Origin: Beroe forskalii | Taxonomy: Eukaryota > Ctenophora > Nuda > Beroida > Beroidae | Reading direction: 5' to 3' | Length of the DNA stretch: 64,000 nucleotides | Assembly: GCA_011033025.1 (NCBI GenBank) | Contig: WFMF01000395.1 | Location: 103,374 to 167,373, forward strand | Part shown: positions 1 to 64,000 of the stretch, piece after piece | Layout: each line of letters starts with the position of its first letter | How positions within the stretch are numbered: position 1 is the stretch's first letter | Notes under the pieces: generated by a model | Databases searched by the model: none | Seen by the model: the letters and a program-made list of their open reading frames with translations, nothing else | What the model was told of the DNA's origin: nothing | Program-made: the position numbers and the translations under genes

Positions 1-478
1 GAGTTCTGAAGAATTCTGATACGCTTTCTGTAATTTCCACACGACCCCAATTTGTACGTACGTGACACTCATTCCATATCAATGAACATGCCCCAATTTT
101 TGGTTTGGGTCAGAGTTGTGGTGTTGGGTACGGGCTTATTCATTTAAGGACTGAAAGATTAAGTGCCAGGAGGCCAATATTTTAGTAGGTACTGAAAATT
201 TATTCATGAAAATTTATATTTATACGTCATTTATACAAATATTTTTGATTTAACGACCTTTATTTTCTACGAATGAATCCATCGAGAAATAAATGGGCAA
301 TAGAAAGATAAAAATACGTGGCGCAAATCACTCAAATACATGGCAGAAAATGGACCTATTGAAGTATTTTATTCGTGAAATTAGGTTCCAATGCTACAAT
401 TTTGCACGTGAGTTAGCACGGACGTTTTGTAGAACTTATTGAAATCGCTACTTTTGATTTATTCAGGCATTAAACGTT
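1..478. other. Degenerate non-coding repeat relic
   Basis: No gene is visible. The first ~75 bases (an aatttccacac...aatttgtacg segment) resemble 58905-58970. Bases ~400-450 (gcacgtgagtt...cacggacgttttgtagaa) resemble a stretch found in each unit of the 890-bp triplication near 37660, 38555 and 39440. The region therefore seems to be an old, diverged copy of repeats found elsewhere in the window. Confidence 0.4.
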
Positions 479-535
479 ATGATGAGTTACGATATGATGA
501 GTTACGATATGATGAGTTACGATATGATGAGTTAC
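479..535. repeat. 15-bp tandem repeat (GATGAGTTACGATAT), about 4 copies
   Basis: Nearly perfect tandem copies of GATGAGTTACGATAT. Short open frames on both strands are just translations of the repeat. The sequence downstream (cgacgactcccttgcggttt) resembles the ends of the 890-bp units at 37825 and 38725. Confidence 0.85.
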
Positions 536-1240
536 TGTGGACCCAAAGTGTGTTCGGAGGAGTCGCATGGGTTTGAACGGCCTCATCCAATTTTAAGGGA
601 GATAATTCAGCGACGACTCCCTTGCGGTTTTGGGGCCTTATATACTTATAGTTATATGATATAGTGTACAAAGATCACACATTAAATTCTCGCTAGAAAA
701 TCTGCACAGTGTGGCGAAGGAAATGAACTTTCAATGCTGTGTTTGGTGAAAAGTGGGAGGAGGTCAACTGTACTGCAAGACGACAGTGATGAAGTTTGAC
801 AAGTCTAGTCTACTCAGTCAAATTTGGTTTTGACAGCTGTCCGCAGTTTTCTTGTCAAGAGAGCAAGAGCAGAGTCAGCAGCTGGATCGATTCATCAGTT
901 GAGGCGGATTCCGATCAAAAATCAGGAAACTCGGTTACAGCAGAGTAAATGTTAGCAATTCAAGATAAGAGTGAGTTTGAGGAGTGTCAGTGATGCGGTC
1001 AAGCATGAGCTGGGGTATGAAGAAAGAAAAGAGAGCTGAAAGCTGCGGTGAAATTTGCTGAGAAACACGGCGACTGAAAGTGAAAGAAAGGGCGGTAATA
1101 GTAATTATACTGTTTGTTCTTGAAGAGATTACCAGCGAAGTTGTGCGGGGGAAGTGGAGAAGAGCCTGCAGTGGACATATCTGCAACAGAGCGAGCCATC
1201 AGTCCGTGACTGCTATGGGGTGGGAATTTCTAATAACCTG

Positions 1241-1633
1241 AACAGCCGGATCAAGTTTGATTTTCAAGCCCTTGTGGGTGCAGGGGTGCTACACATAGGG
1301 TTTGTGATAAACAGGTTTTTCGTGAACGAAAAATACACATTTTTAAAAAGTTTACTTGAGGTTTCTATGGAACGAAACTTCAATCCACAAATTAGTTTTC
1401 TGTAAACCATAAATAAACGTTTATTTATGGTTTTGTAGAAAACGTTATATATAAACCAAAAATAAACGTATCAGAAACGTTTAATTTTGGTTTTGGTATA
1501 AACGTTTCTACAGATCCGTCTATTAAACGTATCAAAAACGTTTAGAAATAACGTTTGACGAAAACCAAAATTAAACCAAAGAAAAACGTTTTTCATTGGT
1601 TTATTTTTGGTTTGGTTTCTTTGTGCCGGCTGG
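1241..1633. repeat. AAACGTTT/AAACCAAA-rich inverted-repeat element
   Basis: The stretch is dense in AAACGTTT and in AAACCAAAAATAAACG and its complement, so it can fold on itself. It is bounded by CAGCCGG at 1241 and CCGGCTG at ~1633, which are complementary. No clear target-site duplication was found and no protein is encoded. It may be a small foldback element; the borders are tentative. Confidence 0.35.
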
Positions 1634-1639
1634 GATGTT

Positions 1640-2690
1640 GGGTATTTTCTCGAAATTCCTTCACCATCATTTTTTGGTTGGCTTTTTGATTAAAGGAAAT
1701 TTTGCGAATTTTCTCTGCGGTATTGATTCATCACACCCTTGAGGGTGTGGGGCCACGACCATTTTTCGCAAAAAATGAACTATACGTTCCCCACTCCGAT
1801 CTTTGCTTCTTTGGATTAGAAAATTGATATTCAAAATTTATTTTATGTTTGTCATATACCCATACACCTTTATGGATACGTCGCTTATGCGGGTGTGAGC
1901 CGTGAGGATAGTAGAAAGGGAACCCAACTACTCAACTAGTAGTAGTACAACTCTTAGTCTCCTTCATAGTAATTTTCTCGCGCAAAAATGTTCAGGCTCC
2001 ATTTTACCTTAACTGTCAAATTGTAATGGATTTTGATTGTCAGACATCTGACCCACTATTTTAGATTTATGGTCATACGAGCGAATTACTCAGTAATTTA
2101 CGGCGGGATACTCCCGAGTGGCGGAAACTTTCGAAAATTGGCGTAATTTGAGATGATCATAATCGGCCAATGGCCAATTTATGGGTTTTTGGGAGGTTTT
2201 CATGGGCTGAAATGGCCAAATTGGACCCAATTCACTTAAAAAATCGGTTTGCCCATCGATATGATGGGCAAAATGATGGGCAAAACAAGTTTGAAGCTCA
2301 TACCTCGAAAAATGTGGCGGGTCGCCAACCTGGCCACCTTTGTGTCCAAAGTGGGCCAAAGTTGCCAATTTGGCACGCACGCTTCGCAAGGCCATAACTT
2401 GGCCATTTTTAATCCGATTTTGAAAAAAATACATTTAAATGATCAGCTCGTCGAGACGAAACGAATGCAAGCAAAAGTTAAGCTCTATACTATCTCAAAT
2501 TTGTTCAAATTTCGATTTTCGGACGCCTTTTTTGCTCCAAAGCCCCCCCCCCTAAAATTCTTCGTAGAATCTTCCGACCAAGATTTTATGCAGAATTCCG
2601 CGTGGAATTTCACCGTGGAGTGGTCGGGATTCTTGGATTCTGTAGAATTCTACACAAAAAGTGCAAGTGAACGTATTGAAATGGGATTAG
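1640..2690. other. Intergenic stretch without recognisable gene
   Basis: Open frames of 75-161 codons near 2170-2734 show no family motif. They run through repetitive 'ggccaa' text (aatggccaaattggaccc, gtgggccaaagttgcc). The segment 1810-1872 is the approximate inverse of 52685-52770, so part of it is dispersed repeat. Confidence 0.4.
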
Positions 2691-2698
2691 GATTAACA

Positions 2699-2855
2699 GG
2701 GGCGTGTCGAACTCCCACGTGCGCAGCTTTTTGATGTTCGGCGTAATCGAATCGTGCGCGGCTGACTGTCTGTCAGTGTTATTAATTACAGCCAGTGAGC
2801 TGCGCACGATTACGCAGCGAATGAAAAAGCCGCGCACATATGAGTTCGACACGCC
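2699..2855. mobile_element. Small MITE-like inverted-repeat element
   Basis: The terminal inverted repeats are GGCGTGTCGAACTC at the left (from 2701) and GAGTTCGACACGCC at the right (2842-2855). A second paired block lies inside (gtgcgcagcttttt against aaaaagccgcgcac). The size of ~157 bp and lack of coding fit a non-autonomous DNA element. No target duplication was resolved. Confidence 0.6.
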
Positions 2856-3393
2856 ACCGTTAGTTTGATTCTCTCTTTTTTCTTTTTTTATTTATTTTTT
2901 TGAATAATCTTCTACTTCTAGTCACATATGGATCCCGAGTCCCTCCTATACATACAAAGTGAGGGGGAGCAACCCAGAAAATTTAGCATGAGTGGTCGGT
3001 ACGTGAGACTTCAGTCTTGACTTGTATTATATTTGCTCCCACGGATTGTCGTAAATCACCGGCTAGGTTGCTTAATAACCATTCTATCTGGATTATACAT
3101 CACGTATAAACCCAGTAAAGTAGTCTCCCTTTCATCTTACGGACCACATTCTGAAGTACAAGACAAACTCCATATCATACACAGTAGTCGTGGGCTTTTT
3201 ACTGCTTAATGTTATATAGGTAGTCTAATCCCAGCTTTAATTTTGGATTTAGCAGTGATATAAGCCCTTGCTACTTCACAGAAATGAGGTAGAAGTGCAG
3301 GCAAATACTAAAGGTAATTACAGTAATACGTCCACATTATCCCTGGATCGCTCTCCAATACACTCGTAGTACTAGTTGCTTTCACAGTGCACC

Positions 3394-3579
3394 CACGTGA
3401 CCATCTAATACCTGGTCACGTGACCTGCTAATGCTGCGTCACGTGACCTGCGCGTGACTCTCTGCCTCCACCTGGATTAATGCATGCAGCGCCACCACTT
3501 CACCCATTCTCGCCGTCACCTGGCAACCAGGCCTAGGTCACGTGGTACGACTCACCGCCCACGTGGGCGCGCGCACGTG
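3394..3579. promoter_or_regulatory. Cluster of six CACGTG (E-box) sites
   Basis: CACGTG occurs at 3394, 3417, 3440, 3539, 3560 and 3574. Several sit in the extended palindromes GGTCACGTGACC and GTCACGTGAC, the type of site bound by bHLH-zip factors (USF, MITF/TFEB families). No start codon or exon is recognisable beside it, so a promoter or enhancer role is inference. Confidence 0.3.
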
Positions 3580-3896
3580 TCCAAATTATAATCATAATTT
3601 TCTAAACTTAGCGGCTTCTATATGACTTGTAGTAAGACAGCAGCTGTGTGTATTATGTATTGTACCTCTTAGGCATACTTTCATATCCTGCTTGTGATGG
3701 GTTCAGTAATCGCACACGTACGTAGCGAGTGAGTGTGGGGGTGTATCCTCTTCCAGTGTTGGGGGCACCGCCCCCGCTATAGGTATAATTAATGACACGT
3801 AGCACTAGGTTATTGTATGGAGCACACCAGTCATCCTACACACGAATTATTGTATAGTGCGCTCCTTGGTGGAAGTTAGTGTGATGTGACGTGTAG

Positions 3897-3979
3897 AGAG
3901 AGAGAGAGAGAGAGGGATCAATGACTCGTCTCTTAACCCTCACTACAGGAGATCAAGGAGGAGGAGGAGGAGGAGGACA
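3897..3979. repeat. (GA)n and (GGA)n microsatellites
   Basis: A GA tract at ~3896-3915 and a GGA tract at ~3958-3977. Nothing coding is seen between 2856 and 4628 apart from short chance frames. Confidence 0.85.
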
Positions 3980-4628
3980 TATCATAGCGCGCCTCCTTTT
4001 CATAGCTAGTCTGCGTTGTGACCAACACTTTCTTTACACGATTGAACGCATTGATAACAGTATTCTGGCGGTATTGTAGTGTGCCACAGAACGTCTGTTG
4101 AGTGATTTGTCTACGTTCCAACGAAACGCGTGTTGTCTGTTTGATGTCATGGTCATTGTAGTGTTTATCTATTCAGAAGTCTGCCGTTTTTGCTTGATAT
4201 GCGTACATCCATTTAGCTGGGCTTTTCTAAGTTTGAGGCTTTTGTTGATAAGGAGATAAAGGACTTTTCAGTGTTCACATCAATTTTACTGTAGTTTGTC
4301 GCGATGATAACATGTTGCGTTATCATTTCAAAACTCTCCCTCCTTGATGATTACGTGATATGTGAACAATCCCTCTGCGGTCTTGAGTCGAAAGCACCAT
4401 ATTTTGGGAGTCTACTTTCGTTATTGTTGTAGCTTTTGGTTCATAAAATCTTCGTATTATATGGGAAAGGACGTGACATGATAAAATCTTGCAAAAAAGG
4501 ACGAAATCGTCCACGGCAGCAAGTTAATACACCGATGTCTGATTCACTTGGATAAATATCCCAAGAAAAGAAAATTTGATGACTGAGGGTCGACGTCATC
4601 ACTTCATCCACTCACATGACTTGTTTTC

Positions 4629-4682
4629 AGTTCTGTTCAAAAACCTAATCTCTTGCAAGAGAATAGGTTTTTGAACAGAACT
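4629..4682. repeat. 54-nt near-perfect hairpin
   Basis: AGTTCTGTTCAAAAACCTA at 4629 is the reverse complement of TAGGTTTTTGAACAGAACT ending at 4682, with a short loop containing CTTGCAAGAG that is itself nearly palindromic. It could be the core of a foldback element or a cruciform-forming site. Confidence 0.75.
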
Positions 4683-4948
4683 AAATCTCTCTCAATTCGA
4701 AACATTTTCATGTCCTAAGATTCTGAATGAAACAAATGTTTTCCAGAATGAAACAATTTTTTATATAACAAATTATCTTTTCTTGCTGAGAATTGGGGGA
4801 GGGCATGGGGGTATTGACGTGGTTGCCATCAGAGTTTTTAAATAAGAAAATTCATTTTTCCAGGCCCAGCTCAATTAACGTCATCCTGGCATTACTGGTG
4901 GGATCTAAAATGAGGGCGTAATGCAGGGTCACAGGGCTTGTGTACAAC

Positions 4949-5163
4949 ATTTCATCTCACGACATTTCATCTCACGGCATTTCATCTCACGACATTTCAT
5001 CTCACGACACTTCATCTTCCTGTCCTGACCTTAACCATAAACCTAAGTCTAACTGTAACCGAACACTAACTCTTACCCATACGCAAACCTTAATCCTAAA
5101 CCAGACCCTTACCTTTGCGTAGAGGTGACGTTTTGCGAGATAAAGTGTCGTGAGATGAAATGA
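4949..5163. mobile_element. Foldback element with TTTCATCTCACGACA arms
   Basis: The left arm has about five tandem copies of 'cacgacatttcatct'. The right arm ends 'gtcgtgagatgaaatg', its reverse complement. The interior is degenerate CCTAA/CCATA text that resembles telomere-like repeats. An inverted relative lies at ~55645-55810 (same CATTTCATCTCACGGCA words and internal TTAGGG-like text), so this is a small dispersed family. Confidence 0.55.
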
Positions 5164-5583
5164 CCGTTCCCCCTTTGTTCGTAAAAGATTGCCAATAGTG
5201 AATTGCAAATAAGAATATAAACAAATTATAATAAATCAAAATAAGTTTTATTGAATAAACAAATAGCATAATTCGATTAGAATATTAGAACACATTCTAG
5301 CTTTCCTTTGTAATAAGGCATTGTAACAGCCAACAGGATTGGAGTGCTACCGCGCGATATAATTACTGAGAGTGAGCACGTGCGCGCGAAACCACCGGGC
5401 CCTGGCACATTTATCAGATACAAGTTACCATCATATTATGTAGCCTTTTCATCCGTTCAATTTCGGTATATTTGACTGAACTGACAAGGACCGTGAAGGC
5501 AAAAATACCGAATGATCTTCGCACGATTTTGTTCTCCATCTTAACATCAAAAGGCCACAGGACATTGACACCCTTCTCCCCAC

Positions 5584-5669
5584 ACTCGGTTTTGCCTCGT
5601 GATTTTGACACCCTCGGTTTTGCCTCGTGATTTTGACACACTCGGTTTTGCCTCGTGATTTTGACACTG
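5584..5669. repeat. ~31-bp tandem repeat, 3 copies
   Basis: Three near-identical copies of ctcggttttgcctcgtgatt followed by ttgacac. The minus-strand frames here are translations of the repeat. Confidence 0.85.
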
Positions 5670-5699
5670 CGCTTTGTTTACCTCACATGGTAAATTACC

Positions 5700-8170
5700 G
5701 TGCGATTTCCCTGGTCTTATTTGTTTCTTGACGTCATGTGTTGTGGATTTGAGGTATTTTTATATTCCACATTGTACACATAACGAGCGTTTACCTCCAA
5801 TTACACTAACCACTCGGACTCTCTTTATATCGGCTGTCTTCCACTCACATATTGCCCTCTGTTTCGCATCCCTACCACTCCACAAGCATCATACCACACT
5901 TTGTCAAACTCCACTGAGTTTACACTTCCTCATTTCCTTGTCTACGAGCGCTAGTCCGCCTGTCAAGAAGCTTTCCGTTTTTGTATTATACGTCCATTAT
6001 ACACGCATTTCCCGAAATAGAACTATATAAGTAGTCGTTTTATATTTCTACTCATTTTGTATTTCAGATGTCTTTAAACCGGGCTAATCTCCTTGATTTT
6101 CTGAAGTGAATGTAAAATTTACATTGGGCAATAGGGAGAAAGGGGTCGTAAGAGGAGAATCATGCCTGGTATAGAGGGATTGTAAAAAGGGAATCATAGC
6201 TGTGGGAGAGGGATTGTAAAAAGGGAATCATAGCTGGGAGAGAGGGGTAGTAAAAATGGAATCATAGATGGGGAGAGGGATTGAAAGAGGGAAATCAATC
6301 CTCGGGGAGGAGTCGTAAGAGGGGAATCGCAGCTCTTCTCATTACTTTTTGGTTTTCATTGCGCATGCGCAATTTTCCAACTACCGCACTTGAGCATCAG
6401 TTTTTCACTTTGATTTTAGTTTTGTCTTTGAGAAACCAGCTTTGCTCGCTTCACGGTAAACTTTATTGGTCTAGCGAGTCTATAATACTGATACTAGATA
6501 TTAAGTCATATTGAGACTATATGCAATATTTTGTTTCTCGGTAAAACAAACAATTACTCGGTGGAAAAGATGAATTTTGTGCTGCGAACAAATAGGAAAC
6601 TGTAAAGTTTCAGAAGCTGCCAGTTTGGCTATAATATTTCTGACGTCACTCGGCAAAATATATATAACGTTTTTCTTGATTTGTTGTCTTCTGATGATTC
6701 CTTTTCCATCACCACTTTATGATCAACTATATGAAGTATAATATGCATCGTAAACAACATATGGTTTGATATGGTCGTCTTCCCTGCAGCTGCTTTACTG
6801 ACCATGTTATAAACACGGCTATCTTGATCTCACTGCAGCAGCCTGTAGTCGCCTGTACTATTAATTATAGCCACCTGAAGAATGCTCGGTTTAACGCACC
6901 TTCTCTGTTACAGGCCCACGTGTGCTGTTGTATACTGGAGCTAGGTATACTACAGTGCAGTTACCTTGTCAAACACAGTGGTACCAGTGGTACCTTGTCA
7001 AACACGAGATATTGACACTGTCACAGGCGATATATTTGATTGGCTGATTGCACTGCTACTTAATTCTTTGCTATTCTTAATACACTGAACAGTCGAGTCC
7101 TTACCCTCCAAAGCTGCTAGATGAAGTGAATGACAATGAAAACTTCTGTTTTAACATGTTTGAAAGGAGCACCAGTTTTAATTCTGGCGTTGGGAGGGTG
7201 GCCATTAACCAAATGTTGTCTGCGCAGGCGCCTTGCATGTACACTGTACAGGCCCGAGGTGGCTTTTGCCTGGGCTCGCTGCAAGTGTGATCGTGAACGG
7301 GAAATAGGATTGAGACAATTTAACAGTTCTTGCTGATGGCGTAGGGCACCAAAATCTTAACAAATTGACAGTTTTTACACTCTCCATTTCAATTTGGTGC
7401 TATCAAAATGTTTTTTGCCCGCTTCATACCGTAACCAAAACCGTAAGCGTTTTTGAAAATCTTGAATTTAACCGTACTGTAACCGAAATTGAAAATGGTG
7501 ATAATGGCAAAAGGTAGTTTTCATGCTCATTGGTTACGAGCTTATCAATACAATGTCGATACAGTGTTGGGGTGTACATAATTTAAGGCTTATTTGATAC
7601 AAATTCGGACTGTTTTTTACCAAGCTATCCCCGAGGCCCGAACTATACTCAAATGTTGCATCGACGTTGGGTTGGGTGGTCACTTTGCTTTCATCTATCT
7701 GAATCTTCAATATATCGATAACATCTTATTTTACTCCTTAGGTCAATGTGACGCCGTCTCACGATTCCCACGCATCTAAACTGCAGGGGTGAGTTTCCTT
7801 CGCACATAATTATAGGTATTGACATTGTGTGCAGATCGCTCGATTGCGCCAAAGTTGCGCGTTTTATCGAGCCCTCCGCCTATCGAGCAATCTGTACGCA
7901 TATGCGTTACTTGCAGGGGGTTACCTATTGCTGTATCACACGCATCACTCCATAGTGGGCATCCTCTGTTTATTTTAAATGGGTTGGTGTGTGCTTCTTC
8001 TGTCGAGCAATCAGTCGAAGCAGGACTATAATCACGAATATGAACGTGATCAATGTTGTAGTGATTATTAAATGATATCTTGCTCAAATGCGATTATATC
8101 TTACTTATATCTCATGAGAGCTGATTGCTATATCCTACGTATCGGACAGGTCAGTAGATTTGGACGATGG
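5700..8170. other. Intergenic stretch upstream of the junctophilin gene
   Basis: No supported gene. An imperfect minisatellite with words like 'gagggattgtaaaaaggg' and 'aatcatagct' spans ~6140-6330. An open frame of 118 codons at 5674-6030 has no recognisable domain. The promoter of the junctophilin gene would be expected in or before this region, but no clear core promoter was identified. Confidence 0.4.
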
Positions 8171-8177
8171 TGACGCT

Positions 8178-13452
<5,275 letters not shown>

Positions 13453-14575
13453 GGACACATTCATATAACTAGTTGACTTTCATGGGAGCTCATATGGCGC
13501 CGAGATATGATCAATATGACATTTGCTTAAAGTTGAAGTCAAATTACGTACTCTTGGCCGACAGAATCCAGGTTTTTAATCTAGCTCATGACTGTGGTAC
13601 TCCATAATAGGAAGGAGTTGGTGCACACAATTCACACGCAGTTGAGTGCGGTGTCATGATCATGGTTTGAGGAAGCGGTGACACCAACTGCTTATCTTTG
13701 GTGCGCGGAATACTCTCGCACCGCTCAGGTTTCCTTGTGCACGTGCTGCGCGCGCAGTGCGCCTGGATATTATCTCGTACTACAGACGACAGATCAGGAT
13801 TATCTCTATCATATCTGTGATCTCATTGTTGGATATTTTGATGTTACTCGATTATTCGAAGAAATAATAAGTATAGTATATGAATTATATGCCTTTCGTG
13901 ATCCTTAGAATTTAGATATAATACTCTAATTATTTCTAATTCTATTTTGATTATTAGTTATAACTCCAGTTATTGATAATATTTAAATTTATCCTGAATT
14001 TGCTGTAAAGCTAGCCTTTTACCCATGCTGAATCTATCAAAAAATGACCAAAAAGTTGGATTCAATCAGGATTTTATTTTTGTGTTGGATGAAATATGCA
14101 TACAAATACAATACAAATAGCATAGAAACTTTGTATTTCAAAAGATGAAAATTTGAATTAATTTTATTCTGATAATGTTTAAATCTTTTATGTTAATTAA
14201 ATGTGGAAAAGTTCGTATTATTATATTAATTATTAGTATCAGCTGTTAACTTATATAGGGAAAATTACAATATTAGTCAAGCTTGACCAAGAAAACATTC
14301 GAATTATAAAGTTTTCTCGAGAATCGGAAAGTTTTAAATAATTCTTGAATCTATTATTCATTCTATAATGTTGAGTGTTTACATTACATTCATTTTGAAC
14401 AAAATAAATAAACTTTCTTTTTAGTTACACAATCAGGCCCCGGGCCCCCTCGCATTGAAGGATATTTGTCATTGTGCGCCTATTTTCTGGAATGTGATCA
14501 GCTTACCATCGAAATCGTACAAATGTGCAGCTTAAGTAACAAATAAAAGGCTTGATACTGTATGTCTGTTGGGTG
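13453..14575. other. Convergent intergenic region (3' flanks)
   Basis: AT-rich sequence between two tail-to-tail genes. AATAAATAAA at ~14402 and AACAAATAAAAGG at ~14540 are plausible polyadenylation signals on the plus strand, but they lie ~1 kb past the stop. No ORF with recognisable motifs. Confidence 0.4.
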
Positions 14576-14587
14576 CCACTCGTAGCA

Positions 14588-14825
14588 AGTGTCAACTCGA
14601 CACCTCAGTAAGCTGTGACGTATCAGGTGTCAACTTGACACCTCAGTAAGCTGTGACGTATCAGGTGTCAACTTGACACCTCAGTAAGCTGTGACGTATC
14701 AGGTGTCAACTTGACACCTCAGTAAGCTGTGACGTATCAGGTGTCAACTTGACACCTCAGTAAGCTGTGACGTATCAGGTGTCACTGTCAACTTGACACC
14801 TCAGTAAGCTGTGATGTGCTATCCT
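14588..14825. repeat. 38-bp tandem repeat, about 6 copies
   Basis: Unit beginning aggtgtcaacttgacacctc and continuing agtaagctgtgacgtatc (38 bp). The GGTGTCAACTTGACACC core is a perfect inverted repeat, so each unit can form a small hairpin. The proximal copy encodes the last residues and stop codon of the minus-strand gene that ends at 14788. Confidence 0.9.
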
Positions 14826-17800
14826 GCTCTGTCGGACAGCTGTGATCGTGTGTCACAGTGGCTGTAAGTGGTGTTTTCTTCTTTAACGACTCCCTTTTCA
14901 CGCTCAGCCGTTTCTGGTACTCGCTCTGGCTCTGTCTCCGGACCCTCGTGAGACGTTCCTCTAAAGCTGTAAGGTCCAAGTCACCTGCTGTTTCGGGTGA
15001 TTTCCTGCCGGTGTCACCTACTCCTGATCCCTGAATGAATGTGGGGCTTTATCTTCTAAGCTTAACGTTTGAAATAATGCTCATTGAACTCTGATTAGAG
15101 TTGGATGAGCATATTGAGCACCTATACTTCGTGATCAATTTCTACTGAAGGACTAAATCATTGGTAGAGTTTGTGCATCGTTTACAGCAGGTCAGAAATG
15201 TTTGCGGGATAGTGTTTGCATTTCCACTTACCAAACTAAGAGTAAGATCCAGCTCGGTGTCACCTACACTCTCTGACATCCCCTCCTCCATGCCCTCCTT
15301 GGTGTGTATCCGCTGGATGAGTTTCTGGATGGTATGCACCTCACTCTCCCGCCTCCTGTTCCGCTGGCTCACCTCCAAGAGTCGTGCTGTCTGCTCAATG
15401 TTCACGCTAGGGTCCACTAACTCACTCGTCATGCTGCCCGGGACTCCTGCAGGCTCTTCTAGTTCTGGTACTGCTGCTATCTCGCTCTTAGAACCTAAGT
15501 GTGCGAGAAAGTGAGATTTGAAATGGAGCATTATCAGCAATATCAGGGTCACTTGAGATTTTAGAGACACGTTATTCTAGGAGCATGAGCTATTTTAGGA
15601 GCATAATGGAAAGAAAATTGACTACATTAAGCATTAATTTTAGTGACTTTGATAGTTTGATCATAGTTGAATCTTCAAATTCAAATATGAGGATATGAAA
15701 CCGTTGATCAACTTCAATTTCTTGATAATCATGATAATGCTATGCTACTTTATAGTACTTGTAGTCATGGAGCTCAGGAGCTAATTCGTGTGATGAAACT
15801 TACACATGCTTTGTGCATCGAACTGTATCTCTGGCACTGCTCCAATTCTGGTATCTTGTTCACCGACCACCGTGGTCTCCTGATCAAGTCTGCAAATAGT
15901 ACGAATCATTGACGGTGCTTTGAGCAGAGTTTTCTTGCCATTATATGTCTCTGTGAAATGAGAAAGTGTGCTATAATATGGAAAGTGAACCTACCTGATG
16001 TGATCAATCTGTGGGTTCTCACTGCGAGTCCCTAGACCCTTCTTAAATACTGAGCTAGAACAACATATTCATATTGTCAAGCGGTAGAAAGGACCTTAAA
16101 AAGTTAAAATAATATAATCCGTGTCACTGGTTTACTTTTTGTTATTTCAACAGCTGATCTGAGCATTTGTAATTTGTAAATGTCTGTCACAACTCGGTTT
16201 AATACGCCATTTTGATCTGAAGATTTTAACAAAAAACAAGACGAGAAACATCATTGACATTACAATCCCTAGTGAAACTGCTGTTGTACAAAACAAGAAG
16301 TGGATTCCAGTGTCTCATGTTTCTGATAATTACCAATACCTCACTAGGTGATGTTCGATACATATCCCTACATCCATGTACACTTCGGTTTCAACTTTCA
16401 AACACCTAGAACGTATCAGCGAAAAGACTAGGCACGAATGTCACTCTAATTTGATAGAAATGTATCCACGTAGCTCGAAGGAGCTAAGGTGTCAGACCTA
16501 TAAAATAGCAAAGAAATTGGATTGAGACATTTACTGAGCACCAAGGTCCTAAGAACTTTTTGTCTGTCGCATACACCTGCTGACTACCTTGGCTGTTGTC
16601 ATGACAACATATTTGATACATGTAGTTAACCCATACTTGTCCTGAGTAGCACATGGAGTTTGAAACACTGTAGATTCCAGTTTCGTCACCCTTGTACGAT
16701 GCAAACTTAGACAACAGTGAATATTCCCGACTTGACTTTAGTGTAGAATCCACCTTTAAAACCAGTTTAACTGAATCATATTCCTTACAGATACTTGAAT
16801 TTGAATCAGTTCACATTCCGAGCATGACACCAGTAATCAATCTGCATTGTTGGGACCAGTATTCATTAACTTTCCACACTTTACGTTAAAGTACATTCAA
16901 TACTTGACACCTTTGTACATTTAACACTAAGTGTTAAATGTACAAAGGTGTCTTGTAGTTGTACATTCAATAGGTACTGGACGCCTTTTTACATTCAATA
17001 CTAATTACTAATACTTGACACCATTGTACATTCAATACTTGACATCTTTGTACTTTCAATACTTGACACCATTGTACAGTCAATACTTGACACCTTTGTA
17101 CTTTCAAAACTTAACACCATTGTACATTTAATACTTGACACCTTTTTACATTCAATACTTGACACCATTGTACAACTACACCCAATACTTGACACCATTG
17201 TATTTGTACATTCATTACTTGACACCATTGTTCATTCAACACTTAACACCATTGTACATTCAATACTTGACACCATTGTAAATTCAATACTTGAGACCAT
17301 TGTACATCCAATTCTTGACACCATTGTACATTCAATACTTGACACCATTGTACATTTAATACTTGACACAATTTTGCTTTAAATACTTGACAACATTGTA
17401 CATTCAATACTTAAGACCTTGTACTTTCAATAAATGACACCTTTATACATTCAATACTTAATAATACTATAAAACCTCTCTACATTCAATACTTTACACC
17501 TTTGTCGATTTAACACTTGACACCATTGTACATTTAATACTTGACACCATTGTAAATTCAATACTAGACACCATTGTACATTCAATACTCGACACCATTG
17601 TACATTCAATACTTGACACCTTTGTACATTCAATACTTGACACCTTTGTACATTCAATACTTGACACCTTTGTACATTCAATACTTGACACCATTGTACA
17701 TTTAATACTTGACACCATTGTACATTTAATACTTGACACCATTGTAAATTCGATACTTGACACCATTGTACATTCAATACTAGACACCATTGTACATTCA

Positions 17801-18244
17801 ATACTCGACACCATTGTACATTCAATACTTGACACCTTTGTACATTCAATACTTGACACCTTTGTACATTCAATACTTGACACCTTTGTACATTCAATAC
17901 TTGACACCATTGTACATTCAATACTTGACACCTTTGTACATTCAATACTTGACACCTTTGTACAACAACATTCCACAGTTCCACGTTTGACACCAGATTA
18001 CATTCCAAACTTGACATTATTGTACGTCCCACAATTTACAATATCACTCCCATTCAATATGTTTAGAGGTTTAGTATCCAACATAGTTCAATTTCAAAAT
18101 ATTGTAAATCTCGATTTAAATGAAATTGGGTGTTGACAGTGGTATTCAAGTTCAACAGGATACTCACGGTTTTGCCTGACAGCTGGTGAAATTGTCTTGT
18201 ACCGCTGTTGTACAAACTGATCCCATTTTCAGATGCGTGCCTCT
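14788..18244 (-). CDS. Unrecognised spliced gene, at least four phase-matched exons
   Basis: Exons on the minus strand: 18244-18168 (weakest), 16054-15995, 15889-15804, 15494-15232 and 15030-14788. Donors are GTGAGT, GTAGGT, GTAAGT and GTAAGT; each acceptor ends in AG after pyrimidines. Phases agree at every junction, and the last four exons give ~217 residues. Features: acidic segment (AAVPELEEPAG), a charged helix with heptad character (EQTARLLEVSQRNRRRESEV, HTIQKLIQRIH), a basic C-terminal helix (EERLTRVRRQSQSEYQKRL) and a final SQLTEVSS. It is probably a coiled-coil protein. I do not recognise the family and no start codon was identified. Consistent splice phases make chance unlikely. Confidence 0.6.
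16906..16952. repeat. 47-nt perfect palindrome at the edge of the minisatellite
   Basis: Arms of 23 nt (GACACCTTTGTACATTTAAC + act and its complement) flank a single central A. The arm is one unit of the adjacent 24-bp repeat, so the palindrome marks an inversion of repeat units at the array edge. Confidence 0.9.
16953..18010. repeat. 24-bp minisatellite with 216-bp higher-order repeat
   Basis: The unit is acattcaatacttgacacc + (a/t)ttgt. More than 40 copies lie in an intron of the minus-strand gene. Variant units (atactagac, then atactcgac) recur at 17565 and 17781, exactly 216 bp or nine units apart, showing block duplication. As 24 is divisible by 3, the array gives long open frames (193 and 160 codons) that are not genes. 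Confidence 0.9.
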
Positions 18245-18249
18245 CTTAG

Positions 18250-19800
18250 AATGAAGACACTAAACTTAAAGCACTAAGTAGCCCTGCTTTCAGTTTGAGG
18301 AAGCTATATTGTTTCTGCTCGGGCTCCTGATTTATTTCGACAGTGAAGAGGTTCCATCTTCGAGAAACAAAATCCTAATAATATGAGTGGTATTGGTAAT
18401 CAAAGTGATTGATCCTGCCAGAAAACTAAAAAAAATAGTTAATTTTGGTAAGTCATTAAGACGTAAATGTTGACAATCCAAACTTTGAGCTGAGTCGCAG
18501 AAGCAGGAGTAAACTTAAAGTGATGCACCGAAATAAAAGGCACCGGCAAAATTTCACGAACAAATCCTAATAAAGATGAATGATGAAGGTGGCACTTTCT
18601 GCTCCCTAAAATTCTCATTATCATATAATTATATAAGTTACAAATTGCTTGGTAATCTCAACACCTGCTTGATTGTCAAAGCACGAATTATCCGCTTCAA
18701 GAAGATTAATTTTGTGTTATAGGTGCGTATAAAATCGCAAATCATTCTTACTGACTTCAAAGCAATCGTCCTGCCAACTCCGTATCATTCATCTTTATGT
18801 AAAATCATAAGTTCGATTAATTAGACAAAATTTTAAGCTGCAGTACTTACCCTTAGGTATTATTAGGAAAAAATTCCTAGGCCTTAGAAGCTTATGGTAA
18901 ATTTTGGAACCATCTAATAGTCACAAATCAAATTATCGGAAATGGCGGTCGTGTCACGTGGAAATTTTAGATGTTCTCAGAATGAATAAATTCCTAGCGG
19001 ACGATCCATTTTCAGCTGCAATATTGTCAATTTATGGTTACAATCAAAAATGCCAACAGGTTTTTTATAAATAAAATATTTTCAATACTGCAGAATCCAT
19101 TTCCATTCTTTTCAAGACTTTTGCTTTACAATTTTCCATTCTGCCAAAAAATAATTAAACAAATATAATCCTCAATTGATCATAATGCTGTCTCTGCCGT
19201 CAGTAACACTGTTGCAACTTGCATGTTAGTAAAACTGTTAGTGTTACTTTTGCTGTGACACGTAATCTGAAAGCTGTGCTCTAAACTGGAGCGCATTAAC
19301 ACTAAAGCAAGGAGAGGTGCATGACAATTTCAGATCAACACACACTCCATACGCATCAAACGTGATCTACTGCACCATCTACTATATACGTTACCATGGT
19401 AACCCTAAACAATTATTACCACAAGGGTTAAACAACCTCTATATAGGACCTTGTTACGTGGCTTTACTTAAGGTGAGCCATAATTGGCAATTTCTAATTG
19501 GTCCGTCAAAATTCCGTTCAGGTTTTGAGATGCTAGGTATCCTGCCGAGCATTGCTCGGAACAAACAGACAGAAACTGAAAGAGAAATTTCAAGTTGAAT
19601 TTGAAATGATTTGAGCGACTTCACTAATTTCTCTCCACTTCCATCTCATATCTTATACTTATAGGTGCTTATAGCTATTCTAGCAAGCACGAAGAATCAG
19701 AAACAACAAACAAGATATTTCAAATAAAATTTTCCTACTCTGACTCTGAGACTGAAGGGAGAATGCGACATATGCAATTGCATTTGCACAATTGCTTAAA
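18250..19800. other. Intergenic or intronic stretch, no supported gene
   Basis: AT-rich, with short chance frames only. A minus-strand ATG near 18355 (MEPLHCRNKSG) might be a first exon of the gene ending at 14788, but no donor site follows, so it is not called. Confidence 0.3.
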
Positions 19801-19913
19801 ATGTAGGGGCCATCCACAGTCCACTATCCAGAAATGAGCTCATCAAAAATCGGCCTTTTTTGAAGTAGAACATACATACTACCTCATCACATTCACTACC
19901 TTATCATTTGCCG

Positions 19914-19982
19914 TATGTATCCGTATGTAATTTTATCTTTCCCAAATGATTTGGGAAAGATAAAATTACATACGGATACATA
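19914..19982. repeat. 69-nt perfect palindrome
   Basis: Arms of 34 nt around a single G. The centre is TTTCCCAAATGATTTGGGAAA in essence; the outer part is TATGTATCCGTATGTAATTT and its complement. It lies just inside the left end of the composite element and may form a cruciform. Confidence 0.9.
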
Positions 19983-20270
19983 CCCCAACCTCATCTCATC
20001 ATTTCAAGATTTATGTTGCTTCACTCGTTCAATATGAAATTGAAAGGCTGATGTGACAACACTACTGCAATTTGAAATTAAAAATGGTTTCAGTGTACCG
20101 GCATCGTCCCATTTTACTTTTAGAACGAGTGGTTGATGATGTCAAAATTTCGCCATTTATCAGTTTTCTTGTGCGTGTTAATTTAGCAGCTCGCTTATCA
20201 GTACATTGCAACTTGTTGCACGCACTCAGCACAGGCTACTGTACACGGCTGTGTACACTGTGTATTGGAT

Positions 20271-21365
20271 ATGGAATTCTCTCTAGAGAAGTTGTACGAT
20301 GTGGAAAATGAAGTCGAAGCAGTTTTCAGTTCTACGCTTGGTGTAAAGTGGGGAGAAGTAAACAAGACTACAGTGACGAGGTGTGATAAAGGAACTCTGT
20401 CAAGTTTGGTAATATCAGCAGTCAAAGTTCTTGTGAAGAGTAAAGACATTTTGCGATCAGCAGCAGTTCATGTTGAGCAGTTAAAGAAAGATCAACTGCA
20501 GAACCAGAAAACCTTGCTCCGACTGCAAGATGATCTGATACAGAGCAGAAACGAACAGGTTGAAGCTGTGCAGAAGACGGTGAAAAGTGAGATAAGGAGC
20601 TTCAGCGACGTGGTGAAACAGGGGTCCAAGGAGAAGATCACGAAGCAGGAGCTGAAAGCTGCAGTAAAATCCGCTGTATCCGATGATGACCGCAGGAAGG
20701 GAGTGATGGTGTTTGGACTGGAGGAGAGCGCAGGTGAGGTGCTGAAAGACAGGGTGGAGGAGATGCTCGGCGTTTGCAGTGCGACAGGAAACCCTACTGT
20801 GAGTGATTGTTATCGTGTTGGAGCAGTCAAAGCAGGAGCTGTGAGACCAGTGAAAGCGCTATTCCACAGCAACGAAGCAGCATCGATGGTGTTGAGGAAT
20901 GCTTCATCACTGCGGGGGACACGATTCAGTCGGGTCTACATCTCCCCAGACAGGACCAGTGAAGAACGGGAGGTTAGGAAGGGACTCGTGACGCAGTTGA
21001 AGGAGAAGATCAGCACCGAACCACAGCGCTACCACTACATCAGCAACGGTTCCGTGTGTAGCCGAGAGAAGGAAGCAGAATCCTCCCCTCCGTCTTCAGC
21101 TAGCCCTTCATCAGACGCAGTTCCTGAGACAGCCCCTACGACAGCTACCACCAACTCTACGCCCTCTGCTACCGCTCCAGCAGTCGCTTCTGGACACCGT
21201 GCAGCCGTCTCAAGGACTGAGACTCCAGTCTCCACCCCGAGACCAGTACGGCAGTCCGGTACACAGGACACTATCCGGACTGTAACCTCACGACCCTGGG
21301 TAGAACTGGCAGAACATCCGCCACCCCATTCGTTGCCGAACTTTTTCAGAAGATCATGTGGCTGA
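20271..21365 (+). CDS. LINE ORF1-like protein, 364 aa
   Basis: The first ATG of the frame gives MEFSLEKLYDVENEVEAVF. Residues ~60-125 form a coiled coil rich in K/E/Q (VEQLKKDQLQNQKTLLRLQD). Residues ~140-245 resemble the RRM-like and C-terminal part of non-LTR retrotransposon ORF1 proteins: RRKGVMVFGLEE, then DCYRVGAVKAG, VRPVKALFHS, and FSRVYISPDRTSEEREVRKG. The tail is Ser/Thr/Pro/Ala-rich and likely disordered. In the family this is an RNA-binding trimeric chaperone of the retrotransposition complex. No endonuclease or reverse transcriptase follows; the frame is intact. The nucleotide sequence ends in a LINE-type simple repeat tail. Confidence 0.75.
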   Translation: MEFSLEKLYDVENEVEAVFSSTLGVKWGEVNKTTVTRCDKGTLSSLVISAVKVLVKSKDILRSAAVHVEQLKKDQLQNQKTLLRLQDDLIQSRNEQVEAVQKTVKSEIRSFSDVVKQGSKEKITKQELKAAVKSAVSDDDRRKGVMVFGLEESAGEVLKDRVEEMLGVCSATGNPTVSDCYRVGAVKAGAVRPVKALFHSNEAASMVLRNASSLRGTRFSRVYISPDRTSEEREVRKGLVTQLKEKISTEPQRYHYISNGSVCSREKEAESSPPSSASPSSDAVPETAPTTATTNSTPSATAPAVASGHRAAVSRTETPVSTPRPVRQSGTQDTIRTVTSRPWVELAEHPPPHSLPNFFRRSCG

Positions 21366-21858
21366 TTAGTGATTTATTCAAGTTTTTTGTGTGTGCTGTT
21401 ATGTGTGATGCTTTATGTTTTAGCTAAGAGTGGCAATCCGGCCGCAACGTCACATGAACACATGCATTAATTTGGCATCTCGTGTGATATGCTGGTTGAT
21501 TTATTCAGTTTTATTGTCATAATTATATTTATTTCAAAGCCCTTATGGGTACCCCACCGTGGGTTTTGAACGAAATGAACGAACGAAAGTGATGAGCTCA
21601 TCATTTTGTAAACCTACATACATACAACCTCATCATTTCCAAAACATACAATTACATACATACCCAAGTGATGAGCTCATTTCTGGATGGCCCCTTACCT
21701 TATCCGTATCGGTATCGGTATCTACTATCTGATCATTTACAGTCAGTTAACCCTGAACACCTCAGCGAAATTGTCCATGAAAAATAAGTCCGGTATTTTC
21801 TTTAAAATTTAGAGACGCCAATTTTCTGAATTCATCTCTTTTAAATACGCTCATTTAA

Positions 21859-23660
21859 AGGGGTAGTTCACTATAGAATTGACTTTTAAGAAAATTAAAA
21901 TGGTTATGATTTTATCACTTCTCACGTTGCATGTTATACAATGGTGAAATCCCCATGCCTCTATCTCAATTAGGCCACGAATTATTGCGGTTTATAGATT
22001 TCAGCGCGATGACGTCACGTGGGCACAACAGGTTGCGGCACAGCGTTACAATACGTGTGAAATCTATGTATTGTGCTGATATAATATAGAAGTATAGAGG
22101 TGTTAAATTGGGTACAACTGTCGGAATTTCAGTTGATCGTTTAAAATATTGTTTTCTTCAATGTTTGCAATTGTAATGAACTATAAATTTCAAGTAGTCG
22201 TATGCAAGAAAAGAGTAATATTGACCAATCATTATGATTAGTATTACACACATATTTAGTTGCAAAATGATTACACGCTATAAGTATATAGTATACTTCT
22301 TGAATCATGATATGTGTAGACTGTACCTACCTATCGAGTCATAATATGTACCGTAGATTCATCATTCAACAATGTTCTTGTTTTTCTGATAAATTTTCAT
22401 CCAACAGTGCATTTAGTAGTGTAGACTGACAATATATCAAAAAAGCAAAAATTTGATTGTATGGAAATACCTTTATTGTCCATCTCTGCCCTTTGGTCAT
22501 GTATGTGCTACTACCTTTACTGTGAGAATCGTATTACTATCAAATTGCCCTGTTTTTCTACCCCATCTAAATAAACCTTAGTGTCTGTTGTAGGATTCTA
22601 GCCCATAAAAATGTGGTAAGAATCGCTGACACGACAACAGTAGCCATCTTCAGGCGGAAGATCGTCGGAAGATTGTCTTTACTGTTTCTTACACTTGTGT
22701 TAGTCCCCTCATTCTCTGAACTGTCGTTTTAACATTCATATCCAACTGATCAACTGAAGCCGGCTTTTCGTCAGCTTGCCCTTGGTTGAGACTTGAATCT
22801 AATAATATTGTGTCGTAGCAACCAGTAGTTAGTACTGCCGTGTTCCTTGCTGTCCTATCTTCAAACTCACTTCCTGCTATAATATTTGAGCCATTTGAAT
22901 CTTGTAAAGTTGTCAGGTTTATCTTCTTTTGAGCAGCTTGAAAGGGAGTGACCGTCGCAGCTTTCAGAAATCATTATACTATTTTACCTGCTTACTTACA
23001 ACAATAGCTTATAGGTCATCATCACAGTTTAATCATAGTTGACATTGTGTTGTGGTGTGTTGTATATAAACTCTATTAAAGTGCCATAAATTACTGTCAG
23101 ATACATTTATGGGTGTTGTGAAAGCTGAATTACTAAGCGTGAGTGGTACTACAGTATCATTCCTGTGATGTACATTTACACATTCACTGTGTCCACAGAT
23201 ATTTATTTAAAAGTTAACATGAATCATGATCATACGTGCAATACAGGATGTAAAATACAATATTATTCAGTATTGTGAGTTGTGACATATATTCAGGTGC
23301 CTTTTTTTCCACCCTGAATCCTGTTACCTCTTTATTGCTTGTGTTAATAAGTACCTACATTACCTACATCATGGGTTGAGAGAAAGTTTAATTTCAATAA
23401 TGAAAAACAAAAAGTAATTCAAAATACACAAAACTTTCGGCAGGAAAAACACATAATATATTACCTTTCACATAGCGTATCTGATAGCGTTTGTTGCGGT
23501 GATGTGCCCACGTGACGTCATCGCGCCATAACATAAAGGTGCGATTTCTCGCGATCAGAGTAACTTAGAAACACAGGGATTTCACTAAACATATGTTTGC
23601 AGTAATGGAAGATAAAATAGAACATAAAAAGTGACACTTTTTCTAGAGTGTACTACCCCT
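21859..23660. mobile_element. Non-autonomous DNA element with TTAA target duplication
   Basis: The ends are TTAA|AGGGGTAGTTCACT and (reverse complement) AGGGGTAGTACACT|TTAA, with TTAA at 21855-21858 and 23661-23664. Inverted similarity continues inwards for ~200 bp (GCGATGACGTCACGTGGGCA near 22008 against TGCCCACGTGACGTCATCGC near 23505). There is no transposase. The TTAA site fits piggyBac-like or Kolobok-type elements; the terminal bases do not settle which. Confidence 0.65.
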
Positions 23661-23779
23661 TTAAATTAAATGTTAAACTTAAACTTAAAGTTTAAGGGGG
23701 TTCACCTCTGATATTGTTGGAAAAGTGAAAACAAACTTTTGGGATAGGAGTTTAGGATAGCTTTGACATCAACCAACAT

Positions 23780-24115
23780 TTTTTACTGCGGGAGACTCCC
23801 GATCCCGCGCCGAGAGCCCAGGGAGTACTCCGAGAGTTCCCCGGGATTACTCCGAGTTTCCCCGGCCCCCGGGAGTATAGGACTCCGAATCCGAAAATCC
23901 TCCGCGGGAGTACTCCGAGAGTCCCCCGGGACGGGGAATACTCCGAGAGTCCTAGTCCCCCGGGAGTACTCCGAGAGTCCCGGGTCCCCCGGGAGAACTC
24001 CGAGAGTCCCCTTTAAGTACTCCAAGAGTCGAAGTCCCCGGGAGTGCTTCGAGAGTGACGAGAGCTAGAGTCCCCCAGGAGTACTCCGAGAGTCCCCCGG
24101 GAGTACTCCTTGCTA
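23780..24115. repeat. GC-rich minisatellite (CCCCCGGGAGTACTCCGAGAGT)
   Basis: About twelve irregular units built on CCGGGAGTACTCCGAGAGTC. The words CCCGGG and GAGTACTC are palindromic. Overlapping open frames on both strands are repeat translations. Confidence 0.8.
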
Positions 24116-24149
24116 AAAGTAAACACGTATATCCCTGTTTGCGTACACA

Positions 24150-24880
24150 CACCTATGCGTAGGGGTCAGACAACGTCTGACAACCTATGCGGGCTTAGGA
24201 AGCGCGGAAGAGTACTTCGAGAGGCCTCTAGAGGGCCCCAGTTGTCTGACGTCGCGCGCGAGGAGGTCAGGAGGTCAAGTCCCCAGGGAGTCCTACGCCG
24301 CTTCGGCGGACGCGCGCGCGCCCGCCGCGAAGGCTAGAGGTCAGACACTGACACCGTCTTGCTAAACACGTCTATACTGTGTGGCTCGCGCGGCGCGTAC
24401 ACACACCTATGCGGGCTTAGGAATACTTCCCCTGACCAGGGGCGTGGTTTTACTTTTACTGTTTTAGCGCTTGTTTTCTTCAATTGCTCGAGACGACGCG
24501 ACACCCCTGGTTAGGGGAAGATAAACACCCCGGCACTGGTTGCTAAACACGTATACCGGCCTGTTATCGTATACCCCTAATAGCTCCTATTCGTAGGATA
24601 TGCAGATGTCACCCTACCCTCGCGCGCGGCGCAACGTTCCACATTTGCACGTCACTTTGCGCTCTCACCAGAGTCAGAAGAAATCGTAGGATGTTACCCT
24701 ACCCTCGCGCGCGGCGCAACGTTCCACATTTGGACGTCACTTTGCAACCTCGCCCGGGTTGATAGCCATCCAGTCAGAAGAAATAGACGGGGCAACGTCC
24801 GTCGACAAAAGAAATAGACGGGCAACGTCCGTCGAGCTCCTATTTGTGAGCCCAAGGTACATCATACTAGCAAAAATCTA
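24150..24880. repeat. Dispersed repeat block (TCAGACAACGTCTGA and GGCGCAACGTTCCACATT families)
   Basis: It contains ggggtcagacaacgtctgac at 24162 and two copies of gcgcggcgcaacgttccaca (24625, 24710), followed by gacgggcaacgtccgtcga. The same words recur in either orientation at 33255-33475 and 35090-35360. No coding is credible. This is a nested mosaic of short elements. Confidence 0.6.
24427..24519. mobile_element. 93-bp MITE-like element
   Basis: The ends TTCCCCTGACCAGGGG and CCCCTGGTTAGGGGAA are inverted repeats with two differences. Lies inside the dispersed repeat block. No target duplication was resolved. Confidence 0.5.
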
Positions 24881-27144
24881 AATGAAAACCAAATCTAAAA
24901 TACCATAAACGTACAAAAAACGGTGCGTCTCCCATGTTAACTGGAGCCTTAATTATCTATGACAATGACGTCACTCAGAAAAATATAATTAAGCGCATCT
25001 ATCGACAGACGTTGCCCTGTCTATTTCTTCTGACTGAATGAAATAAAAATTGAATGAAACAAAAATTGAAATTTCATGCCATTTAACAAAAACATTGAAT
25101 AATTCAATATCAGAGCGAATATGGGATGGAATAATTAATTAATTGTTGCCTTAAGGTGGTTAATATGGTTTTTCTGGGCAAGGTTTATAGACTATTATGT
25201 ATAATGGTCAACAATTATCCCATAGTGTAATCTTACATGTAGCCAATTATTACAAAGTCTGGGGCATAGGAATCACACTTGCTGGGGCTATTGTGTGAAC
25301 CGAAACAGAGAATGTAAGACTAAGTCAAGCCAATAGTTATATGTTAAGCAAGGTGAGGAGTTGATTCTAAGTGGCTACTGTGTAAGATTCACTAGGATGG
25401 ACAGTTTTGAGGTGTTGGATAGGGTAGATAAAGTAAATTTTAACTAGAGACTTAAATGAAAATATTTATAAGAACTTTATTGAATCATAATTCACACGCA
25501 TATTTACTTTCAAGCATTTAATTATATATAAACATACGAAATTATACTATATACCTTTCAAACTTACACAACAATACCTTTAGTACCAAAACTATCACCT
25601 GGACAAGGACACCACCTGGACCTGAATTTGGGATAATGTGGTCGTCATTAGTATCTAGACAAGAAGTGGTTACTAGGGTAGTTGCATGTGAATTCTGCAA
25701 TAATTGAATAAGGTTTAGAAATAAGGTTTCGAAATAAGGTTTAAAATCTTATGCTCATTAGCATAAACGACTCAGCCTCAATCAGGGTGCTTTGAGGTTT
25801 TTGATGTTGAAGTCATGTGATGGGAGCCATTCGGCAGATGTTGACTTTGCAATCGGCGCCGATCAGCGCTGATCAGCGCCGATCCACCGCCGATCGGCGC
25901 TGATCAGCGCTGATCGGCGCTGATCGCGCTGATCAGCGCTGATCGGGCCCGATCAGCGCTGATCAGCGACACCGCCGATCAGCGCTGATCAGCGCTGATC
26001 AGCGCCGATCAGAAATTTCAAAATTCTCATCGGCGGTCGTCGGCGCTGATCGGCGCTGATCAGCGCCGATCAGCGCTGATCAGCGCTGATCGGCGATCAA
26101 TCAGCGCTGATCAGCGCCGATCAGCGCTGATGGCCTAAAATCAGCGCTGATTAGCGCTGATCAGCGCCGACCAAAACACCTGCATAAGAGCCTTTGTAAA
26201 CGCCATTTTTCCTCATCGGCGCTGATCAGCGCTGATCAGCGCCGATCAGCGCTGATCGCCAACTTGATAAATTTGAACTGATATGGACATTTGGGCGTGT
26301 TTGCCTCAAAAATATAATTCCTGCTGGCCGTGCAGGTGACATTTTACGGCAATTCCTCGCACAGGGCTGTAACATTAACATCAACAATCACATCAACAAC
26401 AACATGAACCAGTTTTACGATACAGTTATGCATTGACGTGACACTGACAGTAGAACCGTTACAAGTACAACACAGTTTCATTTCCACGACACAGTTACAC
26501 CGTTACGACACAGTAGAACCGTTACGATTAAGTCACACCGTTACGACAGTACGACACAGTAACACCGTTATAACGACACAGTAACATCGTTACTACAAGT
26601 ACACAGTAACACCGTTACGACACAGTAACCGCAGTAACACCCGTACAACACTGTAAGTGTAACACCGTTGTCAAACATTGTCTGACCCCCTCTTGCCTCC
26701 GACGGGGGCACGCCGTCTGAAATAATGTTCAGACGACGTCTCACAATAACACCGTTACGACACAGTAGAACCGTTTCAATACAGTAACAGTAACGTTACG
26801 ACACAGTTTAACACTGTAACGACATTGTAACACCGTTACGACACAGTTACACCTTTACAGCACAATAACGTCGTTACAACACAATAACACCGTTACGAAA
26901 CAGTAAAGCAACTACGACACAGTCACATCGTTATGACACAGTAACACTAATACCGTTACAACACAGTTTCATTCTTACGACACAGTAACACTGTTACAAC
27001 ACGCAGTAACACCATCACGACACAGTAACACCATCACGACACAGTAACACCCTTACGACACAGTCAGTAGTCACGCAGTGACGGCACAGTAACACCGTTA
27101 CGGCGCAGTTACGCAGTTAGTGTTACGACACAGTTACGAAGTTA

Positions 27145-27303
27145 GGGATCGTTCACATATTACGTGATCAATTTTTGGTCGATTTTAACCCCCCCTCCCC
27201 CTCGTAATCAAGTTTACAGTGGTTTACCTGTTACAATAACATGTAACGTAATAAGTCGGAAACCCCCCTCCTCCTATAGGTGACAACGTATTATTTGAAC
27301 GAT
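27145..27303. mobile_element. MITE nested in the left arm of A1
   Basis: The ends are GGGATCGTTCACATATTACG and (complement) ATCGTTCAAATAATACGTTG. The interior has poly-C and poly-G tracts. It is absent from the right arm of A1 but present at the matching place in A2 (63534-63693), so it inserted in one arm of an ancestor and was copied with it. Confidence 0.65.
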
Positions 27304-27964
27304 TATTTACGACACAGTTACGCAGTTACGACATAGTTACACCGTTACGACACACTCACAGTTGACGGGCGATGTCCGACCCTATCAGCAATTCTGAGGT
27401 CCAGCTGTGAAACGTTGCGGCAAGCGCACGAGGGTAGGATATCATACAACGACGTAAGGCTGTTATTACGGTGTTACTGTGTCGTATCGGTGTTATACTG
27501 TCACGACAGCGTGGCTAAATCCTATTTATGCAAACCGCCGATTCGGCGCCGAAGAATCGTCACCTATAGGGGCCTATAGGCGCTTATAATTTTTTATTAA
27601 TGCCTATACGGCGCCTATAGGCGGTACCGCTTTTCGGCGCCTATAGGCGCCGATAGTTTCGATCATCGAATTATCGGCGGTCATCGGCGCCTATAGGCGC
27701 CTATCGGCACCGAAAAGCGCCTATACACCGCTTTTCGGCGACATCAGCGGTTTTCGACCGCCTAAAGGCGCCTTTACGGCCATCACCACCTATAAGCGCC
27801 TATAGGCGCCTATAAGCGCCTATCGTGATATTTTCCATGATCCACGGCCCGGTACGAGTCTGAGTATCGGCGCCTATAGGCGCCGATATTGATCTCTAGC
27901 TATCTGTGTTCTTCCTTATTTTTCGGCGCCTATAGGCGCCGATGAATTAAGGCAGCCCTAAACT

Positions 27965-28490
27965 CCTTAATCGGGCTAGAGTTGGGGTTTGAGTTATGGT
28001 TTGGGTTATGGTTTGGGTTAGGGTTTGGGTTGGGTTAGGGTCTTAGGGTTTGGGTTTGGGTTAGAGTTTGGGTTTGAGTTATGGTTTGGGTTAGGGTTTG
28101 GGTTAGGGTTTGGGTTTGGGTTAGGGTTTGGGTTAGGCTTTGGGTTAGGCTTTGGGTTAGGCTTTGGGTTAGGCTTTGGGTTAGGCTTTGGGTTTGGGTT
28201 AGGGTTTGGGTTAGGGTTTGGGTCAACCCAAAGCCTAACCCAAAGCCTAATCCAAATCCTAACAGTAACCCAAACCCTAACCCTAACCCAAACCCAGAAA
28301 CCCTAACCCAAACCCAAGCCCTAACCCAAACCCTAACCCAAACCCTAACACAATCGGCCCAAACCCAAACCCTAACCCAAACCCTAACCCAAACCCTAAC
28401 CCAAACCCTAACCCAAACCCTAACCCAAACCCTAACCCAAACCCTAACCCAAACCCTAACCCAAACCATTACCCAAACCCTAACTCTAGC
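27965..28490. repeat. Inverted telomere-like core (TTAGGGTTTGGG)n / (CCCAAACCCTAA)n
   Basis: G-rich 12-mers run to ~28222 and then switch to the exact C-rich complement. TTAGGG is the common metazoan telomere hexamer, here alternating with TTTGGG. Open frames of 93-171 codons (WVRVWVRV, LTQTLTQT) are repeat translations. Related tracts occur at 47127-47206 and 59556-59780. Confidence 0.9.
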
Positions 28491-31400
28491 CCAATTTAGA
28501 AGTTTAGGACTGCTTTTATTCATTGGCGCCTATAGGCGCCTATTTAGGACGATGAATTCAGTACTTTGGCTGAAAATTGACTCGAGGCTCAGCTAATAAA
28601 ACTCGTCCTTGCCAATTCAGTACTGCCTTAATTCATCGGCGCCTATGGCGCCGAAAAAATAAGGAAGAACACAGATTCCTAGAGATCAATATCGGCGCCT
28701 ATAGGCACTTATTTACGGCCTGAATGTGTCGTATAACAGCCGTGGTGTGTAGTAACGTCCTTACTGTGTTGTGACGGTGTTACTGTGTCGTAACGTCCTT
28801 ACTGTGTTGTGAAGGTTTTACTGTGACTTAACAATGAAACTGTGTCGTAACGGTATTGCTATGTCGTGACAATGTGACTTTGTCTTAACTGCGTAAAACT
28901 GCGTCGTAGCGGTACAACTGCGTCGTAAGGGTGCTACTGTGTCGTAATGGTGTTACTACGTTACTGTGTTGTAACGGTGTTACTGTGTCGTAACTGCATG
29001 ACTGTGTCGAAACTGCGTGACTTTTTCGTAACTGTGTTACTGTGTTGGAACTGCGTAGTGCGTACAGACTGTGTCGTAACTGCGTCGTAATGGTGTTACA
29101 GCTTTGTCGTAACGTCCTTACTGTGTTTTAAGTGAGCTACTGTGCGGTTACTGTGTCGTCACGATGTTACTTTGTCGTAATGGCGTTATTTGCTATTGTA
29201 TCGTAACTGCGTGACTTCGTCGTAACTGCGTTACTGTGTAGTAACTGCGTAACTGTGTCGTAACGGTGCTATTGTGTCGTAACGACATTAATTTACTGTG
29301 CTGTTAAGGTGTTACTGTTTCGTATAAACGGTGTTACTGTGTCGTAACGGTGTAACTGTGTCATGGGAATGAAACTGTGCTGTAACGGTTCTACTGTCAC
29401 GTCAATGCATAACTGTATCGTAAAACTGGTTTATGTTGTTGTTGATGTGATTGTTGATGTTAATGTTACAGCCCTGTGCGAGGAATTGCCGTAAAATGTC
29501 ACCTGCACGGCCAGCAGGAATTATATTTTTGAGGCAAACACGCCCAAATGTCCATATCAGTTCAAATTTATCGTTGGCGATCAGCGCTGATCGGCGCTGA
29601 TCAGCGCTGATCAGCGCTGATCAGCGCCGATGAGGAAAAATGGCGTTTACAAAGGCTCTTATGCAGGTGTTTTGTCGGCGCTGATCAGCGCTGATCAGCG
29701 CTGATTTTAGGCCATCATGCTGATCGGCGCTGATCGCTGATTGATCGCCGATCAGCGCTGATCAGCGCTGATCGGCGATCAGCGCCGATCAGCGCCGACG
29801 ACCGCCGATGAGAATTTTGAAATTTCTGATCGGCGCTGATCAGCGCTGATCAGCGCTGATCGGCGGTGTCGCTGATCAGCGCTGATCGTCTGACCAGCGC
29901 TGATCAGCGCTGATCAGCGCCGATCAGCGCTGATCAGCGCCGATCGGCGGTGGATCGGCGCTGATCAGCGCTGATCGGCGCCGATTGCAAAGTCAACATC
30001 TGCCAGCCATTCAACATCATCATGAGCATGCTGGTTTTCAAAAAGTGCATTCTTAAGCCTGCCTTTAGGATCACTTAAACTTTTAGAGGGGTCAGGACAG
30101 AATTTTTGATGAAGTGTATTCAGAGGATTGCCGATTGGTACACAAAGTGTCTGAGGGACTGGGGGTTATTAAAGCACTTGAGGTGGCCCTTTTGGAAAAT
30201 TTAAAGAGTGAATGTATTGAAATGGGGCTTTGGAATTTAATAATTTTAAATATATCCATAAAGCAATGGTATGTATATAGGTTTTTTTGACAGTAAGGAT
30301 TTTGTACTTTTTGAAGAGAGGTTTAGTATGTTCTTTCCTATAGAATTCTTCTCCAAGGATTTGATCATGAATTGTCGGCAATTGCAGCAACAGGTTTTAT
30401 TATTGACATAAGCATTATAGTCACCAAAAGGACCCTTATGCATTTTTTCTGTATAATAAATAGCTCTGAAATTTTGCATCTGATATGCACAGATATGCAG
30501 TATGCAAGATGGATTCGAAGGAAGAGAGTATGGTAAAGGCTAGGGTGGAGTCCTCGGAATACACTTTTATTCTAGAAAGAGTGCAAATGGCGTAATTAAG
30601 TTTTCGTTTGCATTCGAGGATGTGCTTATCCCAGTTTAGATCTTGGTCAATAAACACTCCAAGGAATTTTGTTTCAGCAACTTTCTTGATTTCTTGTGAA
30701 TTGATGAACAATTTAAAATCACGAATGTTTTCAGAATTGTTTTTGTCTTAGGTTTGAAGTGTGTATATAATAACATTTTGATTGATTAATGTGCAATTTA
30801 TTCAGGATCATATACTGATGTACTGATTTAAGTAGTAAGTTTGCTTTAGAATATGCCATCTTTGCAGTCTTTCCAGTTATAAAAATGTTAGTATCATCAG
30901 TAAAGAGGACAAATTCACCAAGTTTGGAGCAATTTGAAAGGTCATTTATGTAGATTAGGAAGAGTAGTGGACCAAGGACAGATCCTGTGGCACCCCAAAT
31001 TGAATAGCAAGTTTGTGGATTGGTGGTTCAGTACATCAGTATATTGACTCCTGTTAGTTAGGTATGATTTCATAAGTGAATGTGATGCTCCCCGTATATT
31101 CCATAATGGTACAGCTTATCCAGCAGTGTTCCATGATCAATGGTGTGTCGAAAGCTTTACTCAGGTCAATAAATATACCAAGGACATGTTGTTTCTTGTT
31201 TATGGCTGATTCAATGTGTGCAATTGAATAGTTCAGTGCATGACTGGTTGAGTGAGACTTTCTAAAACCATATTGATTTTGGTGGAGTATGTTTTGGGGA
31301 AGTGAAGAAATTATAAAGTCGGGAATAGATAAGTTTTTCAAAGATTTTTCCAAATATAGGAAGTGTTGAGATTGGCCTATAATTTTCTATTGAGTCAGGG

Positions 31401-33239
31401 CTTCCTTTTTTGTACACTGGTATAATTTTGCCAACTTTCAGTTCCTCAGGAAATGGGCCCAGGGACATGAGGTCGTTAAATATTTTTGAGAGTGGCTTTG
31501 CAATTATATGCGAAGATTTTTTAATGACTTTGACAGGGGATATCACTTGCTTTGCCATTTTGAAAGTCCGAAATGATTTCATTAATTTCAAGTTCAGTGC
31601 AATCTTCAAAATATTGAGTTGATGTTTGCTGGCATTAAGAATTCAGTAAACGATTGGAAGTGGGACCTGTTAACACTTATTCCATCTAAGTCAGAGTTCA
31701 GGTCAGAGGCAATTGAGATAAAATACTTGTTGAAAGCATTAGAAATAGTTCTTTTGTTAGGATTTTTTCATTATTGATAACGAATGGAGGTTTATTTGTT
31801 TTATTAGAGCCCTGAGCTCATTTATTAGTTTCCAAGTTTTCTTGGGATCCTCCCTGCATTCCTGGAATTGCATTTGTATGAGCATTTGTAATATGATTTT
31901 TTGGCCTGAAATTTATAATTTGTTGCAATTTTTACGATAGTAATGGTGTTAGTCCATTCGGCTCTCAGTTTGCTGTTGTTTTCTGGATTGTTTTTTGGTA
32001 ATGGATTATTGAGGATAGTTCTTTCATGGTTTCAGTTTATCAAAGTTTACACCTTCAGTCAAGACATGGATGAAAAAGGGATAGTTCTTTGAGGAGTTTC
32101 ACTAAGCTTATTAGTAAGTTCATCAATAAAATTATTAAGTCTTGAAAAATTCAAAATATTGTGTTTGTTTCTCAGTCTTACATTGGCTTTCAGAAAAAGG
32201 TCTGAGATTAAGGTTTTTAGGGGAGGTGGTGAAACTCATTTTTGTTTCTATTGTCCTGAGGTAATGATATTTTGGATGTCGTTTGAAATATCTGAGAATG
32301 CAGGATGGAATGCAGGCCGTTGGTGAGTGTAATGTGGAAATGAGAGGGGTATAACCTGCAGCCATGAAGGTATCTTCATATTTGTTTAGCACATTTTTAC
32401 TGAGTAGGTTTAGGTTGAAGTCACCCATTATGCGCATTATTGCTAGGCAGAGCTTCAAAGATTTTTTGCTAGGCACATTCAAAGATTAGGTTCCAGTTTA
32501 GCCATCATTATCTTACAGCCAGAGTATAGCATTTTTCCAATGTGATGGAATTTACTTACAAGCCATCATTAGTTGGATTGAAGTTGAAAAAAGGCACTCT
32601 ATGTCTTCACAACATTCAGAAATATTTTCTAGGATTGTGACATTGATCGAATCATGGATATAGAGTGCAACACCAGTGCCTGATTTTTGTTTTCATTTAT
32701 ATCTTGGTAGTACCCACTGTAATTAGGCAATTGGTAGGTGCAACCCACATTTGGAGCAGTATTTGTTTCAGCCAAACCAATTTACCCGTGAATTTGTGAT
32801 TTATGCACTTTAATTCAGCACTAAGAGAGTCAAAATTCGATGAAGTTACCATCAACATTAAGAAAATATGTCGACAGTAGCTTGTCACAGTTTCGTAAAC
32901 CAGGCTTTAACCCACCTTCCTGTAGAGTTGATTCAGTTCCTGGATACTATAGGATTTACATCCATCCAGGACATTGCATATTTATTGGCATATTGATCAA
33001 CATATTCATCATAATGTTTTTCTTCATCTGAATCCTGCCAGTGGGAAAGGGGTTATAACGTGGTTCCAAATTTGGTTCACAGCCTGGACAAACCCATTTG
33101 TTAGCAACAAATGCAAAGTTTGATTTATTAAAACACTTGCTATGGATAATGATACCACAAGCTTCACACTCAGTAATAGGTTTGCCAAGGTTAATGTTCT
33201 TATTGCAGCAGTCACATTTTTCTCTAGCTATAACGCGAT

Positions 33240-33660
33240 TGAAATCTAATTAACTGGATGGCGAGGCTGCAAAGTGACGTCCAAATGTGGAACGTTGCGC
33301 TGCGCGCGCGGGTAGGGTAACATCCTACGAGCGCATCTAGCGTCGACGGACGTTGCCCGTCTATTTCTTCAGACTGGATGGCTATCAAGGTTGCAAAGTG
33401 ACGTCCAAAAGTGACGTCCAAATGTGGAACGTTGAGCCGCGCGCGAGGGTAGGGTAACATCCTACGAATCTAGCGCTTTAAGCATTAAGGTTAGGGTTCT
33501 GGTTAGGGTCAGGATTTGTTAGGTTCAGGGTTAGGATTAAGGTTAGGGTTTAGGTTAGGGCAATGGTTAGGTTTAGGATACAGAAAAATTGACGTTTAGA
33601 TCTGTGACGTCACTCAGAGCCGTTTATATGGGAGACATACCCAAAAAACCATAAAACCCT
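33240..33660. repeat. Dispersed repeat block with TTAGGG-like text
   Basis: Two copies of gcaaagtgacgtccaaatgt and ggaacgttg(c/a)gc(t/c)gcgcgcg, followed by gacggacgttgcccgtctat, as at 24620-24840 and 35090-35360. Then degenerate ggttagggtt(a/c) text and gatctgtgacgtcactcag, which recur at 41020-41160. The block appears to be fragments of two small inverted-repeat families. Confidence 0.55.
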
Positions 33661-34050
33661 TTTAAAAATGGGGGCCCAGTATATAACTTCATATTTGTTT
33701 ATTGTAAAATTGCTTTTCATTAATGTTACTATGGAATGGGCACCGGAGTGAAATGGTGCTAAATAATTGTTAACATTTGATATTGATCATTTGGGTATGA
33801 GATTAGAGATGGTTTAATACCATTATGCTTACTTTACTTTACTTTACTTTCTATCATGACCAACAACATACTATTTAATTTTGCAATTCAACCTTCTAAT
33901 AATACCCATTGGATCATAGTGAATCATAAAAACAGTTGTGTGACATTTGTTGATGTAATATCAAAATTGTTTTAGTAGTCTTAGTAAAATGGCCAAGGTC
34001 GGTTTAATCAACCAGGCCGGTGGCAGCCATGCAGAGCATGGAGACTTCCC

Positions 34051-36106
34051 CACCCAACATTTTTGGTTGCACAGGAGTTGCACAACGTTTCATATGCAAC
34101 CTACAACGTCTCAGGGAGGTTTCATAGGGGGTAAATTGTCGTGTGCAAGGAGGTTGCTTACACTTAAGTGAAACGTTCCTCATGAAACGTTGCGAAACGT
34201 TTCACTTGAAACATAATTCCACCGTTTCTGCAACCTATTTGCGGACGACAATTTACCCCTATGCAACCTTCAAGCAACTATTGTAAGGTTGTAAATGCAA
34301 CGTTTTAAAACGTTGGCACATTGTTGCTACAATGTTGAAAATAACGTTGCTGCAACGTTGCTGCAACTTACCAAGGCGAACCCCACGTCAACAACAATAA
34401 TATTGAAGAGCAATATTGTTCCGATTCGTGTTTGTGGCTGAAGCAGCTGTAATGGATTTGGCGCTGCTTCAGCCAAGACCTTGTTCAGGAGCTGCAGGCT
34501 CTTGACCAAGGTCTTCCAAAAGTCCTTTCATTGCACTCTCGAGTACAAAGAAAGAGAGGATGTGATGGATACCCATCAGCATCCAGAAGGCCTCATTAAC
34601 CCCCAGAGGAGGTTACATGAGAAGTCGAATACTCACCATACTTACTTCAGTTACGATGTTATCACGCTGATCATCACGTTGCAAAGAGGTTGCATTGCGT
34701 CATTTAGTTACCCTTCGAATATATCTCTCACGATAAAAATTTTCTTGCGTTTGAAAATTCATTTTGATATAATTTGAATTGATGTCATCTCAACGTCCTT
34801 AAATTACAATTTTCTTGTTCTTTAATACTCGAAGCAAAATTTTCACTCAAACAATCATTCATGACTGTAATTGGGCTTCTTTATCAACTTATTTCGTGAA
34901 ACAAAATTGCAGAAAAACGTTGTTGTGATGTTTTCAAAACGTTTCAAAAACTTTGTTACTTATAATTTCTACCACAATCTACAATATTTCTTTGACAAAG
35001 TGGCATGACCGCGGCTTGTCAGAAGTTGTCTGACCCCATCGGCAGACCCTTGCTAAAACACAAATAACCCCATGTGGCTCTCACGCCGCGCGCTTCTGCA
35101 TCACAGGAAGTCGAAATGTGGAATGTTGCGCCGCGCGAGCGAGGGTGGGGTAACAATTAACATCCTACGACGCGCGCGGTGCTAGGTAGGGTATTATCAT
35201 TCTTCATTTCTTCGAGTACGACGCAACCAATTCAGTCGACGGACGTTGCCCGTCTAAATTTCTTCTGACTGGATGGCGAGAGCGCAAAGTGACGTCCAGT
35301 CGTCCAAATGTGGAACGTTGCGCCGCGCGTGAGGGTGGGGTAACATCCTACGGCCAATTCAGACAACGTCTGACATTGACAAGCCGCGTCTTTTGCTAAA
35401 AATGTATAACATCAGTTCGCGATGCGCAGCACGCTTCCCCAGATTTAGATTTAGAACAGGGAAGCGCTTGGAAACGTTAAAACAACGTATTTCAAACGTA
35501 TCAAAGTAACGTTGCGTACAAGTTACCTCTAAACGTTTAAACAGTGTAGTTCAGACGTTTCAAAGTAACGTTGCATACAAATTAATTGGAAACGTTAAAA
35601 CAACGTAATTCAAACGTATCAAAATAACGTTGCATACAAGTTCCTTGTAAACGTTAAAACAATGTAGTTCAGACGTTTCAAAGTAACGTTACATACAAGT
35701 TATTTGGAAACGTTAAAACAACGTATTTCAAAAGTTTCAAAGTAACGTTGCATACAAGTTACTTGGAGACGTTGAAACAACGTTTTTCAAACGTATCAAA
35801 GTAACGTTGCATACAAGTTACTTGGAAACGTTTAAAATATGTTCCATATGCAACGTTCCTTAACGTTGGATTTTTGAAGTTGCTGAAACGTTCCATTGGA
35901 ATTATTTTGTAACGTTTCAAAAGAAACGTTTAAATGTCGTTTCACAACGTTGCCTAGGCAACGTTCCAAAAGGTAACAATTGAAACGTTTAGTATACGTT
36001 GCAATAGATTGCCAACGTTGCAACCCCGTTGCAACCTTTTGCAACCTTGGTAAAATGTCTTGCAACGTTACTGCAACGTTGGCAACCAAAATTGTTGGGT
36101 GGGTCC
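34051..36106. mobile_element. AACGTT-rich inverted-repeat element, ~2.05 kb
   Basis: The ends CCACCCAACATTTTTGGTTG and (complement) CCACCCAACAATTTTGGTTG are inverted repeats. The interior holds an imperfect ~60-bp satellite (35460-35840: aacgttgcatacaagttact and tggaaacgttaaaacaacg) and many AACGTT/AAACGTTT palindromes. It interrupts the SINE-like repeat. A short duplication such as TCCC is possible, but the C/G runs make it ambiguous. No transposase. Confidence 0.65.
35010..35392. mobile_element. Nested MITE with GCGGCTTGTCA ends
   Basis: GCGGCTTGTCAGAAGTTGTC at the left is matched by tctgacatTGACAAGCCGC at the right. The interior carries the dispersed ggaacgttgcgccgcgcg and gacggacgttgcccgtct words. 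It lies inside the AACGTT element. Confidence 0.5.
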
Positions 36107-36456
36107 CTATACACTAGGCCAAGGGTGTGAACTCCTAGGTGGTTTTTAGGCCACCCGACTGCTGGGTTATATCCTGTGCTGAGAGCAGAACCCCGTCCTG
36201 GACCACACAGGTCTGGGATTCCACCAATGCCCCTGGCTTCAAACGGACTGCAAAGCAAGTCAAGCTTGCCTGCAGATTAGGTCAGCTATCAGCTGAAGGT
36301 GGCTATGTACCACCTCCCTTCGTCTGGTGGATCACAGGGTGGCCTGACCCAGCCAGACTGTGTAAATCATATTCCCATCGATTGGTATTTAACTGGGCTC
36401 AATGGGCAAAGCCCTGTTCCAGGATACTGCCTGGAACAGAAGGAAAGTAGGTACTG

Positions 36457-36930
36457 TTGATTTCCGTCCTGGCAAGGACGGCAACCCCCTCACAGTAAAA
36501 AAAAAAACAAAAAAACTTGCGTTTGAAAATGGTGAAGGAAGCATCTGAGAGCTTTGAAACCTATCTTAAACGATCCCTCGTCAAATTTTACGTAGGGCTC
36601 GACCCCTCTCTAGTGAATGCGTATACCAAAATCTCGAGATATCCTCGAACGTAACCTTGCCAGGACTATATAGTAAGACATCGATGTCACAGGACGAATA
36701 TATATTTCCGTCGTGGCAAGGACGGCAACCCCCTCACAGTAAAAGAAAGAAAAACAAAAAAAAGAAAAAAAAACTTGCGTTTGAAAATAGTGAAGGAAGC
36801 ATCTGAGAGCTTCGAAACCTATCTTAAACGATTCCTCGTCAAATTTTATGTAGGAGTCGACCACTCTCGAGTGAATGCGTATACCTAAATCTCGAGATAT
36901 CTCGAACGTAACCTTGCCAGGACTATATAG
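36457..36930 (+). repeat. ~245-bp direct duplication
   Basis: Copy 1 starts at ~36460 (ttccgtcctggcaaggacgg) and copy 2 at ~36707 (ttccgtcgtggcaaggacgg). Both have 'ccccctcacagtaaaa', 'cttgcgtttgaaaat', 'gaaggaagcatctgagagct' and a final 'ccttgccaggactatatagt'. Non-coding. Confidence 0.7.
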
Positions 36931-36963
36931 TAATGTATCGATGTCACAGGACGAAGATATATA

Positions 36964-39635
36964 TACTTACTTATATATAGACGTGATAATTTTAGGACCT
37001 AATTTGTGTCAGGGTAAACTCGAAAACCATAAAAGATACAGACATGATCGAGGGCGGGTCTTTTTAGGCTAAGATGGGAAAATGTTATAGGCTATCCAGG
37101 AAGTCTCACTGGATCGATTTTATTGGTGTGATGACGTCATCAAAATCGATAAAATCACGATTTTAGCGAAAAAACGTAATTTTGGACCACTTTGAAGCAC
37201 TGTATCTGAAAAGTTTTCTACCGCGTCATGATTTCCCGACTTATGTAGCATCTAGACCTCTAGATTAAATACAAAAGAAGTTTCATGGTGATTGGTGAAA
37301 AAATGAGGTCGTGGGGGGCCTCCAAAAATCGAGGATCCTTACTAGGCCAAAATATGGTGACTTTGAGCATCTATATCTCAGCTCACGAAAGTTGCTCCAT
37401 CTTTTCCAGACGTATTAATGTTCTTTCTCAATCACATATCAAGGGTAGAAAGTTTCAAGTCGTCCTGATTTAAGGGAAAGGTGTGGTGGCCCCTCAAAAA
37501 CGTAAATTTGAGCCGCGCGAAAAAGTCGAAAATTTGGCCAAGTCCAATTTCAGGCCGAATTCCAAAAGTGCAGGGCTGTTGTGCTATACGATAGTGACTG
37601 AATCAACATTTTGATTTACTTGGTACTTGAATAGAACAAGAAATGGCACATGGAAATGAAGTGCACGTGAGTTCACGCGGACGTTTTGTAGAAATTAGGG
37701 AAATCACTATTTCAAGGATTTTAACAAATTATTTCTATGTTAGACGCTAAATAACGTATGTTTAGATCATGATAACCTCTTATAATTAAAAAGCGGCGCC
37801 CCTGTGACTCTGTGAGGGGGTTGCTATGACGACCGCTTGCGGTTTTGTCTGTGGTACTTACTTATATATAGACGTGATAATTTTAGGACCTAATTTGTGT
37901 CAGGGTAAACTCGAAAACCATAAAAGATACAGACATGATCGAGGGCGGGTTTTTTTAAGCTAAGATGGGAAAATGTTATAGGCTATCCAGGAAGTCTCAC
38001 TGGATCGATTTTATTGGTGTGATGACGTCATCAAAATCGATAAAATCACGATTTTAGCGAAAAAACGTAATTTTGGACCACTTTGAAGCACTGTATCTGA
38101 AAAGTTTTCTACCGCGTCATGATTTCCCGACTTATGTAGCATCTAGACCTCGAGATTAAGCCACAAAAGAAGTTTCATGGTGATTGGTGAAAAAATGAGG
38201 TCGTGGGGGGCCTCCAAAAATCGAGGATCCTTACTAGGCCAAAATATGGTGACTTTGAGCATCTATATCTCAGCTCACGAAAGTTGCTCCATCTTTTCCA
38301 GACGTATTAATGTTCTTTCTCAATCACATATCAAGGGTAGAAAGTTTCAAGTCGTCCTGATTTAAGGGAAAGGTGTGGTGGCCCCTCAAAAACGTAAATT
38401 TGAGCCGCGCGAAAAAGTCGAAAATTTGGCCAAGTCCAATTTCAGGCCGAATTCCAAAAGTGCAGGGCTGTTGTGCTATACGATAGTGACTGAATCAACA
38501 TTTTGATTTACTTGGTACTTGAATAGAACAAGAAATGGCACATGGAAATGAAGTGCACGTGAGTTCACGCGGACGTTTTGTAGAAATTAGGGAAATCACT
38601 ATTTCAAGGATTTTAACAAATTATTTCTATGTTTGACGCTAAATAACGTATTTTTAGATCATAATAACCTCTTACAATTAAAAAGCGGCGCCCCTGTGAC
38701 TCTGTGAGGGGGTTGCTATGACAGCCGCTTGCGGTTTTGTCTGTGGTAGAATATATATAGACGTGAGATTTTTAGGACCTAATTTTCGACGAGGTAAACT
38801 CAAAAACCATAAAAGATAGAGACATGATCGAGGGCCCGTTTTTTCAGCTAAGATGGGAGAATGTTATAGGCGATCCAGGAAGTCTCACTGAATCGATTTT
38901 ATTGGTGTGATGACGTCATCAAAATCGATAAAATCACGATTTTAGCGAAAAACGTAATTTTGAACCACTTTGAAGCACTGTATCTGAAAAGTTTTCTACC
39001 GCGTCATGATTTCCCGCCTTATGTAGCATCTAGACCTCGAGATTTAGCCACAAAAGAAGTTTCATGGTGATTGGTGAAAAAATGAGGTCGTGGGAGGCCT
39101 CCAAAAATCGAGGATCCTTACTAGGCCAAAATATGGTGACTTTGAGCATCTATATCTCAGCTCTGGAACATTGCTCCATCTTTTCCAGGCGTATCAATAT
39201 TCTTTCTCAATCAAATATCAAGGGTAAAAAGTTTCAAGTAGCCCCGATTTAATGAAAGGGTTTGGTGGCCCCTCAAAAACGTAAATTTGAGCCGCGCGAA
39301 AAAGTCGAAAATTTGGCTAAGTCCAATTTCAGGCCGAATTCCAAAAGTGCAGGGCTGTTGTGCTATACGATAGTGACTGAAAAAACATTTTGATTAACTT
39401 GGTACTTGAATAGAACAAGAAATAGGCCATGGAAATGAAGTGCACGTGAGTTCACGTGGACGTTTTGTAGAAATTAGGGAAATCACAATTTTAAGGATTT
39501 TAACAAATTATTTCTATTTTTGACGCTAAATAACGTATTTTTAGATCATAATAACCTCTTACAATTAAAAAGCGGCGCCCCTGTGACTCTGTGAGGGGGT
39601 TGCTATGACAGCCGCTTGCGGTTTTGTCTGTGGTA
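36964..39635 (+). repeat. Tandem triplication of an ~890-bp unit
   Basis: Units start at ~36964, 37855 and ~38749; the shared gtggta boundary recurs at 37851, 38743 and 39630 (892 and 887 bp). Units 1 and 2 are nearly identical; unit 3 differs at scattered sites. Each has a conserved inverted repeat (gatcgattttattggtg, gatgacgtcatc, aaaatcgata) and a 62-codon frame with the same sequence in units 1 and 2 (MVIGEKMRSWGASKNRG). That frame has no known motif and its length is unremarkable, so it is not called as a gene. Confidence 0.85.
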
Positions 39636-40020
39636 TTGATTTAAATGTTGTTATTATTGCTGTTGTTGTCGTTATATTTGCTGTTGTTGCTGTTTTGTTG
39701 GGCAGAGCATGGGTTCTTTGACTATCCTTTGACGTTTCCTTTTATCGGCTTTCGCCTGATTGGCTCGGGTAAGCCAAACGTATATAAAATGGTTAAATTA
39801 TATTTGTGTTTGAGAAAAGAGAATTTGAAAACATGTTATCAAGCTGACAGTGAGGCGAAAATATCGAAAAAATATGAACATGTAGCGTTTTAAGCCGTTT
39901 TATAACTGAAAAAGCAAAGTGTAAATTGGAAGCAGCCTACTAGCTGTGTGTTTAGTGGGACCAGAGCTACATTACAAGTTACACGCATGAAAATACTCGC
40001 AGCATTATATCATGAATTAT

Positions 40021-42195
40021 GGCTAAAAAATGGGTGGACTTAACTCTGCCGCGGATCCGCTGCGGACCCGGTGGACCCACTGTGGGTCCGCCGCGGACTC
40101 CACTAAAGTCCACCATAAAAAATTTTGGTGGACTTTGGTGGACCCGCAGCGGACTTTTCGAAACTCCGCCGCGGAGTGGTGGGTCCACTGCGGGTCCGCT
40201 CGGGCTCCACCGCGCACTGGTGGACAGTCCACCGAAAAAGTCCACCAAAAAAGTCCACCGTAGACTAAAATAATTGTGGAGGTAAGTCCGCCGCGGAGTC
40301 AGTGGACTCCACCAGCAGAGTCCACTGGCGGAGTCGAGTCCACTGGCGGACTCCACCAGTGGAGTCCACTGGTGGACTCGACTCCGCCAGTGGACTCAAC
40401 TCCGCCAGTGGACTCGAATCCGCCAGTGGACTCCGCCGGTGGAGTCCACCAGTAAACTCCACTGGTGGAGTCCACCAGTGGACTCCTCCATAAGGGCTGT
40501 ATGGTGCTTGGAAAGGAGTGCCATGTGTACACATAGCTTTCTCAGATTCGGTCGATATTTCAAAGGGACCATCCATAAAGGGCGTCGCAATGAGAGGGGA
40601 GGGGTGAGTAGACCCTCTCAGATTTGAATGATATTTCAAAATCAACTTGGGGCCATCCATATTAAATTATTAAAGGATGTCCGCAAAGTTTTGGCCATTT
40701 CAGACCCCTCCCTCCCCCTTGTCCGCAAACGTCCGCAATCCAGAAACCCCTAATTTCAATGCTTTTTCCAGCTGGAATTGGAAAAAGGGTGTGTCCGGTG
40801 CGAACGTGAAATTAAGGATTTGACCAAAGATAAACACGTCACACCTCTTTTTAAGACAAATGGGGGATAATTAGATTACCACCAAAAAGTTGATATTAGC
40901 CCAAATCTGAGAGGGTCCTGGGGGATTCTGGCCAATACGTCTCCCATGTAAACGGGAGCCTTCATTTTCCATGACAATGACGTCACTCAGAAAAATATAA
41001 TCAAGCACATCTAGCGCTTTGAAGGTTATGGTCGGGATTAGGGTCAGGATTTGTTAGGTTTAGGGTCAGGATTAATAAGGTAAGGGTTTTGGTAAGAGTC
41101 TCGGTAAGGTTTGGGATAGAGAAAAATTGACCTTCGGATCTGTGACGTCACTCAGCCCCGTTTACCTTATCGGACATAATTATCACGGACATTAAATTCA
41201 CGCTGAGCACTTCAGCTTGAATATTAATGTCCGTGAAAATTTTGTCCGTGATACTATTGTCTGTAATATTCAGGTCCGTGAAAATTAAGTCCGGCATTTC
41301 GTCCTAAAATTTATAGGGTAGAGACACAAAATTTCTGACCTCCTCTCTTGAAATGCACAAATAATAGAATTTGTAAGGAAATTATGCTTCTTTTAAATGC
41401 TTAGTACCTGCAATATGGAAATTTATCATATTTATTAAAGAAAAATATTAAAAAAATCTTCAATTCAAGCATTCAAGTGGGGGAAAAATGGGAGAAATCG
41501 AGCTGATAATTTTGAAGATTTTTTGAAATTTGAAGTGGCTGGATCGAGCGTGAATATTAATGTCCGTGAAGTTTTATGTCCGTGAAACTAAAGTGATAAT
41601 TATGTCCGATAAGGTATATCGGACATAATGTGGACGTCCGCAATTCATGGAAATTTTGAGCGATTTGACGGCTATTTCACCAGAAAATCATGGAATTTCG
41701 GGGCCAAAAATGTTATCCGCGAGAGGACTCCGCTGGTGGAGTTGGACTCCACCTGTGGACTCCGCTGGTGGACTCCACCTGTGGACTCCGCTGGTGGAAT
41801 CCACCTGTGGACTCCCCTGGTGGACTCCACCTGTGGACTCCGCCGGTGGACCAAAGTCCGCTGGTGGAGTCCACCTGGGGAGTCCACCGGTGGACAAAAA
41901 CTCCGCGGTGGACTCCAATCCACGGCAGACTTTTTTCCCTGTTGGAATTTTTTTAGGTGGACTTTTTTGGTGGACTTTTTCGGTGGACTGTCCACCAGTG
42001 CGCGGCGGAGCCCGAGCGGACCCGCAGCGGACCCACCACTCCGCGGCGGAGTTTTGAAAAGTCCGCTGCGGGTCCACCAAAATCCACCAAAAAAATTTTA
42101 TGTTGGACTTTAGTGGAGTCCGCAGCGGACCCGCAGCGGGTCCACCTGGTCCGCAGCGGGTCTGCGGCGGAGTTAAGTCCACCCATTTTTTAGCC
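40021..42195. mobile_element. Foldback element B, GTGGACTCCAC satellite arms
   Basis: Termini GGCTAAAAAATGGGTGGACT and the exact complement. The 8-bp duplication TGAATTAT lies at 40013-40020 and 42196-42203. Outer arms are near-perfect inverted repeats (tccgctgcggacc, ccgccgcggag). Inner parts are arrays of GTGGACTCCAC(C/T)GGTGGAGTC, a self-complementary word. The core 40500-41720 holds other inverted-repeat elements. No transposase; long frames (161-164 codons) are satellite translations. The undisturbed target in the neighbouring tandem copy confirms the borders. Confidence 0.92.
41163..41610. mobile_element. MITE nested in foldback B
   Basis: CCTTATCGGACATAATTATC at the left is matched by gataattatgtccgataagg at the right. 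The interior repeats the words 'attaatgtccgtgaa'. It inserted into a GGGGCCATCC / gacgtcactcag block inside the core of B. Confidence 0.6.
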
Positions 42196-43164
42196 TGAAT
42201 TATAAAACCGTTATCAATGAATTACCATCTATAAAAGGCTGAGTGTGATACACAAATTACACGCAGGTGATTCAGAATTAAAATAGACACATCTTTTAGG
42301 AATAAGATAAGCCGTATAAAAACTTGTCATAATATATGTTAGTGTATAGAAAGAATTGAATTAACAGTGGTTTGAGAGTTGAATGGTTGGATTGATTAAT
42401 GTTTAGTTTGTTTTCAAATGCTTTCAAGGAGCAGGCGGTCAGTCTGGCGGATCTGACATGTGTACCAGAATGTGTGAATGACAATGCAGTCTAAGATCGG
42501 GTAAGCCAAACGTATATAAAATGGTTAAATTATATTCTTGTGTTTGAGAAAAGAGAATTTGAAAACATGTTATCAAGCTGACAGTGAGGCGAAAATATCG
42601 AAAAAATATGAACATGTAGCGTTTTAAGCCGTTTTATAACTGAAAAAGCAAAGTGTAAATTGGAAGCAGCATACTAGCTGTGTGTTGAGTGGGACCAGAG
42701 CTACATTACAAGTTACACGCATGAAAATACTCGCAGCATTATATCATGAATTATGAAACCGTTATCAATGAATTACCATCTATAAAAGGCTGAGTGTGAT
42801 ACACAAATTACACGCAGGTGATTCAGAATTAAAATAGACACATAAAATCTTTTAGGAATAAGATAAGCCGTATAAAAACTTGTCATAATATATGTTAGTG
42901 TATAGAAAGAATTGAATTAACAGTGGTTTGAGAGTTGAATGGTTAGATTGATTAATGTTTAGTTTGTTTTCAAAAGCTTTCAAGGAGTGGGCGATCAGTC
43001 TGGCGGATCTGACATGTGTACCAGAATGTGTGAATGACAAAATTGTTTATTTCATTTTATTTTATTTTGGAACCTAGTGAAATATACACTACAAATGTTA
43101 ATAGTGCAAATTGGTGCATATAGACAAATGAAATTTTGAATTTATTTGTTGATTTGGCAAAGAT

Positions 43165-43435
43165 AACTGATATGTGTGCTCATAGGTTGAAAGCAACAGG
43201 TCGAAAAGTAGGTTGAAAAGGTAGGTAGAAAGGGTGCAATAAAAATCCTTCTTGGCTTGGAAATTGCAGATCATGCGTTCAATCTTCAAGAGAGATGAGG
43301 AAAAGATACTAAGATAGTCCCTGTTGTGAAAACCATCCAGACTGGGGCACATTAAAATTCTACATGTCCTTTCGACTTTCTTTTCGACATAATTTTCAAC
43401 CTGTTGTTTTCGACCTATGAAGACACATATGCGTT
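43165..43435. mobile_element. MITE with CATAGGTTGAAAGCAACAGG ends (copy 1)
   Basis: The left end cataggttgaaagcaacagg is matched by cctgttgttttcgacctatg on the right. A second copy lies at 51766-52036. Inner words (aggtcgaaa, aaggtaggt) are also paired between arms. Non-coding. Confidence 0.65.
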
Positions 43436-44609
43436 ATACAAGTTCGGTCAGTTTGAATATTCTGCTGTCTGCATGTGCTTGGGTACTTTCTAATTGTTGT
43501 GCTCTAACTTTCTAAAATACCTTGACTTAGGATAGGCCTGTCTGTCAGCCTTTGAAATATCAAGCTTGGATTGTGGAGGAGCTCTCCAAATCATGAAATC
43601 TTTCTTCTGCTTCCAATCAACTCAGCTATCAGTTCAACCTATTAAAATGCTCACATGATCCTGGGACTGAGTCCCCTTTGATGCTGGTAGGGCCTCCTTG
43701 ACCCTGGGAAAGCCTCCATGGTCCTGGAAGGGACTCCTTGATTCTAGGACAGAATCCTTCACAGGATGCAGTCCTTGATCCTAGGTGATATTCTAATTCA
43801 AAGGTCTGAATTTTGTTCCTGAGATTGTATTCTTCATCCTAGAAAAGTCTCCTTGATCCTGGCCTGGGATAGTCTTCTTGATCCTGGCCTGGGATAGTCT
43901 TCTTGATCCTGGAAGATTTTCCTTGATCCTGGAAAAAACTCCATGATATTCTTTGATCCTAGAAAATGGATCCTTGATCCTGCAAAATTGTCCTTGATCC
44001 TGAGAGAGCCTCCTTGACTCTGAGAGAGTCACCTTAATCCTGAGAGAGTCTCCTTGATCCTGAGAGAATCTCTTGATCCTGAGAGAGTCTCCTTTGTCCT
44101 TGAAGAGTTTTCCTGATCCTGGGAGATTTTTCTTGATCCTGATAGGCATAATCCACGATTTTTGCAAGTACACCTGAATTCGCCGCGAATTCGCCGCGAA
44201 TTCAAGTGAATTCAGGTGAATTCAGGTGAATTCGCGGCGGAGTTCGCCAAAAAAAATTTTTGGCGGACTCCGCCGAGTCCGCCGGAGTTCGCCGCGGACT
44301 CTGGCGAATTCACCTGAATTCACCTGAATTCGCCGCGAATACACGCGTATTCGGTGTACTAGTTCGCCAATTTTCCAGTTCACCCAGGCGAACAAGTTCG
44401 CCGCGAATTCGCGGCGAACTGGTGTCCGCCGCGAATTCGCGGCGAACTCAGGTGAACTTGGGCGAACTCAGGTGAACTCAGTTCGCGGCGAATTCACCTG
44501 AACTTTGAAGGAACTTTGTCACGTCTGGCACGCTTATGTGAGACTAAGATGCAATTCACAATGTCTACCATATGCGTGTCGTCATGGATCCAAAGAACCT
44601 TAGGGGACT

Positions 44610-45096
44610 GGGAGCCGTCACATATTACGTCATCACTCGACGGGAGGGAGGGGGTTTTCAAATGCTGACAGGTGATGACAGGGGGGAGGGAGGGGGTTTA
44701 AGGTTTGCCGACGTCAGCGAAAATATTGAATTTTCTAAATTCGAAAATACGATATCCAAACTTTTTCGTTCATAATATTTTGTTTTGATGTACCCATTTC
44801 ATTTCTTTGATATGATATCTATATTTCCAAACTAACTGGATGTTCGTCTATGACAATTAGAACCATTTTTTTAAACGAATTTAACGATATGAATCACACC
44901 ACACGTACATAGTTGATATTTCATTTCGGTTGTTTTGATTCGAAATAGTCAAAATTTGTTTTGAAAAAGGAGGGGGGTTTGGTCAATGCTGACGTCATCA
45001 TGGGGGAGGGGGTCAGCCAATGATGACAAGTGATGACAGACAGGGGGAGGGGTTGAAAATGGGCAAAAAGTGATGACATAATATGTGACGGCTCCC
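44610..45096. mobile_element. MITE nested in foldback C
   Basis: The ends are GGGAGCCGTCACATATTACG and (complement) GGGAGCCGTCACATATTATG. Inner blocks (ggtgatgacagggggga and complement) extend the pairing. It resembles the MITE nested in A1 and A2 in size and in its 'cacatattacgt' end, so both may belong to one superfamily. Confidence 0.7.
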
Positions 45097-46021
45097 TTAG
45101 GGTTAGGGTTTTGATTAGGACACTAGAAAAAATTGACATCAAGATCTGTGACGTCATTGTCAGGTGTTGCCTGACCCCCTGACGACTTAGGACATCGCTG
45201 ATTCGCTGAGGACAAAAACCAGTATTGGCGCATATAGGCGTAAATGGCTAAGTCCTTGTGGGTGAGGAGAATGCAGACCGTGGGGAGGCACCAGGATCTG
45301 TCTTCTGTGAGGGATGAGAGCTCTGCATGGATGACAAGGATCTGGGGTTAGGACTTGAAGGTTCCATCGAGGAACCAGCAGGAGCTTTCTGCTAGGATCG
45401 TGAGTTTGTCACTGGTAGCCCGGATGATCACCCGAGGCGTTGTCGTAGAGGAGCATATCAGCTTGTCTGAGGGTCCGGCAGTCTGCAGGGAGGGTTTCTA
45501 CAGAGTGGGTATGAGGTTCAGGACACTAGCAGCTGCCAGCTCCGCTTGATCCACCTCCAAGCTTGTCTCCCATCTGTCGTGTCAAGGGTTTGCAGACTTC
45601 ATGAGACCTCGTTACCTAAGTGGGACGATATCCTGACGAATTAGCATGGGGTTGTGCTCGCATGAACGTCCCGTATCACGTATCCCCTCCGATGACATGA
45701 GCCAACAAGCGGTATGGGATAGAGTAAATTGTGATGTGGCGGATCACATGCTGACACCGTGTATCGTGAGTCCCCCAGTGTCTCCACAATGATACATCGG
45801 ATCGAGCATTATTGTACCCTCCATACGGGCTCTGTTATCTGGATTAACCGAGATATTCTCGGTATAAATCGATCCAGGCTTTAGGTAGTTTATATAAAGT
45901 GAAGAGGCTCCCGACCTAGAGTCCACCCTGCATGGGGATCTCCCGACCCAGAGTCCACCCTGGTGTGCCACCGCCGACCCAGAGTCCCCCGACCTAGAGT
46001 CCCCCGACCTAGAATCGGTTC

Positions 46022-46185
46022 CCCATGTTGACTTTGCAATCGGGATCTGGTTAGAGCAAAGCGCCGACCAAAACACCTGTATAAGAAGAGCCTTTGCAAT
46101 TGCGATAACGCAATTTTCCTTCATCGCCGATCGCTAATTTGTTAAATTCGTACTGATTTGGGCTTTTGGGCAAGTTTCCCTCCGG
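46022..46185. mobile_element. Relic of foldback family A
   Basis: The words tgttgactttgcaatcgg, cgccgaccaaaacacctg, taagagcctttg and 'ttgttaaattcgtactgat' match, in the same order, the left arm of A1 and A2. The GATCAGCGCT satellites are lost. The relic is enclosed by foldback C. Confidence 0.6.
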
Positions 46186-46794
46186 CGAACTCAGGCGGAC
46201 TCCGGCGAACTCAGGCGGACTCCGGCATCTGAATTCAGGCGAACTAGTTCGCCGCGAATTCGCCGCGAACTGGCAGTTCACCTGGGTGAACTGGAAAATT
46301 GGCGAACTAGTACACCGAATACGCGTGTATTCGCGGCGAATTCAGGTGAATTCAAGTGAATTCGCCGGAGTTCGCGGCGGACTCCGGCGGAGTCCGGCGG
46401 AGTCCGCCAAAAATTTTTTTTGGCGAACTCCGCCGCGAATTCACCTGAATTCGCCTGAATTCGCTTGAATTCGCGGCGGGTTCGCGGCGAATTCGGGTGT
46501 ACTTGCAAAAATCGTGGATTATGCCTCCTGATAGGATTCTTTTCCTTCTGAGAGATTCTCCTTGATCCTGAGAGAGACTCCCTGATCCTGAGAGAGTCTC
46601 CTTGATCCTGAGAGAGTCTCCTTGATCCTGAGAGAGTCTCCTTGATCCTGAGAGAGTCTCCTTGGTCCTGAGAGGGCCTCCTTGATCCTGAGAGAGTCTC
46701 CTTGGTCCTGAGAGGGTCTCCTTGATCCTGAGAGAGTCTCCTTGATCATTGGAGAGTCTCCTTGATCCTGAGAGAGTCTCCTTGGGTCGGACCT

Positions 46795-47115
46795 CCCAGT
46801 GGCCCATCTAGGTGAGGGGGTGGTGTTACATAGCCACCTTAGGCAGATATCTGACTTAATCTGCAGGCAAGCATTGTCTTGCTTTGCAGTCTGATTGATG
46901 CCACGGGCATTGGCAGCTCGCTGGTGCAAAGGGGTCCTGGAACGGCCAGCTGCTCTCAGCTCAGGATATCCCTGGCAGTCGGCTGGCCTAAAAAACTACA
47001 CAGGAGTTCACACCCTTAGCCTAGTGTATCAGGGATGGCCTCCATGCTCAGCATGGCTGCCGCCAGCCTGGTCAATTAAACCGACTCTGGCCGTTTTACT
47101 AAGACTAAGATGGTC
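46795..47115 (+). mobile_element. SINE-like dispersed repeat (second copy)
   Basis: Matches 55916-56335 over most of its length (gtcggacctcccagtggccc, tgacttaatctgcaggcaag, gagttcacacccttagccta) and ends in the same 'ttttactaagactaaga' tail. The shared tail suggests retroposition. Confidence 0.65.
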
Positions 47116-47126
47116 GCTGCAAACTA

Positions 47127-47206
47127 GTTTGGGTTAGAGTTTGGGTTAGAGTTTGGGTTAGAGTTTGGGTTAGAGTTTGGGTTAGAGTTTGGGTTAGGGT
47201 TTTCTT
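47127..47206. repeat. (GGGTTAGAGTTT)n telomere-like 12-mers
   Basis: About six copies of GGGTTAGAGTTT and a final GGGTTAGGGTTT, next to the tail of the SINE-like repeat. A one-base variant of the core of A1. Confidence 0.85.
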
Positions 47207-47337
47207 GGAATTCAAAGCAACATAACTACGATTTAACCCAAATCAATTAGAATAGTTTCAGAATATAATGATAAGACATTGAAAGAGTTTTTATAATCCC
47301 AAGTACTTAAGTATAACTTGATTTTGAAATAATAAAT

Positions 47338-47445
47338 TTGGGGGGGTGAAGCCCAAAAAAAACCAAGCCCTACCCTACTTTTCCTATTCTTGGGCTAGGT
47401 TTTTTTTGGTTTTTTTTGGTTTTTTTTGGTTTTTTTTGGGTTACA
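47338..47445. mobile_element. Small (GGTTTTTTTT)n foldback element (copy 1)
   Basis: The left end gaagcccaaaaaaaacca pairs with the right array of GGTTTTTTTT ending in TTTTGGG. The unique centre 'ccctacccta cttttcc' is shared with a longer copy at 51413-51605. Flanking 'aaatttggggggg' occurs at both loci. Non-coding. Confidence 0.55.
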
Positions 47446-47481
47446 TTTTAGTAATTTCTAGCACCATTCCAAACGATTTTT

Positions 47482-48356
47482 GGTAAAAGTGTCACAAGAG
47501 TTGTGATTTTTGTCCAATGGATCCATTGGATCCATCATGTCCAATGGACATGTCCAATGGACGTCCATTGGACATCCATTGGACATCCATTGAACATGAT
47601 GTCCGGTAAAAACGTCCAATGGTGTTCAATGGATCCAATGGATCCATTGGATCCATTTTTGATGTTCAATGGACATGTTCAATGGATCCAATGGATGTTC
47701 AATGGATCCATCTGAGTGGATCCAATGGACACAATCACCAAACATGGTTTGGTAGATGGACATCAGACTGTTATTTTTGTTCATTGGATCCATTGTGTCC
47801 GTTGGATCCAATGGATCCATTGTGTCCATTGAACACCATTGGACATGTCCATTGGATCCATTGGATCCATTGAACATTAGTCCATTGGATCCAATGGATC
47901 CTTTTTTGTCCATTGGACACAATGGATCCATTGGACACAATGGATCCAATGGACACCATGTACAATGGATCCAATGGATCCAATGGACATGTTCAATGGT
48001 GTTCAATGGACACAATGGATCCATTGGATCCAATGGACACAATGGATCCATTGAACAAAATACCAGACTGATGTCCATCTAGCAAACCATGTTTGGTGAT
48101 TGTGTCCATTGGATCCACTCAGATGGATCCATTGAACATCCATTGGATCCATTGAACATGTCCATTGAACATCAAAAATGGATCCAATGGATCCATTGGA
48201 TCCATTGAACACCATTGGACGTTTTTTACCGATGGACATCATGTTCAATGGATGTCCAATGGATGTCCAATGGACGTCCATTGGACATGTCCATTGGACA
48301 TGATGGATCCAATGGATCCATTGGACAAAAATCACAACTCTTGTGACACTTTTACC
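47482..48356. mobile_element. Foldback element E, CCATTGGATCCAATGG arms
   Basis: Termini GGTAAAAGTGTCACAAGAGT and the exact complement. The 8-bp duplication CGATTTTT lies at 47474-47481 and 48357-48364. Almost the whole element is permutations of TCCATTGGA, GGATCC and CATGTCC joined into larger palindromes such as CCATTGGATCCAATGG. The halves are inverted around ~47910. At 875 bp it is the shortest and cleanest member of the set. Long frames on both strands (MDPLDPL-type) are satellite translations. Confidence 0.93.
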
Positions 48357-48364
48357 CGATTTTT

Positions 48365-51300
48365 AAGTTAAAATGCGATTGTTTCATGATGTCTAATATG
48401 TGTCTGTAGATCCACAGGAGCTTGGTATGTAGAATAAACGACCTATAATTGTGTAATTTACAGAATATAACTAAATATTTTCACTCATCTAATCGTTCTG
48501 AAATTGGTCCAATCATTCCAAATTCGTTCATGACTGTTTTGTTGATTTTGCAAAAGACATTTTACTATTGTTGGGATGTCACTACTAAAATTCCTCTGTT
48601 ATTAAGACACTTGTAGAGATTTTTCATCAAAGTATATAGTATCATTTCCAATAGGTGCCTTTACTCTTTCCTATAGTTTCTCAACTGCATTCTTAGGCAT
48701 TCTTGTCATAAGGACTTCCAATAGTAGTCATTCAAGTAAAAGCTGCCATTTATATAAAGCTGATCCCAGGGCCCTGTGTGAACCCCAAGTGACACGTTGC
48801 GGTTCTCTCAGGGGTCTCCCCTTGTCCCTACTGACCCCTAGTTGAATTCCTAGTGCACCTTTCAAGGCTGATCCCTTGGTCAGTGGTAACTAGTCACCCT
48901 CGACTGATCCACTACGGATGTTAACACTTAACACTATTTATGACTGTGTTTCAATAAATTCTTACAACTACGTATGTTAACACTTAACACTATTTATGAC
49001 TGTGTTTCAATAAATTCTTACAACTTAAACTGGATTCTGACCTCTTGTAAATATTGACTGACCCTACCTGGCACCTCAGTCCTCACACATATCACTTTAA
49101 TGATGAACTTTTATAAATGTTTTGATGTTGATATTTGAATAGCTTCAATAAAGGTTAAATAATTCATATAACACTCATTAAAACACCCATTTATAAAGCA
49201 CACACTGAAAGGCCTAATAGATTAACAAGATCATTTATGGCTTTTTGTTGACCCCTTTGTTGGCCAAGAAATAAAATGAATAGCAATAGTCCTATGCTGA
49301 GAGGGGTTCTGGGGTTAGTAAGGTGAGAATGGATTCCAAAGAGAAACGTTTATGAAGGCATTCGCCATTCACTAATGTCTAATGTATAATTAATTAATTA
49401 ATATATCTTATACGCTCCTACTTGTGAGCCCAACGAACACCATCCCTAACCCTAACTAAGTAAATATGGCCCCAGTTGTTAGTCTTCAAAGCATTTTTGG
49501 GACCCTAATCCCTAATACTAAATCTAAACCTGAAAATCTCCCTAACTCCTCACTCTGGAGTCTGGAGGGTACTTTTTCCAGGTCAGTCCCATATGAGCTT
49601 TGCCAAAAGGGTCATATTACTGTTGTAGGACCTACCTGTTTATTAAACTGTTTGAACATAGTCAGTATAATAAAGTTAAAAGCTCATCTATACAATGTAC
49701 GCACTATGCACGACTATAAAACTTGATTGAAAAAATAATAGAAAGGTCATTGGTCAGGTAGGGAGAGGCCAGCCAATGATTAATAAAAAAGTCATACTAC
49801 ATGTCAAATCAGTCACACACATAGTGTCGTTAAATAATTATCAGTTTAGAGTGAGTCACTGATCCAGGGATCATTCACCAGGCGACAGGTCAGCCAAGGG
49901 TCACACGAGAGTCAACCGACTACCAGAGGTCATTTAAGTAGCAAGCCATTGTTAAGAGCTACCTGGGAGTCAGCAAGGGTCATCAGGGCCAGGAGGTATA
50001 AGACATATATCAGGGGAATACTTATTTTCTTATCTCTTTATACTCCGATTGAATTCATAGAAGTTGGATTATTGATCCTGCAATTTCATATGTAACATGT
50101 TTCGTCTTGTGAGGGGTGATGCTTAGGCCTAAGTGAGCTTCCTGTCAATTGTATTTTACGTACTTACTTAGGCTGCCTAGTAAGTTAGGCTGATTCTCAG
50201 CTTTATCGCTCTAATGATTCCTGGACCTTACATTTGCATTCCTCCCTGCTGAACCAAGGCCAATCATATTATCCTTATCTCAACTGACTAGCTGACTGAG
50301 TGCCCCTAACCCCTGGGTATACTTTACAGACCCTTTCCTGACCCTTTTCAGCATATTGCAACTAGAGGCATATACATTGCAACATTATTACTTTATTACC
50401 AGAAGGTGTAGGGCTAACCTGTATGGAGCCCTGCGGTTTCAGTTCCTTGTTTAATGAGCCATGCAGCTAGGACATCCACCGCATTGAGCCAGGCAAGACA
50501 TATAGGTTCTCTCCACTCTTCCATGGACATAAGTTGCATATATACCGCCAGCACACAGGAAATATTTCCTTGTGCTTTGGAAGGTAAGGTGGAGTCAAGG
50601 GTGAGAAACTTGCACTGGGTTGATCCCTGGTAAACCCTTACCTCCTTACCTACCCCAAAGGAAATTTGACTGACCCTTTTCTGATACCTATTTGATAATT
50701 TACTGACCCCTAGCAAGTTAGCAAGAAGTAAAAAACCTGAGTGACCTTCTCACCTCTTCTGACTGCAATAGTGGTCCCTTTATGACCATTGGCTGACTTC
50801 GTGCTGAACCTTGGCTGAATGAGTGATGTCTTGATTGCTCTCACCCGACTTCTTCCCTGCCTCAAGCCTTTTGATCCCATGGTAGCATGGGGACCCATTG
50901 CCTGGCTCCTGGATCCTGCTGACATTTACCTGATATTGGGCCATCATAGGTGACTTACTCCCTGGCGACCCTGGGGCGACCCTTGGCTATCCTTTAACAT
51001 GGTGACTCTTCCAGTGCAAAGCACCCTGTTAATCTCAGACGACACTAGTCCGAACTTTATCAGCCAGGAGCGAACCAGTGAGCCCTGAGAAACCACCTGG
51101 TTCACTAGCACCTGGCAGTTTGCAGGCCCCTATGTCCTTATTTCAGCACTGAGTGGCCTCCTGGCCTGGTGATTCAAGTCTGACCCCTTATGAACCCCCT
51201 GCTGATCCATGCTGGCTGACCCTCGGCAACTCTGGAGCAGTGGTTCACTGATAGTTCACCAAAAAAGGCCTTGACGTACTGATTTTGTCATATAAATCAC

Positions 51301-51400
51301 CCAAAACATCTCTAGAAACTGCCGAATATTGTTCCAAACCAAAGCAATATCAATAACAACACATTAATAGCATCAACAATCCATATTGGCATGAAAAAGT
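48365..51400. other. Gene-poor stretch with degenerate (C)TGACCC-rich text
   Basis: No supported gene. A 53-bp tandem duplication lies at 48916-49023 (tgttaacacttaacactatt). The text from ~48780 to 51240 is full of loosely repeated CTGACCC, CCTGG and GTCACC words, as in an old minisatellite. ORFs of 70-100 codons here have no motifs. Confidence 0.4.
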
Positions 51401-51412
51401 CAAAATTTTTGA

Positions 51413-51605
51413 AAAAAACCTAACCCAAAAAACCAAAAAAACCAAAAAAAACCAAAAAAAACCAAAAAAAACCAAAAAAATCCAAAAAAAACCAAAAAAA
51501 ACCAAGGCCTACCCTACTTTTCCGATTCTTGGGCTAGGTTTTTTTTGTTTTTTTTTGGTTTTTTTTGGTTTTTTTTGGTTTTTTTTGGGCTTCATCCCCC
51601 CCAAA
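51413..51605. mobile_element. Small (GGTTTTTTTT)n foldback element (copy 2)
   Basis: The left arm is (CCAAAAAAAA)n and the right arm (GGTTTTTTTT)n, with a central 'cctaccctacttttcc' and 'cttgggctagg'. The right end gggcttcatcccccccaaat matches the inverse of the left flank at 47336, so the family's borders lie near there. Confidence 0.6.
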
Positions 51606-51765
51606 TTTATCCAATTATGATCTTGATGAAAGCACTAATTTCCAGCTACAGCTCTCCATTACCTTGTAATACACTTCAACAGTACAACACCAGTTGTAAT
51701 CAATAATTAAAAAGGGAATGAATATTTAATAAATAGCCCTGGTATCCCAGCCGTATCATGCATAT

Positions 51766-52036
51766 GTGTCTTCATAGGTTGAAAGCAACAGGTCAAAAGG
51801 TAGGTCCAAAGGTAGGTCGCAAGGAATTGTAGAATTTTCCATAGCCCCAGTTTGGGTGGCTTTCACTGTAAGAACTATATTTTCCTTGTATCTCTTGAAA
51901 ATCCAAACTAGGTATGATACGCAATTAGGCAATTGCCATTTGACAAGCCATGAGGTGTCCCTATTAATGTGCCCTTTCAAGTTTCAACCTACTTTTCTAT
52001 CTTCGACCTGTTCCTTTCGACCTATGAGCACACATA
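51766..52036. mobile_element. MITE with CATAGGTTGAAAGCAACAGG ends (copy 2)
   Basis: The left end cataggttgaaagcaacagg pairs with cgacctgttcctttcgacct on the right. Both flanks carry 'atatgtgt...' text. It is related to 43165-43435, with a different centre. Confidence 0.65.
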
Positions 52037-52141
52037 TCCATGGGAAACATTTTATGGCAATGAATAATTAAATTGTTAAAAAGTCCCAAGTACCAATTAT
52101 CTCAAAAAAGAGTTGATACCTAAATACCAAATAGGAAACAG

Positions 52142-52446
52142 TTAATTAGGGCATGATCCAGTACCCAGGAACTCCATCGAGAATATCTTGTCCTTGAAGT
52201 TGTACGTTTCCAACTTTGATATGTATTTTCCTTTGCACACCACCATAGAACGACCAGCCTTCTTGCTGTTCCCGTACCTGTTCTCGAATATGCGCCAGCT
52301 CCCTTTAACGGCCAGGAGGCTCTCAGCTTTGTCACCTCAGCCGACATCGTGCATGTCCTCCAAAACATCCTCATCTTTTTTTAAAGTGGTGAATATTCAT
52401 TCGCTCCCGGTCATTTCTTTCCCACTAAACAGCACGATTTCCCCTC
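52142..52446 (-). pseudogene. Beta-gamma crystallin-like exon with two in-frame TGA codons
   Basis: Minus strand, after a good acceptor (tttattttag). The frame reads GEIVLFSGKEMTGSE, a TGA, IFTTLKKDEDVLEDMHDVG, a TGA, GDKAESLLAVKGSWRIFEN, RYGNSKKAGRSMVVCKGKY, NFKDKIFSMEFLG and a final TAA. The spacing of the hydrophobic-aromatic words, GSW.IFEN, the G.Y turn and FKDKIFS resembles the paired Greek-key motifs of beta-gamma crystallin domains, which bind calcium or are structural. Both TGA codons precede I/G where CGA would fit, so CpG decay of Arg codons is a simple explanation. Identification is by motif spacing only. Confidence 0.45.
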
Positions 52447-53374
52447 TAAAATAAACTACGATAATTGTATAACATAATTAGGGACAGTCCAAATATATAT
52501 GCCTAATACATAATGGAATTGGTTGGTTTCAAGCCATTCCCTTCCGTAACAATCCAAAGTCTTATCTATAAAGGTGTATAACAAACAAATATACAGTAAA
52601 GGTTAATAACAAACATAAGATAAATACTGAACATCGATTTTCTAATCCAAAGATCAGAGTGATTCACAGACTAAACTGTGAATCATCAGAGTCCAATGTC
52701 TTATCTATAGAGGTGTATGGGTATACTACAAACATAACAAAATACTGTATTCGATTTTCTAATTCAAAGATTGACTTATAATACAGTCAAATCTGCCTCA
52801 AAAAGGGGTAAAAAGTGGACAAATTCTACACCAAGCGATTTTGCATGGATTCTATGGTTTTTTGCATAAAAAATCGATCTAACAACTTTCCACACCTCTC
52901 CGGAGTGTGGAAAGTGCCGAAAAATCGATTTTTAGCTGAGGCGCAGCCGACTGATATGTAAAAAAACGTATCCCGGCTTAGGAAGGTCGTAGAGACTTCA
53001 TCTTGGGCGGAAAATGTACGCAATGAGCATGTTTATATACAATTGTCAACAAAGATATGCCCTAAAATGCTCAGGAACGGAGTTACAGGCGAAAAACAGA
53101 TTTTTGGGCAGGCGCCAAGACCTGCATAAGGCGAATTTTGTATCTCAGTCCAGGAAGGTCGTAGAGACTTCATGTTGGGCGGAAAATGTGCATAATGGCC
53201 ATGTTTATATGCAATTGTTGGCAAAATATGCCCTAAAATGCTAAGGAACGGAGTAACTTGGGCGAAAAAACTGATTTTTGGGCCAACGCAAGACCTGATT
53301 TAGGCGAATTTTGTATCTCAGTCCAGGAAGGTCGTAGAGACTTCATCTTGGGCGGAAAATGTGCGCAATGGCCA

Positions 53375-53670
53375 TCTCTAATATAATTTCGCATTCTCTG
53401 TTGTTTGTGCGTAACGGCGGAAACATCTTCGGAACGCGCGCGCATTTACGATTTGTGCGGGTTACCATGGTGACACGTGCAGGGAGAATTGCGCACGCGC
53501 TCATTTCTGTTAATGGTGTTTTGATTAGGTTGCGCGATCTTTAATAACTCTTGAACGGATCGGGGGTTTTTGATGCGGAAAAAATTTTTATTAAATTTGA
53601 ATTGTATTGGTTGAAATTTGCGAGCTTTTAGTGCAGAGCTGTGTATTTGCAGGCACAACGGGCCTGCTAG
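53375..53670 (+). mobile_element. Helitron-like element 1 of 4 (296 bp)
   Basis: Starts TCTCTAATATAATTTCGC and ends with the hairpin GCAGGCACAACGGGCCTGC followed by TAG, so the 3' end is CTAG. Preceded by A (53374). The array inserted between A and T, as Helitrons do. The non-coding body has cgatcgg-type text and gcgcgcg runs. Confidence 0.75.
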
Positions 53671-53961
53671 TCTCTTATATAATTTCGCATTCTCTGTTGC
53701 GTTTTTCGTCCTTTTGTGGACACATTTTAGGGCGCGCGCGTGCAGTACGGAAATAGACGCGCGCGTTGCTATGGTTACATATTGCGCGCGCATTCATTTC
53801 TGTTTAATGATGTTTTGAATACGTTGCTCCGCGTAACTTTTGAACTGATTGGAATTTTTCGATGCGGTAAAAAGTATTTAGTTGATTTGAAATTTGCGAA
53901 CGAGGTGCTGCGTAGCAGCGCCGAGTGAGCTGTGTATTAGCAGGCCCAACGGGCCTGCTAG
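53671..53961 (+). mobile_element. Helitron-like element 2 of 4 (291 bp)
   Basis: Starts TCTCTTATATAATTTCGC directly after the CTAG of copy 1 and ends in a perfect hairpin GCAGGCCC-AAC-GGGCCTGC then TAG. The subterminal block gaggtgctgcgtagcagcgc is shared with copies 3 and 4. Confidence 0.8.
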
Positions 53962-54767
53962 TCTTATATATAATTTCGTAAGAGCACGTGAATTATGTCT
54001 GTCTGTGCGGGCGCACAGTTTAAATTTGAGCTTGCCAAGAAAATATCAAGAGAAACGAAGGCTAAGCTGGGCTAAGTCGCACCGTTGCTATGGATACACG
54101 TATTCTGCACGTGCAGATTATGATCAGTTCTATGCGAGTGCTTTCTATTACGCTACGACTGTTTAATGCTGTGCTGTAGCTTTTTGAGATTTTTTGACGT
54201 TTCCTTAACTTCAAATTTAAGATCTCAAGATGGGGAATGGGTATAACTTGAATAACGGAGGATATTGCAGTTGCATTGCTTTCAGTTTAGCAGAGGTTGG
54301 TCGATAATCAAAATTTAGTCGGTGAAAACAGTAGTAACTGCAGTTGTGAAATTAACCGTTAAGGTTACAAGGTGTGCACAATTCAATCGAGTCGAATGTA
54401 GGTGTAGCAGATTTCGAAGACAGTTCCTGGCCTGCGAACAAAACAAATTATCAATGTCAGTGTCACTATGAGAATCAGTTGCCAGAATTAACATCATCTT
54501 GCAATCAAACGGAACGCTGAACAAAACTCACATGGTTTAGCACGTCTAAGACTATAACCGACGAATTCGATCTATTTTCCACTCTGCTCCTTCATAAATT
54601 TTTTTGAATATTTGATTTTTGCGCATAACTTTTGACCAAATTGGAATTTTTTGATGTAGTAAAAAGTATCCAATCAATTCGAATGGCAGTGTTTAAAACT
54701 TGCGAACGAGGTGCTGCGTAGCAGCGCCGAGTGAGCTGTGTATTTGCAGGCCCAACGGGCCTGCTAG
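53962..54767 (+). mobile_element. Helitron-like element 3 of 4 (806 bp)
   Basis: Starts TCTTATATATAATTTCGTAA and ends in the same hairpin and CTAG. It carries ~450 bp of extra sequence (about 54190-54640) not in the other copies, with no recognised gene, possibly captured or a separate insertion. Confidence 0.75.
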
Positions 54768-55125
54768 TCTTAATAATAAAGTAAATTCACACGTGAATAA
54801 TGTTTGTGCGGGCGCACACCATTAAATTAGAGCTTGCCAAGGAAATATCAAGAAAAAGAAAGGCTAAGCCGGGATAAGCCGGGCTTAGTCGCACCGTTGC
54901 TATGGATACAGATATTCTGCACGTGCAGATTAATCGCGCGCGCGTTCTTTACGGTTTAATGCTGTTTTGATTTCGGAGCTTTATATCTTTTGGTGTGACT
55001 GGAATTTTTCGATGCGGTAAAAATAAATTAGTTGATTTGAGTTGCGGGGTTTGAAATTTTCGAACGAGGTGCTGCGTAGCAGCGCCGAGTGAGCTCTGTG
55101 TATGCAGGCCCAACGGGCCTGCTAG
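54768..55125 (+). mobile_element. Helitron-like element 4 of 4 (358 bp)
   Basis: Starts TCTTAATAATAAAGTAAATT and ends in the same hairpin and CTAG at 55125. The next base is T, and the host repeat resumes (tgtttatatacaattgttca). Paralogous host units at 53199 and 55290 read ggccatgtttatat uninterrupted, proving the A/T target site. Confidence 0.8.
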
Positions 55126-55915
55126 TGTTTATATACAATTGTTCACAAAAATATGCCCTTAAATGATAAGGAACGGAGTAACGGGCGAAAAACTGATTTT
55201 TTGGGCCAACACAAGACCTGCATAAGGCGAATTTTGTATCTCAGTCCAGGAAGGTCGTAGAGACCCCATCCCGGGCGGAAAATGTGCGCAATGGCCATGT
55301 TTATATATACAATTGTTCACAAAAATATGCCCTAAAATGCTAAGGAACGGAGTAACGGGGGAAAAACTGATTTTTTGGGCCAACACAATACCTGATTTAG
55401 GCCAATTTTGTATCTCAGTCCAGGAAGGTTGTAGAGAGTTCATCTTGGGCCGTGGGCGGAAAATGTGCGCAATGGCCATGTTTATTCTGTACGACTTGCT
55501 GATAAAAGAGTAAAAGGATAATAAACATGTGCCCTGAAATTCTCACTGGGAAGAAAGTTATAGGCGAAAAATGAAATTTGGCGATGGTTTGAGACGATTT
55601 TCATATAATCACTGTCCAGTAAAAGAGACGGGTAACGGACATTTGATCTCATGACATTTCATCTCACGGCACTTTATCTTGTAATATTTCAACCCCACGC
55701 AAAGGTAAGGATCTGGGTTAGGGTAATGGTTAGCGTATGGGTAAGAGTTAGGATTCGGAGTAAGGTTTTAGGGTCAGGACAGGGAGATGAAGTATCCTGA
55801 CATGAAATTTCGTACACCCATAGAGACTTCCGGCCGAGCAGAAAATAATTGGAATGGTCAACTCAGGAAGTAGAAGAGAGTACAGAAATGTGTCTAAAAC
55901 GAGGTAACGATTAAC

Positions 55916-56335
55916 CACCATAAAGGACTGGGCTTTGCCCATTGAGCTAGTTAAATCCCAATCAGTGGGAATAATATTTACACAGTCTGGCTGGGTCTGA
56001 CCTCCCAGTGAATCATCTAGACAAAGAGAGGTGGTGCATTATAGCCGCCTTTGGCAGATCTTCTGACTTAATCTGCAGGCAAGCCTTGTCTTGCTTTTGC
56101 AGTCTGATTGTTGCCACGGGCGTTGGCAGCCCGCCGGTCCAGAGGGGTCCAGGAACGGCTGGCTGCTCTCAGCTGAGGATATCCCTGGCAGTAGGGTGGC
56201 CTAAAAACCACCCAGGAGTTCACACCCTTAGCCTAGCGTATTAGGGATAGTCTCCATGCTCAGCATGGCTGCCACCGGCCTGGCCGATTAAACCGACCCT
56301 GGCCGTTTTACTAAGACTAAGACCATACAGGACTG
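55916..56335 (+). mobile_element. SINE-like dispersed repeat (longest copy)
   Basis: About 420 bp ending in 'ggccgttttactaagactaag'. Related copies lie at 46795-47115 (+) and 33978-36450 (-). No clear tRNA-type A and B boxes were found, so it could be a 5'-truncated LINE tail instead of a true SINE. It is nested in the TA-flanked element. Confidence 0.65.
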
Positions 56336-58348
56336 GAATAAATGTCTGACCAAGATAGAAAAATCTTCTATATCAGGCCTGTTAGCTGCCAAAAATTAGT
56401 TTTTTCGCCCGTTACTCCGTTCCTGAGCATTTTTTAGGGCATATTTTGTCAACAATTGTATATAAACATGGCCATTGCGCACATTTTCCGCCTAAGATGA
56501 AGTTTCTACGACCTTCCTAGACTGAGATACAAAATTCTCCTGAAGCAGGTCTTGCGCCTGCCCAAAAAATCTGTTTTTCGCTCGTAACTCCATTCCTGAG
56601 CATTTTAGGGCATATTTTTGTTGACAATTGTATATAAACATGGCCATTGCGCACATTTTCCGCCCAAGATGAAGTCTCTACGACCTTCCTGGACTGAGAT
56701 ACAAAATTCGCCTAAATCAGGTCTTGCATCTGCCCGAAAAATCTGTTTTCCGCCCGTTACTCCATTCCTAAGCATTTTAGGGCATATTTTTGTTGACAAT
56801 TGTATATAAACATGCTCATTGCGCACATTTTCCGCCCAAGATGAAGTCTCTACGACCTTCCTGAGCCGAGATACAATTTTTACATATCAGTCGGCTGCCT
56901 CAGCTAAAAATCGATTTTTGGCACTTTCCACACCCGGAGGGGTGTGGAAAGTTGTTAGATCGATTTTTCATGCAAAACTATAGAATCCATGCAAAATCGC
57001 TTGGTGTAGAATTTGTCCACTTTTAAATCCAATTTTGACTGTATTATTAAGAGACAGAAGAGACTAAACTGTTATCTTGAAAATGCAAGGTCCTCCCTTG
57101 TCAACGGCAATGAGGTTTTTCCATCAGCAGGTGGCGAGAAAGAACGGAGTGGTTTCGGTTATAAATTACAATAATGCTATTGCAGTAGTTGCATGTCAAA
57201 CGCATTATACATAACACCTTATTAGCAAGTTTATGCAGTGTACTTGTTCAAAATGCCTATAGTCTGGTGTACCGTAATAAAGTGGTCATAAAAGCTAAAG
57301 TAGGAATGAACATTTCATTACCACACGAAATTTTACCACACGTGATAATATTACACTTGGGTGGTGGAAGGCAAGTCATATCGCATTAAGACAGAGGTTT
57401 TTTATTACAGGGGTTGGTACTTTTTACGAATTACTAACCTGAATTATGCACCGACCTTACTCGTTAAAAAAAATTCTGAGGTTATGATATGATAAATGCA
57501 CAACTGGCTCTACCGTGTGTAAGGCATTATTATGCACTGTACCACTGAACCAAAATGAAATATTTGGTCTAAATAATTCAAATAATATCACAATTCACAA
57601 ACCGTAGCATTCACTCGGAGACGGTGATATGTATTTAACGGAGTTCAGCTTGTCATTTTTGGAACCCAAATTATTTCTGTTCTCGCCCGGACAAAGCCTT
57701 GAGAACACCTTTCTATAACTGAAATCATGGTGATGTATAATATAATGTGCTAAAGAATGGATGGTTATAATATATATTATTACCCTCCCGTGGCTCAAAC
57801 TCCAGTGTGATAATTATCGATATATCACTCCTTTATAGGACTATAACTGAACATTGGCGGAATAATAGAGCAGAATATCGTTAAATGAATTGTTGATTTT
57901 ATAAAGGAGCATTCGAAAATCTATAAAAACGTTGAATTCAGACGAGGGTCGTCAGACCCGAGTGGGAGGGAGTACTGTTTTGTCGGGTAATAATACAATT
58001 AACAAACTCATGGATCGTGTGATATCGAAAATTGTCAAACTCGGCTGACGCCTCGTGTGATAATTATCGATATAACACTCCCATTCGTTTGTTAATCGTA
58101 CAATGTACTTTAAGGGCTTATTGAGACGAACACGCAGACAATTTTGCCACGGAATTTTACCACGGAATTATACCACGGAATTCCGCGATGGTGGTCGGGC
58201 TTCTTGGATACTGCCTGAATTTCTTGTACAACCAAAAGCATGTAGGAAGTAGGAACTAGGGATAGCCAAAATGCTGGGATTTGTGTAAAAGTGGCATGTG
58301 TTGTAGGGCATAGGCTGTTTAATTGAGATTTGGAATACTCTTCTTTGT

Positions 58349-58400
58349 ATTGTCAGACGTTGTCTGACCCCCGAGAGGGGGTCAGGCAGCGTCGGACAAT
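58349..58400. repeat. 52-nt hairpin containing the TCAGACGTTGTCTGACCCCC motif
   Basis: A 24-nt arm beginning ATTGTCAGACGTTGTCTGAC pairs with a 24-nt arm ending GTCGGACAAT around a GAGA loop. The arm word is the dispersed GTCAGACAACGTCTGAC motif found at many places in the window. Confidence 0.8.
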
Positions 58401-58649
58401 CTCTGTACCCCCTATTGTTTCCCAATTTGTTTACCCATTCCCCCTTTGGTTTCCCCATAATGAAATACTTCAAAAATTAGCTTTCTATTAAAGAGCATTT
58501 GCTGGTCTAAGAGTGTTTTCTATTACGATATACTAGCGTCTTAGCGCCCATTACATCTGTATGTATTCCTTCAGTTAGCGAAAATTCCACCCATAATATC
58601 GGTTCCCTTCCCTTTTCTTGCGTCTTGCGCCCATTGTGTAGAATTTTGG

Positions 58650-58694
58650 GGTGTTATCCAATGCCGGAAAGGAGAACCGGCATTGGATAACACC
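58650..58694. repeat. 45-nt perfect hairpin
   Basis: GGTGTTATCCAATGCCGG and its exact complement, with a 9-nt loop (aaaggagaa). Isolated; possibly the remains of a short foldback element. Confidence 0.85.
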
Positions 58695-59109
58695 AGGATT
58701 TAAAAGTTTAATGATTTAATGAGCAGCCCAATGACTTCTGGCGATAACGCTTGTCCTAATGATAAAGTCGTGTGTACACAAAATTATCCTCCTTGGTTCC
58801 TTGACTCCTTACATCGCTCAAATTGCGTAATAAATAGAGGAGAGGTTTAAAATGATTCCTTTATGATGTATTGTTGAAATACCTGAGGTGTCGCCACCTC
58901 TGAGATCGGTGTCTGAAATTTCCACAAAACCAAAATTTGTACGCGTGTGATACTGATTTAACAGTATATTCACCTACGTACATGGCGCCGCGCGATCGGA
59001 AATTTCAGAAGAATTCTCATTTCTCGAGATGGCGACACCTGCCTACAACTTCTTCCTTATTTTAGTATTTTAGAAATCTAGTTTCCATGAGTTTAATCGT
59101 CAAAAAATA

Positions 59110-60570
59110 GGCATAATAGGCCGCGAACTTTAGTTCGCCGCGAACTCGGGCGAACTCAGGCGAACCCGCGCGAACTCCGCGCGGGTTCGCAAGCGTTCGC
59201 CGACAGTTCGCCGGACGTTCGCCGAACTCCGGGCGAACTCGAGCGAACTCAGGCGAACCCGCGCGGAGTTCGCCGCAAACTGGCGAACTAGTTCGCCGCG
59301 AACTAGTTCGCAGCGAACTAAAAATTTTTGGTTGGCGAACGATTGTTCGCCGGCGAACAATCGTTCGCGGCGAACTAGTTCGTGGCGAACAAGTTCGCGG
59401 CGGACTAGTTCGCCGCGAACTAGTTCGCCAAGAACTAGTTTTTTCTAAGTTCGCGGCGAACTTCATTATTCATTTTATGCTGCGAACTTGTTTGTCATCA
59501 ACTATAACAATTCCGCTGCAAACTGCCAAACTAGTTCACCTCGAACGATTGTTCGCCAACCCAAACCCTAACCCGAATCCAAACGCGAACCCAACCCGAA
59601 CCCAACCACGAACCCTAACCCAAACCCTAACCCAAACCCTAACCCAAACCCTAACCCAAACCCTAACCCAAACCCAAAGTCCAAACCCAAACCCTAACCC
59701 AAACCCAAACCCTAACCCAAACCCTAACCCAAACCCAAACCCTAACCCAAACCCTAACCCAAACCCTAACCCAAACCCTAAGGGGCCATCCATAAAGGAC
59801 GTCCGCAATGAGGGGGGAGGAGGGGGTCTGCCCAATGCGGACGTTTGTGGACATAGGGGGGAGGGGGTGTTTGGTCAAATGCGGACGTCCGCAATTTTTG
59901 GAAGTTATGGTCGATTTGACGGTTATTTCACAAGAAAATCGTGAAATTTCGGGCCCAGAATGATGACTCAAAAGATTTTTAAGAAAAGTGCGGACGTCCT
60001 GTGGGGAGGGAGGGTTTCTGAAATGCGGACGTTTGCGGACAAGGGGGAGGGAGGGGTCTAAAATGCTCGAAATTTTGCGGACGTCCTTTATAGTTCATGG
60101 ATGGGCCCTAACCCAAACCCAACCCAAACCCTAACCGAAGGCGAAGGGGTCAGACAACGTCGGACAAGAGTTCGCCGCGAACTAGTTCGCCGCGAACTTA
60201 GAAAAAAGTAGTTCGCGGCGAACTAGTCCGCCGCGAACTAGTTCGCTGCGAACTCGTTCGCCGCGAACGAGTCCGCCGCGAACTCCAAAAAATCGTTCGC
60301 CAACCAAAAATTTTAAGTTCGCTGCGAACTAGTTCGCGGCGAACTAGTTCGCCAGTTTGCGGCGAACTCCGCGCGGGTTCGCCTGAGTTCGCTCGAGTTC
60401 GCCCGGAGTTCGGCGAACGTCTGGCGAACTCTCGGCGAACTTCAGCGGAGTTCGCCAAGGAAAAAAATTGGCGAACTGTCGAGACGCTTGCGAACCCGCG
60501 CGGAGTTCGCGCGGGTTCGCCTGAGTTCGCCCGGGTTCGCGGCGAACTAAAGTTCGCGGCCTATTATGCC
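59110..60570. mobile_element. Foldback element D, TTCGCCGCGAACTAGTTCGC arms
   Basis: Termini GGCATAATAGGCCGCGAACT and its exact complement. The 8-bp duplication AAAAAATA lies at 59102-59109 and 60571-60578. Arms are strings of GTTCGCGGCGAAC and AACTAGTT, which form nested palindromes. The core has a (CCCAAACCCTAA)n tract (59556-59780, 60108-60140) split by a MITE. It shares GGCATAAT ends with foldback C. No transposase. Confidence 0.92.
59782..60107. mobile_element. MITE inserted in the telomere-like core of foldback D
   Basis: GGGGCCATCCATAAAGGACG with 'tccgca' at the left pairs with 'tgcggacgtcctttat' and 'catggatgggcc' at the right. CCCTAA is on both sides, but it is also the repeat unit, so a target duplication cannot be proved. 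Related pieces lie in the core of foldback B (40563-40700, 41630-41720). Confidence 0.7.
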
Positions 60571-60579
60571 AAAAAATAA

Positions 60580-62360
60580 GAAAGCAGGAAATTAACGAGG
60601 CCACATAGAAGACCCAATATCTGGAGAGGAAGTTGACCTGACCCACTGCAGTTGTCTTAGTACACTAGTACCCATGGTTGCAACTAGTTTGTGTCATGAA
60701 ACATCTACCTCTTTAAAGATCTTTTCTGGGCCCATTTCCCAAATACCAGGTTTTCAGATGTTGCGACACAATTTTAGCCTCGAAACAGCAACACAAGCCA
60801 GTAAAAACATTTAAGCATATTCCTGATACTAAAATGAAGTTGAAACTTTGACACACTGGGATGAGTTGGTGGGCGGTGGCTCTCATGGGAGGTTACTAAA
60901 TGACTTCCTCCCCATGATTATCCAAATACTTGACCTTATTTTTGCATCAAGTGGACAAAACAACGTAAAGAATCCTAAATTTGAATCAAGGAAGTGTATT
61001 TTAGTATTTTATTCTCTTGATTAAGATGAAGTAACTTTTAGAAGACTAAAGCACATCCTTGATGCATAAAATGGCTGAAAATTTTAATACCGGATGCATC
61101 AAAAATAAACCTTACAGAAGTTGAGTAATGTATACTCTAGTAGCAGGGTGTAGTTGAGTGTGCACTTTGTTGGCCACAAAGTTTCTCGGTTCAGGGTCGT
61201 TTATTATGTTATTCTGCACCAGAATCACCTAGGTACGCAATTTGTATCGCTACTATGGACCCTGTGGGGCCATTTTTGTAATCCCCCTCAGGCGCGTATA
61301 GTGAAAATTCATATCTCCGTCCAGGAAGGTCGTAGAGACTTCATTTTTAGCTCAAACGAATCGCAATGACCATGTTTTTATGCAATTTTTATCGCGAATA
61401 TGCCTTAAAATGCCCAGGAAAAAAGTTATGGACCAAAAACTGGTTTTTCCGTGTATCGCTAGCAAATTACACATGTTGTTTTGATATCTCGGTCCAGGAA
61501 GGTCGTAGAGACTTCGTTTTGAGATTTAAAAAATCGCAATGACCATGTTTTTATACAATTTTCAATGTAAATATACCATAAAGTGCTCAGAAAAATAGTT
61601 ATGGGCCAAAAAGTGGTTTTTCAGTGTAGCGCAAGCCTATATAAAGATATAATGCTGCATAAGAATTGGGATTTTGCATCTCAGTTCAAGAAATACCTCC
61701 AGACTCTATCTTTTAACCTAAAAACAGGGTGGTTTAATGTTAATAAAGCAAAATTTTAAGCCAGATTCAGTCAGGTACTGTATGCAATTTTATTGCTGTT
61801 CAGATCCCTGGTAATCTATTTTCTTAATTGCCCTATGTTGCTTACTGCATAGTGAAAATTTGCATCTTGGTCCAAGAAGATCATAGAGACTTGGTCTTAA
61901 TAAGCTTGAAAATCTGAAATGGCCATGCTATTCATATTCAATTTGTTATAACACTAGTAAGTATGTTATACATAGAAGGACTCAGGGAAATGTTATTAAG
62001 TACCTACTCATGATATTTACTTTTAATTTGGACCATGTGCTTTGGTCAACCTGTGTGATGGAGGATTCTTGTAAATCGTTCCAGGAGCACAAGAGACTTC
62101 GTTTCTTGTACTACCGAGGATATTTCAGGCAATTCTGAACACGGATCACCTAGGTAGCTAGATAAACCCTGCACTGTGTCCTTTTTTCTTAATTGCCCAA
62201 TGGCATTTCTTAAGACCTTAAGTTTTACAGAAATAAATAAAATTCATATCTTTGACCAGTAAGATCCAAGGTAGTACAGAAATAAACACTTGTCTCATAT
62301 ACTGTACTCATCAAGGAACTTCCTAGCTAAGGCCTCCTAGCTACGATCACCTAGATAGTG
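60580..62360. other. Gene-poor stretch with diverged tandem units
   Basis: From ~61310 to 61900, about three diverged ~185-bp units share 'ccaggaaggtcgtagagact' and 'aatgaccatgttttta' with the tandem units of the TA-flanked element at 52.9-56.9 kb. No gene is supported. Confidence 0.5.
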
Positions 62361-62369
62361 TCTTCTAGC

Positions 62370-64000
62370 GGCAGATGTTGACTTTGCAATCGGCGCCGAT
62401 CAGCGCTGATCAGCGCCGATCCACCGCCGATCGGCGCTGATCAGCGCTGATCGGCGCTGATCAGCGCTGATCAGCGCTGATCGGGCCCGATCAGCGCTGA
62501 TCAGCGATACCGCCGATCAGCGCTGATCAGCGCTGATCAGCGCCGATCAGAAATTTTAAAATTCTCATCGGCGGTCGTCGGCGCTGATCGGCGCTGATCA
62601 GCGCCGATCAGCGCTGATCAGCGCTGATCGGCGATCAGACTGCGCTGATCAGCGCTGATGGTCTAAAATCAGCGCTGATCAGCGCTGATCAGCGCCGACC
62701 AAAACACCTGCATAAGAGCCTTTGTAAACGCCATTTTTCCTCATCGGCGCTGATCAGCGCTGATCAGCGCCGATCAGCGCTGATCGCTAACTTGTTAAAT
62801 TTGAACTGATATGGACATTTGGGCGTGTTTGCCTCAAAAATATAATTCCTGCTGGCCGTGCAGGTGACATTTTACGGCAATTCCTCGAACAGGGCTGTAA
62901 CATTAACATCAACAATCACACCAACAACAACATAAACCAGTTTTACGGTACAGTTATGCATGGACGTGACAGTAGAATCGTTACAAGTACAACACAGTTT
63001 CATTCCCACGACACAGTAACACCGTTACGACACAGTAGAACCGTTACGATTAAGTCACACCGTTACGACAGTACGACACAGTAACACCGTTATAACGACA
63101 CAGTAACATCGTTACGACACAGTAACCGCAGTAACAACGTTACAACACAGTAAGTGTAACACCTTTGTCAACCATTGTCTGACCCCCTCTTGCCTCCGAC
63201 GGGGGCGTGCCGTCTGAAATAATGTTCAGACGACGTCTGACAATAACACCGTTACGACACAGTAGAACCGTTAAAAATACAATACAGTATGAGTAACACC
63301 GTTACGACACAGTAGAACCGTTAAAAATACAATACAGTATGAGTAACACCGTTACGACACAGTAGAACCGTTACAATACAGTAACACCGTTACGACACAG
63401 TAACACTGTTACAACACGCAGTAACACCATCACGACACAGTAACACCCTTACGACACAGTCACGCAGTGACGACACAGTAACACCGCTACGACGCAGTTA
63501 CGCAGTTAGTGTTACGACACAGTTACAAAGTTAGGGATCGTTCACATATTACGTGATCAATTTTTGGCCGATTTTAACCCCCCTCCCCCTCGTAATCAAG
63601 TTTACAGTGGTTTACTTGTTACAATAACATGTAACGTAATCAGTCGGAAACCCCCTCTCCTTCTATAGGTGACAACGTATTACTTGAACGATTCTTTACG
63701 ACACAGTTACGCAGTTACGACACAGTTACACCGTTATGACACACTCACAGTCGACGGGCGATGTCCGACCCTATCAGCAATTCTGAGGTCCAGCTGTGAA
63801 ACGTTGCGGCGAGCGCACGAGGGTAGGATATCATACAACGACGTAAGGCTGTTATTACGGTGTTACTGTGTCGTATCGGTGTTACTGTAATGACAGCGTG
63901 GCTAAATCCTATATATGCAAACCGCCGATTCGGCGCCGACAAGCGCCGAATCGGTGCCTATAGGGGCCTATAGGCGCTTATATTTTTTATTAGGCGCCTA
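62370..64000. mobile_element. Foldback element A2 (left part, truncated by window end)
   Basis: Starts GGCAGATGTTGACTTTGCAA and follows A1's left arm in order: GATCAGCGCTGATC satellite (~62393-62785), the cacctgcataagagcc spacer, GTTACgacacaGTAAC satellite, nested MITE (63534-63693), the gggcgatgtccgaccc block, and the beginning of the CGCCTATAGGCG satellite. The eight bases before it are CTTCTAGC. The right end lies outside the window. Confidence 0.9.

Follow-up and report, generated by a model that had tools for sequence, protein, structure and literature searches.

Foldback transposons whose arms resemble satellites were recognised decades ago, although for foldbacks generally the mover and the reason for the arm repeats are usually unclear. 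A 64-kb stretch of the genome of the ctenophore Beroe forskalii (64,000 bp, here called the window) raises both questions, since it contains complete elements of five families (A to E) with GG ends, 8-bp target duplications and inverted arms made of short palindromic words. Our answer, to which we give a probability of about 0.7, is that A to E are non-autonomous Merlin foldback families moved in trans, and that their arms are predicted to be helix-phased arrays of transposase-binding sites.

Foldback elements in the window

The coordinates, GG ends, inverted termini and 8-bp duplications that the initial annotation had given for A1, B, C, D and E were exact in all five cases (Table 1). The terminal inverted match covered 60/60 bp in A1 and E and 59/60 bp in D, and in B and C it ran unbroken from the tip for 26 and 30 bp, respectively. 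We also scanned the window blindly for duplications with lengths between 5 and 12 bp, requiring an exact 8-bp seed at the ends, 15 or more of 18 positions inverted and a span of 60 to 9,000 bp, and excluding self-complementary duplications. With a duplication length of 8, the scan returned five hits, which were exactly A1, B, C, E and D and all started with GG; the other seven duplication lengths gave 45 hits, and GG was present in none of the 44 for which an end dinucleotide was given. The long inverted arms of the window elements are rich in tandem repeats, as is expected structurally of foldbacks. Their palindromic nature, also claimed at the outset, was borne out by a palindrome coverage of 0.36 to 0.70 in the left arms compared with 0.04 to 0.13 in shuffled sequences (z = 4.7 to 13.9).

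The telomere-like centre of A1 has counterparts elsewhere, TTTGGG and CCCAAA being numerous in three further full-length A copies as well. Searches of the 64-kb window for tRNA genes and Rfam families gave no matches.

Table 1. Foldback elements and their parts, in window positions. End matches are those found in the genome with up to three mismatches.
Feature	Position	With duplications	Strand	Duplications	Ends	Arms or content	End matches
Element A1	25833-30004	25825..30012	.	AGCCATTC	GGCAGATGTTGACTTTGCAATCGGC		112+113
A1 left arm	25852..26257		.			Array of ATCAGCGCTG, period 10, palindrome coverage 0.70	
A1 right arm	29579..29985		.			Inverted copy of the left arm	
A1 centre	27973..28484		.			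Telomere-like GTTAGGGTTTGG array, then an inverted one	
Element B	40021-42195	40013..42203	.	TGAATTAT	GGCTAAAAAATGGGTGGACTTAAC	GTGGAC/GTCCAC words in both orientations	97+105
Element C	44145-46525	44137..46533	.	TCCTGATA	GGCATAATCCACGATTTTTGCAAGTACACC	GAATTCGCCGC and CAGGTGAATTCACCTG words	91+85
Element E	47482-48356	47474..48364	.	CGATTTTT	GGTAAAAGTGTCACAAGAGTTGTG	CCATTGGATCCAATGG-type words	245+259
Element D	59110-60570	59102..60578	.	AAAAAATA	GGCATAATAGGCCGCGAACTTTAG	GGCGAAC/GTTCGCC words, related to C	62+60
Second A copy	62370..64000, cut by window end		.			85% identity to the first 1.77 kb of A1	

Genome copies and probable assignment to Merlin

We searched the B. forskalii assembly (216 Mb, 1,134 contigs) for the ends of families A to E, and the reversed patterns, used as a control, gave 0 matches. 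From the end matches listed, 62 copies with both ends present, mostly with paired perfect ends, were sampled. The initial annotation had proposed a genome-wide check of the 8-bp duplications, and most of the sampled copies have them (exact in 50 of 62), a rate that applies to well-kept copies because the sampling favoured paired perfect ends; exact 9-bp duplications were found in two more (L083 and L085, which have flanks in common). Among the sampled rows, L078 (without an end pair) and L038 (with unrelated flanks) were left out or taken as weak, L083, L085 and L086 are apparently a single insertion within a duplicated stretch, and L113, L114 and L115 have one duplication common to all three, so that neither trio is independent. 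No transposase remnant was found in the window or in any fetched A to E copy. Three C copies of 5.2 kb were considered as autonomous elements and rejected; they consist of C plus inserted sequence, without a transposase.

The DDE_Tnp_IS1595 domain (PF12762) has 35 matches in the genome, and scored above the cut-off in all four proteins tested. Comparing these 35 matches by eye with the end matches listed (lists limited to about 100 places each), we found no Merlin transposase at A to E end pairs. GG ends with exact 8-bp duplications were identified in 11 of the 31 transposase loci examined (L011 of family M1, L013, L014, L015, L019, L020, L021, L025 of family M4, L103, L107 and L126); the 31 comprise 29 of the 35 domain matches and two copies fetched by their ends that contain transposase pieces, L126 with an exact duplication and L125 with one mismatch. 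Of the 29 loci, ten are bounded by two ends with exact 8-bp duplications, four (L017, L018, L023 and L108) lack a duplication although both ends are present, one of them altered in L018 and L108, and in the remaining 15, many with one end, the boundaries were not found. Palindromic arms occur in two transposase-bearing Merlin families, M1 and M2, and L011 combines an open frame of 308 codons (stop to stop) with palindromic arms of AATAGACGTCTATT words. Family M2 (CCGGCTAGCCGG arms) has copies with a transposase, and the ten other M2 copies fetched include copies of 96 to 1,329 bp that have the same ends without a transposase match. Exact duplications were present in 6/10 M2 copies and 1/4 M1 copies chosen by end pairs.

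The proposed assignment to Merlin is thus well supported by the GG ends, the 8-bp duplications and the Merlin transposases in elements of the same architecture, to which A to E are joined by shared features, because no transposase-bearing element with A to E ends was found. Membership of these foldbacks in the Mutator-like (MULE) or hAT superfamily is very improbable. The foldback shape and 8-bp duplications would be compatible with either, the genome has 46 MULE (PF10551) and 23 hAT-dimer (PF05699) matches, and most foldbacks seem to be Mutator elements in the part of the literature account available (PMC4079207). However, GG ends accompany the exact 8-bp duplications in the 50 sampled copies, the transposase-bearing elements with matching features are Merlins, and 0/46 PF10551 and 0/23 PF05699 matches lay inside the A to E end pairs listed (compared by eye, with lists limited to about 100 places each).

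Origin of the palindromic words

The annotation had further suggested that unrelated words were recruited independently in each family, and that a process such as hairpin-templated repair generated the palindromes. The first suggestion held in part: most of the relatedness between families was not significant, but the words of C and D are related. These two families have their first 8 bp in common and share 42 7-mers, compared with 10.1 and 15.6 expected. In the shared-7-mer test of 55 pairs only C-D was clear, and the nominal pairs B-C (p = 0.01), L015-L020 (p = 0.02) and C-L020 (p = 0.045) would fail correction; a common ancestry of all words was rejected on this test.

The second suggestion, by which a mutational process acting on the foldback arms makes palindromic satellites between Merlin ends, was not supported, and we regard it as improbable. 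The arms are strongly palindromic on the scales of word, array and element, as such a process would predict, and some copies have closely matching arms: 3 of 20 E copies had zero arm mismatches over the 230 bp compared (gaps ignored), 2 of 11 C copies had nearly identical arms (0.011 and 0.015), and an arm's own partner was nearest or tied for 7/40 E arms and 2/8 A arms. Against this, in 53 copies (4 A, 9 B, 11 C, 9 D and 20 E) private variants were confined to one arm in 294 cases and mirrored in 11, 7 of which were in a single E copy, indicating that the two arms of a copy mutate independently. Agreement between arms at shared polymorphic sites was also about that expected under independence, and each of the 18 B arms had its closest counterpart on the same side of a different copy. 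Live arm-to-arm conversion was therefore rejected, only a trace of it being seen in the 53 copies; note that this test covers arm-to-arm copying since the origin of each subfamily rather than how the first unit turned palindromic. Moreover, whereas A to E, M1 and M2 have their words on both strands, nine transposase-bearing groups, M3 to M11, have them on one strand (nearly so in M8), a one-way arrangement that no hairpin process would favour.

Array period and predicted transposase binding

Array periods were compared by one uniform TRF rule, requiring at least 4 copies on both sides. A base period of 11 bp was found in 7 of the 11 transposase-bearing word groups, which were defined by eye after the data had been inspected, whereas none of the 17 window arrays lying outside elements had it (p = 2.8e-4). 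Counted per array, the period was found in 28/65 arrays in transposase loci versus 0/17, arrays within one family not being independent. An earlier count (9/11 groups versus 1/36 arrays, p = 3.8e-7) was set aside, the TRF settings having been unlike between the two sides. The 11-bp period was present in 7 of the 9 one-way groups versus none of the 7 two-way ones (p = 0.003; counting E as 11 raises this to 0.04). For M9 and M10 the uniform rule gives 61 bp and 22 bp, and TRF lists an 11-bp unit too for both. The base period is 21 in M1 and mostly 12 in M2, and families A to E are not strictly at 11 bp (A 10, B 13, C 10, D 10/15/20, E 9 or 11). The strongest spectral peak was at 10.7 in B, 10.4 in D, 10.2 in E, 9.7 in C, 5.1 and then 9.6 in A, and 6.3 in M2; some control arrays likewise peak at 10 to 11 in the spectrum.

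These periods bear on the view that the arrays are passive, functionless proto-satellites, tandem repeats grown by chance inside transposon ends, which we consider unlikely. Such growth would fit the variation in copy length, from 4,060 to 4,172 bp in full-length A and from 1,461 to 1,888 bp in D, which also has two short copies, and the different array lengths of three M2 copies that share one duplication. It also has precedents in the portions of the literature at hand, where tandem repeats in Merlin elements were read as proto-satellites (PMC8101967) and a satellite was seeded by Tetris foldbacks (PMC4079207). On the other hand, seven divergent word groups have the 11-bp base period found in none of the 17 other window arrays of at least 4 copies, and a word-bearing array is present in 28 of the 29 transposase loci, the arrays of transposase-bearing Merlins being group-specific.

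In the Merlin foldback reading, families A to E, which are MITE-like members of a cut-and-paste superfamily, would be mobilised by Merlin transposases encoded elsewhere in the genome. Their arms would be arrays of putative transposase-binding words spaced about one DNA turn, each transposase lineage probably having its own word, which would run one way in some families (arrays at or near 11 bp) and both ways in others, and two-way words may thus be why the arms resemble palindromic satellites. The arrays could grow and shrink through ordinary tandem-repeat slippage and internal deletion, with selection for transposase loading presumably holding an array near the ends. Since Merlin transposase genes lie in elements built alike, the repeats seem closer to a landing strip for the enzyme than to the product of a new repeat-making process, and the palindromic satellites would be explained without a special repair pathway.

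A more specific proposal, which we make tentatively and at somewhat less than even odds, is that Merlin transposases load helix-phased, family-specific arrays in which selection keeps the sites about 10.5 to 11 bp apart while the word drifts with the transposase, and that in some lineages every other site was flipped, giving two-directional, palindromic arrays, of which the 21-bp double word of M1 would be an example. Foldback satellites would in that case preserve a fossil record of what each transposase bound, and the pairing of words with transposases would be a code ready to be read. One genome here has several transposase-bearing and transposase-less families of one plan, whose arrays tend to keep the period and change the sequence, so that arm repeats as transposase-binding platforms are directly testable.

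The combination of palindromic word arms, Merlin ends and 11-bp arrays is a variant on known Merlin and foldback themes. In hAT (Ac/Ds) and CACTA elements, a short motif recurs many times near the ends, in both orientations, and is bound by an element-coded protein. The present arrays differ from those subterminal repeats in belonging to another superfamily and in a period of about one helical turn that recurs across unlike words. Among foldbacks, Galileo is P-like and the sea urchin foldback is named TU. As far as the available part of PMC4079207 goes, which also mentions sea urchin foldbacks, FB of Drosophila, Galileo and Tetris resemble our elements in having long inverted arms of tandem repeats, non-autonomous copies and unstable arm length, and the arm repeats of Galileo carry extra transposase sites, a precedent for binding arrays; unlike the foldbacks of that account, most of which are assigned to Mutator, with exceptions, those described here have Merlin ends and short palindromic words.

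Merlin was first described by Feschotte in 2004 (as cited in PMC8101967), and a limited literature search found no account of Merlin elements whose arms are palindromic or whose arrays repeat at 11 bp. The Merlins of PMC8101967, as partially described, have in common with our elements the GG ends, 8- or 9-bp duplications, a DDE_Tnp_IS1595-type transposase, several families per genome, inverted repeats (24 to 462 bp) and, in some families, internal tandem repeats. Relative to that partial description, the elements of B. forskalii differ in that the arms are word arrays, palindromic in seven families (A to E, M1 and M2), and in the 11-bp period of most transposase-bearing word groups.

Ends and copies of the five families

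The five elements that the initial annotation placed between 25825 and 64000 have GG ends, inverted termini and 8-bp target duplications exactly as it gave them. When the window was scanned for target duplications of 5-12 bp without presupposing elements, the five hits at 8 bp were these elements only, all GG-ended, and the remaining lengths gave 31 (5 bp), 1 (6 bp), 9 (7 bp), 2 (9 bp), 0 (10 bp), 2 (11 bp) and 0 (12 bp) hits, 45 in all; ends were listed for 44 of these 45, none of the 44 having a GG start. Their description as having arms of palindromic words also held, short perfect palindromes covering 36-70% of the left arms versus 4-13% in shuffles (z 4.7-13.9). Among ten control tandem arrays of the window, the same test gave z 4.8 for 14581-14814 and z ≤1.9 for the other nine, and one of three non-repeat control stretches reached z 2.9.

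In the genome assembly around the window (216 Mb, 1,134 contigs), the end sequences of families A-E had, with ≤3 mismatches, 112+113 (A), 97+105 (B), 91+85 (C), 62+60 (D) and 245+259 (E) matches, and the reversed control had 0 in the same genome-wide search. From the matches listed, 63 places were sampled, nearly all as end pairs, and 62 contained both ends. Exact 8-bp duplications were present in 50 of these 62 copies (E 15/20, D 9/10, C 9/9 plus 2/3 long C, A 6/11, B 9/9); two further A copies had exact 9-bp duplications, with flanks common to a third copy. In 39 E, D and C copies, the duplications were biased to A at positions 2-5 and to T at 6 and 7. These footprints show end cleavage and an 8-bp target duplication. 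The A copies ranged from 70 bp (L084) to 4.17 kb (A1).

Among 194 listed plus-strand perfect ends, 17 pairs drawn from different families (A, B, C, D) lay within 10 kb of one another, versus 1.3 expected under independence (15 versus 1.2 without the window's contig), and the window itself holds six A-E elements in 64 kb; segmental duplication may be the source of part of the A-D clustering. Within G000:C436:756837-758802, the ends of a D copy enclose a 255-bp C copy (L075) that carries an exact 8-bp duplication of its own, one family being inserted into another.

Transposase-bearing Merlin elements

Merlin elements are described (PMC8101967) as having GG ends, inverted repeats 24-462 bp long, 8-9-bp duplications and internal tandem repeats, and the present elements share such ends, duplications, inverted repeats and tandem repeats. 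Foldback elements with repeat arms, and Galileo arm repeats with extra transposase sites, have also been described (PMC4079207). Neither palindromic-word arms nor a common 11-bp array period in Merlin was seen in a limited literature search.

The genome contained 35 matches to the Merlin-type transposase domain PF12762, 46 to MULE and 23 to hAT; all four scanned proteins matched PF12762 and no other domain, and inspection by eye of the end matches listed, about 100 per family, revealed no MULE or hAT match within A-E end pairs. We studied 31 loci, namely 29 of the 35 PF12762 matches with about 1.5 kb per side and two copies retrieved through their end sequences. Of these loci, 11 carried a transposase between GG ends and had an exact 8-bp duplication (Table); their end sequences were GGCAGTATCC, GGCAGTCTTG, GGCAGTCTGG, GGCAGTATTA, GGGCATAG and GGTAACTC; four loci had both ends but no duplication, and the bounds of a further 15 could not be defined. 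These elements support the Merlin assignment of the initial annotation, although transposase pieces were found neither in the window nor in the sampled A-E copies; families A-E are most likely non-autonomous Merlin elements mobilised by transposases encoded elsewhere. Palindromic arms occurred at transposase loci L013 (z 7.4), L011 (4.7), L021 (3.4) and L022 (2.3), and the arms of L015, L018, L020, L023 and L025 were not palindromic (z -0.9 to 0.7).

Table. Window features, duplications of transposase-bearing elements, and word groups of period 11
Feature	Window position	Sequence	Remark
A1	25833-30004
B	40021-42195
C	44145-46525
E	47482-48356
D	59110-60570
Second A copy	from 62370		cut by window end
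Candidate insert in D	59782-60108	GGGGCCATCCATAAAGGACGTCCGC ... CATGGATGGGCCC	TAA-flanked
Related to candidate insert, in B	40649-40749, 41627-41709
Telomere-like array	27973-28484	TTAGGGTTTGGG	inverted pair, A1 centre
Telomere-like array	59558-59778	TTAGGGTTTGGG	in D
Telomere-like array	47126-47202	TTAGGGTTTGGG	just before E
20-bp satellite	43953-44142, 46548-46784	CTGAGAGAGTCTCCTTGATC	rotation allowed
172-174-bp satellite	52980-53375, 55130-55485, 56401-56876, 61311-61636
L011		CAATTTTC	GG ends, transposase
L013		GCAAATGT	GG ends, transposase
L014		CAAAATGT	GG ends, transposase
L015		AAATTTCC	GG ends, transposase
L019		GAGCATTC	GG ends, transposase
L020		GACGATTT	GG ends, transposase
L021		AGGGATCG	GG ends, transposase
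L025		GAAATACT	GG ends, transposase
L103		TAAGAGAA	GG ends, transposase
L107		GCCAAGTG	GG ends, transposase
L126		GGCTTTTG	GG ends, transposase pieces
M3		GGAACTTAGTC	11 bp, TRF
M4		GGCGGACCTAA	11 bp, TRF
M5		GCACACCTGGG	11 bp, TRF
M6		ACGCCACGGTG	11 bp, TRF
M7		AGTCTCGGAGA	11 bp, TRF
M8		CCCGGACCCTT	11 bp, TRF
M11		TGGCGTGATAC	11 bp, TRF

Period, direction and divergence of the arm arrays

A short-period word array lay near the transposase in 28 of 29 loci (exception L012), those at L022, L027 and L028 being counted as near rather than inside because the element ends were not located. Groups M1-M11 were drawn by eye from word and end, and one TRF rule was used throughout (at least four copies; base period, the smallest period scoring at least half of the best). 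The base period was 11 bp in seven of the 11 word groups (Table) versus none of 17 window arrays outside the elements (group-wise p 2.8e-4); it was 21 bp in M1, mostly 12 in M2, 22 in M10 and 61 in M9, an 11-bp unit being also among the TRF listings for M9 and M10. Families A-E showed periods of 10 (A), 13 (B), 10 (C), 10/15/20 (D) and 9 or 11 bp (E).

In M3-M11 the most frequent words run along a single strand (nearly so in M8, where one of five words is +4/-17), and in A-E, M1 and M2 they occur on both strands in similar numbers. Period 11 occurred in 7/9 one-way versus 0/7 two-way groups (p 0.003; p 0.04 with E, which shows 9 and 11, counted as 11), indicating that one-way arrays and the 11-bp period are associated. 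The strongest spectral peaks were at 10.7 (B), 10.4 (D) and 10.2 (E), with 9.7 then 11.0 in C, 5.1, 9.6 and 10.6 in A and 6.3 in M2, and some control arrays likewise peaked at 10-11. Helical phasing is thus a strong reading for one-directional arrays and no more than a suggestion where the arrays are palindromic. The arm arrays are probably helix-phased platforms for transposase binding, with putative sites in one or both directions. Short A and M2 copies retain the ends and some words, which fits an array adjoining the ends. Three M2 copies on different contigs (L113, L114 and L115; 132, 132 and 96 bp) have a common duplication ATGTATCC and unequal length, suggesting that the array may have changed after duplication of the host stretch.

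A mechanism creating palindromic satellites, for example hairpin-templated repair, had also been suggested. We compared left and right arms in 53 copies oriented by their middle parts. The closest match of an arm was a same-side arm from another copy in 18/18 (B), 19/22 (C), 17/18 (D), 23/40 (E) and 3/8 (A) cases; arms were nearest to or tied with their own partner in 0 (B), 2 (C), 0 (D), 7 (E) and 2 (A). Private variants numbered 294 in one arm versus 11 in both, seven of the 11 in one E copy, and arm agreement at shared polymorphic sites, observed versus independence, was 34 vs 32.2 (B), 67 vs 64.4 (C), 24 vs 25.3 (D), 165 vs 163.1 (E) and 1 vs 2.0 (A). The variants and shared sites indicate that the arms mostly evolve apart, diverging independently after insertion, which argues against arm-to-arm copying, although this comparison concerns post-insertion change and does not address where the earliest palindromic unit came from.

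Nested and neighbouring repeats in the window

D contains a candidate nested inverted-end element, which we take to be like a PIF/Harbinger MITE, and B has two related stretches (Table). Telomere-like arrays occur in A1, in D and before E, and TTTGGG and CCCAAA are also abundant in three other full-length A copies. The same 20-bp satellite flanks C on both sides, so C appears to be inserted into that array. Similar satellite units of 172-174 bp form four short arrays, at least some in opposite orientation.
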